Under the pieces are notes generated by a model, which was not told the DNA's origin, ran no database searches, and worked only from the letters and a program-made list of their open reading frames with translations. 64,000 nucleotides of DNA from Antedon bifida (Eukaryota > Echinodermata > Crinoidea > Comatulida > Antedonidae). Both the position numbers and the translations under genes were made by a program. Position 1 is the stretch's first letter. Each line of letters starts with the position of its first letter. The stretch lies in the NCBI GenBank assembly GCA_963402885.1, contig OY727098.1, forward strand, positions 22,554,717 through 22,618,716. The letters are read 5' to 3'. Positions 1 through 64,000 of the stretch are shown in pieces.

Positions 1-111
1 ACATGAATCAACTTCAAACCGGAAAAACCCATTATGATTGAAAAGTTCTTTTAAGGTTAATTCACAAGGTGGAAGAGATTTTGCATTTTCAATAATGCAA
101 TAAATTACACC
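1..111 (-). other. Open minus-strand stretch left of the last recognised vasa exon; exon status undecided
   Basis: Reading on the minus strand from about 111 down to 1 there is one open frame, preceded by an AG at 112-113 and including SLPPCELTLKELFN. The phase would fit the upstream vasa exon, and the words PP...LT have a faint likeness to the stretch before the Q-motif. However, the implied intron (112-167) would be only 56 bp and the continuation does not look like a Vasa core. I would not call this an exon without transcript evidence. Confidence 0.2.
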
Positions 112-167
112 TTTTTAAAACAATAAATAACAATAAAATAAGTAAAAATACATTACACGGTACTTAC

Positions 168-3100
168 CTGATTTCTCAACAGGTATATCATCATACTTAT
201 CAAAGTTAATACCCTTCTGCATAGTCTCAAATATTGCTTGTTCCTCTTCAGGTGGTGCTGGGGGAACATACGTCTGTGCAGCTGGTTTATCTAATTCAAA
301 ATACAGTCATGTTACATAAACAGTACAATTTTATTTTTTTTAAATAGTTTACATTATTATTATCATCAATTATTTGATTTCTTTAAATTATGTGACTAAA
401 CATACCATCACCCCCAGCTGAGGGATTGGTACACTCCCTGGCAAAGTGGCCCTCTTCTCCACATTTCCTACATGCTGTATCACCTGTTATTAAATAAAAA
501 CAAAATAATGATATTAATTAAAGAAAGTAAAAATTACTGGTTTTTATTGCAGTGGACAATAGATTAAATATACCATGTAGCAAATACATGTTAAATGTAT
601 ACCATTAGTAAAGTTGGTATATGCACTTTGACACTGGCTGAAGAGTATGTATCATTAAGTAAACAGACTTACATCCTGGTAAATATACAAAGCTGTAGAT
701 TTTAGATTGTAACAAAGAAATGAAAATTATAAAATATTGCCAGCCAAAATTGTAAATAATTAAAAATAATCATTGTTGCAGGAAGCAATATTTTTTACCT
801 AACTTGTTAGGATGATGCTTAATTATTCACGACAACTGTAATGAATAATAATAATAATATTTTCCATACAACAATAAAATGCCAGTTAAAGGTAAAGATT
901 CAGAGAAAGTGCCACAACATACAAAGCACAGTATTCCATCTGTGCTGCTTATAGGAAGCCGTTTCAATTTCCCATTTTTACTGGATATTATTATTAGTAT
1001 CAATGCTTTCGTCATGCATTATGTATATTTAGTAAGCAGAAGTGACAAAATGTAGCACTTTCAGCAAATTCTGCCTTAAAACACCAGGTGAAAACAATAT
1101 TAGGTATGGGAAGGAGTAAACAACAATTAAAAAAACATGTGATAACTATTTATTTAATCATATCTAGCAGTTTTTGGGATAGTACATCCCAGTAGGACCA
1201 CTTACTTTTGTTGCCGTTGTCTCCACCACCACCAGATGAACTCCCAAAACCACCACCAAACCCACCTAATGAAAAAAGTCACACAACACATTAATTTGAA
1301 GCAGATGAATGAGACCGAGATCAATTTATAGTCAATACTAGCTAACACTTACTAACATCACATATGTATTAGAAAACTAACTACCTGATCGACCACCACT
1401 TGAACCTTCTTCAGTACAGTCTCTGGCTTGGTGCCCTTCTTTGCCACACTTGAAACATCCACGGCCACCGCCACGGCCACCGCCGCCGCCACCACCACCA
1501 GTAGGGCACTCGCGGGCGAAATGGCCCTCTTCACCACACTTATGACAAGCACGGCTTCCTCCCCCTCCTCCACTACTGCCACCATTTGGGCATTCACGAG
1601 ACATATGGCCTTCTTGACCACATTTGAAACATGATCTGCCACCACCGCTGCTTCCTCCTAATGAAAAATGTAATGGATGGTCAATAACTATCTTGATTCT
1701 TCTTAGCCTTATTTTCGGTGATCTGACGAGAACCGGTGTTGGTTATGATGGTCAAATAAATAAACAATACAAATACTATTTCTACAGATTTTATATATTG
1801 AGTTGAGGAAAATGTTACCTTTATTTGAGCCAAAACCACCTCCGCCACCCGAACCGAAACCACCTCCACTACTCGAACCAAAGCTACCTCCGTCACCATT
1901 GGTTGAACCAAAACCTTTGTTGCCACCTTTCGATCCGAATCCGCCACCGCCTCCTGAACCAAATGCATCTCCACCACCCGAACCAAATCCACCTCCGCTG
2001 CTAGAGCCAAAGCCACCTCCGTCACCATTGGTTGAACCAAAACTTTTACTACCACCTTTGGATCCAAATCCACCACCACTTGATGCGTCTTCATTCCATC
2101 CATCATCATCGCCAAATCCACCTCCACGGCCTTTAGCTCGATTTCCATTTTGAGGAGACGAATCAAATCCAAAGCCATTCTAGATAATAATTATCAATGT
2201 TATGTATTTTACAATGAAATAAGGAAAATTAATATATTAACTTATTTTTAATTTTAAAACATGGCAATGCTCCTTTTTCCCCCTATTATAATTCCAATAT
2301 AAAATAGCATTATAATTACAATAAATTACACTTACTGTAGCAGGAGCCTTAGCTGAAAAAGCTTTTACAATAGATCCTCGGCCTAGGCAAAGAAAGGACA
2401 TGGTCATGTATACATTTTAATGCTAAATGATCTAAGAAAGTCTACATTCATTTTAATGCTAAATGATCTAAGAAAGTCTCTACATTATTCATTATTACAT
2501 TGTATTATTAATAAGGTCTAGTAATTTGTAGAAGGAAAAATGACTTACTATAAGTTATTAATATTTATTCACATTATTATTAATCAAATCATTCAATTAT
2601 TCATTGAGATGGTATGTATTTAAAATAAATTAATCAAACTTTTTTAAAAATTAGATTAGATAGAAAAGTGAAATTCTGAGCTCCCCAGCTTGTACTTATG
2701 ACATGTAAATAAACACCATATAGGCTTCATTTTTATTTATTTGTATACAAAAAATGTTGTCAATATGCAATAGTTGGTAGCATGATGGACATGCTAACAA
2801 AAGTGGCAAGCTCATGTCAGCTTGAACCACCAAAAACTGATTTTTTTTTTTGTAACAGATTTAAAAATCATGTTTTTTGCCATTTGCTAATTTAGTATGT
2901 GGTATTTATTTAACAAATTATCTGAAATTCATGATTATAGTTTGCCCAATAAGATAATTCAACTATCAGGGCACATTCCTGAGCTAGAAGTAAGGAAAGG
3001 TCAATATCATTGATATCAGTTATTTGAGAAGCAACAACGACTAATATGGTCTACAAGCAAACGGCCAATATCATTGCAACAAAGTAAGTAATGTGACTTG

Positions 3101-3945
3101 TAATTGAATGGTATGAAAAATAAAAATTTAGTAATCTCTAATACACACCTCTTCCTCTCCCAAAGGATACTGGGCCTCCATTCATTGTTGATCCAGGCTA
3201 TAACACAATAAAACATTGAGTGAGTGAATTAACAGATTTCATTGTTTAACTTTAAACTCATTTATTGTTTTTTTTTTTTTCATTGTTCTAAATTCTCAAC
3301 TGGAAGTAAGCCTCTTATTCTTTATCTGTGGCATACAAACTATGAAACTGTTCCCATGCATGAATAAACAAACAAATCATTTTAGTTACATGGTTAATTA
3401 CCACTAATTAATATAATCACAGACATTTTGGTAAGATAATCTGTAACTATTTTTTTACATTTAATTGGTGGATGGCCATTTATTAACATATTTATTCATG
3501 GTATGGTCTAGTGGTGAACTGGCCATTGTTTCTGGCTTTCACACCAGTCCCACCCTTCCCACTTATTTTCCAAGTTTCCTGGACTTTCTGCATTCTCACT
3601 CCTGAGGACGATCAAAGTATATTGATCGAAACGTCGAGAAACTCAACAGTTCTTTTCAGAACTAATACATGTGGTGTACTGCAAACTTTATATCAACAAC
3701 ATATTTATTCAATTAAATAAAATATTAATATCATCTCTACTCCATATTATTTGTCTATGTATTGTTATGAATGTTTAAAACATACAGATTTATAAATCAT
3801 GGAAAGAAGCATATTAATGAACTTATTTAAAATACATAAATATGAATGTTTTTCCATTCAATTTTCTTTCTTTTATAAATTTTATAGTGTGAATCACCAA
3901 AAATATATTAATAAATCAACTTACTGTGTCCCAATCATCCGCCAT
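168..3945 (-). CDS. vasa: Vasa/DDX4 DEAD-box helicase, N-terminal half (8 exons, 3'-partial in window)
   Basis: Vasa is an ATP-dependent RNA helicase of germ granules, acting in translation control and piRNA handling. Minus-strand coding exons, in order of transcription: 3945-3925, 3197-3149, 2382-2336, 2179-1819, 1657-1385, 1265-1206, 483-406, 290-168. Every junction is AG/GT and all phases agree, giving 337 residues plus one base. The protein starts MADDWDT. Residues 77-159 are FG/glycine-rich. Four CCHC knuckles of the form CxxCGxEGHxxRxC or close variants sit at about 169-182, 197-210, 227-240 and 275-288. The last exon encodes [20 protein letters not shown] followed by [14 protein letters not shown], the signature directly before the Q-motif in Vasa proteins. 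The helicase core must lie beyond position 1. CCHC knuckles plus this linker separate Vasa from DDX3/PL10, which lacks knuckles. The ATG at 3943-3945 is chosen because MADDWD-type starts are usual for Vasa and the exon ends on a good donor. Confidence 0.93.
484..1205. other. vasa intron 6 (722 bp)
   Basis: This is AT-rich intron between the exons coding knuckle 4 and the glycine-rich spacer. It holds a short (TAA)n-like run near 843-860. No coding, tRNA or transposon signal is recognisable. Confidence 0.6.
1206..1265 (-). CDS. vasa: vasa exon 6: glycine-rich spacer
   Basis: This 60-bp exon (phase 1 to phase 1) encodes residues [20 protein letters not shown] between the third and fourth zinc knuckles. 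It contains no cysteine or histidine. As a symmetric-phase exon it is a natural cassette exon; skipping would bring knuckles 3 and 4 closer without changing frame. Confidence 0.85.
1385..1657 (-). CDS. vasa: vasa exon 5: three CCHC zinc knuckles
   Basis: This exon encodes residues 160-251. It carries three CX2CX4HX4C knuckles ([42 protein letters not shown]) separated by glycine/serine spacers, the last spacer containing RGGGRG that could be an arginine-methylation site. CCHC knuckles bind single-stranded RNA. A fourth knuckle is in the separate exon at 406-483. Phase is 1 at both ends, the same as the flanking exons, so the exon could be duplicated or skipped without a frameshift. Confidence 0.92.
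1819..2179 (-). CDS. vasa: vasa exon 4: FG/glycine-rich linker with internal duplication
   Basis: This 361-bp exon encodes residues 40-159, beginning [14 protein letters not shown] unit that starts FGSKGG(S/N)K(S/G)FGSTNGDGG and continues with [14 protein letters not shown] occurs twice, at residues 77-119 and 120-159, a period of 43 residues (129 bp). FG/GG-rich low-complexity N-termini in Vasa/DDX4 are known to promote condensation into germ granules; that this copy number matters here is inference. The opposite strand is proline-rich and open over the same stretch, but that is a mirror of the glycine codons and not a gene. Confidence 0.9.
2415..2486. repeat. 36-bp tandem duplication in vasa intron 2
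   Basis: Two adjacent, nearly identical 36-bp units begin TTTTAATGCTAAATGATCTA and continue AAGAAAGTCT. They lie just upstream (on the minus strand) of exon 3 in an otherwise unremarkable AT-rich intron (2383-3148). Confidence 0.85.
3582..3700 (+). mobile_element. Penelope-like element 3'-tail fragment in vasa intron 1
   Basis: The words CTGAGGACGATCAAAG, then TTGATCGAAACGTCGAGAAA and a short TTCTTTTCAGAAC follow each other. The arrangement 'CTGAGGAC ... GATCGAAACGTC' with a small complementary stem is the recurring tail signature of Penelope-like retroelements in animals. No reverse-transcriptase frame is present, so this is a dead fragment. Assignment rests on motif memory, not a search. 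Confidence 0.45.
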
Positions 3946-4003
3946 TTTAATTCAATATATAAGATTGATTGTTATTATTGCTTATTAACACCGAGTACTG
4001 TTT
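3925..4003 (-). other. vasa: vasa start-codon exon with spliced 5' UTR
   Basis: The ATG lies at 3943-3945. Reading upstream on the minus strand, a strong acceptor (TTTACTTTACAG) ends at 4004, so the exon is probably 4003-3925, with 58 nt of UTR, 21 nt of coding sequence and a donor ACA/GTAAGT. This implies a further upstream non-coding exon; the best candidate is at 7328-7470. Confidence 0.45.
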
Positions 4004-4089
4004 CTGTAAAGTAAATACATAGGATATTATAGGTATAGTACAAGCAGTATAGCAATTGATTTTTAAAAAATTGGGCGGATACTACATTC

Positions 4090-4100
4090 GGGAAATTCCC
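4090..4100. promoter_or_regulatory. Palindromic kappaB-like site upstream of the vasa start exon
   Basis: GGGAAATTCCC is a perfect 11-bp palindrome matching the Rel/NF-kappaB consensus. It lies about 150 bp upstream of the vasa ATG. If vasa has a distal first exon the site is intronic. Function is inferred only from the match. Confidence 0.3.
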
Positions 4101-4155
4101 AATAAAAATGTGAAATATGACCTTTGACATTTATCTAAACGCATACAGTAACAGG

Positions 4156-5465
4156 CAGGGCATCACGTATGCAAAACCCAGGAGAGCAACAAATCGCTCT
4201 CCTCAAATCACCGAGGAGAGCAATTCGCTCTCCTTGCAAAAATTTTAAATCGCTCTCCTCAAATATTTATGTTGAAGTTGAAGGATGGTCGCCCTTATTA
4301 AAAATGGCTGGCCCTTATTAATTTTTTGTACACATTTTTTTGCCCGACAGGGGATACCCCCCCCCCCCCCGCCGCCGCCCCCCCCGCCGGGCACAACAAA
4401 ATTCCCCACACCCACCTTTACACACAATATTTTCCGTGGGGATCGTATTATTCTACAGTACAAAAAACTCAAGCCAATTTTTTTTTTATGGCCTGCCTGG
4501 GTAGATTGGGTTTCAGGAGCCTGGAGAATCCTGTCCTGGCCAACTATATGCCTTTAGCCTAGCTTTTCTAGCCTAGCTTGTTGGCCTAGAAATCAGACAG
4601 AAAACCTGAAAAGTATTTACCTGCAATTCATAAATTATACAATTCTAACATGCAACAGCCATTAAAATATTGATAATAAGTTACAAAGTGTCATTTTAAA
4701 ATAATTAAGAAAGATATTTGATCGTGTTTACATGTGTCACACATGGGCGCACGCACAATAGGGGAGGGCTGAGAGAGCTTCTAGAAGATGCTGACGTCAC
4801 ACATCAGCACGTGTTTTGAGGAGGATTTGAGTGACCAAAATTGGTTAGAACTTTCGAAGAAATAATCCATCTTCAAAATGACATAATTAAAGCAACCAGC
4901 AGCTAAGCTTTTTTAAATAATAAACATTATATTTAGGCCTCCTATATTAATGTTTCCTTTTAAAATTAAATATATTTTATTAACTCGTTCCATAAAAACA
5001 TAAAGGGAAAAATTATTGGTTGGGACATGATCTTCCTGTAAAGGAGGTGTTTCTATGACACCGTACTGGTTGCACTATGAGGCGATGAAGTAAACTCGCC
5101 CTTGAATGCGCGCAGGAAGGGGAATCCCCTTTGTTGGTACCTCGCACTGTGAGATGGAGCGCGATGAATTGCTCTCCTTTTCGAAGGTTGTTGATTGCGA
5201 TCGCGCTCGCGATCCTTAAAAACGAGGGACTGCCATTAGGCTTGTAGCTTTATAACTTAGCTTATATATTATTAGCCTAGGCCTAGATTGGTTTTAACTT
5301 TTAAAAATCCACGTGTTTTTAGGCCTCTTGACAGAAAAATCAACACTGTCAAAAGCTAGGCTCTATTTTGAAAATTAAGGAGCGCGATAAATTGCTCTCC
5401 TCGAAGCCTGTTGAGGAGCGCGGAGGAGCGCGGTCGCGCAGGCGCTCCTTATAAATGATGCCCTG
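4156..5465. mobile_element. hAT-like non-autonomous DNA transposon (1.3 kb)
   Basis: The left end reads CAGGGCATCA at 4156 and the right end is its exact complement, TGATGCCCTG, ending at 5465. Both ends are directly flanked by AACAGG (4150-4155 and 5466-5471), a 6-bp target-site duplication. Both subterminal regions carry clustered AGGAGAGC/AGGAGCGC words in both orientations (4180-4260 and 5385-5450, also 5155-5180), a pattern of subterminal transposase-binding repeats. CAGGG ends are typical of the hAT superfamily, where 5-, 6- and 8-bp duplications occur. The body has no transposase frame and contains a C16-type run (about 4360-4387) and a CRE palindrome TGACGTCA near 4793. Confidence 0.75.
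4358..4388. repeat. Poly-C / CCG low-complexity tract
   Basis: A run of C is interrupted only by GCCGCCG. It produces apparent proline- or glycine-rich reading frames on the two strands that should not be annotated as genes. It lies inside the hAT-like element. Confidence 0.9.
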
Positions 5466-5477
5466 AACAGGAAATCG

Positions 5478-5544
5478 GAAAAAAGCCACCCCTGTAAAAA
5501 GCCACCATTGTAAAAAGCCACCCAACAATGGACTTTACCATTGT
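5478..5544. repeat. Triplicated 16-bp AAAAAGCCACC repeat plus small hairpin
   Basis: Three direct copies of (G/T)TAAAAAGCCACC(C/A) with 16-bp spacing occupy 5478-5525. They are followed by ACAATGG / CCATTGT, a 7-bp hairpin at 5525-5544. They lie between the hAT-like element and the FLYWCH-MULE gene and could be the terminal or subterminal region of the latter element; no matching right end was found. Confidence 0.6.
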
Positions 5545-5648
5545 AAAGTGGGAGTGCTGGACAATCAATTTTTATTCAATTGTGTTATTGTGAATAGCAA
5601 TTTGGGTGTGGGTGTTATTTAGAAACAATATCAAAGCTAATCAAAGGG

Positions 5649-6479
5649 ATGCCTACACTTTTCATGTTACCTCTTCCAAATGCCACTGCCAAAACATCAA
5701 ACACTTCCTACTTAGTTAAGATTCATAATACATTTTATGCCATTGTAATGTTATGTTTAAATAAGGCACGTTATCAAAATACAAATCATTTCAAAATGGA
5801 GTTCATTACAAATAATAAGGGAGGTCGCAAATTATGCTATGATGGTTATCTTTATACTAAACGTAAGTCTAACAGAAGTTCGATAATTTGGGAGTGTTCT
5901 TCACGTAGAAAGTTTGCTTGCAAAGGTGTACTACGGACAGACATCGATATGGCCGAAGTGCAGTATGTATCGGAACACAATCATGCAGTTAACATCATGA
6001 AGGCTCATGCAGAGAAAGCAAGACATAATATTATGGATAAAGCCACAACTTGTAGAGCAACTCCAGCTCAGATAGTCATTGATGAGATGGCCAAACAACC
6101 GCTCAATGTTCGTGTTACTATGACTGGTGCAGAAAGTCTAAAAAGAAACATCAGAATCAAAAGAAGTAAAAGTCATCCTGGTCAGCCACAATCGCTGGAA
6201 GACCTAGTCATTGATGGTGAATGGATGAAAACTGTTGATGACAGAGACTTTCTAATCCATGATGCTATGATTGGTAATACTGACCGTGTCACAGTTTTTG
6301 CAACTTCGGATGGTTTGCGTCACCTATGCAATTCAACAACCTGGTTTATGGATGGAACATTTAAAACCAGCCCAAAACTCTATAAGCAATCGTATGTGAT
6401 TCGCGTTGAGTTAGAAGACAATTCGATAACAACTGTATATGCGCTACTTACATCAATAACAATGACAGACAGACAGTAA
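5649..6479 (+). pseudogene. FLYWCH zinc finger - MULE transposase, C-terminally truncated
   Basis: The frame encodes 276 aa. Residues about 50-116 form a FLYWCH-type finger: a leading F, GYLY, WECSS, an AC-K-G segment and EHNH provide the C-C-H-H ligands. Residues about 215-265 (WFMDGTFKTSPKLYKQSYVI and the following YALLT) match the start of the MULE transposase domain, the DGTF segment carrying the first catalytic acidic residue. The frame then breaks in a GACAGACAGACAG run and stops; the rest of the transposase is missing. The ATG at 5796 (residue 50) is a better start than 5649, because the first 49 residues resemble nothing. FLYWCH-MULE pairs are common in animal Mutator-like elements. 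I judge it a dead transposon gene. Confidence 0.75.
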
Positions 6480-7327
6480 CAATGTCCTGTCTGTAGCAAT
6501 TACATTACATAAATACCAAATATTTAGTTTCAGTAATGATTAAACACCGATTAAAGTAGTTGATCCCTCCCTATATACCAGTAACCAAGATTAAGAACAC
6601 CTTTTCAATAGTGTTTAAATTTTGGCTTTGTTTAGATACAGTACTTCTCTAGGCTTAAGTTAGTTAACAATTGGAGGTGAAAGGGAACTAGGCCTAGGCC
6701 TCTAGCTAGACTAGCGCTGTTATTACTATGGCCTAGGCTAGGCCTAGTTTAGGGCTAGCTAGGCTATATATTATAGCGAGGCTCGCAATGTAGGCCTAAC
6801 TAGCTAGGCTGGCCTACCCCTATAGCTACAGTACAGACAGGCCTAGCTAGATGCAAAACATGGCAACAAATTATTGCTTTGAAACTTTTTTTTTATAAAT
6901 AGCAGAGAGAGTCAATTGTTTTATTGTTGAGTTAGAACGAATAAAAAATAGATTATTATTTTAAAAGTCATATCAAAATGAGCTTGAGTAAAGCAAGGAG
7001 GGGGGTTATTATTAAGTTAGCCTCTAGGTTTGTAGGCTACATAACATGATGCTTGGAACAGAACACACGTGGGGGTCCAGCGCGGTTCGTCGAACACATG
7101 CATGATAAAGAAACAAAAACCACGAGGTATCACACCTGTAGAGGGTTCTTCTTGTCCATCCGGTCCATCCATCCATGTGGAGGACAACGAATGAGATGGC
7201 TCACATCAATTGAAACACAGGAAAATAAGCAATCAATTGAAATTGTTCAGGAACCAACATATTGAACAAAAGCATAATAATGAATAGATTACGTATAAAA
7301 TAAAAACAAATATGGTTAAAGACTTAC
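6480..7327. other. Gene-free stretch with dense AGGCCTA/CTAGC words
   Basis: Between 6685 and 6850 the sequence is largely built from overlapping AGGCCTA, CTAGGC and GCTAGCTAG words. The rest is AT-rich with no convincing coding frame; the open frame at 7053-7265 has no family resemblance. Confidence 0.5.
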
Positions 7328-7470
7328 AACATCACTCAGCAAGGAAGAAACGACGACGACACAAACAACACACACGTACACGGCGGCGGGACGATGATCC
7401 GATGGTGGTGTCAAAAACTAGCCTAGAGACTATCTGTACTGCGCATGGGCGGTTTTAAGTGTAGCACGTG
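7328..7470 (-). promoter_or_regulatory. Candidate minus-strand non-coding first exon and promoter (possibly vasa)
   Basis: On the minus strand this stretch is much more GC- and CpG-rich than its surroundings, contains a GCGCATGGGCG/CATGCGCA word like an NRF1 site near 7440-7452, and ends in a consensus donor (GATGTT/GTAAGTC at 7327). It has no convincing coding frame. Splicing to the acceptor at 4004 would make it the first exon of vasa, with an intron holding two transposons. The 5' limit is a guess. Confidence 0.35.
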
Positions 7471-8166
7471 GTTATGAGTGAATAGTCGCGGTTCAATAAA
7501 TCAAAAACAAATAAATCATTATTTAAATTTAGTGGCTTGCTGTACGTTTATTAATTGAATGTAAATATGTAATTAAAATAATCTGTTATTTATACATGCA
7601 CCCTACTAATTGTGTTGTAATGTTCACTTTTCACATTTTTATCCAATTATTAAAATAGATCAATAGATTTATTAACTACGATCCGTATTTTTTTAATTTT
7701 TATTTGATTTTTTACTTTAATTTGTGCATTTCAAATTGATATTGTTTACATTATTTGATTGATTTATTTTTATTCATATGTCATATTTTACGCCAAGGAG
7801 GTATACTATATGTAATCGTTTACTTGTGTTTTGCTAAGGTAGGCCTAACTTTATTTCCCTCATTACACTGCTGTCTGTATGATCGTGGAAAGATCTGGCG
7901 CTACAAGTTCATCGTGCCATAATTACATATTATACAAATTATGTTATCATATTATCATCCATGTTAAATCATGTAGTCACAGATGAATTGTAAGACCGTA
8001 TCATCTGATTTGGTGATAACACATAAATTAGGACATTGTACAGCCGAGTCATGATTTAATAAATAAAAGAAATATTATTAAAGTCGCATACTCATTACTC
8101 ACATGTTATGTGTAATGACGGATAGTATTGGGTCATACGTATGTAAAAAAAATAAAACAAAAATAC

Positions 8167-8274
8167 TATGTCGAAATTTCAATATATGTATGTCGAAATT
8201 TCAACATTTTTCATTTTTTTTATAGGCTTTTTTTTAATTTATTTTTTTTTTTTTTTTTGCTATGTCGAAATTTC
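8167..8274. repeat. Three copies of TATGTCGAAATTTC
   Basis: The 14-mer occurs exactly at 8167-8180, 8189-8202 and 8261-8274, all in the same orientation and separated by T-rich sequence. The core GAAATTTC is self-complementary. The function is unknown; it may be a degraded repeat end or a binding-site cluster in the intergenic region upstream of the phosphatase gene. Confidence 0.8.
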
Positions 8275-8567
8275 GTGTGGCGAGATTAGGCTTTCGTACA
8301 AAGTAGTTATAAACAAAGAGAGAAGTTAAGTACAATTAGGGCCTACTACTTTTCAGGTTTTTCCTTAAACTATAAAACTGTAATAATAAATAATAATATC
8401 CAGTCAACGTTGTTCTTATTGTTCAATTGAGTTTCGTATAAATGTGCTTATCAGAACAATTTACCCAAAAATATCCAACACACTCAGACTGCAGAGTAGT
8501 CCCATGCAGTAGGCCTAGGCTACTAGACCCAAAGATTGCACTGAAAATACCAATGGTATCTGACCAG

Positions 8568-8637
8568 TTTGCCGACTCCCAGTTTACCGACTCCAGTTTG
8601 CCGACTCCAGTGTGCCGAATCCCAATTTGCCGACTAG
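8568..8637. repeat. 14-15-bp minisatellite (TTTGCCGACTCCAG)
   Basis: About five diverged tandem units of GTTTGCCGACTCC(C)A run from 8568 to 8637. They are followed by AGTCGGCACAC at 8648, which is complementary to part of the unit. The array is open in all frames, so apparent ORFs here on both strands are repeat artefacts. Confidence 0.8.
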
Positions 8638-8911
8638 CTATGTAAATAGTCGGCACACGAAAAAACCCACATTGCCAACAAAAATAAAACTATGAAAAAT
8701 CGTACTTTAATTAATGGTTTATATTGCTTAAGATAACAATTGTTCAATTTGTTAGTTTCATTATTTATAGGTTTATTTAATATATATCAACATTGGTTCA
8801 TAAAATTGTTGTATTTTTCGACAGATACCGTATGACACTCACGTCAATCATTATGTTATACAGGTATGTTCAGTAATCAAATATCATGTCACGCTTGATT
8901 AGGTCCTGAAC

Positions 8912-8919
8912 CCGGAAGT
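8912..8919 (+). promoter_or_regulatory. ETS-type site in the putative phosphatase promoter
   Basis: CCGGAAGT matches the ETS/GABP core-promoter element and lies about 260 bp before the donor that ends the inferred first exon (9180). No TATA box is evident. Transcription probably starts between here and 9060. Confidence 0.35.
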
Positions 8920-8989
8920 AGGTTAAGGTCGGTAAATAATAATAGTAAAATAACGTTAGTAGTAGGACTGAAAGTACAGACAGGCAGTG

Positions 8990-9180
8990 TTATAAAGTAA
9001 AGTTAGTTTCACACTGAATAAGTGTAATCAATTATTTAAAAAGCTGTTTGTTTATATTGATTAAATGGATAACACAATCCATACAAAAGAACCGATGATA
9101 CCAGCAGCTATTCAACGTTCAAAACAGTAATTGGAAGCCAATAGTTGTACCACTACCAGCTCTAGATTGAAGTATAGTTG
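8990..9180 (+). other. Inferred non-coding first exon of the PPM phosphatase gene, with uORF
   Basis: The exon ends TTG/GTAAGT at 9180. If spliced to the acceptor at 10054, the junction makes TGA directly in frame upstream of the coding start, so translation must begin in exon 2. A 21-codon uORF (9065-9130, starting MDNTIHTKEP) lies wholly inside this exon and may dampen translation. The 5' end is not determined. Confidence 0.45.
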
Positions 9181-9386
9181 GTAAGTATTATGTTACATAC
9201 TTAAGCGGTCTAATAATAGTGATACAAGTATCATCATGTTTTTATTTTACGTTCATCATGTAATCGGTGTTCTACATTAATGGGTGACTATGAGAGCATT
9301 TTTCTGAATGTTGTTGAATGAGAACTTTACTGATGAGAGTATTTAAAATATTTGTTTTTAAACATGACAGTTAGGCCTAGCTAGAT

Positions 9387-9405
9387 CCCCCCCCCCCCCC
9401 CCCCC
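9387..9405. repeat. C19 homopolymer
   Basis: This is an uninterrupted run of 19 C in the first intron of the phosphatase gene, directly after TAGGCCTAGCTAGAT. Confidence 0.95.
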
Positions 9406-9963
9406 GCCGTCAGATTTAGAGATTTACAAGAAACCAACAATATGAAAGTACTGTATGAGATTTGAAACACAGTAGGCGTTTTTGAATTATAGTTTAGGGA
9501 TAATTCACGGGAAAACCATTAACTACATTTCCTTGTTGTAATTAGCTAAATGTTAAGTACCGGGTGTTACATTTCTTTCCTAAAAAAAACAGGAAGAAGA
9601 AGAATAGCCTGTAAAAAATATAACAAAAATGTGATGCCTATACTTTCTCTTATCTATACACCTCATATCTAAGTACGTATAGCCCTAATTTAAATACAAG
9701 AGTGTCTGTATCGACCTTTGAAAGGATATTTATCTAAATTTGCGTCTGATAACAAGCATGTAGGCTAATGTTAAAAAATACCCCAACGTTTTAGGTACTA
9801 AACTATGAGTATCATTCCCGATTGATTGCCTCAAAATAGACAATTTTCCATCCATTTAACATCCTTTTCCTCTGTAATCTAACTTTATTGGTCATACAAA
9901 ATATCCTGATCACATCCATGCATTCATTCATAATCCATGATCGTTTTATTCATCAACCAATCA

Positions 9964-9998
9964 TCACCCTCATTAAAAATGGTAAAAAAAAATTTTAA
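9964..9998 (+). repeat. SINE 3'-tail remnant
   Basis: TCACCCTCATTAAAAATGGT followed by A-rich sequence matches the 3' end of the SINE copies at 13540-13772 and 41327-41540. The rest of the element is absent, so this is a 5'-truncated insertion, or a tail shared with the mobilising LINE. Confidence 0.5.
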
Positions 9999-10094
9999 AA
10001 ATCCTACTCGATCTTGCAACTTTATTTACTTTATTTTTGTATTCTTCATTTTAGATATTCAATATTTGAATACAAAAAATTGCACGTGATTGGA

Positions 10095-13000
10095 ATGACA
10101 AATGTGTTTGACAGGCGTGCTTCGGCTACTTCGAATGCTCGGTCTTCTCCGAAATTAGTGAGTAGTCATGAGAATGGCCGAATGCGTCGATCGCAGTCGG
10201 TTGGTTACAGAAACTTTGCGCAAAACAGATTCTCAAAACTTGTAAGGTAAACTATGATTTTTTTTTTTTGCACTTTTAGATATTTTTCATCATCATCATC
10301 CTCATCATTAATATAAAATGAACTCATTTTAGACATTGGTCCAGTTTCGTACATTTCAATATCATTCCGATTAATATTGTTCTTTCTTTATCGATATTTT
10401 ATTTACTATAGAAAATTGTCTGTGATCACTTTCTCACCGACCGTACTATCACACAGAGGGAGTTTTCTCAATCTACCTTTTTACGACACCCATGCATTAT
10501 CACCCAACATATTTGCAACGTATTCTGGTCCGGAGGGGGGTCTCACGAATGCCCCTTGTGATCCTACTAATGAATCAGGTAAGATATTTTCATTTTTGAC
10601 CAATCAAAATAAAGATCTTGACGGGTGGGACAAGACATAATGGAGGAAAGGAATATTCCGATTCCTATGATATTCTCGTGAGAAATATAACACGGGAATA
10701 TTAGGAAGTATACACTTGTGTCGTGGTGGATCATTGAAATAAAATGTTATTTTCGTATTTTTTTGTTTGTTTTTTTTTTAGCGCGGGCGGGGCTATAATG
10801 CTTAGGCCTACAATATGACGAAACTATTTTTTCTTTCGTTTGAGGATGTGGAATAAAAGGGGAATTTTGAAATTGTTTAAATTGATAATTTATAACGCCT
10901 ATCCATTATAATTATTACAGTAATTGTGTCCTGTTTTTGGACCGGACATCAACATTATTATGTTTATCGTTTCGTTTCCTATTGGTTGTTTTTCCTGTTG
11001 TTGTTGTATAATATTCGTATTTGTTGGTTATTAAACTCTATCAATTACGGATGTAGCCTAAAAGTTAACAAAAAGACAGTATTTAGTAAAAAATTGGGAG
11101 AGTAACGTTACTATAGTAAAGTTAAAAAATATAAGAATAATATTTTAGAATATCAAAAAATGTTTAAAAAAATACTGTGGAGATGCCGGGGATTGAACCC
11201 GGGGCCTCGCGCATGCGAAGCGCGCGCTCTACCACTGAGCTACATCCCCAGTCGGAAGGAAAGACTTGTATAATTTGTCTATAAAGAAATATGAGGGCGC
11301 AATTTTTGTTTCGTGTCATTTTTGTAAATTCAGTTAAAGCGTGTGTCACGTCTGTGATCCATCGTGTAATATTTTTGTTACTTTTTGCTTGTAAATTGTC
11401 TGATTTTGTAATGAACGGTTAATAGTCAATATTTAATTAATCGAAAACTCGTGTATCATTTCTTATTACTCTTTTTTGATATATAAGGGTTGTTGGAAAT
11501 CTTGTCCACGTTCTAGGCTAGTCCTAGGCAATTTTCTTGCAAAGAGAATTTCCGATAGAGAGAGAGAAGCCTGTCTGTTGGGCCTTCCATTAAAAAAAGA
11601 AGGAAGTGATCATTTTAGTTAGCGCCCTCTATAGTTATAAAACATTAGATTCTCTCTAGATATCTTCCCCCCCACCCCCACCCCCACCCCGGCGGCCCAA
11701 ACTAGCATCTATAAAAACATACTATAATATTATCTTCTTTTTTTTCTCATAATAAATTTAAGGTACAATATTTAAGTATAATTAATTAAATATATATAAG
11801 GAGAAAGTGAAATTAATTGCTTTATTTTAATTAATTTTAACTAGAAATGTATCCATCTCATCTGCAACATATTAATTTGGTGCTAATAATTGTAGGAACT
11901 TACTTAAGTTATGGCACTGTCACGTTATGTATGTAACCGTTACTATTACACAACGTGCAAAACACAAACGACTCAGACACAGGTACAAGAAATACAGAAG
12001 TATAAGAAATTGCTTTATTGATGTTGCTCACTAAGGCTCTGACTGCGAATGGTCTTCCTGACCATTTGCATTAATTTTAATCATTATGGAAACAAAGAAA
12101 ATACACTTAATTACTAAAACAGGAATTAAAGCTACTATAATTGATTAATGGCCAAAACAGATACCAATGACCAAAAGATTATAATGAATGGTACAAATCC
12201 TATAAACAAATAGTGGACCACGGTATTTCCAGATTACCCTATTCGGGGGACATCCATATTTAAGGGCAAGGGGAAACATTTTTTTTAAATTACCACTATG
12301 GCCAACCCCTGCTAAGGGAGACAAGGACACTTGTTAAATGGTTGATTCAGATATTTTGGGTCCTGAAGGTGTCCCCTTTAAAGTAGTAGAGGTTCAACTG
12401 TAATACTTTGATAATATTAATAATTAACATTGTTTATTCTTACAGCGCTAAATACCAGAAAAACAGATTGGGATATTCATCATCGTCGAGCATACGGAAC
12501 TGCAGTGTCACTATATGAACGTAATCCAAAAGAAAGTTGCAGAACAGGCAAGTATTAATTCTAGAATTAAAATTCCATCCAAAAACCCTGTTTTTTACAC
12601 CATTCCATCTTCGAATAACACAATTAAAAAAATTTTTTTTTTGTGATTTAAATACATTTTTACAAATACTTTATGTTATGAACACTACATTTTTTTGTCT
12701 TATTTGGATAAACAACATAGTGTAAAGCAAAATTAGTGGGTAAAACAACATTAGTAAATAAATAACATTAGTAGTTAAGCCCCTACTACTAGGTTTTATG
12801 CAGTTGGCTTCTGTTTTGAAGATAGCATACTTACTGTATTATAAACTTAATTTAATTGAAGGACATAGTGTGTCTGTTTGTAGGCCTTAGGCAATGTAAA
12901 CTTGAATATTTCCTACATGTATGTGAGATCAATCAATCATTCAAAATGTAGCCTACCTTGACACAAGCAAGTCAATACCGAGCTTCCTGTTTTTTACAGT

Positions 13001-16000
13001 GGGGGAACATTATCGACCATTAACTCATCATTAAGCCTCTGCATTTAGCTGATGAACCATTGATGCTTTATTAAATGGGAAATGATATGTGACCTAGGCC
13101 AAAACAAGCTACAGCAAAGCATTAGTCATGTTGGAGTAGATGAATTAGAGTTGCTGTTAACTACAGTATTTAATAATATTTATTTTGCAAAAGTTCTTAA
13201 AAGTATGTTTTACATTTCATCTTGCCAAGAGCAAGTAATAGGCATGAGCCCAAACAGAAAACTGCTCTTTCTCCATAAAAAAACCCCCAGAAAACTGCTC
13301 TTACTCCATCATTTAAATGACCTAAACTAGAAATTCAATATACTATAAATAAAACTTTGTAAATCTATTGCAAGCAATATCTTTAGAATGTATGTAATTG
13401 TAAGATATGATAGATATTTAGGAGCTTTTACTTTGTGACAATCTAGGAACAAGTTAGGTACAAGCCATGTAAATTAATTGCTGTGTTGTCGATCTTTTCC
13501 TGGACCTAGAAACCCCCAATTTTTGAGGTGTTATTTTTCAACCATTTTTAATGAGGGTGATCCATCCAGCAATTGCTGATCATTAGGGACCCTCAGAGGT
13601 TCACAAAACAAACATATACACAAGATGCTCTACATAAACAAAGTCTTATTACAAGTCTTTGGGAGTGGAGTTGTAATTTTGTCCTTAGAAAAAATCCTGA
13701 CATGTGACGGGACATGAACCCAGGACCCTTGAAGTGGTAGCCAAGTACCACCAAGCCACAACTCCACTCCAGTTGGAGGAATCATTTCCCAACTTCCCCA
13801 CATGCACACTACAATGAATTATAACCTGTATATTGCTGCAAATTGGATGCTTCCTATTCACCACCACATTCATTTACTAAGTTGTAATTCTATTTGTATA
13901 AAGATTTCCCTGCCGGAGGATCAAATCTTTCCAGAAACATTTTAAACAAAAATGCAACTTACTTTTACAAGCTTTTGCATAGTATGATACAATTAAATTA
14001 ATATAAATACTTTTTTTTCCTACTTAGGTAGTCCAGTTGCTGATGTGTTTGCAATTCAAGCAACTGAGAATGGTGCGATTTTGGCTTTAGCAGATGGGGT
14101 GGGCTGGGGACATAAATCCAGATTAGCTGCACAGTGTGCTGTCAGAGGATGCACTGAATATCTGCAAGCTCAGCTATTTGGTACTTGCCCTCCTAAAAAT
14201 ACTCATGAAGTGTTTAAGGTATGTTTTGTATGGTTGTTAACTTCAGTTTAATGCATATTATTATTATTATTATTCGTTTTTTTGTGTTGCAACTGTCTAA
14301 TCAAAGGGCAAATGACTAAAAAAAATGACAAGGCAGGATAATGGAAAAATAAATCAACTAAGCAAAAATGCGACGTGTATACACAAGTCCTTTGTCAGGA
14401 TGATTTGATTTTGACATGCATGCTGCCCTCTATTATTATACTTTTTTTTTTATCTTGGGTCACATTTTTTTTTTCTGACTAATGTAATATATTATGATAA
14501 TAACTTTAATTCACACATGATACGTGGAAAACATTAAGAATTTCTTAATGTTTCTGAAACATGATGAAATTCAAGCTTCCTGTTAAGATATATAGATAAG
14601 CACAGATACATGTCTCCCTAATTGCCTGTGGTCTCCATAGGATAATATGTTTGCTTTTCTGAAATTCTCAAAACAATAGGGAGGTTTCGCAACGCTACGA
14701 ATACGATAACGAAAACGGATACGTCATACATTTATGAAACTTTTGAGCTGATCCCCATTTCATATTCGTAAAGCGTATTTGTGTTGACGAATATCACCAG
14801 TCATATTCGTAACTACAAAACGAGTATAGTTTTTGATTATTTTCCACATTTTGCATTTGAATCAGAAATGATTCATGATTATAATATAATTATAGATTTA
14901 TTGAAAGTAATTTACTAAAAGTAATTTACTAAAATAACAAGTCGATTTTGATAAATAGCAGTTTTTAAAGTGCTCACTCGCTTTGATGTTACGCTAGGCC
15001 TAGGCAGCCAAGCAACACGTACCTGCTGCGCTTCGAATTTACCGCAGTCACATTTTTTTTTTTTTGGATCGACGGCGCCCTCGATTTTTGCAGGCTTACG
15101 AAAACGAATACATGTGCGTGACGTATTCGTTTTCGTTATCGTATTCGTAGCGTTGCGAAACCTCTCTATTATGCCATTATGTCAACAAGAGATGTTGAAC
15201 ACATCTCATTAACAATCTAGGTAATACACCTCAACCCTTCTTTGGATTTTAGTTACTACGTACAAGTTTGGATCATGGCCAGAAACTTATCTTGATTAGT
15301 GAATCTACATTAACAACAATCTGTATTGCCGTTGTTGTCCAGTTACAGAGGTCTGACCAGTATGTAGTCTGTGTAGTAAATGTTGGTGATAGCCTTGCTT
15401 ATGTATACAGCCATAAACATGGTGTACGAGAAATCACAACAGGTAAATGTATACACAGACTTAAACAAAAATAATCCTATCTCCTTTTCAGCTTTCTTTT
15501 CTTACGATTTTACTGAGGTCACTTTGCTACCTGTAAAGTCTGTATAGTCTAGATTTATATAACAAAACTATAATAATAAATCTAAGCATAGAAGAAATAG
15601 TCTAAACTGGCTGGTAAAAAAATGAATTGATTAATTTTTAACCTAAACATTAGACCACTGAGGCTTTCGATTTGATTAGAAATTGACCATTTAACAATAC
15701 TAGTGTGTACGTACATGTACTATAATCATGGAGGTAAAAAATACTTACCTCCATGCTGTAATAACATATAATGTTAAAACATTTTTCAAATTATTAGTAT
15801 ATTCAAAGAAATAAGCAGAGCCATATCCATAATATTCTTCATTTATAATACTAAAAACATATTATTTTGTTTTCATAAAAAACATACGTCTGTCAAAAAT
15901 GACATGACTTTGGTATGTATCTATTATTAATATACACATCATTCTTATTTATCCTTGCACTGTGTTAAACTTACAGGTTGTCGTGATTTACAGCATGATC

Positions 16001-16572
16001 GTGATTTGCGTGAATGTGGCGGTGCCCTCGGACCAGCTGTTGGTGAAGAACCCGACCTTGATAATCTGACCTTTTCGTTTACCATGTTAGAACAGGATGA
16101 TGTTGTTTTTCTCACAAGTGATGGTATCGCAGATAATTTTGATCCAGCCATCGCTTTGACAGCCAGAATATGTGATTTCAAATTCAAAAAACCCAAAGAT
16201 TCTCTACCGCTTATACAGACAGCAGAAAGACATCCACTTTCGATAAATTCTATGACAAAACTCTTGGAGAAATCTGCAGATTATGAACCTGGGGAGGACA
16301 CAGCTATGCAAGTTTGTGAGGTGTTTATTCAGTATGTTGTAAAGCTAACCAATGATTATAGAGACAATCTTGAAAGTTACCATAAGGCTGTAAACAATAA
16401 CGATTTGACGAATGAACAAAGAGAAAAATTACAAGCTCTTCGCAAAGAAACAATTTATAACCTGCCGGGCAAGTTAGATCATGCATCTATAGTGGCGCTA
16501 ACAGTTGGACATTGGAAGCATAAAGAGGGCGCTGTAGTAAACAGACAAGAAATGAAGGTTTATCCGCCTTAA
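10095..16572 (+). CDS. PPM/PP2C-type serine/threonine phosphatase-like protein (465 aa, complete)
   Basis: Exons: 10095-10246, 10412-10578, 12446-12547, 14028-14218, 15253-15442, 15977-16572. All phases agree and the stop is TAA at 16570-16572. Residues 1-50 are basic and Ser/Arg-rich and may be a targeting or regulatory tail. The PPM fold follows: [10 protein letters not shown] (metal-ligand Asp163), [12 protein letters not shown] (Asp250), [11 protein letters not shown] (Asp316, Asp320) and [11 protein letters not shown] (Asp435). PPM enzymes are Mn/Mg-dependent phospho-Ser/Thr phosphatases. The classical DG-GG motif is here DGVGWG, as in a divergent set of animal PPM proteins with KSRLAA after it, so activity is likely but not certain. 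The start at 10095 is the first Met after the in-frame TGA created at the exon 1/2 junction. I do not recognise a named orthologue. Confidence 0.88.
11166..11172 (-). terminator. Pol III terminator of tRNA-Ala
   Basis: A run of seven T on the minus strand begins six bases after the tRNA 3' end, sufficient for RNA polymerase III termination. Confidence 0.85.
11178..11249 (-). tRNA. tRNA-Ala (anticodon CGC)
   Basis: Read on the minus strand, 72 nt fold as a full cloverleaf: acceptor GGGGATG/CATCTCC with the G3-U70 wobble that is the alanine identity element, D arm GCTC..GAGC, anticodon stem CGCGC/GCGCG with loop TTCGCAT (anticodon CGC), and T arm CCGGG-TTCAATC-CCGG. A boxes and B boxes are intact (TAGCTCAGTGGTAGAGC; GGGTTCAATCC). 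A T7 run follows on the minus strand (11172-11166). It lies antisense inside the second intron of the phosphatase gene. Confidence 0.97.
11654..11700. repeat. C-rich tract (CCCCCAC)n
   Basis: A short CCCCCCACCCCCACC run ends in CCCCGGCGGCC, within the phosphatase intron 10579-12445. The surrounding intron is otherwise AT-rich apart from the tRNA gene. Confidence 0.85.
12215..12400 (-). repeat. Dispersed 'GGGGACACC' repeat, copy 1
   Basis: Read on the minus strand it has GAACCTCTACTACTTTAAAG then GGGGACACCTTCAGG, followed by AAGTGTCCTTGTCTCCCTTA. This matches the order of words in copies at 30636-30770 and 36264-36388. It is probably a short DNA-transposon derivative; ends are not clearly defined. 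Confidence 0.5.
12446..12547 (+). CDS. Phosphatase exon 3 with GC donor
   Basis: This 102-bp exon encodes the segment from [10 protein letters not shown] to [11 protein letters not shown]. Its 3' boundary is ACAG/GCAAGT, a GC-AG intron, supported because exon 4 continues the frame exactly (G/GT-AGT-CCA). GC donors are a small minority of animal introns and usually have an otherwise strong consensus, as here. Confidence 0.85.
12548..14027. other. Phosphatase intron 3, with one SINE
   Basis: Apart from the SINE at 13540-13772, this is AT-rich intron with unassigned reading frames. At 13904-13935 a GCCGGAGGATCAAATCTTTCC stretch resembles a Penelope-type tail word but is too short to call. Confidence 0.5.
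13540..13772 (-). mobile_element. tRNA-derived SINE, family A, copy 1
   Basis: On the minus strand: a tRNA-like head with A-box-like TGGCTTGGTGGTA and B box GGGTTCATGTCCC, then a body with AAGACTTTGTTTATGT, GTGAACCTCTGAGGGTCCCT and TGCTGGATGGATCACCCTCA, ending ATTAAAAATGGTTG. The same body appears on the plus strand at 41327-41540, which defines the family. Confidence 0.8.
14679..15166. mobile_element. Non-autonomous DNA transposon with long TIRs, TA target site
   Basis: The left end GGGAGGTTTCGCAACGCTAC continues GAATACGATAACGAAAACGG. It is matched by the right end, whose complement starts GAGAGGTTTCGCAACGCTAC and stays identical for about 47 bp with two mismatches. TA lies immediately outside both ends (14677-14678, 15167-15168), as for Tc1/mariner-type insertions. 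Further ATTCGTA words occur subterminally. The 488-bp body has no transposase. It sits in phosphatase intron 4. High TIR identity suggests recent activity. Confidence 0.85.
15647..15690 (-). repeat. tRNA-related SINE fragment, family C
   Basis: ACATTAGACCACTGAGGCTT on the plus strand (complement: an A-box-like AGCCTCAGTGGTCTAATG) matches the head of the copy at 59458-59525. It is too short to be a gene. Confidence 0.5.
15727..15755. repeat. CATGGAGGTAA hairpin, copy 1
   Basis: Perfect 11-bp arms CATGGAGGTAA / TTACCTCCATG flank a 7-nt loop. A related palindrome occurs at 63281-63306, implying a shared element rather than chance. Confidence 0.85.
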
Positions 16573-16753
16573 GATACATTTCAGAGAATATTCATAGTTT
16601 CAGTTGCTTATCATTCAACCATTGAAATTAGCCAATTTGATTTTCCTTAAATGTGATTTTTGTTATGTTACACATAACTAATTCCTGACTTTGCTGAAAG
16701 ATAGTTGGCTTTAGTTTCCTGTTAAGTAAACAATAATAAATAATACTTTCTTA
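16573..16753 (+). other. Phosphatase 3' UTR with polyadenylation signal
   Basis: An AATAAA hexamer at 16735-16740, 165 nt after the stop codon, is the best cleavage signal. It abuts the MITE that starts at 16754. Longer UTRs are possible; other AT-rich signals occur downstream. Confidence 0.5.
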
Positions 16754-16881
16754 AGCTCTGTCTACACTATCAAACTATATGACAAAAAAACGTGATGTGC
16801 TCATATGTGGACATGATGATGTCATATCACTACCATATTTGGGCACATCACACTAACTAGTTTGATAGTGTAGACAGAGCT
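16754..16881. mobile_element. PIF/Harbinger-like MITE, copy 1 (128 bp)
   Basis: Termini AGCTCTGTCTACACTATCAA and its complement flank a 128-bp element. TTA precedes (16751-16753) and follows (16882-16884), a 3-bp TWA duplication typical of PIF/Harbinger. The copy at 31263-31402 shares termini and internal words such as GTGGACATGATGATGTCATATCA-type sequence. Confidence 0.8.
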
Positions 16882-17584
16882 TTACACTCAATAGATGGTA
16901 AGTAATGATGCTATCTACATTAATGGGTAATAGTACATATACAAAAAGTAAACTTACTGCTCGTCTCAAGAGAGTTAAGTCAAGCTATCTATAGTTGATG
17001 TGTTACTATGTTGATCACTCTACCGGAACCACAACATTCTTGTATACAAAACTTACATTTTAGCTTACTCTCAAAAAAACTAGTTATGTATTTAATATAA
17101 AAAGTGACAAATTTTAAACCCTGCATTATTTGATTCAGTATTGAGCTTATTGATATCTGCTGCAATTTGTTTTTTCTTTGAATTTTGCAATATAAGGCTT
17201 AGTTTTGATTTTCCTTCAATGTTGAGAATTAAGATAAGACTGATGCCGTTTGCATACACTACAAAACAAGTCCTGTTTTTGTTGATTGATACAGATAGTA
17301 TTGGCATCCATTTCTATGATCGATTTTTTCTAAAATATAACGTTTCAATGATCTTCACATAGTTTCTACTTTGTTAATCAGGAAATCATTCCCTTTTCTC
17401 AGGTTAAATATACTTTTGTTAGATTGAATTTTAAATATTCAAAGATTGGCTGATTTGTACAGCATGCTGTATTTAATATAATTGAATCATACATAAAGAT
17501 ATACTTTGATTTGAAGCGTTTTCTATAGTAGATCTATGTATGTGTACTGTCTTAATACTAAAATACTATACAAAATTAAAATAG

Positions 17585-17714
17585 TTCACACTACGGTAGG
17601 ACACAATGCTAGGACGTAAGCGCAACACAGGTCAGATGACCAATCTTAAGCGATAGATTGTTAGTCATTGGTCAACTTGCTTGCGTTGTGCTTGCTTCCT
17701 TGCATTGCATCCTA
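17585..17714. mobile_element. Imperfect palindromic MITE-like foldback
   Basis: The left arm TCACACTACGGTAGGACACA with AATGCTAGGACGTAAGCGCAAC faces a right arm whose complement reads GGCTCCCACTAGGATGCAAT then GCAAGGAAGCAAGCACAACGC. The arms are about 40 bp and imperfect. The central part, GACCAATCTTAAGCGATAGATTGTTAGTCATTGGTC, folds back too. No target duplication is certain. Confidence 0.6.
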
Positions 17715-20040
17715 GTGGGAGCCAAGCTTTATGCATTTGATTTTATAACTATGTATTTTGAAAGAACTGCAGACTCAATAGTAGAAAATGATTCTTTATA
17801 AAATGTTGTTTAGCGCTGGAATATACTGGTGCTATAAGAAAATGTACGCAAATTGTTGAATTTTATAGACACCTCTATTTTAAAACAAAATGTATGTACA
17901 AAAAATGTATAGATATTAATAAGTAACATTAATGTGTAATTTAAAACATTTATTTAGCTTTTTAGCTAGCAATTTAGCGAAAAAATTCCAAGCAATATTA
18001 GTAATCTTGATGCAGGATAAAATGATTTTATACAAATAATATGTAAATTAGATGCATTTAATATATTTTATATCAATGTTTTATGTAGTTAATGTACATT
18101 CTGTCCAATATTATAATTCATTTGTTTTTTCATTGATTTTGATGTGACTAGTTAAAATCATTAAGGTATTTAGATGTTTCCAATTTCGGTAAACAAGTAT
18201 TGTACAATTATTTTAACTATAGCAATTCCATGTCAACTCAACTAAGAATTTTCCTAAATTTCTCAGTTAGTTTTCCTTCAGATTTTTTAATTTGTTGGCC
18301 ATGATGGGAAACGACCACCAGAGATGGAAACATTTTTATTTCGGTTGCCTAATTAGCGAATGGAACAACAACCCTTTTGCTAATTTATTAAAGTTTAATA
18401 TTAGATTATTCATCATAATTTTTTTTTACTTATTCATCTTTTTATTTTCGGAATACCATATCCATAGCAAGAAATGCAAAGAAATCAAAGGTATTGGTAT
18501 TGCCCACCAAGTTAATTCATGGGGGATGAGATCAGTTTGTGCGTTTAAAAAAATAAAATTATTTGAATGATACATCGGAGGGCATAACAATTACTGTGCC
18601 GCAGTTATCCTTGAAACCGTTTGGTTTTAAAAGTTAAAAACAGTTCAAAGGATGCATGTGCTGTACCTCATTGACAGATACAATTTTAACAGAATCGCTT
18701 TTGACAAGCATTTGCTTAGTCGCATCTTTTATACATACCATCCTTGCAACCGAAAGACCTGATTTCCCATTTGAAGCGCGTAATTAAACATTTTTCTCAC
18801 GTGCACTTGTGAGCAAGATGCGTAACGATTAAATGCTATATGAATGAAGATACTTGCTCTTCATCGCGATACATTTAAGAAGAAATAACCCACAAAACGA
18901 TAAAAAGTTTAATTAACTTGCTGGCATTAATTTTATGTTAAAGGCGCTATTTCCCACCAATAGTATTTTGCAGGTGTATACGTCACATTCCCATTGCTGT
19001 TTTAAGTATATAAATTATATTTAAATAAACGTTATATGTAAGTCAACAGATTACAATAAAACTTATAATTGCTGCATTTTAAATGTATGGTTTGTCATTG
19101 TTTTTGCCCAAAATTGATTGTTTATTGCACGTTTTTAAGGTAAAAGACAAACATTACAGTGTCTTCTATTTTCACTCTAGGTGATTATTGTTGTCTATCC
19201 TTCGTTACGAAGATGATGGTCTATGTTCCTTGGTGTCGATAAACTCTAAGATGGCTTATTAGTCCAATTCTGGTCTTAAAGGTACTACACTGCATACAGG
19301 GCACGTGGTTACAGGTTGTGACTTTATGTCTTCTCTCATTTTCAATGTGCATCTGTTTGTTTGAAAGGTTTTTAGTGCGCCTTCATGGATGATGGTTCGC
19401 CAGAGTACTAGGCTGTTTTTTACATTTGTTTTCCCAGTTTCTGACATCAATGTTAATTTTTCATGCATATCCACAAACTTTTATTATTTCTGTTTCAAAA
19501 AATTCAAATTAGGAATATACGTTTGACAAACATTCAGATGATGATAACCTCTTTCAATTTTCAAAATTACCGTCGCTGAATCCTCATTTTAAAAACATTT
19601 TCCATATATTAATATTGCTTTTACTCTAGTAGTAGTAACAATGGACGGAAATTAGGATGCATATCATATTTTCTGACCAGGACTGCGAAAGGGAAATTAG
19701 TTGATTAAAAGGTACATGATGGTCAGCTTTTATCTCAATAGAACCAAATCTTACGGATCAAGGAAACAGGCGATTGAAACGGAATGAGCTCAAATTGGTA
19801 TTATATTAAAGTTATTATATAACTTATATTAGTTGAGTATAATTTGGTACCATTTGAAAAGAATTGTTTACAGTGTATCTTTTCATATAAAAAACAGTTG
19901 TCGCATCAATAGAAATAAAAAAGAGAGACACAGGCCCTATACATTTTATTGGTGTGTTAAGACTATCATCCAGTCTTAAGAACTTTCTGTCTGATGTGTA
20001 AGTTTCTCGTTCTCCTGTGTTTCCACACTTTAATCTTATT
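17715..20040. other. Gene-free stretch between phosphatase and MAST genes
   Basis: This is AT-rich sequence. Open frames at 18292-18570 (plus) and 19259-19474 (minus, ending with a CPVC motif) have no recognisable family, splice context or homologue I can name, so I leave them uncalled. The 18760-18870 part has more CpG (GCGCGTAATTAAACATTTTT, CACGTGCACTTGTG) than its surroundings and could be regulatory. Confidence 0.4.
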
Positions 20041-20048
20041 CAGTTTTT

Positions 20049-20110
20049 AGTCGCGTGAAAGCGACTCTATAGTTCACTATGTCGGTCGGTCTGTCGGTCG
20101 GTCGGTCCGG
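20049..20110 (+). mobile_element. AGTCGC hairpin plus (GTCG)n: probable element end
   Basis: AGTCGC-GTGAAA-GCGACT is a perfect 6-bp stem with a 6-nt loop at 20049-20066. It is followed by CTATAGTTCACTAT and a GTCGGTCGGTCTGTCGGTCG array (20081-20108). This ordered combination is known to me as a recurring repeat terminus in marine invertebrate genomes, but I cannot name the superfamily. Confidence 0.45.
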
Positions 20111-20159
20111 TATCACTTTGCGTTTTATCGCGTTTTCTGTACTCTTTGAACTGCACGCG

Positions 20160-21640
20160 ACTTACAGTGGCTGTTGGCCTTGTTGTAGCACTGTTTCACA
20201 GCTTGTGGATATAATAAGCCTAACTGAGGCAGTTGAAAACTATATTGAAATTTGAGGCAACTTTATGCAAATGTTTTCTGTTTTGCTGTTACTGCACCTA
20301 TCGATAGAGCAGCTGCCTTTTCATTATGCAAGTGGGATGTGAGTCAGAAACTATTACATTTTATTATTTAGGCCTATATGTACGAATGTAAACAAGGCAG
20401 GAAATACACCTCAAAACAAACTAATGTGGTTCGAGAGCGGATGATTAAACTCCCTCAACACACCAGTATTTCAAAGTCATCACATAAATAACATTAAATA
20501 CGTGGCGCAAAGAGAATTTAAGAAACGGTTTAACTTTCGTTTTAAGTTTTCTTTAGGCCTAAAAAATACATAGCTACATTAACGATCAGTTAAAAATGCC
20601 TAAAAATAGGCATCCTCATAACTCATTTTCTGCTTTTCTAATTTTATTTCACTTACTTTGTTGATTAATTTGTCGATCTTGCCATTAAATATGTTTTATT
20701 TTAAAATTATTCCAAAAATTATTATATTAAATTGAAAAGGGATTAATTTCGCTCTTTCACAATACTTGGAATTTATACTTTTAATTGTTCTGTATCTTGA
20801 TAATTTTCACGAATAAATTGAATAAATCTCATTTGTATATTTTTATAAAGATACGAACTTTTTTCATTTATATGTTTGTATTTGTGTAAATTACTTGACT
20901 TTGAAGATTCGGTTGGCGATTCTCATTCTAGAGATCTTCATCTTAAATTGTGATCAATTTATTATCATGGGCGGTTTAGAGTTTCTCTATGCCTGCAAAT
21001 TTATAAATAATTTATGTAAACAGTAAATCTTGAAATGGTAAATAAATATGTTAAAATCGATCTATAATTTAACTTGTTTTACTGTATTATTTCTTTTTCC
21101 TTACTATATTGGTTGACATATTCTTCGATTTAAACTAACTTGATGTTTATATTTCATTAATTTCTTTTTATGTGTTATGCTCGAATAAAATAAAATAACT
21201 AGCTTTCTAGATCCTTCGTCAAAGTGAGTATTTTATACCATTGATTTTTATAGCTTGTTTGCAAGCCCGTCCCTACTGTATATGTATAAACACCTGGGAA
21301 AATAGGACAACAAACGTGTAGGACTATATGATTATAATACCCATGATGTGTATGTCTAGAATCTAACTTAACGATTTCTACTTATTTCATATTTTATTCC
21401 AATTCGTATTCCACAGCAAGAACCTCCTAATTTTACTTTATAGGCTAGATAAAAAAAAAAAAAAAAAAACATACAATAAATAATTAATGAATTGATTACA
21501 TTAGACGATCATATTGAAAATCTCATAAATTTCTTTTCTTTTTCTTCTTGAGAATCATTTTCGGGTTGTGCTATATTTAGGCCTATAATTTTTTTTAAAT
21601 AATCGCGATCATAATTATTGAAATTGTTCGGGCGTTACTG
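20160..21640. other. AT-rich intergenic sequence
   Basis: No gene, RNA or complete transposon is recognisable. It contains an A18-type run near 21452-21469. Confidence 0.5.
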
Positions 21641-22160
21641 TAGTTGTCCAGTGGGTAGTTACCCTATTATCATCGATGACGTAATTCATATTAGCATAAC
21701 ATACCCTTTGACCTCTCTCATTAATTTTACACGAAATTAACCACGACGATCGAACGACACGACGGGGGAGAAAGGAGAGGTGGTGTGGCGCGAGCGATTA
21801 TAGTGATCGTGAAAAAGTCAGGCCTAGCCACTGCAGTTGTTAGGTACAGTCTAGGCTAGAGTAATGTATGGAAAGTGACGAATGTGTCATTTAAACAGTT
21901 AGATTTTAGATATTTATTTGCACCCAATTATATTTCAAGGCTTATTATACGTGAGCCTTCATTAATTACGACCATGCACGAACGCTGGACTTAAAATCTA
22001 ACCTCACTTTTTATAGGCTGGCGACACACACTAACATCTTCATTTAGCCGCCGGTAGGTACGTGTTCAGTGGTGGTGTGGTGAAGGCTATTACCACTATT
22101 GTGTGCAGTGACACCGTGGCAACACTGCAACTCAGGAGCTCTGCTCTTCATTGTAAAAGG
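21640..22160 (+). promoter_or_regulatory. Probable MAST promoter and non-coding first exon region
   Basis: A CpG-richer block contains ATCGATGACGTAAT (CRE/ATF-like, 21671-21684), ACGACGATCGAACGACACGACG and GGCGCGAGCGATTATAGTG. Possible donors follow (CCGCCG/GTAGGT near 22051; TAAAAG/GTGGGA near 22161). It precedes the acceptor of the SAM exon (23026) by about 1 kb. The exact start site and donor cannot be fixed from sequence. Confidence 0.35.
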
Positions 22161-22583
22161 TGGGATGGTTACTGAGCTTTTTTTTTTGTAAAATAAGATA
22201 CATTTTGACAGATTCCTATTGAATATGGATCGACGATTATTCAGTCAACAGACACTGGCGCACGGATATATACTAGGCCTAGGTAGGGCCTCTAGGCCTA
22301 TATATAGGCTTAGGCAGACAGGAATTTATTTAATAAGTAGGCTGAACTAGCTCGTCTATTTTTTTTACATTTATAATTATATAATAAATGATAAAGCAGA
22401 TTTATTAGTTGATTGGTTAGGAAGTGACTATCAACACCATTGGCGTTAACTATGCAATGTCACATGTGTTTTATGGTGCTTTATCTCTCTATATATGGCG
22501 AATGGATTTCAGATAATAATAATATTAATAATAACAAATATTTATTTATTATATACTATGATGTTATCCAAATTCCTTCACTT

Positions 22584-22650
22584 GCACTGATGAAGGGCTA
22601 GTGTTGCCCGAAAGCTCTGCTAACTTTTCTGGCTGTTTTACTTTATCGTT
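22584..22650 (+). mobile_element. Penelope-like tail fragment
   Basis: CACTGATGAAGGGCTAGTGT then TGCCCGAAAGCTCTGCTAAC has the CTGATGA(A/G)G...CGAAA(A/G)C(T/G)C word order of Penelope-like 3' tails. No reverse transcriptase is present. Confidence 0.4.
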
Positions 22651-22859
22651 TTGATTTAGCTTTTCGCTTTTTTTTTGTATCTCCATTGAGATAGCGATTA
22701 AGAATCAGTAAATGATCCAGGATTTAGGCGAGGTGAGGGCGAGGACTTAGAATTGTATAATGAAGTGCTGAACTTGTCCTATCTTTTGCGTTGCACATTT
22801 AAAAACAATTTAGATTGGGTGCGAGAAAGTGACATTTTGGCAGCCCAACACAACATCCC

Positions 22860-22871
22860 TCCCCCCCCCCC
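22860..22871. repeat. Poly-C run
   Basis: A short C homopolymer tract lies between the putative promoter and the SAM exon. Confidence 0.9.
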
Positions 22872-22944
22872 CTCTTCCCTGGGTATGCGGGATGCGGGAT
22901 ATGAGAATTAAGGTACACAGTACACAAATGGAGCATCAAGGCTT

Positions 22945-22975
<31 letters not shown>
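22945..22975. repeat. (TAGA)n microsatellite
   Basis: Nearly eight uninterrupted TAGA units lie 52 bp upstream of the SAM exon acceptor. Confidence 0.97.
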
Positions 22976-22976
<1 letters not shown>

Positions 22977-23026
22977 AAAAGGAAGTATTAATTGGTGAAA
23001 TAAATTTGTCTTTAATACCTCTACAG

Positions 23027-23317
23027 GGTTGAGTACAGAATGGAACGACAATGACAACGCCGAGTGATTTTGTGACACCGCCATCATCCCCCCGTAAATT
23101 GCTTGTTGCCTTTTTGTGTCGCCATCATCTTGAAGATTGCATACGTTTCTTTGCAAACGATTATACTATCGATGACTTCCGTGCCTTGACTGAAGATGAC
23201 TTGGAAGACATTGGCATTACATGTGCTAAAACTCGCGAGAAATTAATGCGATCGGTATCAGCTGCTCGAGAAGAATTCGATGAAAATGAACAGTCTGTGC
23301 AAGATGAGGATTCAGAG
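23027..23317 (+). CDS. MAST: SAM-domain exon of the MAST gene
   Basis: The acceptor is CTCTACAG at 23026 and the donor GAG/GTAAGT at 23318. The ATG at 23051 opens 89 codons, MTTPSDFVTPPSSPRK and onward. A SAM domain runs from about residue 20 to 70: LEDCIRFFANDYTIDDFRAL, then TEDDLEDIGI and TREKLMRSV, the usual L-x3-I...F...D...L-x-LTE-x-DL-x-x-(L/I)GI...R-x-K-(L/I) pattern. It ends in an acidic tail (DENEQSVQDEDSE) that runs straight into the acidic start (SDFDDELHAVE) of the next exon in phase 0. A four-codon uORF (ATG 23041, ATGGAACGACAATGA) overlaps the start. SAM domains mediate oligomerisation or protein docking. Confidence 0.85.
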
Positions 23318-24502
23318 GTAAGTTTGTTACTGTACTTTTTAAAATTGATAAATTAAAAAGATTAATATGATTTTATCATAATGAATTAAGGTGCACCTTA
23401 TCATAATGTCATACAGAGAGACTGGGTTAAGTTCTCGACAAGTCCCAGTCTACTCAGCTGATAAATACCTGGTTGAAAATACAATGGGAGGATAAGGCAA
23501 CGCGGAAAGGAGCTGGCCACCCTACCATATACTGTAATGTAATGCCGAGGCTTAGTAAAATGAACTCCTAATGGCTCATTCCCCTACGTTCAGGAATGAA
23601 TACAGGACTTACCTTCACCTTTATCATAATTACAAAAATGTTAATATCAATCATTCACTGAAGGTAAAAAGGTAAAGATTGTCCTCAAGCTTAACTGGAA
23701 ATGGGATGGATTAGGCCCTCAGCCAGTAGTGCGGCGCGACCAGATCAGCAGCACATTGCGAGACGATCCCCTACTCTTTTCGAATATTAAATGTACTGTA
23801 CCAAGTGTACTATACAGTATGTATACAGAACCGCTGGAATTACGTCCCATTTGAAGGATGAGGCAATGAGAGTAATCAGTTTGGTACAGATAGGCTCGAA
23901 CCCATGTCTATCACATGCTGGTCCGATATTATTACACCATCACTCTCCGATATAATACAACACTCGATAGTCCCAGACGGTCTCCCATCCAGAACACAAC
24001 CGGGCCCAACATTGCTTAACTTTCGTGATCTTATGAGAACCGAAATATTCAAAATAATTAAATGTATACTTGTATGGTAAAAGGAGAATTGCTTCTCTAC
24101 ACGAACAACAGGTTTCTTGTCTCTGGATCTGTGTTTCAATGCAGTACAGTACACTATGGCCTCAAAGAGTTGAACATGACTCTTCAATTAATAATTTTTA
24201 GGATAGTTTGAAATTTGTTATGCAGCAAAGTCATTAAGTTAGCATTTATTATCTTTCTTCATCCTGGCTGTTGGGTAAACTTGATACTTTATAGTTTACA
24301 TTATCATTCATATTGCACAATGGTGTCCTATTATAGTTCAAAGTTATAAATATAATCATAATACTGTAGATGACACCACCACTGTCACTAACCTCGTCAT
24401 CACATTTACAGTTCTATTACAAGTTGATATCACCACTTACTACTATCAACAACACTATCATAGATAGATACTAAAGTACTTAGTACTACCAGTGCCACCC
24501 AA

Positions 24503-24534
<32 letters not shown>

Positions 24535-27500
24535 TCATCATAATTGGGTGCCACTAAAACCATCATCATCTTCTACCACCATCCTAACTATTAACGATCA
24601 TTTCCTTTTTTAAACCACAAACAATCAATGTAATCAAAGTCTTCCGGATTATGAAGTCTTTTAACTTCCTGTTGACTACTTGATTACTTAGGATCTGTTT
24701 CTGCTGCATAGCACCGAGTAAAAATATGATTTCTGCTAAATTGGTGCTCCCAAATAACTGTCGTCGACAATAAATGATACTATAGTTAGTTGACCAATCA
24801 AATAACTGTTATGTCGCGTTGCATGCATCTAAAAGTTGCCCGATTGGGTTTTTTGAACCATTATTTTCCGGCTGCCATTTAACCAGTTATTGACAATTTT
24901 TCCTGTTTCTACTGCAAAGATATTGGGGTTAATTTATTCACACGGTTAATAATCAGTTATTTTTTCACAGCAGAAACAGGATTTTTTTAACTTGACATTC
25001 TTAATCTAAAGATGAAATGAGTAAACGACTCCAGCAACTCAACTATGAATTAGTAGATTCCAATCAAATGAAACATGGCCATTGAAATATTCAAAGTAGT
25101 TAAATGTCAAAATTCAAAATTAGTTTGTACAATTTCTTGATAAACGATAGTAATTATGCGAATGGATTAAAATGCCAATGGCACTGAATGTATGCTTGTA
25201 CGGTAAAAGGAGAGTTGCCTCTCTACACCAACAGGTTTCTTGTCTCTGGACTTTAAAACGTCAATATTTTGATATGCCTGTTATTAGAGTGAAGATAGGT
25301 TTATCATCAGACTCCATTTTGGTAAGTATGAAGTAACGTACGTTACTTGTGTTAAGAATTGATTTTGCAAATTTAAATATTGTTTTGCTTCAAAGTTATT
25401 AAAACTATAGTAAAGAATTCACATTCCTTCCAGTAATGTGGTTGTTTTTAATTCGATGCAAATAGTGTGTTGCTAAAAAAATCTTCTTATTTTTATATTT
25501 TGAAATAGTTTTCAAGTATTAAGTCTTGTATATTGCAAAACATAGATTTTTAATTTTAGAAATAGGATGATGTAATTCGTAGAGGTTTAAGATCACAGCT
25601 TGTTTTGGGTGTGTATCGAGACCGATACAAATGCGTCAAGACCAGTAGAGGTTTACACCTGACAAGTTTGCCCTAAGGTTATCAATCCCAGCATGCTTTC
25701 TTAATGTACCTTATTGTGCAGATGACTCATATAAATAGTCAGCTATAATATTTATTATTTATGTTGGTGGTACAGTAATGGAAAATACATAAAATATGAT
25801 ATTTTTGATTTTTTTTTTCAATTCAACTATATACACTACTGATAACTAAAATAGTCTAATCCGAATGCCGGCTACATTTTTAATGTTTACTGTTCAAATT
25901 GGTATTTAATAAATATTCTCTGTAATTTTATTTAGTAAGAAATCAAAATTATACTGTTTCTGCAGTAAATTTCATTTTAATAATGTATAATTTTGATTAG
26001 TTTCAAAGTAGAAGTATATGAGGCAGTCACTAAGGATACCTTCTATTAAACAAATTTGTATTCTATTGTGATTTGTTTATTTATCAACCCAAAACATTAT
26101 CTCCCCAAAAAAATTAGTACTACAGTACTGCAGCTTATGCTTGAGAATATTAAGCAAATTAATAAGGTGGCTTCAAATATTATATTTCATTTTTCATTAG
26201 TCTTCAGCACTTTGAACATAATGTAAAATAATATGGAAAACCAATTAAAGGAACATGCTGGATTATATTCAACAAAATTAAAAATGATAATTATTATCAT
26301 CACAAAGTTTATCCTAACAGTGAGTTTATCTAACTGTAAACATTCAGTATTGATAACTACAGTACACTAGGTCCAGTTTGGCAATGTTTTTCTATGTCCT
26401 TTATACTCTACTATACATTATCCAAATCCCTTTAAGTACATGCCTACTCTACAGTAAGCATTGATAGATATGCAATGAGATGATCATTGAATCTAGAATA
26501 TTCATCGTATGCACTTCACTGGATAGATTACTTCGGCACTCGTGCTAGGCATGGTTGCAGTACCGTATCACACTGTAATCGTCAGTCATTGCTGGAGGAT
26601 GTATATTATAGTTTTAATCAACGTTTTAGTAGTAGTATAATAGCGACTTGTAGTACGGAATGGTCATCATAATTATTTCTAACATTTTCTGGTCAGCATG
26701 GTTGACCTACGAAAAAAGAGAGGATCTATTGTATCCATGGTAAATATTGACTTTTTATTTCTATATTTACTAGGTGTTGCCAATAAATTCTTCAAGTTTT
26801 TCAAAATAATATTCTTCATCTAATTATCATAACACTAGCATCCTTATATATTTTCTTGATCCATTGATTTTTGGAAGCATGTAATTCATTACAGGCTACA
26901 GTATCGTAACTTCTACAATATATTCCTACCATAAAACATTGATTACCGTAGTATAATTTATTGTAATGCTTGTATTAAATTCCATTGTAATGTAAACACA
27001 AGAGAATGAAGGAAACGTGTGTTAGTATTAAACTGTAATACAGATTGGTTGGTAGAAAAATATGGTTGGTGCAGTTGTTACAATTCTATAGACAAAACGT
27101 TGAAAGTCCATGTTGGTTGGATGGGATCAGTATTTAGAAATCTCACCATGGAGCAACTAGTCTCAACTTTTGTAAGATGAATACAAGTTATTAATTGTTG
27201 ATATAATATTTTAATTGTTTTAACTCAGAGCAAATGAATTTCTCTTTTGGAGATTAATAAAATTATTCTGATTCTGATAAAATGAGTCTCTGCCACCACA
27301 CCCTTCCACCAACCCCTCCCACTCCCAACTCTCCGTATATAAGCAGGTACAAACTGGTAGGGCACTTGGCCTTACATTATATTTTAATGATATGCCACTG
27401 CCCTCTTCCAATCTACCAACTTTCTATCCTCAACATTTAAAAAAAAAATATTAAGATATCATAAATTATAATTTTAAAGTTTGTTATTTTTCATACTGTA

Positions 27501-30500
27501 GTACTAGGCCTAGAGTACATAGAAAAAAAGATGTACAGTAATACTTATTATTTTGTTTTCATATAAATGTTAGGTTCATAAAACTTCAGTATACCTTATG
27601 AACTTTTAGTACATGATATAAAATATTAAGATATCATAAATTATAATTTTAAAGTTTGTTATTTTTCATACTGTACTACTAGGCCTAGAGTACATAGAAA
27701 ACAAGATGTACAGTAATACTTATTATTTTGTTTTCATATAAATGTTAGGTTCATAAAACTTCAGTATACCTTATGAACTTTTAGTACATGACATTTATAG
27801 AGATTTAAGTATACATTACTTTACTGAGTGACACAATTTTATTACACAGGAAGCTGTATTTAATAGCAATTCACAGTTTGATAAACCATAGCTCCTGTAC
27901 ATTAAGAACATTAAAGATACTAATAACTAAGTATTGGTAATAACAATCGTTTAGTTTCAATTTCATAAATATTGTTTATGGAAAAATAATACCATACTGT
28001 ATGATCAAATCCCATGCTCTAGTATAATCCCACCCCCTAATTTTCCATAAATTTCAAACACAAGGGACTACAATTTTTTATTTGGTTATTATGGTAGATT
28101 GTTGCAATTATCACCTACTAAGAACTAATTTATCAAGATTATTCATTAGAGGTGCCCCATATTAATAATTAGCAATATTTACCTGTAAATAACATGATGA
28201 AAAACATTGTTGTACAGTATCCTCTTAAAAAAGATGTTAAGACAAATGTTTGCAAACAGATATTGTAATCATATACTGTGTCATACTGTATTTACTGTAT
28301 CGTAGGTAGTAAATGATAATCATCTATATAAGCTGTAATGTGTATAAAATTTGTTTGGATGTACCCTTTTTTATTTTCAATATTGACCTTTTAAAACGGT
28401 GATCATTGATACATTATGTTAAGTTTGGAATAGAAACGCATGCACCATATTTAAAATTGTTTCATAAAGGCAGTGGTCTGCTTACCGGAGGAATTTTGTC
28501 TCAACCAGTATCCTATATTTATAGAAATTGTTAATATATTTATTAGTTAGTATGAGCTAAGCTTTTATACTTACATGGGCACCTGCAGTTTTGTATTAAT
28601 TTGTATGAAAAAGGCATGATGATCTGTGATAGGCTAGGCTTGGATCCAAGAATGAATCATCCAGTCCTGTTTCTAAATGGATTCAATCCAGTGTTTGGAA
28701 GATCCCTGTATACACTAGGATTTTGTACTGTAAAGCTGAACTAGTGATTAGAAATGCTTGGAGTCGGAGATGCTGTCCCTTATGTGTGTACTCGGACAAT
28801 GGGCATCCAAATTAAATGGTTTTATGGGCGGTTTTGGTAACTGGGTTACAAAAACTATTCTGACTGTTTCATGTCCATTTGTGGCTATTGCGTTTGACCA
28901 TAAGGTAAGTACGTAAGTAAGTTTGACCATTCTACTGATATATTATCATCATCATCAAATTAACGGCCAATGGTGGTAGATGAACAACCTTGTTAAAATG
29001 ATTGGATCATTTTAATATATATAAAAGCAGATGTTCATAAATATTCTCTATACTGTAGGCCTAATTTAGATATTTATATTAATTTATTACCGTAAGTAAA
29101 TTTTGTTCATAAATGTTTAATAAATAATTTACAGAAATAAATTGTTTAATTATTTATAGCTAAAAATGGTAAGTCTTGATTTCCTTTAATAGATACATGA
29201 TAAAAAAAAAACTTCAACAAATAACTGGAAAAACTTATTGAATCTACACCCCTTTGCATTAAGGGTGTCCCTGTAGTCTTTGAATGTTTAACATTAAATA
29301 TGCATTTCTGTCCAATAGCTTATCTGTACATTGCATTAATAACATCAACTCAATATCTTCTAATGTGTCATTACTTTTCTCGTGTTTGAATGGAAATTTA
29401 TTATTCAATTGTACACATTCAGTTTCTAACAAGCATTTTCCTGTGAAATGACACCCAGGGTATTGATTACCGCGAAGACTTTACAAAATGAATTTATAAA
29501 TCAAAGTAGAAATAGCGCTTAATGTTTGGTAATTATATTACTGTTGTACATTGAGTCACAAATGCATTACTTGGGTTACATGTGTAGTACATTTGCATTT
29601 TTTGCCTCCATGCAATCATTCAAAATTAGCCCTGTGTTTTAGCCTGCCTTCTAGCATAATAATTCCTATGGTTTGGGCATGGCACATGTGTGCACGACCA
29701 TTTGTACGTTTGTAAATCTTTGATTGTAATTTGGTTTCTGGCTGTGTGGCTCACAATATTGTCAATCTCAAATCCTAAGTTTAAAGATTTATTGTCCCCC
29801 AAAAACATGAAAAATTAAGATTAATTAAATCAGACTTTGAATATGTTATTTTGTAGTTAAAATAAATTAATCACTTCTTTAGAAAAAAAAAATGTAAACA
29901 AATTATGTTTTCACTTATAAAATGACAAAATAAATGGTTAAATTCAACCAAAAACACCAATTGACCATTTTTTTTTTCAATCCAATTTTTGGTCAAAGTG
30001 GATAGCTATTTTGTTACATTAAAATGGCATATTCAACAACAATTTTAAGAATTATTTTTTCAGGGGGACAATACATCTTTAATAAGTCTGTTTAAACATT
30101 TTGTTTATTTCAAGCCCAGGACAAGACAAGTTTTTTTCATAATTTTTTAATTGTAAATACTTTACATGTTTTTCCTAAAATGGTAAATCCATGATTATAA
30201 TTAATCTTATTTTATCTATTTCAATGCATCCACCCATCCATAATTTTGCTATTCATATCGTTTAGTTCACTCGGGGAAAAATTGACATATTGAATATTAG
30301 AGAGATAGATTTTGCCCTGTAAATACTTAATTATAGATAATAGTTGATCCGCACTACTCATCACTGTAGTAAGCATTGGGAATTAAATGAGATCCATGTA
30401 CTAAGATCCTAACACGCAAACTGTTAGTATTTAGGTTGTAGACTAAAACAACCTTGTACTTATCTTAAAATTAAATTATTCTAAAATTTAAATTTATAAA

Positions 30501-33500
30501 GAAACCAATTTTCTGTAGTTTGTAATTTTTATTAGATGGTCATGATTAGATATTACACTGTCAAATTTTCTACTGTATAAAAATAAATTAATGAAATCTA
30601 TAAAATGATGTTGATTAAAATTTACAAAATTTGAATCCCTTAAGGGGACACCTTGAAAATCCAACAAAGTGTTCCTTGAATAGAGGGTGTTGACATTAGT
30701 GTTATAAAACATACCCTCTCGTTCCTTTCATGGGAAATAGATTTGTCCCCAAAGAAAGGGTTCTACTGTTTTTTAATTCCAATTTCATTAACAATAAAAA
30801 CCAAACAAGGTTAAAACCTAAGATTACTATATTTAGCCTTTGGTGTGGCTTGAGTGTGAATATTCTATGATACGGATTGAATCTCTTGCACTGTATTTTC
30901 ACAGTTTAAGCATTGGTAGCCTGGTTGGAGTTTACTTGTCTAGATTTGGTTTCACATTCCTCTCTCCAGGTTTATTTTTTCCAGACAGAATTCTACTGAG
31001 TGAATATCAATAGGCAACATCTTGCATACTGTATTACAGACATCCTATATAAAGGCTCCTAAGAATCAAATCGGTTTGCTCGATATTTTGAGTGATCTCC
31101 TGTCTCCCACTAAAGGTGCAATTTATCCCAATTTGGATACAAAAAAACATCTCGGTTGTAATACATTTTGGCAACGCATTTTCAACATCAACATTTTCCA
31201 CCCAGTGCATATATCAGCATTTACACACACTTGAAAACCACTTGGTTTACTCATTACTCTAATGTTCTGTCTACACTATCAAACTGTATGTGACAATAAA
31301 ATGTAATGTGCCTATATATGGACACGATGACATCATATCAATACCATATTTGAGCACATCATATTTTTTTTGTCAAACTGGTTTGATAGTGTAGACAGAG
31401 CTTAGGTTACCTATGTACCTTTGAGTTTGGATAAGGTGGGAACACCAATTTACAGTGAACTTTCATTGTTTTTATTCATCATACAGTAAATTCCTTTCCC
31501 ATCTCCTTTCCCATCCTTTCATCATCCTACCTCTGTCCTTTGAATTCATCTGTATCATCAGCCTTTAATTTTAAATAAAATCATGAAATATAACTTAAAT
31601 TTACATTCTGTCTAATATTACTCACTAATTTCTCAAGGTCATAAATCATCACTTATAAATATTAGTAAAAAGTAGCAACAAAATATTAGTTTAAGGTTGG
31701 CAGGAAATTAAACAGTTTTGAAGGAAATTGGTAATTTACATAGTTGCTCGGTGGAATACTGGTCCATGTTGTAGGTAATGGTCGTCTGTATGTAAACAAG
31801 ATATTATAGGATGAACATTTGAAGTACTACTAATCAACATTAAAGGACGTCTCTAATTTCAGCATGTAAATGGATTCATCAAACCAATGAGAAAACAACC
31901 CAATAGTCACTTATGTGTGTGTTAGTATATTACGTTCTGTGTTTTGCTTCTGTATTAGTTATTGATAAATTAAATGCTAACTGTATATATTTATGCAGAA
32001 TATCCACACATGCACTGCAGATAAAACAGCCATTTCAACCATATTACATTGTGGGTTTTGTATTGACTGTTGTACTATGATGATGCCATCAAATAAACAG
32101 AACTCTTGACTAGCACCTCAGTGTCATCTCCATAGATATTCAAGTGCCCTTATTGATGTTTCCAAATCCAATGATTGTGTTTAACAGTTTCTGAAGGATA
32201 TTCTTGACTTACAAAAATTCATCACTGACATAGCAATTTATATATCCTAATAGTTTCACAAAGAAAAATGAAAATAATTAATTTTCAGTTAAATTCAAGT
32301 GTTGCTGGTATTTTTTATTGAGTGTTCAGTAGGTGTTAATGTCTTCCTACGTAACACATGCAAAAATGAATATTAATTGCACAGATGCATAATGATAAAA
32401 AGAATACAGTTACAATAATGATCATAAGTTATAGTTGGAACTAAAAGAACTTATTGTTTTGTGTTAACCATAACAATATTACAGACATATAAAGTGTTTT
32501 TAAAATTCAACACACCTTGAATTTTCGATGTGTTTCATGTGTTTTCATCAGAAGAATCCTAAGATGTTATGAGGATTGATGACCTTCTATGACCTGGTGA
32601 TATTTTTATACCAGCAAGACTAAGGAAGGGGCATGCTTCCGCTACAAGTAAAATAACCATGTGCATAATTTACTCCCAATTTCTTGACATTTTGTAATAT
32701 AGCAATTAGTATCATAAAGGTGGTCAGTATATATTTTAAATCATTTGTCGCTATTAGTATTAAACTGTAAAATCTTGACCAATTTGTAATCTTTAGTATT
32801 GGGATGTGTTCATACTCTCTTTTTCTTTCTAGACACCATTTTCTGATAGATTTCTTGTTACTGTATCATTTTTGTTTGAGAATCCTCGCTTCACTATGTA
32901 TAACAGACTAATATTGATTTTATTGATTTATGACAAGTAAAGCCCTGTCCAAGTCAATCAAATGACTTCCCTTATTGGCTGCACAATTCCACCAATGCCA
33001 CGCCTTCATAAGCTTGATGTCACTTCACACTATAATTTATAATAAAATATTATATTTTTCACTGAAGATAATTTTATATTCTCGCAAATAAGGATATTGC
33101 TCAAAATGTTGATAAAGAGTATATTTTTTTTAATAAAGTACATTTTTTTTTCAATGGATTGATAGATTAATATTTTCCCCAGACTTGTTTCTGTGCCAAT
33201 ATTCTTCACTCTGTATGCTAACATAACATAGACAATGCTTAATGTATAGGTTATTGAATGATGATCCTAATGGATAATAGTTAAATGTTAATCTTTTCAT
33301 CATGTCTGCCGCCATTTTCACTATCATTGTTTTCGTTGTTTATCGTTGTTACCATTTTCACTTCCTGTCATTTTTTTTCAACAGAATTGTTCTAAATTGA
33401 AAAGCTGATAGTATTTCTGAGTTGTCACTACAATTTTTAATTGAACTGAGTGCTTTTCATAAAATAATTAATTTAATAACTTGCTATATCATTGATTTGA

Positions 33501-36500
33501 ATTTATATTGGCTATTTTTTTTGGCATACAATGATCCGAGTTGGCAAGCTGTGTTGGATCAATGTTCTGTTATTGTTCTTTTTTTTTCTATTTTGTCTTC
33601 AAGTTGGTCATTTTCATTGGCTAGTAGTTAATAAACTCTATTTAGGGAAAACATTTTATAAATAATAAAATATCCTGTTTTTATTGGTGACCAGTCACCC
33701 CGACACAATTTTTAGACCTAATAATAAAGATGGAAGCTTCGAAAAAAGTCAAATATGGTCTTGTCATATGCCTGAATGTACCTCTAATTAAATAAAGTGA
33801 CAGGGAGGGCATTCTAATTTCCATATTAAATTTTAATTTAATCAAAGTAGTAACTGTGCCAAGTTCAGTTTTTGACCGGGGCTACAGTTTAGTGATTATG
33901 GAATTTGATTCCAGAATGTGTTTTGGTTCGAACTTTTTTCAATCTAACTAAACCGGATAAAGTAACTAATACTTTATATGTGATAATCAGAAAATGATTT
34001 AAATGAATGAAAATATGAAATGAAAATGTTAATTAGTTCAAATACAGAATGTTGATGGATATTTGATTTGACTTGGATTTGGATTTTGTACATTTATTAT
34101 ATATTTTGGGAAAATGATTATCGATTATTTTTTTTTTACAAATCCAATAAAATATTTCTAGTGGAGAGTTTGAAATGTTACTACACTAGTAAATATTGTT
34201 TAATACGAGCAGGTTCATCATTCAACATTAACTTGACCTCATACTTTTCCGGACTTATCATTCCACATAACATTATTTCCAGGATATTGTTGACATTCAT
34301 CTTGTATGATGACACTTAGTAGCTTTAAAATATTACGTACATTGATATCTTAAGTAAGATTCTGACGTCGTGCAAAATTACGTACTAAACCTGAAATAGA
34401 TGTATCTTATGCCAGGTGAAACTGACAGTTATTTCTACCTTGCAATTTTCTGTCATAATAATCAGCTTTCTGATTTCAATATTCAGTTTAACATTCATTG
34501 TGTATATATAGTAGGTATTCAGTTTGTGTTGAGTAAAGTTGTCGAGCAGTTGAAACGGGTGCTGCAAATCATTAGTCATACAAACGGCACAGGTTTAAGG
34601 TTCTCCTCGGCCATGATTCTGGTGGTAAAACAAGTCTTCTCTGATAAGGACTATCAAGGAAAACAATTTTTTTGTGTTGCATACAAATAATTAATTAATT
34701 TGTATCATTGTTTGTATTGCTTAACATAGCAATGTATTGTTTTTTTCATTTAAATTTGAAAAATCATTAAAATTATATTGTATATAATATAAGTATTTAT
34801 TTTATTGGTCAATCACTTTAAAATGACCTAGATGATTTTAATATAGCAAATCCCAAAGCAGGATTAGTTATTTGAAATGTGGGTTGTATATATGTTTATC
34901 CTTGAACTTAGGCAATTATATATAATATTCCTTGATATTGATGGTGTGTTAACTTTATGAAATAATAATTAGGAAATATGTAGGAAGAAAATAAATGAAA
35001 ATTGTATTAAATTTATGAATTAATCATCCTTAATGCTGATCTATTTTGTGGGTTGAGGAATAATGTCTACTACTATTTGTACTACTAAACCAAATCTGAA
35101 AATGTAATAAATATTTTTATAAATGTTTTGTTTTATTTTTTTTTCTAAAGTTGTTGGTTGCAGGAAAAGTGGTACATTAGATAGAATTCATAGTATTATT
35201 GAATTTCTGAATGTTTATTAAACTATTTTGTTTATTTTAATTTAATTTTATTTAATCCTTTATTGGGGAATGTACCATTGTCTGGGATAGGTGTATTCAA
35301 TGAATATGTATGTATTCCGGTTGTAGCACCCTTCTCAAAGAGAAATAGGCCAATGTTGGTTTATTCTGGTAAGCACTGAGCACTCATTGACTACCAACAC
35401 TACTTCTGGTTTGTGTGTTTTTAGTAAAACCCTGAACTAGTATAAATTAACTAGAAAGGTTTATCAACTGTTTATCAATATTTACAGAAATGTTTGCCCA
35501 CTTCATGTCATTCAAATGTATAACATACTTCACACATGCATTACATCTATTAATCATTTTTGCACTAATAAATTTGGTGACGATAACCATTTATTCTAAT
35601 CAGGGTACAATATTTTATGACGAAAAAAAAGAGACCTTGGACTGCCAATAACATAGTTAGCTGATGCTGTCAATTCATATCAATATACAAATAACGGACC
35701 ATATCTGCAAAGAAATGTTTGTAGCTAAAATATGATTTTAATGATGATAGATGAATATTTATCATGATTAATTCAACCCAGAAGGTATCTTCTTACCAAC
35801 ATTGAATGATATTTTCCAGATAAACTAGATAAAAAGTTGAAAAGTTGACTTCCTTTTATTGTGAATATCTTTAGCTCAACTTTTTTGTGCAGTGTCTTGG
35901 GATTTGACATTTGGGAACATTGAAACTAAATAACAACTGTTTGCCAAGTTCTATTTTACCCATTTAAATGTTCAATTAGAGTAAAATTCTTTTTAAAACC
36001 ATAATTGACAGCATGCATGCGAGTGTCACCTAGATTGACTAGGTCCAACAAAGGAATTTTTTTTTAGATTGAAATTAAATTAATCGGTTATGAACCATTT
36101 ACCAAGGAATTTATTTATAACGTATTGTGGTTGATTTTGCTTTTATTTTTTATTATTTACATGAAAACAGAAAAATCATATTGTGGATAATTACTAGTGA
36201 ATATGCAAACTCATTGCAAAAATAACTAGATTAATGTTTGTAAAATTTGAAAATGAATAAAGTAGAACTTCTCCCTTGTGAGGGGACACTGTGAAACTAA
36301 AGAGAATGTTTTAACACCACATCTAACCCTTATTCAGGGGACATCCCTATAAGGGGATATTTAAGAGGGGCTCTATTGTATAGGTATAATAAAATAAAAT
36401 AAAAGACTATGTTTCTCCTGATTGATTGATTGATTGATTGCCTTCAAATTTCTAAACAAATTTTTATCAGGAAGAATGATGAGGACTTTTAAAATAAGCA

Positions 36501-39500
36501 AACTTGTTGATTGATAGTACTAATACTATTTTTTAACTAATCATATTCATATAAGGTGTTAAGAATTAAATATTAATGTATTATTAATATTTAAAAAAAA
36601 ATGAATATCTTCATCCATTTTTATAATAACAAATATAATAAATATGTAAATCTCCAAAATTTTGTTTGCAAAATTATTTTTTCTTTTTTAACAAGATTTC
36701 CGGCTGTCTGTTACTCAACCAAAATAGATTAATTTTGACCTATTTGATTAAAACTTCAGTTCTAGATTATTTAATAAATTGGTCTATATTTTGGGCAATA
36801 ATTAATTGGAAATTATGCATGCAGACAAGGATTATTAATAATAATATGAAATGCTATATTTTCATTAAACATTATAGATTATAATAAATTGGCATACTTT
36901 GGTATTGTTTCACCAATAATTTTCACAACCAATTTTTATTAGAAGACAAAATTTCATAGTGAATTCTCCTTAAACTGGAGTGTCTAAAAATTGATAACCC
37001 TCCGATCCGTAGCAAATTAGTATTATTATGAAATCCAGTCATTTTTTTTACCAAGATGGTTCATTTGTTTGTTTATTTATACTTTAATAAAAATAAAAAA
37101 AAGAAAAAAACTGGTAATCAGCCAGGTAATATATATACATAATATTAAAAAAAATTAAAGTTATACCAATGGATTAAAATAGAAATATTTGATTTTGAGC
37201 CAATATTTAAAATGTCAACATACTTAGCAATAGTACATTAGCCCACATTTTCGGATGTTTCATACTGTACTTAGACCTAAAACTGAACATAAAGTTCTGC
37301 TGGGTAGTCTTTAAAATAACATACTGTCTCATTCTCACATATTAGTAAGCTTACGTAAAGGGACTGCTGATGAAAGATACAGCAATTTTATAAAAGATTA
37401 TTCTGTACAATTGGACAATTTAATGTTCATTGTTCGTCTACCCACTGCCCGTCCCCCACCCCCTCTCCTTTGAAACAATTGCTGTTTGTAATATGAAAGA
37501 ATGTCATGACAATTTCTTAAAAGAAATGTTTTTATGAGTAAGTTCTGTATTATGTTTTTGTACTTTGTACACTATTGGTTTTTCATTCACAATTATTAAT
37601 TATAATCATAGGGCTTTAGAATGAAAATAAAATAGAAAGCGTCTAGTGGTCTTGTTTGGCAGAATTCTTTATTATTAAAAATGACATATTTGGAATTAAT
37701 TCAAGATGTTCTATAAAACAATTTCAATAGTGAGAGATCATCTTCTGCTGAAAGTATTTTAACTATCATTCTTTAATAAACCATTTTCTCATTACTGTAT
37801 TAAGAGTTCTTATAAAAAAACTTGTGTTATTGGAATTCTGTACTTTTAAGTTTATTTTTTAAAAGGAGCTGAACTTAGAGCCCATTTTATTAAATGGTCT
37901 GTTAAGATTTTTAATCTAATCTAGTCTACACCTAAAAAAAGTTTCACTGATCAATTATGGTGGCTAAAATCAAGTATCAACTATTAGTATATTGCATGCT
38001 AGTGATGAAAATTGAACATGGACTGGTCAGTATATAAATTATTTAACCTTGTCAGGACTACCTTAATATAAAGGAAACTGGGGTTCAAGTCATAGTTGAT
38101 TGGTTGACAACGTTAAACAGATTTACGTGCACATGAGTCAAATTGTAAGGAAATAGAAATTTATTGAAGATGTTCAGCAGAATTATTGAAGATGTACTCT
38201 TAGGAATTAGTGGAATTATGCATGTTGAAATTCCTCTACTAGCCGACATTTTACTACTAGATGGGTTTATGACTAGTTTATAGTTTTATCTCCATGTAAA
38301 TAGCAGTTTGTAACATATTGAATTTTGTAATGTTTTCTTTACCATAAGGAGTTTTACACAAAAAAGATCTTTTAGGTACGCAAAATTGTCAATTTTTATG
38401 CAATGTGTGAAAATTGCAGGAAAAACATTTTCTTAAAATTAATATTAAAGGTTTCAACATTTTAAGTAAGTCCCTGTAAAACATGGTATACTGTACTGTA
38501 TAACTAGATGGATAACTAACTGGATGTTATTGTAAGCAGTGCTTTGACGAGCTGTTTTATGTTTTACCAGTCGTTCTCAGGAGAAAACTATATTCGTCAT
38601 CCTTTACCGCAAAAATAATATTTGTTTATCTATTTATTCCAACGTACCACGCAATGGATAATATTACCAACAACACTTTAACGTTGTTTACATCATCATC
38701 ATCCATTCATTTTTTAACTAATAATTCAGTCATTGCAAAATTGTCTTATGTTTGTAAAGATAGAATATCTCACATGTATTTCAACAAAACTGTGTATTTG
38801 AAATAAAATTGAATTGGTATTAAAAACACCCCAATATTGTAATACAAATAGGCTAGTGTTTTTGGCTAAAAGCATGAAATTAAATAGTTGTAAGCTTCCT
38901 GAAAACACCAATTTTCCTTTGGGGCATTTACGCTATATAAATTAATATTTTGGAAACTAAGACTTGAAATTCTGCCAAATCTAAAGCTTTGTAAGTAAAT
39001 TTAATTCAGAAAAACTAATTACTATGCTATTGAAATGTGGCTATCCCTATGTATGAACCAAAACACCTATTATTCTAAGTTGGATACCCTAAACGGTAAA
39101 TCATTATTCCCATTAGTTTATATTTTTGAGACAGCTGAAGTCGATTATAAATGTGAGTATTAAACTGTCATATTTAATAACAGTATAACGATATTTATGC
39201 CCTACATATCCTTCAAATTGCTTTCAAAACAACATGCAACATCCTGGGCCGATTAAGATATTAATGCGAGCGTGTGCGTGAACGTGCGATCACATTGCTC
39301 ATCTAAGCATGGTATTTTGTTTTGATTGACAAGGCCCCTTCCTGCTGTATTTTGGGTACTATTGGTGCTACTGGTGTGAATTGTCAAAAGAGGATTGTAC
39401 AAAATTTGCCTCTTCACTTCTTAAATGTGTGTTTCTTTATATATTTTAATAATTATACTTGTTGAACATTTTTAATAAACGGTAATGACCTGCTCAACGA

Positions 39501-42500
39501 GATGTAAATTATTGGGCCTCTTGACATATTGTGTAATTGACCATTATAATAATACATGTTGGACAACATTTTAAAACAAAAAACTGTGCTAGTTATCTTG
39601 TTTATAAGGTAAAAAAATAAAAAAATATATTGGTTGTTGCTATTCATTATTTTGGTATGCTTATGTTTACTTGCTAGTTATCAAAAAAAGGTGGTTATTA
39701 TTGGTTATATGTATTCATTATTTTGTTTAAAATATAGTGTGCTTATACTTACTTGCATTGTATTTCGTTCTACTATGAATATGTAAAGCTATTCTGTCAT
39801 TTGAATCACAGTAATCTTTTAGTACAGTATCTTACTCTAATGACATCACAAAGATTATTTTGATATTTAAAATATAAAAGTTTATTTGTGGTAATACCAT
39901 GTTTGCGTTAGCAGGTGAATTAAATTTAGAAACATACAAATTGTAATACAGAACTTGGTTTATGACGGCCGTCCTGCTTTATGTTTGTGACACTAATGTC
40001 ATTGTGGTCGCAAATGCATATGTTTTATTTAAAGACATACAGTATAAATTTCACTGATTTGTATTTCATATAATTTCTTTAAGCTTCTTTCGTCGCCCCT
40101 GATTTAAAGCATAGTTTATGATACAGTACCAATTACAGCAAGCTCACATTCTCTTATTCTTCCCATACATTAGTACAAATTGAAAGTAATATTAAGGAAC
40201 TGCAGACCGACAAATTGTACAGGGATATGCAAATAAGGAATTTTAAATTGACCCACGTACTATGACCCCTCGGAGGAATAGTCATTTGCAAATGAGCACA
40301 TTAAAAGTTTATTTACATTGCTTATAACATCACTGTGTTTAATTTCACATATTAACAATGGGATGCTATAAGTCAGCATTTGATTTATAGTTTTGCAATC
40401 TCTTGCATACAGATTGTAGAATAATTATTAGTAATATCAGTACTATATTTTCATATTAATAATATAAGCCATAATTGAAATGCATTGATTCCTAAAAAAA
40501 CATTCTTTGCTCAGGTCTTTTAAGGTTATTAAAAAGAGCTTTTCTAGTCAATTTGATTATAATTACTGTTTTCATTTCTCAAAGGTCCATATGGCTAATG
40601 AGAAAAGATGAATTATAAATGAGTATTAATTTTAATCAGATCACAAAAACAAAAAAATATATATTACAGTATAATGCATGCAAAATTGATAGGAAGATAC
40701 AAAATATGTATTCTCTTGATGAGTGGTTATTACATTAGTGTGTTTCCTGCACAAAATTATTGCAATTTTTTTGGGTCAGGTTTACTGTACCATCTATCTT
40801 ATATGAATGTTCATAAAAAGTTCAATATTGTACAAAATTCCCTGACATGCAAGCCTACTGTGACTTAACTAGACTATAGCTCTTTTTTTATTTCATATGC
40901 ATCAAACAGCAAGAATCTTGCCAATTACAGGATGGATAAACTGTTGTCATATTATGAACTCATTTGAGACTGTAGGTAGGCGTGAGTTACTCTGACTCGG
41001 TCAGGATTGAACCCTGGACCTTGGGATGGAAAAATTCAATTCAATTATTTTATTTTGTCAAGCACACTCTGGCTTGAAATTTGTCTTGTCACAAAAAAAC
41101 ATGATAAAATGGATAAAATACAGACAGTACAACACCAAAAGTAAAATAAAAATGCAACAAATAACAAAATGTCATAAAAATAATAAAACATGGCAAGTAA
41201 AAACTACATATGAAGGTTTCACAGTACTTAATTTTCTATTTTGTTCTATACATACATAGCAAAAATCTTTATTTTCGTCAGGGATCAGATGAAGTTATTC
41301 AATATTGTTCATCATGAGTGAGTGGAGTTGTGGCTTGGTGGTTATCCTGGGTTCAAGTCCCATCACATGTCAGGATTTTTTCTAAAGACCAAATTATTCC
41401 GCTCCCAACGACTTGTAATAAGACTTTGTTTATGTATAGCATCTCGTGTATGTTTGTCTTGTGAACCTCTGAGGGTCCCTAATGATCAGCAATAGCTGGA
41501 TGGATCACCCTCATTAAATATGGTTTAAAAAAAAAAAATTGGTTGGTTTTATTATGTAGAAAAGTCATGGTTTTATGTAACACGTTATGATATTATAAAT
41601 AGCACTGCAACATGTTTGCAGCAAAACAGTCTATTGATAATGATAACATTGGACCTTGATTAATTCATTGTCACATTGCAATGTTTATTGATAGCTAACT
41701 GAACCTTGCCTATTTCATTGTTTTTATCACTCACATGTTCAACTTCATTTAATCCAGCCTTGGAAATTGTTTGTAGCATTATTTATCATCATTTCATACA
41801 AACTATGATGTAATATTCAAAGTGAAGCTTTATTTTCTTTGCACACCCTTATTTTTGTACTGTACCTACAGTAATTTCAACTACGCAATGAAAATGCTTG
41901 AACATGTTGGAGTCTCTATGTCATCTCTTACCAAATTATACTTTTTGTTATTTTATTTGTTTAGTAAATTTGTTTATGTTTGATTTTGATCAAAATAAAT
42001 GTTGAATTGAATTCAAATGATTACTTCCCATTCATTTTTATCAACCACTCTTTAATATCTGTTTTAGTGTAGTATGCACGCTTTTATTATACGATTATGT
42101 TATATATTATATGCAGAATAAAACTGATGATATAGGAATAGCTTGCCAAACTAACGTTTTACAACTTGTATACCGTTAATTGAATAAATAACTTGTTTGG
42201 AAAAATTATCAGTTATTATAAGTTATTTGTTAAATTATTTATTATTTTGTTATGGAGGCATTGAGTTTGAAGTAACATGTTTGTCAGCAATACTGCTGAA
42301 GCTTGACGGACATGACCCTGCTCTGTCATTTGTGATAATCGATGTCTTTTGCTTAATTATTGCATACTTTCTGGTCTATGCAATTAGCTCTAAAGCATAG
42401 AATTTAATTTAGAAATATATGTCAAATACAATGAGTATCTGAAGAATTCAAAAGTACAGTAGGAATTTAGAGTATCATTTCCTTAATCATGAATGTCGCC

Positions 42501-45500
42501 CTCAATAGTCGTCCTAAGTTCATAGTCCAATAAACAGTACCATGTTATTTAATAGTGGAGTAATCATTGAATTGAAATCACTAAATATCCTCACTAAAAA
42601 TATATATTCTCAAAACAGTATCCATGGCCATGTTGAATCCTTGAATATGAATAATAGATAATTATGCGTACGAACTAATGGTCACATACAGTTAATTTGT
42701 TGGCCGGTTGGGTGAGGCCTATTCATCAATCTTTTATTGTAGTCTCTTCTGTGGCAGTTGCTTCCATTCCTCTCCGATAACTCTAATGTCATTTGTTTTG
42801 TCATCCTCTGTTTCTTCTATGTGAGTAAAGTGTCCAGTGATGGACACCTGTAAAGTGTCCAGTGAGTGGACGCCTTACTCACATACCTGTATTTAATTTT
42901 CTATTTCAATGTCTATTCATGGACCTATAAATTTATAGCTCCATGGTTTATTTAAGGATTATGTTTTACTTCTTTTAACTCTTGTTTACTCTATGTAATG
43001 ACATTAGACAATGTAATGTTTGTGTAGCTTCTAGTTCAATTGTGTTAATAGCTTTGCAGTATCTACAGTGCTTGATTGAATGATGCCTCATACCTATCAA
43101 AACATAAAGCTTACTGACAAGACTTATGACCATAGCATCATTGGCAACAAGCTTGAGAAATTCAGGTGTTTAAATGTCAACATAAATTCTTGTTTGTTCT
43201 GCTCAAGTGATGAAAGTAAGCACTTTAAACAAGAAATATTTTCTATGTTCGGGTCGTTGCGACTAGAATTTATGGAACATTTACAGGTAATTGTATACTT
43301 CTTATATGGTCATTGACTGCTTCAAAATGTTATTGTTCATTAAAATGAACAGGTAGAATTGATTGCCAGTAGTTACGATATGACTTGGTAATCTGCTTGT
43401 CACATACTCGAGACAATGTATGTTAAAATCTGTGCTAGACAGTCATGTCTGAGATGTGGAACACAAGCAAAGATCGTACCACTATACCAGTTTGAGGGAA
43501 AATTTGTTGTAAATATAACAAAAACAATTTATTATTATTTGGCAGTGTCATGCTTGATTGAGAGAAGGCAGTAGTTTGGTGTTTGCAGAATTACTATGTA
43601 TTCATGACTGCTGCATAAAATTGGTTCGTGAAGATACTCACACTCACTCGTTTACACAAAATCGTAAGGGCGTGTGGCGCAGTGTGTTGGACGTTTGACT
43701 ACTGATCGTGAGATCGAGGTTCGAATCCAACTCTCGCCGCATTGCTTGTATCCTTGGGCAAGATACTTTACTTACGTTTGCCTCTCTCCACCCAGGTGTA
43801 TAAATGGGAACCCGGTTAGATCAAGACACAACTTTGCGCTGATTGCTAGCTGCATTATGGGAGTATGTTATTGTTTCCATACTGTAGGTGTTTGATCAGG
43901 AAAAAATGACTGGGGTAATAATGTTCAGTGCTTAGAGGTTTCACAACATTAGACACTATATAAAAACAACTATTCCTAATGATCAGGTTATTACAGTGTT
44001 TTTTAGTTTCACATCCTATAGAAATATACATCAACAATGCAAATAAAGTGTGTTAGAATTATATTTTGAAATTCATGGATTTATACAGGATTTGAATTCT
44101 GTTAGAACTTTCAACTTTCTTGATATTTTGTTACTGGGTGGCTGGTAGTTTGTTAAAAATAAGGATATTGACTCAATTCCTCAGATGGGTAATAAACACG
44201 GCTATCGTCACTTGAAATGCATCCAAAGGCTCTGGAAGTTGGAGATTGCAAGATTAGACATTTCTTTTAAAGGAGGATAAAGTTAATATCTCCTCAGGAA
44301 ACGGCTGTGAATGATTTCTTAGTGGTTTACAAAGTCTGCAGTACTCTACTTCATATTTTTACTAACTAAGTTTATAGACACTGTTTAAATACCACTAAAA
44401 TGACATTTGTTTTGCTTTGAATGTTTGTCTTCTAATACTGTTCAATATTTGATGACACAGTTGGTCATTTTATATTAATTCTTCCTAATTTGTTTATATT
44501 ATATTGTGTACTTTGTTCAAAACACTTTTGCAGATCTAAGGGAAAGTGGGAAATTATCTTGAACATTAATATATAATAATATTAATACAAAGTTCACCAA
44601 GAAATCATAAATTATAATGTTATTCTAGTAGAACGTTTAAACCATTGGTGTGTAACCTCATCAACCAGTAATAGGCAAATCATGTTAATCTTCCTCCAGT
44701 GGATCGTTAGTGAAACTCATATCCTTCTAATTATCTGCCTAAGTTGATAAAGTGACCATCCTTCACAAACCTACAAACCATTTCAGCTGTTGTTGTTTGT
44801 TCATGTAATGTAATAAATTAATGCATCAAGTAAGCGCCCTCCTACATAATGCATTAATGTATTCCGTATGTTTTATGTTGGATTTGTGCGACTTAAATGC
44901 TTGAAATGAAGATAGATGTGTAATACTTGTGAAGTTCATGTTGCTTAGAACATTACATCATCGTTCTTTCAAGAAGTTTTTCTCTATAAATCTTATATGC
45001 TGATAATTCTATTCGGTACGCAGTATCAATACATTTTGTAGTTTTACTTTTAGAAAGCATATTTTTGATTGGTGTATATTGTTGTCGTTTTTGAACCATT
45101 CTGTACCAGGCTAGCGTTCGTTCTTGCATTTGAAACAGTGTCATTTGAGCCTTTTTTTGAGTCGAATTTGACAAGGTCGTACCAGCTGCTAGATCCAAAC
45201 CTGGGGATTGTGATTCATGCATTACGATTGTTGATCCGTAGTTGGCAACGATTTGGCAAACTTATATTTCAGTTGCATCAACTGTGATTTTTCTCTGGCA
45301 GATGTTGTAAGTGAGGACAGTGTGTGACTATCCATAATATACCCAAAAGAATTTCTCAGAATCTCTGAAGATTTTGAAGCTTAAGCATTTTGAAAAAACT
45401 TTTGTTGTTTTTGTTTGATCTTTATTGTTCAGTCATCTCAAGTTAATTTGAGAAACAAATAACTTTTTAAAGGAAAATTTATTTAGTTTACCTTATTTAT

Positions 45501-48500
45501 TGCATTAATAATAATCATAAACAGTAAAGCATACTTTGTAAACAACAGAGAAACAAAACATCTAAAAATATCAGTGATTCTGTACTGTAGCTTACCTGAT
45601 GCTGTTATTATGATAAAAGTATTATTAGTAATACTGTCATACTGTTATCTAAGTGTATGGCAATAATAGGCTAGCTTTATGGTGCGTTAATAGCATTAAT
45701 ATTCTCAACTTCCTGGTTCTAATGATATGGTACTCTTTGTATTCCTGGCAACCACTACCGGCAGAACTTGCCAGTTAGACGGACATCCTCAACTGGCGCT
45801 ATGAATCCAACAATCGTGAGGCCTCTACATGCGCGCCGACCCCGGGCGCAAATACCACACCAGTTGCGGTTAGTGGTAAGTATCCCCTCACCTTAGGAAT
45901 TTTCTTTCCATTCTATGTTTGGTTTTCCTGCTTGATTATATTATTATACCGTTATGATTTGTATTTTAATTTGCTCTATGGTGTGTGATGATATACTGTT
46001 TTATATTTTGGGATTCTCATACCTTACATTGTGCTATCACTGCATTGAGGTATATCTACAATTGCTTGTACTGTTTTAAGAGGCCTGTATCTGTATTTAT
46101 ACAATATATCATCAGGTATTTCTGCTATGCAGTGTACTTTGATTCCTTGTTCTATACAATATAACTGTTCAAATGATATCTTATTGTTATATCATAATAT
46201 GTTACACTGAATGTATTGTATGCATCTGAATGTTTCTGATACATTGTGACTTATGTGTCCAACTATCTATATTAACAGGATACATCATGTAGACTTGGTC
46301 TCAAAAACATAATGTTATATTATATTCTTGTGTCCCAACAACTATATCCAAACAGATACTTTTGTTACCAATCGTTGAATCACTTTGTCTTGTGTCCACC
46401 TAACCTAAAGATATGGTAATGTTGTTTTACCATTGTTGTCAACAGTATTTTGTTGTGTTGTTTTGTGTCTACCTCATGAAGTATTGACCTTTCGTTTTAA
46501 CTATGTGCCATGTAACTATTCAGCTATTGAGTCCGTTCTGCACATGCTCAAATCTTTCTGAGAATAGTCTAGTGGCACAATGTGAAAACGAAAGTTCCTT
46601 GTTGTAATACTTATGAATATTAGTTCAACGTATGTGTTCTATACAGGTTACATCATTCACATTCAATTTCTTGTTTCTTCAATTTTTTGATTTGTGTATA
46701 ATGGGTTTGAAAGTTAAATATTTCATTTTTCTTATCTATTATATTTTTTTATATAAAAAAGTAAACCATAATAATTTTATTGTTGTTTATACACAATTTG
46801 AATTCCGAGAAAAATAGTACACATTTCAAAATAACAAATGCAAAAATAGTATAATTCAAGAACACTGAAGAATTTTCTAGAATACAAAATCAATGAAAAG
46901 TTTGTCAGGAATTTGTATTCATTGAATTTGTATACTAAAAACGTAATTGCCATTGAAGAGGATTTACCCATAATCATAAATGGGGACTGGTATAGGGAAC
47001 TGTATGCCTACTGGGAAGGTAAGACTTTAGGGTATATTCATAATCTGTAATCGATTTGCATACCAGTAATATTATATATTTCTAAACTACATTTAACTAT
47101 ACATGTTTATAACCTTGGCTATAAACATGGAAAGGAGTGGTTGTAGTGCATTATACTATCGATGGACTTCCTTAAATATGATTATGTATACGGTATTTAA
47201 TCTCCATTTCTATTTGCCAGATAAAGCTTTGAGCAGTATGTTATGTACTGTTTACTTTTTTTAAGTCTATGCTATAATTTTACTAATTCACTTCCTCTAT
47301 ATAAATCTGTTGTTTTTGTGAAAGTGATTTCCTACTCTATTATATTATCTCGCTAATTTGAAATCCTTGGCCCATGCCTAAATATCAGATTTAATTTATT
47401 GAATATTGACACAATTACACAGACCTTTAAAAAATAACAACAAGTTTACAATCAGAGTTATCAAAGACATCTTTCATGTATTTTACCGCTTTTTTTCTCC
47501 TGACATTCACCCCCAATATCCACTTTCTGTTCCCCACATCCACCTCAACCACAATATCTATTTGCATAAGTATGCACTAAAAGGTCACTCTAGAGTGGGA
47601 AATTATAATGTTTATTAAAACATTTTTACAATTTTTTAAAATGTTTTTGTCTTATTTTTTTTCTTCAATATTTCCTTTTATTTCTGGTATGTTGTGTACT
47701 TTTGAAAATTAAAGTTTAAAAATTGATTTTCCCTCTTTTTAAAATGTATTGATCACATTTTTTCTTTTTTATTTATTTGTGTAAAAATATTAGGTGTACC
47801 TTTTTTAAATGAGACAAATTCTGATTGATATCATAATTTGACTTAAAGATTAAACCTGATTAAGATTGACAGAATGGGAAGGTCTTAAAAATAAAATCAG
47901 GCAGTGTCCTCAGCTGTTTGGTCCTAAAAAGCTGTCGGAAGCCTAGACTTCCTTAAGTAATGGTCACATGATCAGAAATTGAGCTAGAACTTTATGTGTC
48001 ACAGTTCAGTGGTTAGCCAGTTGGCAGCAAGGCAAAAAAGTGAAGTGTGCTTTTAACATTATGTAAAGATCAGTGGAGTTTAACGATTGGTTTAGCGGTA
48101 AAATAGTAATCACACTCGATAATGTGCTATGATTTTTAAGCTTAATTATGTCTAATGTATTCAGAAGGACTGTGTATTAAATTGGAGGTAGGCCTACATC
48201 AGCTGCATATGGATCTTTTGAGTATATCTGCCAAATAGTGATTATATTTTTTTTATTGCTGCTGTGCTATTGTGTTTTGACCATGTATACTACAGGACAT
48301 GTGTTTCTTCAAATGTGTGATTCGTAGCTGGTGAATGATAGATACCAATCTATCATTACTGTCATATCTCATGAGATCCTGTGAGATATGTTCTTCACAA
48401 ATTTACTGAAGGATATGGACTATCTAGGATGTTTCAAAGTTTTTACAGAATCTTTGATTGACTTTCTTGTTGGCGAGGTAACAAAAATTATTATTTTATT

Positions 48501-51500
48501 TTTATACACTTTTTATCATGGATACAAACACTGTAGTAATATATACCAATTGAAAGAAAATTGCTTTGTTTATATCTAGTTTAAGATTGAAACATTGCAA
48601 TGGTATACATTTTAGAATATTTTCAGTACAGCCTAGAGTGTAGTCGTTAATGCAGCCAAAAGCTATTTTATGGCCTTCCACCTTTTACACAGCACCCTAC
48701 GAGGGGTCTTGCCACTACTCGTAAAGAATTGCTTCCCATTCTACATTTAAGCTTATTTGACTAACATCTCCTCATTCCTCTGTACAATAAATGATTCACT
48801 TTACAGTGCCTCATGATAACAATTTAAAGACCCAGCAACATTTGTGTCATCTTAAAAAGTTAGTACAGGTAAACAAGATGTATTATTGCTGTATACTATC
48901 TCCATTTTTGTTAACCTGGTTTAATAAATATTTACAATATATTTGTCTTTCATTTATATTCAACTCTATGTTTAATAGTTTCTACAACAACATTAACCCT
49001 TTGCTTATTAAAGTTAATATTTTACAGCATTATTAAAAGTGCTATTATTGTTAATTAATTGATTTTAATATGTAGGAGATTTATTAGAAAAAAGCTTAAT
49101 TTATTGTATAAATTTATTCTACTATCACTAAATTTACACCTTTTTTGTATTATAAAATGTAAATATAAATTATCGATGCATTAAATACATTTTGTTGCTA
49201 TGGAAACGTGTACATGGTCTAGTGTCACAGATGAGTCATAATGCATCCATTAGCATGGTAACTTATACTATTATTTCTCTTTCCTCCATCCAAAAAATGT
49301 TCAAATTAAAGTGATTTTAGAATTTTTAATCTCGTAGACATTTTTAAATTTTACTTAATTTCTTATCATTTTTTCCTGTTTAGGTATATTAAAGTATATA
49401 AAAAATTTTTTTCAATTTTTAAATTTCATTTAAGGTGGTTAAATTACTGTTTTGGTCTTATTTTTTTCGATATGCTTTACTGTTTACAGTACATATTTTA
49501 ATTTAACTTAAAATATAGGATTATTTTTGTAAAAAGGTGAATTTCAAAGACTATTTGAAGTCCTTTTTTTACTGTTGTGTAAAACTAAAATATAAAGTTT
49601 TTACCTTGACTCTCTTTGGCAAATCATTGTTTTCAAACCTACTGAAAACAATAGTGTTAATTGTCTGTAGGGAGTTTATTGCTTTGCTGTCAAATGAGAA
49701 TTATATACTTTGCATGTTTTATACTGATATTTAAAGTATTAAACTATACTGTTAAAAACCTGAATTGATACAAGTCCAAGCTAGGATATAACTCCACTTA
49801 ATAATGTTAAATAATACTTTACTGAAATAAATATATTAACTAATATTCCAATACCGTGAGCGAGTATAACGTGTATTAAAAATCCCAAAAACAAATTCAA
49901 CAATAATACCAAAGGTTGACATACATTTTCGTCACATTAATACATGGCAGATTTTGTTCTCTTCGCCTGCGGCACATTAGCATGAGCACATTAAAGTGTG
50001 TTGTTTGTGTAAAAGCTTCTGTATCCTGGGATTATACATAGATTGTTTGTCTACTTTTATCTCATTTACTCTATGACATTGGCAATTAACAGTTTCCTGT
50101 TGTCTTGAATCTAATTTGATTTTGTCTGCTTTTGCATCATTTTCACTCATTCTACTTCATTTTTGGTCTCACCAGTAGGAATCTTCAGTCTGTATTATTG
50201 CTATATAACAACATTAAACCTGAATGTATTTCACATGTACAGCAACATATAAACAATTTAAAATGTTTGTTCAGACCTGACCTTTAAGAATGATTCTTAT
50301 CATATTTTGTGAAGCGAGACTAGCGTCATATCCACATTTTATATTTAGTTGTCTAATTTTTTAAAATGCAGTTGGTCAGATGTTTGTCCTACTCTGACGT
50401 AATTGTGCTAAATAATACTTAGTAGTACATAAATTTGCAAGTAATTCCCAAATGGGCTAGAACCCACAACCTCTAGCGTAGTGTTCCTACCTAGACCACA
50501 AACTTGCGCTGATGACTATGGTTAAGTTCTAAGACCCCAAGAAAGCAGTCGGTATATACTGCACCAAAATGTAATAGTTTGATACATTGCAAGAAATTTG
50601 TTTTTAAATTTTCTACATATTTTTCTTATTTTTTTATGTACAGTATACTAAACTACCTAATAAATTATCAACAAACAGCATAACATCATGTGGGGAAAGA
50701 AAGCTAATTTACATTAATCATTTTATTCATGTTAAAGGATGCTGAAATAGTATATAGGTGAATTTGAAAGAGAAATTCAATAAATGTTACTTTGACCTTA
50801 ATACCTGTTTTATAATAAATCTTCTATGATGACTTTGTGGTTTTTATTTATAATGTTTTAAAAGTAATTTTTTTAGCAGAGGATATAACATCTATTTAAG
50901 AAACATTAATATCATAGAATATTTTAATAATGTACAAGAACGATTAAACATTTTCCGTAACGGAAGAGAATAATTCAACTGAAACATAATATCCTGAAAA
51001 ATGTACGTGCAAATTAGTTAAATTTAATTAAAATTTTCTTATCAGCATTTCATGGTTGTATAATACCATTTCATATAATGTTGCTAATGAACCACTGTAC
51101 ATGCTTACAGCTAAAAATGATTTGTTATAATTATCATTCATAAGATTACATGTTTAATTCATTAATTTGATACGGTAATTTATTTTATCAGAGATTTGTC
51201 ATATGAGAATGATATGAAATGTTGGTTGTTGCTCATAGTAATTAATAATTACATAAGTTGATTAATATCTTCCTCTCATTTTATTTGATTAAAGCATAAA
51301 GAAAATAGAATTATTTACAACTAAGTTATTTTAAGAACATGCTTCACAGTTTTTCATTATTCATATTTTATTTTCAGACTTTCTTTGTTTTGATATAAAT
51401 ATCTCTTTATTGCCTTTTATATTATGTAATTAATTTTGAAATATATTGTTTTCCTCAGTCTGATTTTGATGATGAGCTCCACGCAGTTGAAGCGCAAACA

Positions 51501-54500
51501 AAGCACCTTACTGCTGGCCTAGCTAACTCCATTCCTAGGAATCTGCGTCTAGGACGTCCACTATCGGTAGACGAGACAAAATGTGCCCGTCGTGGAAGCC
51601 TTGGAATGGGCAGTTCTCTCAGCCACAGTGTAAATGTAAATGCAAGTTTTCAAAACAGTACCACAAATGCCTTGATCTTGGGGGATTCCTCAAACCTATT
51701 GAGGGTACGGCAGATGCTAGGACAATCAGCACCTTCATTAGGACCAAGTCTGGTAAGTCTCTTTAACATGTTATTTTCCGCTCACAAAACATACAACAAT
51801 GTTAGGTATGAAACGAGGGTTATAAAATTAAATAAAAAGCTGTTCCAATATAAGTTTTAGAAGAAACTTTTACGTCATTGCCTTCAATTACAGTACCACC
51901 AATGGGTACAAGTATAACCTTTTTTGTTTGTCAACGACCTATATCTATAAGAAATTTATTCAATTTCCAACGCAATTATTTACTTTTATCTACGATCATT
52001 AGAAATTAAGAGCACTCAGAATAATTTGGTTATTGTGAAAAACCCACTTTGACATGTTTTTAAGAGTTAATCAAATCAGATGATGAAAATTATTCTCAAG
52101 TCAAATAATTTGTTTCTAATAAGTATTATTTCAAACATGTGGTTCAAATTGAGATTGCTGCAAAATTTAACGAGTGTACTTCATGCTTCATTTCGATTCA
52201 CAACCTAATTAGAAGGCGTGGGTGACGAGTTATACAGTACAGTAGCTTTAAACCTTTTTTTTCCTACGATTTTGAGAGACTAGCTAATACCAAACATTAT
52301 TCCTAAATCTATTTTGCAGTCCTCTGTTGTTGGAGTAGTCTGCTGTCCTAAAATATCAATTTGTGATGACGGCTACTACCTACTACAGAGGGGGTGAATT
52401 ACTACACTGCAGATACTAAATTGTAAAATAAATACATTTGTAAAAAAGTTCTGGTTCTTATTTTATTATTATCAGTGAAGTTAAAAATAAATAAAGGTTT
52501 TGTATTCATACTCAATGTTTCCAGGTATAAAAATAAGTTTATATGTAGCCAAATTACACATTTCTATATGAATAAGGAATTTCACACAAGGTAGTCATCA
52601 ATCAATTGAATTGTCATAAATGATTTGATCAAATTAAATTTGTTTGCAAGGATGAACTCCGTTTTTGAACACAGGAAATCAGTTAATAAGTGGTACATAA
52701 GTTTTAATTTTATTCAAATTGCCTTTTTCAACTGTGACATGTACTTTACTACATCATAAAAGTTTATTTACATTTTATGATTTTCTTTAGAAAGAATCGT
52801 AAATCATCTTTATATCTAGTTTCAATTCCAATTCTATTGGGTAATGATGTGATCATGTTTCTTCTACTGTAGGTAGTAGTGTTTCATATTGACATTGTAC
52901 TGCCTAACAATTATTATTAATACCCTTTGATTTTCTAATTTCATATAAAAATAATGAAATAACTTAAAATTAGTTATAATTACATTTTTCAGATTTATTT
53001 ATTCATTTGACACAAGCAGTCAATACATTGTGTCCGCAACGTCTGATTTGGAAATCTTTTTTTTTTTATTAGTGGTTGGAGAATAATGTTTCAAAATGAG
53101 TAATTTGCCCTTTCAGTATTGCTTTTAGGTCAAGATTGGTATATTGGAAGTTTCATAAGGTCTTCTTGATATCAGTAAAGTCAAAAACAAGGTTTTTATA
53201 AATCAGAAATTGATTATTAGACAGTTTTTTACAGCTGTAGCATGACACTGACAGGATCCCGTCGTGTCATAGGAAGGTTGTTTTTCGGGGGTTTTCTTGT
53301 ACTGTACCAGTGTGTACAGTCTGCCCTTGGCACTCATTTTAAAAGTTTCTGTCAGGTCAATTATAATTGTCTTCAAAGTCATCTTTTCAAAAAGTTACAC
53401 AATCCATCTATTCAGATAAAAAAATTAGGTTTGAAATTTTAAATTATTCTTAAAATGTGTTACTGAAACACTTGGCTAGGCACTTTAAACCATGACTCAT
53501 TTATTCCTTCAAGTGGGACCCCTACAATGCCGGTGATCACAAAACCATTAAAACAAATCCTATCACTTAACCGATTTAAAGTTAACATCTACAGTAGATT
53601 GGTTGAAAACTGTTCTAGGTTATTCACTTATTTATTAAATTCATCATGGATACTGTGTGACTGTGTCTTAAAAAATTCTATCTATATACACACATATTTT
53701 TCCTGATTAACTTAATGTACATTACAGTTTTAGTTGTTTTTACTGTAGCGTAGTACTTTTGAAAATTGTTTTCTTAGAAAATTAAAGGTACTTTGAAATA
53801 ATATGCTACAATTATGTAAAACTATACAAAATCATTTATACAATCAGATTCATAGATGGAAAAAGATTAGAATTTAAAAACCAAATGAAGAAGTATCATT
53901 GGTCCCTAGTCTTTAAGGAGAATAGTTCCTTATAATATAGAGGCCACTGTTAGAATAATTTTTCCCACCAAATGCATACTGTAGATGCAGAATGTGCAAT
54001 ATCTTTCAATGCCTCAAATACAGTTGTATAGTAAACGTTGTTGACGTGTAGGGAGTGGTACTGGTACCCACGTTTACTTTGCATCTGTGGTTCAGAGAAC
54101 TTTGGTTAACCACTAATTTCCAGTTGCAGATGAACTAATTATAAGATGACAGAAAAGTTTTCATTTAGATTGTGTATTCACCAGAAATTTACAATTCAGT
54201 TGAAAGCACCCCTAGTTAATAGTAGCATATGACAACACTGATTTGCCATTTAAAAGTTTGAATACAAAGTTGGGATTCAAGCCTAATTCTAAGTACTTTG
54301 TGATTTGATTTGTAGATTTAGTAAAGAGCCAAAGTTAATTTTACTAGAAATGAACTAAAAGGTACTAACTCTTCTGCACAATCATTACATTAAAAAAATC
54401 AAAATAAGCTGCAGAGCACAGTGTCTTATTTTATTGTAGAATTTTTAAAAGAAAAAAAAATCTTACCAAAAAAAAGAAGAAAACTAAAAGAAAGCATGAC

Positions 54501-57500
54501 CGTGATCTTTAATGGGTTTAAGGAATTGTTCTTAGTCAGACATCAAGTAGCACTGAAAGGCATAAGTATATAAAAACCACAAAGCGTCTGTATGTCGGGG
54601 ACCTGGTTCGTGTATATGATTTCCCATTTACAATTAGCCTTTTAATTCCATCCCTTGCATGTGTTGTTGACAGCTTTTAATATTCCAAATGTTACACCTT
54701 TAACAGGTGGTCATCAACAGGTGCTTGTTTTTCTAGTTACATTTTTTATTGTAATTTTGTTTTCTGGCAATCATAAAACAATTCAATTCATTATATTATC
54801 TATTAATTATAATTCTCAATTACAAAGAAATTTATTTTGTAAGCTGTAGTTTGTATATTACTTTGTTTTACTTTATTCATTAGATTTCATGTTTAATGTC
54901 GCCGATTACATTTGTTTATTTAAGATCAAAATCAAATGAAATTTATGTTGGTAAAAGAAAAGTTTTACTAAGGTTTACTAAAACTTATACATTGTTACTA
55001 TTACTTTTAATTTATTTATTTTATGGTAGATTAATATTTAAATTGTACATACAGTATTGTTGTACAAATTAAAAAGTAAACAAATCATGTAACTGATATA
55101 ATTATTTCCTTTTGTTGTATAGCCTTCAGCCAGCTTCCAATTACTGGTAGGTATTTTAATATCATAAATGTTGATGTATTTTGTTAAATTTTCGTTTTCC
55201 TTTTATTATCAGTAAATTCTTCATAGATTTTGTTGTTTCTTTTTTTTTTAAATAGTATTTACCTAATTGTTGTGGTATGTTAACGATTTGCAGTGGTTTT
55301 GTTTCTGTATTGTTATCCCATAAATATTTTATTCAATGAATAATGCTATGTATGTGTTTCAGCTTGAATTTTAAAACATTGCATTTGATTTGCGATTTTC
55401 ATTCATTCAATATACAGTAAATCATTTTCACATACTGTGCAGTAATATCAGTTTCCATTTAATAAATGCTTCAATAAAGTGTATATACAAGTTACAATAA
55501 ACAAATTTAATATATTTTTTTTGAAGTAAATATTTATTTGATGTGCTAATATTATAGTGTAATTTTTTATTATTTCATCTTGTATTACGTGGTTATGAGA
55601 TTTGTTATGTTTAATGATTAACATCAATTACTAATCCAATAGTTAACCAGTATAATTCTTTTTGGTGCCATGGATTTTCCATATTTGTCGGCTTGGGGGG
55701 GGGGGGGGGGGGAAAGAGGGGGAAAGGGGAAAGGGGGGGATATTCAATCCTAGATGTACAATACATGTACAGTCGCAGTCACGTTATTAAAGTAAGACAA
55801 ATATTTTGTTTTGCTTTTGTCGCACAAGTCATTGTCACTCTCAGGAGAACCTTGGTGCCTCTGTGGAAAGAAATGTACTACATCTCTACGGTATTCTTTC
55901 ATTTGAAGACAATTTTAAAATCATTTTCAATTACATTTAATATATAATTTATGTTAATTTACATAATTGTATATTGAATGCAATGCAAAGGAAAGATTTA
56001 TTTTGCTTTAATTAAAATAGTATTTTTTATAAATTATTATTTTCTATGCTAATGGAATTAAGTATGTTGCCAAAACTAAATTTGTTTAAAATATTTTATA
56101 TGCTTATGACAAATATTTATCGTTTGGAGTTTATAACGCTGACCAACCGCGTAGACCAAGTGTCTGCGGTTGTTTTCGTTAATCGATGATTGTACAAGTA
56201 TTGTAGCAAGCCAAGTCGGATCAAGGCTATAGACGCAAAGACTCCCAGTAATACAGAGATTTTCGAAATTAACAAGAACCTACCTATTACAACGTATTAA
56301 GATTGATTGTACCTCCTAAAATGAAACGACCTATACAGGTATACATCAAAGAAAATTAAACTGTATTAATCTGTAGTACAGTAGTAGAACTTCATAGAAT
56401 TCATTAAGCCTCAATGCGCATTTAAACTATTAGCTAGAATTCAGTGTACAGTTTTTATGTTCACATTAAACAGCTACTCCGTCACGACGAGTTTAATATT
56501 CTGATGTTGCACCATACTGTGTTGAATAATTTCTATTTTTTTGTTCATTTACAAACAACATTAATGGTTGCAGCATCTGTGCTAAAGTTCATTTTTTTCG
56601 CCGCTTGTTTACCGTCGCATAATTTGTAATGGAAATTTGTATGGACGTTTAATGACTACGTTGAAACGGTGGCATGTCTATACTGCATGCGTTTCTATTC
56701 GGCCAGCACTATGCGATTAATGTGTTGAGGAGAGTGATGTTACCTAATCTATAATGCACTTAAAGTGTCTGAAAGCCATTCAAATCATGGACTGTATGTA
56801 TGGACAGCTTACTTATGATAGTAAAGGTTATTCTGCAAGCTGTTGGTAGGTTAACGTAATGCTGAATCTCTCAGCTGTTCGTAGTATCAGTTCTATTTTC
56901 ATTAGTACCAATGATTACAGTACCATCAGATACCAGCAAGAGTTTTCTTCATTTGTTAGTAATTTAGAACTCTATGGATAATTCGCCATATTCATCTTCA
57001 GATTTACTACTAGAAATTTGGGTAAGTATTGTTAATTTAAAATGTATTTCAAAAGTAATTCAGTACTTTATCTCATCTGTGCTCCTCAGTCGGTTTTTTG
57101 CTGAAGTACGGTACGACAAAGTGAATAGTTAATTTCACGTGTAGTTGTTGTTTGATCATTTCCATTGCATTTGAGAACACTGATGTCTCAGGTTTTTTTA
57201 AATTATCATATAAATGATAAAATATCTATAAAATTGTTGAATTCTCAATATGTCTTCAGTGCTTTTTAGTTGGAATTACCTTATTTTATTTGTAATTATT
57301 CATTTGATCTTATCATACAGTATGTTTATCGAAAATATTAACTGCATGTACTAAAAGAAAAAAATATGGTGGATTCTTCTATTATGATAAAATTTGTTGT
57401 TGTTGAAGCTCTAGTAATGTATAAGGAGTTCAGATGTTTGGCTTTCATTTGAACAATACAAAATTATTGAAATACTGTAATTTAGAATAAACACTTTAAA

Positions 57501-60500
57501 TTTAAATTTTGTTTTTATCTCTGTCACTTTGAATATTTCATTTGACATTGAAACAATTTTGAATACAGACATTATGGTGGCAAGTATATTAGTGATCGCC
57601 CATTTTTATTGGTCAATTAAATTATATCCGATGGCCTATATCATCAAAGACAATCTTTCTGTCCACTGTCTCGACTGGTCATTTTATTTCTGTGTACCAT
57701 GGACTTGTATAATAATTCTCATAGTTTCATTTTTTTAGAAATACTGTAGGATTTTAGTAATTAATATTTGTTAATAAATTATCAATTGTGAATCATTTGT
57801 TTATGAAGCAAGGCTATAATCATTTCCGTATTTTGCATAATTTATTTGGTTCTAATGACACTCAGATTTGTGTTCACTTACTTTAGAGAAAGATGACCAG
57901 TGAATTTTTACCAATTGAGCAAAAAAAAAAAAATATGTTGAATTTAAATATTGATCTATTTTATATCCAGTAATATAGTTTATATATGAAGTTAGTAGTT
58001 TTATATCATCAAAGACAATCTTTCTGTCCACTGTCTCGACTGGTCATTTTATTTCTGTGTACCATGGACTTGTTTAATAATTCCATAGTTTCATTTTTTT
58101 AGTAGTAGTATTTAGTAATAAATATTTGTTAATAAATAATTAATTGTGAATCGTTTTTTATATCATCTAGTAACATAGTTTAAAGCCACAATGAAAAACC
58201 TTTTTTTAGTTGTGGTAGAGAAGTAGAAAATAAAATTCTGAATCGCAATCACTATATAAAGTGTACATTTTTCAACAACAACATAATTTTCTCATTTTCA
58301 TGACTTTCTAAATTAAACATATCCTACAGTATACAATAATAATCATTTCCAAAACCATTAAGTCCGTTTGTAACAACTTAATTTCATTTGGCCAAAAATC
58401 CAATTTTAATTTACTCTACATCCTTGAGATGTTAAGTACACATGTTTATGTAAAATAATTGTTTTATGGAAAATATGTACAACCTTGGATTTATATTAGT
58501 AGTATTCCTCACGCTATTGAGAAATTGAAAACATTGTTGTATTGTATGATTATCAAAAGTCAAAGCGATAATGTTGTAAAAGTCGATTAAGTTCAACAAA
58601 TTAGAAATCTTGATTGTATAATGGCGTATAAAATGAATTGAAGAATTTATGTCCAATTTGTTGGTTGTTAATGTTATGATTATGAATAATGTTTATATTT
58701 TTTTATTCCATTATTATGTGAATTTTCATCGTATTTCGTTACAAATGGCTGAGCTTGGTATGGGGCGCCGTTTACCGTACCTAAAGAGCCAATAATATCA
58801 GCATTGGTTAGAGGCGGACTAGCTCCTTAGTTCTGATGGTGGAACAAGTCTTCTCAGATAATGACTATAGACCATAGATCCAGTGATTCTTAATGCTTAT
58901 AAACTACATTTTTTTTTCGTGTGGTGCAGTGAATACAGTCATTTATGTTGTATTATATTGTGTTGCGTTTTTATTATTATTTTTCCATTGTGTATTTGTA
59001 TCTGGTAAAATTCACTATCTTTATATATAAATTACCTGTCTGTGCAGCAGTTTTCTATTTCAACGGAGACATATTGGATTGGACATACGATAAGTTCATA
59101 AGATGCATTTACGGTCAAATTTCCAATGTACATTAAAATCGTGTATCTGATCCAAACAGATACTTACACAGTGTTACTATAATGATAGTACATTATGCCT
59201 TAAAAGCAATGATAATTTAAAATTATGGTTTTGTTTACTTACTGTGTGATTAATGTCTGTCATAATTGCCAGCTAATTATCACAGTTGGTAATAATAGCG
59301 CTTGATATTCTCAATAAAAGTATATATAAATTTTCAGAAGAAATTTATATATTCTAGGTAAGCATTTATAGACATTCTATCTAATTCTAAACCGCCCAGT
59401 GATATACTGAATTTTATATAGATAAAGAGAAAGTCGGTGAGAATAAGACAAATCGCCTTGACCAGGATTCAAACCATCTGCTTGATATGTAAACCATTAG
59501 ACCACTAGGGCTTTCATGGTATTGTTCAAATTTGATTGGATAGCGACTCTTCAACATCCTTGTTGTGATACGGCAGAACAGCATTAGTTCTCAATTGTAC
59601 AAATGCGCAACAGAGAGCAATCGCCCTATTATATGTATTAAATATAGTATTTAATATTTTTTTTGATTTTTCATTTTGATTTTTGATTTTAATACATAAT
59701 GTAGTATAATATACCATTAAATTTGCACTTTATGATATTCTAACATTAAGTGTTTTGCACTTTACTATCACATGAATTAAATATGAAAATGTGTCTCAAG
59801 AGAAACAAAATGCCCATCTAAGCTGCTACAGAATGATGTTCACATCCTAGTAATTATAGTATGCTTGTTAAATAGGTCAAGGAGAAATAATGCTTTGCCT
59901 TGTATACAAATATAATATAAATATATACCCAAAGTTATTACAGATATATATATATCATTAAATTGCTATTCCACATTTTATAGTGCTTTTACTACGCATA
60001 ATGCTACTATATAATCTGAATCACAGTAAATGCTGCAATATCAATACATACAGTACATGGTTAATGCTTTAAGCTGTATTAAAAACACACCTTGGGGTTG
60101 GTATCTGCCAATATGCTCAATACACAGTATACAGTTAACTTTCCCAATATCTAGTACCCTGGTCTTGCTCAAAATATCAAATTTTCCACTGTATTCTGGT
60201 CTTACTGTAATCTTTCAGCCCTAAATACTGTTTCTTAATAACAATTCACAGAGGATGTTATGAACAGACATGCTTTTACCAACACATTAATTATATTTCC
60301 TTTAATTATTGTAAGTAATAATGTGCAGTGGTTAACTTCAAATACTTAATTATTGAGTACATCTATCACGAACACATACTTGATTGAATTTGTTCTTTGA
60401 TTTTTCAGAAAGAATTTGGTGTGACACGTAGAGGAAGGTGAGTGTGACACTATATGAAAGTTAACCAAGTTCATTTTGGGTGTGGTTAACTTTAAACCAT

Positions 60501-63041
60501 CTGTTTATCTGTTTAGAATAACGTCTTAATCAGCGTTCACTAATTTACTTCAGAAGCCAATGTTTCTGTGATTAATTTGTTTTAATTTTTCTCATTAAAA
60601 TAGTTGCGTTGTGGGCATTTATTATTGATATATGAATATAGAAACTTTAATCTTTTTATGGACATCATTACTAAGTTTTTTTAATTCAAATTTCACCATA
60701 TTATCATTATAACTATCATTGTAAAATAATCCATCATATTCAATATTATTGCTTATCATTAATAAGATCAATTTTATTTTCTGATTTCAACATTAAATGT
60801 TGATAGAGTATCTATCAATATTATCGATATCATTGTGATTATTTTTATTTCTTATCTACACAAATATTATTTTTATTTATTTCATACGCATCCAACAGCA
60901 AGCATCCAACTTGCCAATAATACAGGATAGAATAACTATATTATAATTTATCGTACTGTATTTATAAACTGATTCTCATTTAAGCTTAGAGGAGTGAAGT
61001 TGAAAGAGTTGGAGTTACAACCCTGGCACTAGGTCAGAATTGAACCCTGGACCTTGGGATTGGAGGCAAACAAGTTCCACTACATTATTTTCAGCATCAT
61101 CATTACTATTGACATTTTATCATTAAATGTTGATATCTATAGAGTAGTTACATCCAGCTTTCTATAAACATCTGTCTAATCCACTGTGATCTGCCATTGA
61201 TAATACGTTAATAAGAACATGAAGCGACGGCATAAAAATTTGATTTGTTGCTACTTGTTCGCATTCCATTAACGGCACGTGAGAGCAATCATCCGATAAA
61301 CATGCTTCAAATTCTGTTATGCAATTCCAATTTAAAAATTGGGTCGTTGGTGAACTTCTTTTACAAATGAGTCATCCTCGTTTAGCATTTACGATGTTGA
61401 TTAAGTCTGAATACAACTATTTGAAAAGAAAATTACATTTCATTAATCTTGCATTTTATAATTGGTTTAATTAATTTCAACAAATATCTTGTCTATAAAT
61501 TGTCTATAATTTTTAATTGGATTGCCGGTAAATAATACTGATTCTAATAGTTTAAGGTTGCCTTGAATCTCATAACCTTAATAAAGACTTCAATCATAAT
61601 GTTGAGATGGCTGTTATCATAGTTGAAGGTGAAAAGATACAGTAAAACCAGCGAAAAAGAACCCTCAAACCGCTTTTTTTCAATCCCTAAAGTGAAAGAT
61701 AAATTCATAACGAAAAGCAGAACTTATGTCCAAATGTAATCCTCATGGGGAATTAAATTGGGCAATTAGCCCTGCATTTTAAATCCCATAGGATTATGCA
61801 TCACTTGTGCTCAACAGCTAACCCTAAAACATGTTATTTTGGGCCACACTGGCCTACATTCATTGCCCATGAGATTGCACCAAAGCAAGTGATCATCTCA
61901 TCAAGGAGTATAGTGTACATTATATGCAGACATGTACACTACCGCAGCACGTAGAACAGTCATGTCTTTTATTTGCTAATATTACAATTTTAAAATAATT
62001 TTTGATAATCATTATTTTAGTTTAATAACCCAAACAATGATAATCATAATAATATAGTTGACAAAAGCAAATATGGAAAGATAAAAATGGTGAAATAAAA
62101 CATTCCATGTTAATGTTTTAAAATATCAACTTAATTTTATATCAACCTCAAATTTAGTTTTCAAGGAAAAATATGTATACCAACAACTTTCAGATCATGA
62201 AATAATTGTACACGACTGTAAATAGCAGGAATAAAGTAAGATAAAAAATAGTTAAAAATAAATTAGTATTGTTGTTGTGGCGAAAAATGTAAAGATTATT
62301 TCACAATCCACTATAACAAACCTCTCGAGATGATGTTACTACTGTAGAATGCTATTGAATTAGCGATAGAATAAAATGTAGATATTAAATTTTATATTGC
62401 ATTACATGACTACCTGGGAGGATTTCATAAGAGGAATATTTGAACGCAATATTAATATGATATAAGATATTTTTAGAATGAGATAATGAAGAAATGTAGT
62501 AAGATCGATTTGTAAGATTTATGACATTTATGTTTTAAAGCCTTTTTGCGTTTTGAGTTTTGATTTATTCTAACATGATTACATTTAGAAATGTTTTCAT
62601 TTTTTCATGTATACCAGAATTTTTCTACGAATACTTGATTTTTAAAGAACTGCTCTAAAAGAAATACACAGCTTTTTGTACAAAAATATCAAACCAATTG
62701 TATTCGATGAGACATATGTTTTTAACAAGCAATGTACCCATATTTGTATGTTTAGTGAAAATTTATATGCAGAGATTATTGAAGATTATTTAAAATGTTT
62801 ATTTGGCATCTATGTCAAGCTTCTTAAATTCATAGCACATTACTTTGTCATCTTTTCCAAATTAATGTAAACATATGACAGATCTGTTGACCTTTTAATG
62901 ATATTTTCTGTTTAAAGCCTTCATTATTACAAATATGATATGAAATTCTCAGCTGTTTATATCTATCTTGTTATTTCAGTAAGCATGGAAGGAAGGTGGC
63001 ATCACCAGTTCTTCCTAGGGCACACTCACCTGTTTCCCAAG
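23051..63041 (+). CDS. MAST: MAST-family kinase, N-terminal region with SAM domain (3'-partial)
   Basis: Exons: 23051-23317, 51459-51752, 55123-55146, 60409-60437, 62980-63041. These give 225 codons plus one base, and the gene continues past 64000. MAST proteins are AGC-type microtubule-associated kinases with DUF1908, kinase and PDZ domains; those lie to the right, outside the window. Recognition rests on the conserved N-terminal order: RPLSVDE, RRGSLG, SNLLRVR, LGQSAPSL, KEFGVTRRGS, RK and SPVLPRAHSP, which parallels vertebrate MAST2/MAST4 (RQLSED, RRGSLG, SNLVRMR, LGQSAPSL, KELSLPRRGS, LPRPHSP). RRGS and RPLS are candidate 14-3-3 or basophilic-kinase sites. Residues about 20-70 form a SAM domain, unusual for this family. 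The first intron is 28 kb. Confidence 0.85.
23396..23630 (-). repeat. Repeat fragment next to the SAM exon
   Basis: This is CpG-bearing, non-coding sequence with words such as GGATAAGGCAACGCGGAAAG, GAGCTGGCCACCCTACC and CAGCTGATAAATACCTGGTTG that resemble conserved SINE/LINE body segments of marine animals. Orientation and family are not certain. Confidence 0.35.
23820..24042 (-). mobile_element. Composite SINE: 5S rRNA-like head followed by tRNA-like module
   Basis: Read on the minus strand from 24042: CGGTTCTCATAAGATCACGA, AAGTTAAGCAATG, TTGGGCCCGGTT, CTGGATGGGAGACCG, TCTGGGACTATCGAGTGTTG. These are the successive conserved blocks of 5S rRNA (A box, intermediate element, C box) over 83 nt (24042-23960). 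Directly behind it is a second promoter-like module with GATGGTGTAATAATATCGG (A-box-like) and GGGTTCGAGCC (B box, 23892-23903). The first about 25 nt of 5S rRNA are missing. It is a 5S-derived (SINE3-type) element with a tRNA-like part. Confidence 0.7.
23960..24042 (-). pseudogene. 5S rRNA-derived sequence
   Basis: 83 nt match internal 5S rRNA with indels and substitutions. The 5' end and the closing stem are absent, so it is not a functional 5S gene. The internal control region words are retained. Confidence 0.75.
24061..24130 (-). repeat. Dispersed repeat 'CAGAGACAAGAAACCTGTTG', copy 1
   Basis: About 70 bp here and at 25186-25251 share TGTA(T/C)GGTAAAAGGAGA, TTGC(T/C)TCTCTACAC and AACAGGTTTCTTGTCTCTGG. 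Copy 1 borders the composite SINE; both copies share orientation. Confidence 0.7.
24503..24540. repeat. (ACC)n(ATC)n microsatellite
   Basis: Several ACC units pass into about nine ATC units. Confidence 0.95.
24692..24983. mobile_element. Possible 290-bp TIR element
   Basis: GGATCTGTTTCTGCTGCAT at the left faces CACAGCAGAAACAGGATT at the right, an inverted repeat of about 14 bp. A third copy, CCTGTTTCTACTGCA, lies internally at 24901. No target duplication is evident. Confidence 0.4.
25186..25251 (-). repeat. Dispersed repeat 'CAGAGACAAGAAACCTGTTG', copy 2
   Basis: Same family as 24061-24130, about 1.1 kb downstream; it differs by a few substitutions and a short indel in ACAC(G/C)AACA. Confidence 0.7.
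25252..26480. other. MAST intron 1, AT-rich stretch
   Basis: Two direct GTAGAGGTTTA words (25579, 25646) bracket a CpG-containing 70-bp block. Otherwise no gene, RNA or element is recognisable. Confidence 0.45.
26698..26739 (+). CDS. MAST: Candidate alternative first exon of MAST (MVDLRKKRGSIVSM)
   Basis: An ATG opens 14 codons, MVDLRKKRGSIVSM, ending exactly at a donor (ATG/GTAAAT) in phase 0, compatible with the exon at 51459. The upstream 200 bp (26500-26697) are richer in CpG than the surrounding intron. KKRGS would be a basophilic phosphosite. This would give a SAM-less isoform. It is inference from phase and context only. Confidence 0.4.
27447..27796. repeat. Recent 175-bp tandem duplication
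   Basis: Two adjacent copies (27447-27621, 27622-27796) differ at only a few positions, e.g. CTGTAGTACTAGGCC versus CTGTACTACTAGGCC and AGAAAAAAAGAT versus AGAAAACAAGAT. The unit contains AGGCCTAGAGTACA and TACTTATTATTTTG. Confidence 0.93.
28770..28904 (+). CDS. Candidate alternative first exon (45 codons, phase 0)
   Basis: An ATG preceded by an in-frame TAG opens 45 codons (starting MLSLMCVLGQWASKL, with GGFGNWVTK and ending AFDHK), ending at AAG/GTAAGT, a consensus donor, in phase 0. No known domain is recognised. It may be a MAST first exon or a chance frame. Confidence 0.28.
28905..31262. other. MAST intron 1, AT-rich stretch
   Basis: It contains repeat copy 2 of the GGGGACACC family (30636-30770) and no convincing exons. 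Minus-strand open frames near 29626-29808 and 30494-30902 have no splice or family support. Confidence 0.45.
30636..30770 (+). repeat. Dispersed 'GGGGACACC' repeat, copy 2
   Basis: CCCTTAAGGGGACACCTTGA, then AACAAAGTGTTCCTTGAATA, and TTGTCCCCAAAGAAAGGGTT near the end. Word order matches copies 1 and 3. Confidence 0.5.
31263..31402. mobile_element. PIF/Harbinger-like MITE, copy 2 (140 bp)
   Basis: TTCTGTCTACACTATCAAAC at the left and GTTTGATAGTGTAGACAGAG at the right match the termini of the element at 16754-16881. Internal GGACACGATGACATCATATC corresponds to copy 1 with substitutions. The left end has diverged and the TWA duplication is no longer exact (TAA/TAG). Confidence 0.75.
31403..36263. 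other. MAST intron 1, AT-rich stretch
   Basis: No exon is recognisable. 34601-34660 carries a repeat fragment shared with 58815-58870 (CTGGTGGTAAAACAAGTCTT then CTCTGATAAGGACTAT). At 32510-32560 a minus-strand CTTCTGATGAAAACACATGA...ACATCGAAAATTC resembles a Penelope-type tail, weakly. 35215-35400 has mixed-composition repeat-like sequence. Confidence 0.4.
34601..34660 (+). repeat. Dispersed repeat fragment (AACAAGTCTTCTC), copy 1
   Basis: TTCTGGTGGTAAAACAAGTC followed by TTCTCTGATAAGGACTATC matches 58815-58870 at most positions; likely the 3' part of a SINE or LINE family. Confidence 0.55.
36264..36388 (+). repeat. Dispersed 'GGGGACACC' repeat, copy 3
   Basis: GTAGAACTTCTCCCTTGTGA GGGGACACTGTGAA at the left and AGAGGGGCTCTATTGTAT at the right, whose complement (ACAATAGAGCCCCTCT) resembles the left end, suggesting a MITE-type inverted terminus for the family. 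Confidence 0.5.
36389..40200. other. MAST intron 1, AT-rich stretch
   Basis: No exon or complete element is recognisable. A CpG-bearing patch at 39262-39300 (GCGAGCGTGTGCGTGAACGT) stands out from its surroundings and might be regulatory. Confidence 0.4.
40225..40305. promoter_or_regulatory. Candidate intronic enhancer: two POU octamer-like sites and TGACCC half-sites
   Basis: ATATGCAAATAA (canonical octamer ATGCAAAT, about 40228-40237) and ATTTGCAAAT (about 40286-40296) flank TGACCCACGTACTATGACCC, two direct TGACC half-sites of the nuclear-receptor type. The clustering in AT-rich intron is suggestive; function is inference. Confidence 0.3.
40884..41034 (-). mobile_element. tRNA-derived SINE, family E, copy 1
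   Basis: The complement shows CCAAGGTCCAGGGTTCAATC (B box) and a tail with CCTGTAATTGGCAAGATTCT and TGATGCATATGAAATAAA. The copy at 60876-61086 has the same layout. Confidence 0.65.
41327..41540 (+). mobile_element. tRNA-derived SINE, family A, copy 2
   Basis: Same family as 13540-13772, plus strand, with about 20 nt missing inside the tRNA-like head between the TGGCTTGGTGG word and CCTGGGTTCAAGTCCC. It ends ATGGTTTAAAAAAAAAAAA. Confidence 0.8.
41541..42800. other. MAST intron 1, AT-rich stretch
   Basis: The 67-codon open frame at 42197-42400 is hydrophobic and unlike any family I know. No other feature is seen. Confidence 0.4.
42818..42885. repeat. Foldback able to form a three-way junction
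   Basis: A perfect 11-bp outer stem (TATGTGAGTAA 42818-42828 / TTACTCACATA 42875-42885) encloses two similar hairpins: GTGTCCA-GTGA-TGGACAC (42830-42847, perfect) and GTGTCCA-GTGAG-TGGACGC (42855-42873, one G-U). The two halves are also complementary to each other, so one long hairpin is an alternative. It may be a MITE remnant or a structured RNA. Confidence 0.85.
43080..43286 (+). CDS. Candidate alternative first exon (69 codons, phase 0)
   Basis: The frame starts MMPHTYQNIKLTDK and runs 69 codons to CTACAG-type TTACAG/GTAATT in phase 0. It contains CLFCSSDESKHF but no recognisable domain. Composition looks more coding-like than neighbouring frames. Same phase logic as the other candidates. 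Confidence 0.3.
43672..43815 (+). mobile_element. tRNA-derived SINE, family B
   Basis: A tRNA-like head begins GGGCGTGTGGCGCAGTGTGT, has B box GAGGTTCGAATCC, and ends CTCTCGCCGCA. It is followed by a body CCTTGGGCAAGATACTTTAC ... CCACCCAGGTGTATAAATGG that resembles the conserved central domain of widespread animal SINE superfamilies. The head is well preserved and could look like a tRNA to a scanner, but stems are incomplete. Confidence 0.8.
44953..45273 (-). other. Unassigned minus-strand open frame
   Basis: An open frame of about 102 codons (first Met at 45222, 89 aa) includes LAAGTTLSNSTQKKAQMTLF, MQERTLAWYRMVQKRQQY and ends LLERTMM. It is polar, K/Q-rich and less AT-biased than typical chance frames here. 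There is no recognised domain. It may be a fragment of a transposon-encoded protein or an exon of an antisense gene. Confidence 0.25.
45801..45875 (+). CDS. MAST: Candidate alternative first exon in a CpG-rich island (25 codons)
   Basis: ATG at 45801 opens MNPTIVRPLHARRPRAQ and eight more codons, ending GTG/GTAAGT, a strong donor, in phase 0. The block 45765-45880 is strikingly CpG-rich (GCGCGCCGACCCCGGGCGCA) in a very AT-rich intron, the strongest sign of an internal promoter here. The leader is arginine-rich. Spliced to 51459 it would give a SAM-less MAST. Confidence 0.42.
48388..48477 (+). CDS. Candidate alternative first exon (30 codons, phase 0)
   Basis: The frame starts MFFTNLLKDMDYLG and ends VGE at GAG/GTAACA in phase 0. 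Two small hairpins precede the ATG (AATGATAGAT...ATCTATCATT at 48334-48357; ATATCTCA...TGAGATAT ending at 48388). No domain is recognised; weak candidate. Confidence 0.22.
50445..50515 (-). mobile_element. tRNA-like SINE head, family D
   Basis: The complement shows TTTGTGGTCTAGGTAGGAAC (A-box-like) and GGTTGTGGGTTCTAGCCC (B box). Stems do not close as a tRNA gene. Confidence 0.5.
51459..51752 (+). CDS. MAST: MAST exon with RRGSLG / LGQSAPSL motifs
   Basis: This 98-codon exon is phase 0 at both ends (TTCCTCAG/TCT ... CTG/GTAAGT). It begins SDFDDELHAVEAQTK, contains RPLSVDETKCARRGSLGMG and a Ser/Asn-rich middle (SVNVNASFQNSTTN), and ends SSNLLRVRQMLGQSAPSLGP with SL. The block is the best evidence for MAST identity. 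Because it begins in phase 0 it can accept any upstream exon that ends in phase 0. Confidence 0.9.
51753..55122. other. MAST intron 2
   Basis: AT-rich intron without recognisable genes or complete elements. A 66-codon frame at 53242 lacks a proper donor. Confidence 0.45.
55123..55146 (+). CDS. MAST: 24-nt in-frame microexon of MAST (PSASFQLL)
   Basis: TGTTGTATAG/CCTTCAGCC...TTACTG/GTAGGT defines eight codons, PSASFQLL, phase 0 on both sides. Without it the flanking exons join as APSLGPSL-KEFGVTRRG, which has exactly the spacing of vertebrate APSLTASL-KELSLPRRG. The microexon therefore looks like an optional insertion, like neural microexons in vertebrates. No transcript evidence is available. 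Confidence 0.65.
55695..55739. repeat. Poly-G / G-rich purine tract
   Basis: G18 followed by AAAGAGGGGGAAAGGGGAAA and GGGGGGG. The G-runs could form a G-quadruplex on the plus strand. Confidence 0.95.
56974..57021 (+). CDS. MAST: Candidate short-isoform first exon of MAST (MDNSPYSSSDLLLEIW)
   Basis: ATG at 56974 opens 16 codons, MDNSPYSSSDLLLEIW, ending TGG/GTAAGT in phase 0, ready to join KEFGVTRRGS at 60409. From memory, vertebrate MAST3 also begins with a short leader directly before its KEL...RRG segment, so this position is biologically sensible. Upstream 56100-56300 is CpG-enriched (ACCAACCGCGTAGACC, GTCTGCGGTTG). Confidence 0.42.
57637..57800. repeat. Local direct repeat, copy 1
   Basis: About 160 bp starting TATATCATCAAAGACAATCT and including CCACTGTCTCGACTGGTCAT recur at 58002-58160 with small indels. 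Both lie in the MAST intron between the short-isoform first exon and 60409. Confidence 0.9.
58002..58160. repeat. Local direct repeat, copy 2
   Basis: Near-identical to 57637-57800, offset about 365 bp. A TATAT(C)CAT/CAGTAAYATAGTTTA word at 57961 and 58160 flanks the copy, suggesting the duplication breakpoint. Confidence 0.9.
58815..58870 (+). repeat. Dispersed repeat fragment (AACAAGTCTTCTC), copy 2
   Basis: TTCTGATGGTGGAACAAGTC then TTCTCAGATAATGACTATAG; partner of 34601-34660. Confidence 0.55.
59458..59525 (-). mobile_element. tRNA-like SINE head, family C
   Basis: The complement reads AGCCCTAGTGGTCTAATGGT, then ATGGTTTGAATCCTGGTCAA, with well-formed A- and B-box words. The fragment at 15647-15690 shares the first part. 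Confidence 0.6.
60409..60437 (+). CDS. MAST: MAST 29-nt exon (KEFGVTRRG)
   Basis: TTTTTCAG/AAAGAATTTGGT ... AGGAAG/GTGAGT encodes KEFGVTRRG plus two bases of the next codon (AG/T, Ser). It matches the conserved KE(L/F)...RRGS segment of MAST N-termini, a likely basophilic phosphorylation site completed by the Ser at the junction. Confidence 0.85.
60876..61086 (-). mobile_element. tRNA-derived SINE, family E, copy 2
   Basis: The complement shows AGTGGAACTTGTTTGCCTCC and CCAGGGTTCAATTCTGACC; the body and the ATTTATTTCATACGCATCCA tail match 40884-41034. Confidence 0.65.
61087..62979. other. MAST intron before exon 62980
   Basis: AT-rich intron with no recognised gene or element. Confidence 0.45.
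62980..63041 (+). CDS. MAST: MAST exon (KHGRKVASPVLPRAHSPVSQ)
   Basis: TTATTTCAG/T-AAG-CAT ... CAA-G/GTAAGA. The encoded KHGRKVASPVLPRAHSPVSQ corresponds to the RK...SP-LPR-HSP segment of vertebrate MAST proteins. It ends in phase 1; the next exon is outside the window. Confidence 0.87.
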
Positions 63042-64000
63042 GTAAGAACATAATTATGTAATTGTTTAATGATCAAAGAATGTTATCCTCAAGTCTTTAC
63101 AGCAGATGTAGTGACTCAGGCACATTCCCACCCTAGAATCTTAAACAAAAAACCTCAACGTGGTAGCACATCTTGTTACTCATCCCCACCCAGGATTTTG
63201 AAGACAAAAAGAGAGCGAAAAAAAAAAAGAGTAGTATCCCTTACCTAAGAAATGGTCTGAATGAGGAGCTTACTGTATCATCATGGAGGTATAAATACCT
63301 CCATGATCTATTTAGAGAAACGAATAATCTAGGAAATAGTAAAAATAGTTCCATAAAATAGATCTATAGCTTGCCTCACTTTTTATTTCTAAAAGGGAGA
63401 AACAATCTCTGTTTTTACAAACATCAGTGCAAACAGGCTCTTGGAACAATATTGCATATACTTCAGCAACGAATCTATAAACAAAAACGTCACCAATCCA
63501 TATAATGTATTTTCTTTGTTGTTCCTTTTTTCACTGTAATTTATCCAGCAATTTTGTGAATAGCGACTGTATGTTTTGTACATACAGCTAAACAAAGAAA
63601 GACATAATAATATTTTTAAAAGAACTTCCAATTGTCATTTATCGATTTAATCTCCCAAAATGTTAACATTTGATTGAGTTGATAAGCAGCATGACATTGG
63701 CCTTTTGATGATTCATTGCTTTTATGATACCATATTACCAGCAACAAAGCTTAATATCAAATATTTTCATTTCTACCATCACTGTACAGTCAACACCATT
63801 TATATTATTATTTGTAATATCTATTTTGCATATTGCTTTACATTTTTACAGGGGTTCTTTTTTTCCATAAAAAGTGACACTTGTAAACGTAAGCAATTGG
63901 AGATAAGATAGATTTAGGCTTTAGCCTACTACAGTAGTATAAGATGAATATGATTTGCTTAGTTAGGCCTATTTACTAGCACTTTCAGGTCATTAGTTTG
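63042..64000. other. MAST intron after exon 62980 (runs off the window)
   Basis: AT-rich intron with the palindrome at 63281-63306 and a poly-A/purine run near 63213-63230. The next MAST exon is not in the window. Confidence 0.45.
63281..63306. repeat. TCATGGAGGTAT hairpin, copy 2
   Basis: Perfect 12-bp arms TCATGGAGGTAT / ATACCTCCATGA are separated by only AA. It shares the CATGGAGGTA core with 15727-15755. Confidence 0.9.

Follow-up and report, generated by a model that had tools for sequence, protein, structure and literature searches.

The microtubule-associated MAST protein kinases form a poorly understood subfamily of large enzymes within the AGC group. MAST1-4, Drop out of Drosophila and KIN-4 of C. 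elegans have, like the kinase predicted here, DUF1908, the SNGAYG loop, the HRD, DFG and APE motifs and a MAST-type PDZ domain. DUF1908-kinase-PDZ is the sole architecture given in the available text of two MAST surveys, in agreement with the statement in the initial annotation of the present locus that the family is known for these three domains and not for SAM. The accessible part of the report on Drop out likewise gives DUF1908-kinase-PDZ only (PMC4011086), and MAST2 is reported, in the text available, to self-associate via its PDZ domain (PMC10419289). SAM-bearing kinases are known outside the family. Ack1 and Tnk1 are also cytoplasmic kinases with an N-terminal SAM domain, but belong to the tyrosine group and lack DUF1908 and PDZ; the accessible text credits the Ack1 N-terminus with promoting dimerisation, placement at the membrane and autophosphorylation (PMC2987765). 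Yeast Ste11 is a Ser/Thr kinase with a SAM domain, although a MAPKKK rather than an AGC kinase, and its SAM domain is described in the part available as docking on the adapter Ste50 (PMC4177888).

The mitochondrial genetic code fits an echinoderm source for the window analysed here, a 64-kb stretch of Antedon bifida DNA. The window very probably covers the 5' part of the single DUF1908 gene found in this genome, with a SAM-encoding first exon and a predicted product of ~1,500 aa in the order SAM-DUF1908-kinase-PDZ (Table 1). The SAM exon would be spliced over an intron of ~28 kb, perhaps via one cassette exon, to the MAST N-terminal exon. This architecture appears not to be described in MAST reviews, as far as their available text goes, and none of the titles and abstracts listed by literature searches links SAM with MAST. 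On the same partial texts, a SAM domain ahead of the exon encoding LGQSAPSL sets the Antedon model apart from MAST1-4, Drop out and KIN-4.

Table 1. Features of the probable SAM-MAST locus within the window
Feature	Coordinates	Strand	Description and basis
First coding exon	23027..23317	+	24 nt 5' UTR, ATG 23051, 89 codons; sequence and PF00536
Inferred intron	23318..51458	+	28.1 kb; CpG-depleted, + strand T-rich
Uncertain exon-like stretch	45765..45875	+	GC-rich, phase 0/0, 37 codons, NLPVRRTSSTGAMNPTIVRPLHARRPRAQIPHQLRLV
MAST N-terminal exon	51459..51752	+	98 codons, phase 0/0; LGQSAPSL and coding score
Likely MAST exon	60409..60437	+	29 nt, KEFGVTRRG + 2 nt; candidate ranking
Likely MAST exon	62980..63041	+	62 nt, SKHGRKVASPVLPRAHSPVSQ; first Ser common to previous exon

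The SAM exon is a genuine coding exon. It is preceded by the acceptor ...cctctacag/GG and followed in phase 0 by the donor GAG/gtaagt, and an in-frame TGA at 23030-23032 lies upstream of its ATG. Searched alone against PF00536 (SAM_1), it scores 33.9 bits (E 4.2e-8; residues 20-71, profile positions 10-62 of 64), above the family cut-off (gathering score) of 23 bits, and the domain is found again in the full-length model at 28.6 bits. A genome-wide search with the exon returned a single full match (next best 21.9 bits), and no relatives were present among 21 pattern matches in viral contigs or 143 in genome contigs. The nearest solved SAM sequences by phmmer belong to Caskin-1, SASH1, ANKS3 and Bicaudal-C (E 0.002 to 0.02), a similarity too weak to assign the domain to any of these subfamilies. 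In polymerising SAM domains, acidic ML and basic EH faces pack head to tail. Charge counts in the exon (8 acidic and 1 basic residue at 37-54; 5 basic and 3 acidic at 55-75) are compatible with such packing but are no proof of it.

With 100 kb downstream of the window added (coordinates there continue the window numbering), the remainder of the MAST gene was found, on the + strand like the SAM exon. The gene model comprises 22 predicted exons, all on this strand, with a single terminal stop, and encodes 1,502 aa with SAM at 20-71, DUF1908 at 220-488, kinase at 528-801 and PDZ at 1037-1118; for exons 17 and 18, the borders used were picked by eye from 24 combinations. The MAST pre-kinase domain, DUF1908 (PF08926), matches at 360 bits over profile positions 1-280 of 281, as expected of a MAST kinase. 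All six genome-wide DUF1908 matches fall at this locus, and no other kinase gene with this MAST domain was found in the genome. The kinase domain (PF00069, 204 bits) contains ISNGAYG, HRDIKPDN, TDFGLS and IAPEV, in keeping with the AGC/MAST type, of which Ser in place of the first Gly of the loop is given as a hallmark in the accessible text of PMC10419289. C-terminal to it, the PDZ domain matches the MAST2, 4, 3 and 1 PDZ domains, which make up all four of its PDB matches at E<=1e-8, and the predicted protein ends in RVTSL, a class-1-like PDZ ligand. At the level of sequence, the SAM exon, the MAST domains, their order and strand, their compatible phases and the single DUF1908 locus are demonstrated.

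The MAST N-terminal exon is flanked by the acceptor ...cctcag/TCT and the phase-0 donor CTG/gtaagt; its phase-0 frame is open throughout, with stops in both other frames. It encodes LGQSAPSL exactly, for which 5.9e-6 occurrences are expected by chance in the six frames of the window, and which is shared with reported phosphopeptides of human MAST4 and Tasmanian devil MAST2; as a mark of MAST membership the motif is known from these two mammalian proteins. The exon alone gave no Pfam MAST domain and nothing in PDB, the whole window gave no MAST domain, no relatives of the exon were among 24 pattern matches in viral contigs, and four MAST4 peptides were not found in a literature text search. Its MAST identity, as proposed in the initial annotation, is nevertheless settled because the DUF1908, kinase and PDZ exons follow at 72.6-90.3 kb. 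The coordinates that had been given for this exon and for the SAM exon are correct.

Two further likely MAST exons in the window had been overlooked. The first, 60409-60437, scores 17.3 bits, the best of seven phase-0-acceptor candidates in 51760-72600 (runner-up 10.9), and joins after ...APSLGPSL, its K matching the K of human MAST4 ...APSLTASLK. Splicing directly from 60437 to the DUF1908 exon at 72617 is ruled out by phase, which led to the search that gave the second exon, 62980-63041 (phase 2 in, phase 1 out). This candidate ranks first of 23 phase-compatible ones at 10.5 (next with a different donor 7.1), and the join is stop-free.

Where the MAST coding sequence begins was assessed with rough codon and splice models built on 762 to 959 training codons, the codon model being trained without the SAM and MAST exons. 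Between 16.7 and 72.5 kb there are 26 phase-0 initial candidates, among which the SAM exon ranks first at 35.7 bits; the runners-up score 14.7 (inside the MAST exon itself) and 14.0. For coding-like segments on both strands of 16.7-64 kb, the two highest scores (24.1 and 21.7) go to the SAM and MAST exons, with a low-complexity Asp/Gly run close to second place at 21.5. The join proposed in the initial annotation is better supported than that annotation could tell: no rival initial exon comes near the score of the SAM exon, a full MAST gene lies on the same strand, and the interval resembles a single gene body. That the SAM exon is the first coding exon of MAST is the best-supported gene model, although the 23317-51459 splice, like every other splice in the model, is a prediction. 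Exon chaining at all three penalties (6, 10 and 14) favours an initial exon at 22712-22732 with an acceptor at 23039. We consider this exon implausible: it has 7 codons, nets 5.3, 1.3 and -2.7 bits after the respective penalties and needs the 23039 acceptor; the SAM domain is identical with or without it. Chaining also misses three exons of the model, at 72617 (DUF1908), 86123 and 86559 (both kinase), loses one more kinase exon at penalty 10 and all of them at 14, and at 6 adds several implausible exons.

The interval between the two exons differs from its upstream flank in CpG content, with an observed/expected ratio of 0.43 at 24.0-51.4 kb versus 1.13 at 19.5-22 kb. Beyond the SAM exon the ratio drops, change points being best placed at 25.7 and 24.2 kb, and it is low across the interval (12 versus 54 windows of 500 bp, one-sided p 3.4e-5), whose AT skew is -0.061 (bootstrap -0.078 to -0.043). 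The T>A skew spans 17 to 64 kb and is without value as a mark of the gene start because 17-23 kb is also skewed. Over the 28 kb, both the scarcity of CpG and the T>A skew are compatible with one gene body. It is improbable, on our assessment, that the SAM exon instead belongs to a small gene of its own, with the first MAST coding exon elsewhere. Such a gene could end in a terminal exon within the interval, for which 45765-45896 (stop at 45896) is the best of 250 candidates at 20.4 bits, or in a retained-intron form, since reading unspliced past the 23317 donor gives VSLLLYFLKLIN and a stop 12 codons on, with ATTAAA at 23352, inside the inferred intron. The 45765 stretch, however, scores better as an internal exon (24.4, with a strong gtaagt donor), the second terminal candidate reaches just 7.9, no alternative MAST initial exon scores close, and the CpG profile contains no promoter-like (high-CpG) 1-kb stretch from 23.5 kb to the MAST exon.

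As an internal exon, 45765-45875 falls within the MAST exon range, and chaining picks it at a penalty of 10 or 14; at 6 it selects a shorter version that begins at 45775. High internal-exon scores can be false, since a stretch antisense to a PP2C exon reaches 27.0, and the 45765 stretch is coding-like on both strands, which counts against an exon. It does not appear to be a repeat, with one match in the genome in a search that skips very common words. Within the MAST gene it may serve as a cassette exon or as an alternative first exon. An acidic SAM tail had been described as running into the acidic start of the MAST exon; the end of the SAM exon is indeed acidic, but these intervening residues, which are basic, may separate the two. 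With an in-frame ATG, 56% GC and 9 CpG, the stretch could be a small promoter-exon. The SAM exon might be one of several alternative first exons and SAM-MAST a minor isoform, most MAST protein starting elsewhere, for example at this ATG or at one in the 51459 exon. This would be compatible with a SAM first exon for MAST while lowering its weight; we regard it as unlikely, the stretch scoring only 14.0 as an initial exon versus 35.7 for the SAM exon. Moreover, 23.6 of the 31.3 bits of the 51459 exon coding score precede its first in-frame ATG at 51606, and an upstream coding exon is expected because the exon is coding-like before that ATG.

If the SAM-MAST model is correct, the SAM domain might self-associate or dock on a partner SAM protein, so that, together with the PDZ domain, it would concentrate the kinase locally and position it on microtubules or at the cortex, a mechanism to which we give even chances. 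We know of no other AGC kinase carrying a SAM module. A SAM-MAST architecture may be common in predicted invertebrate proteins and unremarked in reviews, a possibility we consider real if somewhat doubtful; it is compatible with the preferred model and touches its novelty only. The two MAST surveys contain no echinoderm terms in their text, so the absence of SAM from them says little, but one survey using SMART gives, in the part available, a single copy each of DUF1908, kinase and PDZ for all homologues examined. Tentatively, and with rather less confidence than in the gene model, we suggest that this echinoderm, and perhaps early deuterostomes too, has as its single MAST an AGC kinase of SAM-DUF1908-kinase-PDZ layout that brings a SAM module for polymerisation with it. 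Vertebrates, flies and nematodes would then either have lost this module later or never have acquired it. Such a protein might assemble from both ends through SAM and through PDZ, the latter with the protein's own C-terminus as ligand. A natural SAM-bearing MAST would, if true, suggest that these kinases can be controlled by oligomerising or by docking on a scaffold, and it offers a simple comparative test of where in animal evolution the MAST N-terminus gained or lost a SAM domain.

The SAM-coding exon on the forward strand (23027-23317) was found where the initial annotation had placed it, its borders and phase 0 being recovered when re-read from the sequence. A 3' splice site precedes 23027; the ATG at 23051 follows an in-frame stop (23030-23032), and from it 89 codons run to a strong phase-0 donor after 23317. 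A Pfam profile search of this exon alone gave SAM_1 at 33.9 bits against a curated cut-off of 23, and the closest solved sequences are those of Caskin-1, SASH1, ANKS3 and Bicaudal-C (E 0.002-0.02). By charge count, SAM residues 37-54 form an acidic stretch (8 acidic, 1 basic) and residues 55-75 a more basic one (5 basic, 3 acidic); such paired stretches are frequent in head-to-tail SAM polymers. Another SAM_1 match (28.5 bits) lies on the reverse strand at C11:22515729-22515857 (contig coordinates), ~39 kb before the window start and ~62 kb from the SAM exon, to which it is not close in sequence.

About 28 kb further on, the MAST exon (51459-51752) has 98 codons open in its phase-0 frame, stops in the other two frames and good splice sites at both ends. 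Its identity rested at first on the motif LGQSAPSL (chance expectation about 6e-6 occurrences across the window's six frames), which is printed in a human MAST4 peptide, SQALGQSAPSLTASLK (PMC12518468), and in a Tasmanian devil MAST2 peptide, RNQSLGQSAPSLTAG (PMC12953634); taken alone, the exon matched no meaningful Pfam family and no PDB entry. The 64-kb window, which spans C11:22554717-22618716, gave no hit to DUF1908, kinase or PDZ motifs in a motif search, and the next 100 kb downstream on the same contig were also examined (164 kb with the window). This downstream DNA carries the MAST motifs in order, again on the forward strand: Pfam recognised DUF1908 and kinase exons, and one exon is PDZ-like. 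Together with LGQSAPSL, these bear out the initial assignment of the exon at 51459 to a MAST gene. Genome-wide (315.6 Mb, 27 contigs), all six DUF1908 matches at E<=0.001 fall inside this single gene.

Exon chaining, tried at penalties of 6, 10 and 14, proved rough, and the gene model was therefore finished by hand from Pfam-supported frames. At all three penalties chaining missed the DUF1908 exon at 72617 and kinase exons 17 and 18; one further kinase exon was lost at 10 and every one at 14, and several implausible exons were added at 6. A 7-codon first exon proposed at all three penalties was set aside as implausible. The finished model of 22 coding exons has GT-AG borders at 21/21 introns and a frame open to a single terminal stop, one of 24 frame-keeping boundary combinations for exons 17 and 18 having been picked by eye from splice sites and kinase-like sequence. 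In the predicted product of 1,502 aa, the PDZ stretch has four matches to solved structures at E<=1e-8, namely the PDZ domains of MAST2, MAST4, MAST3 and MAST1, and for the DUF1908-kinase stretch greatwall kinase provides the top two of 155 matches (E<=1e-50) among those listed. The predicted C-terminus, RVTSL, ends at 90274; it fits the class-1 PDZ ligand form X-S/T-X-V/I/L (PMC10419289), and the MAST tail might dock on the PDZ domain of the same protein or of a neighbouring one.

Predicted coding exons and product domains of the MAST gene; positions beyond 64,000 continue the window numbering into downstream DNA of the same contig
Feature	Position	Strand	Remark
Coding exon 1	23051-23317	+	SAM
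Coding exon 2	51459-51752	+	LGQSAPSL
Coding exon 3	60409-60437	+	
Coding exon 4	62980-63041	+	
Coding exon 5	72617-72765	+	DUF1908 exon
Coding exon 6	73061-73212	+	
Coding exon 7	76543-76654	+	
Coding exon 8	79936-80109	+	
Coding exon 9	80387-80485	+	
Coding exon 10	81110-81233	+	
Coding exon 11	81938-82005	+	
Coding exon 12	82931-83016	+	
Coding exon 13	83307-83481	+	
Coding exon 14	84413-84504	+	
Coding exon 15	85429-85509	+	
Coding exon 16	85716-85786	+	
Coding exon 17	86123-86350	+	kinase exon
Coding exon 18	86559-86786	+	kinase exon
Coding exon 19	87311-87560	+	
Coding exon 20	87680-87930	+	
Coding exon 21	88480-88700	+	
Coding exon 22	88979-90274	+	
SAM in product	residues 20-71		28.6 bits
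DUF1908 in product	residues 220-488		360 bits
Kinase in product	residues 528-801		204 bits
PDZ in product	residues 1037-1118		23.5 bits, cut-off 23.2

Elsewhere in the window, a reverse-strand segment at 118-2179 carries CCHC zinc knuckles (three stretches by Pfam at 1380-1742) and FGSS/GGG repeats, and resembles the N-terminal region of Vasa (DDX4), a name given by eye, with no helicase seen. Forward-strand PP2C-like exons lie at 13997-16569 (PF13672, 27.2 bits for 13997-14248) and probably encode a protein related to CG9801, a PP2C-like protein of the fly. A 293-codon forward-strand open frame at 5598-6476 with a FLYWCH zinc finger (Pfam, 51.6 bits) is possibly derived from a mobile element, and a tRNA-Ala (CGC) was called on the reverse strand at 11177-11249 by ARAGORN (Rfam tRNA, 70 bits at 11178-11249). 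The presumed introns hold a tandem duplication at 27445-27794 (175 nt, 98% identical) and a direct repeat at 57637-57718 and 58002-58083 (82 nt, 99% identical). Outside the window, the mitochondrial contig of the genome (15,844 bases) was translated with the echinoderm/flatworm code: where its cox1 aligns with the mammalian one, all 3 AAA codons stand at Asn positions, and ATA codons stand at conserved Ile positions. Long open frames that by eye look like mitochondrial genes occur on its two strands, which makes a flatworm unlikely, as flatworm mitochondrial genes typically share one strand. Its A+T content of 73% is similar to that of the crinoid Comaster schlegelii (72.73%; PMC8820819), so that a crinoid is the probable source.

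Several lines of evidence point to the SAM exon as the predicted first coding exon of the MAST gene. In the MAST exon, the 49 codons that precede the first in-frame ATG (51606) are coding-like, at 23.6 bits, which leads one to expect a phase-0 coding exon further upstream. Among 26 candidates from an ATG to a phase-0 donor at 16.7-72.5 kb the SAM exon scored best (35.7), followed by an ATG within the MAST exon (14.7) and a candidate in an uncertain exon-like stretch at 45.8 kb (14.0); it was also first of 45 when all phases were allowed and, with a different training set, first of 19 at 16.7-51.4 kb (30.2 versus 10.1). Over the whole 164 kb it ranked fourth on the forward strand, the three higher candidates lying inside MAST's own exons, and on the reverse strand one candidate 75 kb beyond the window (138992-139426) scored slightly higher at 36.7. 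The best two coding-like segments on either strand at 16.7-64 kb are the SAM exon (24.1 bits) and the MAST exon (21.7), ahead of a reverse-strand Asp/Gly low-complexity run (21.5) and a fourth segment (15.9).

CpG content forms a mosaic over the window, depleted in gene bodies; at 7-12 kb and at 19.5-22 kb the observed/expected ratio is close to 1 or higher. This pattern suggests gene-body methylation; the ratio is 0.45 in the Vasa-side body, 0.57 in the PP2C body and 1.01 between them. It is 1.13 at 19.5-22 kb versus 0.43 over 24-51.4 kb, 500-base windows have medians of 0.76 at 17-23 kb (n=12) and 0.39 at 24-51.4 kb (n=54; one-sided p 3.4e-5), and 25.7 kb and 24.2 kb come out as the best change points. 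Among 1-kb windows (step 500) between 23.0 kb and the MAST exon, a ratio of at least 0.8 is confined to the first; past the MAST exon four reach 0.8, at 55.5-58.5 kb. We infer gene-body methylation that would start after the SAM exon and continue through to MAST. The forward strand of the interval is T-rich (AT skew -0.061, bootstrap interval without zero), the skew past the MAST exon is -0.054 and intervals at 1-16.6 kb include zero. This fits forward-strand transcription; the gene start is not marked by the skew, because 17-23 kb is skewed too (-0.069). The join across 28 kb first proposed in the initial annotation draws on initial-exon ranking, coding scores, CpG and skew, and is itself a prediction from sequence.

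Between the two exons, 111 forward-strand bases at 45765-45875 are exon-like, with phase 0/0 and a strong donor, and were used by chaining at penalties 10 and 14 (a variant from 45775 at 6). Their internal-exon score of 24.4 lies within the spread of the MAST exons. It is not proof: the stretch has 56% GC and 9 CpG and is coding-like on both strands, and scores of 27.0 and 19.1 were obtained in that scan for DNA opposite known coding exons, on the antisense strand. The stretch has one match genome-wide. It may be a cassette exon, an alternative first exon or a regulatory element; that it is a cassette exon of MAST we propose only tentatively, the chances being somewhat against it. If used, it would place 37 mostly basic residues between the SAM and MAST parts, and the smooth acidic passage from one to the other, as originally described, would either hold for one isoform or be wrong. 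Read on to a stop, the stretch is the best of 250 terminal-exon candidates (20.4 bits; next 7.9), as might be seen if the SAM exon belonged to a separate small gene or transcript ending here and not to MAST, which we consider unlikely.

With the SAM exon read as the start of MAST, the predicted protein can be set beside published ones, whose DUF1908, kinase and PDZ domains without SAM agree with what had been assumed at the outset. One of each domain was found by SMART in all MAST homologues of one survey (PMC10419289), a second gives the same tri-domain plan (PMC12024977), and the same three are given for Mast2 (PMC12732324) and Drop out (PMC4011086). Echinoderm terms are absent from the searched text of both surveys (PMC10419289, PMC12024977). 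No SAM or sterile alpha motif joined to MAST or DUF1908 was found among the titles and abstract starts listed by literature text searches, nor is one described in the consulted passages of a kinase paper that mentions both SAM domains and AGC kinases (PMC4177888). A paper on PDZ domains as drug targets mentions the two subjects in separate places, and a DNA-methylation study names MAST2, MAST4 and the sterile alpha motif. As far as these searches reach, the SAM-MAST combination is unreported.

SAM domains of other kinases aid dimerisation or docking. In Ack1 the SAM-bearing N-terminus favours dimer formation, membrane localisation and autophosphorylation (PMC2987765), the SAM of Ste11 binds the Ste50 adapter (PMC4177888), and the MAST2 PDZ is reported to form homodimers (PMC10419289). 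By analogy, a SAM domain on a MAST kinase would self-associate or dock heterotypically with another SAM, which we regard as its most likely action, with the chances about evenly balanced.
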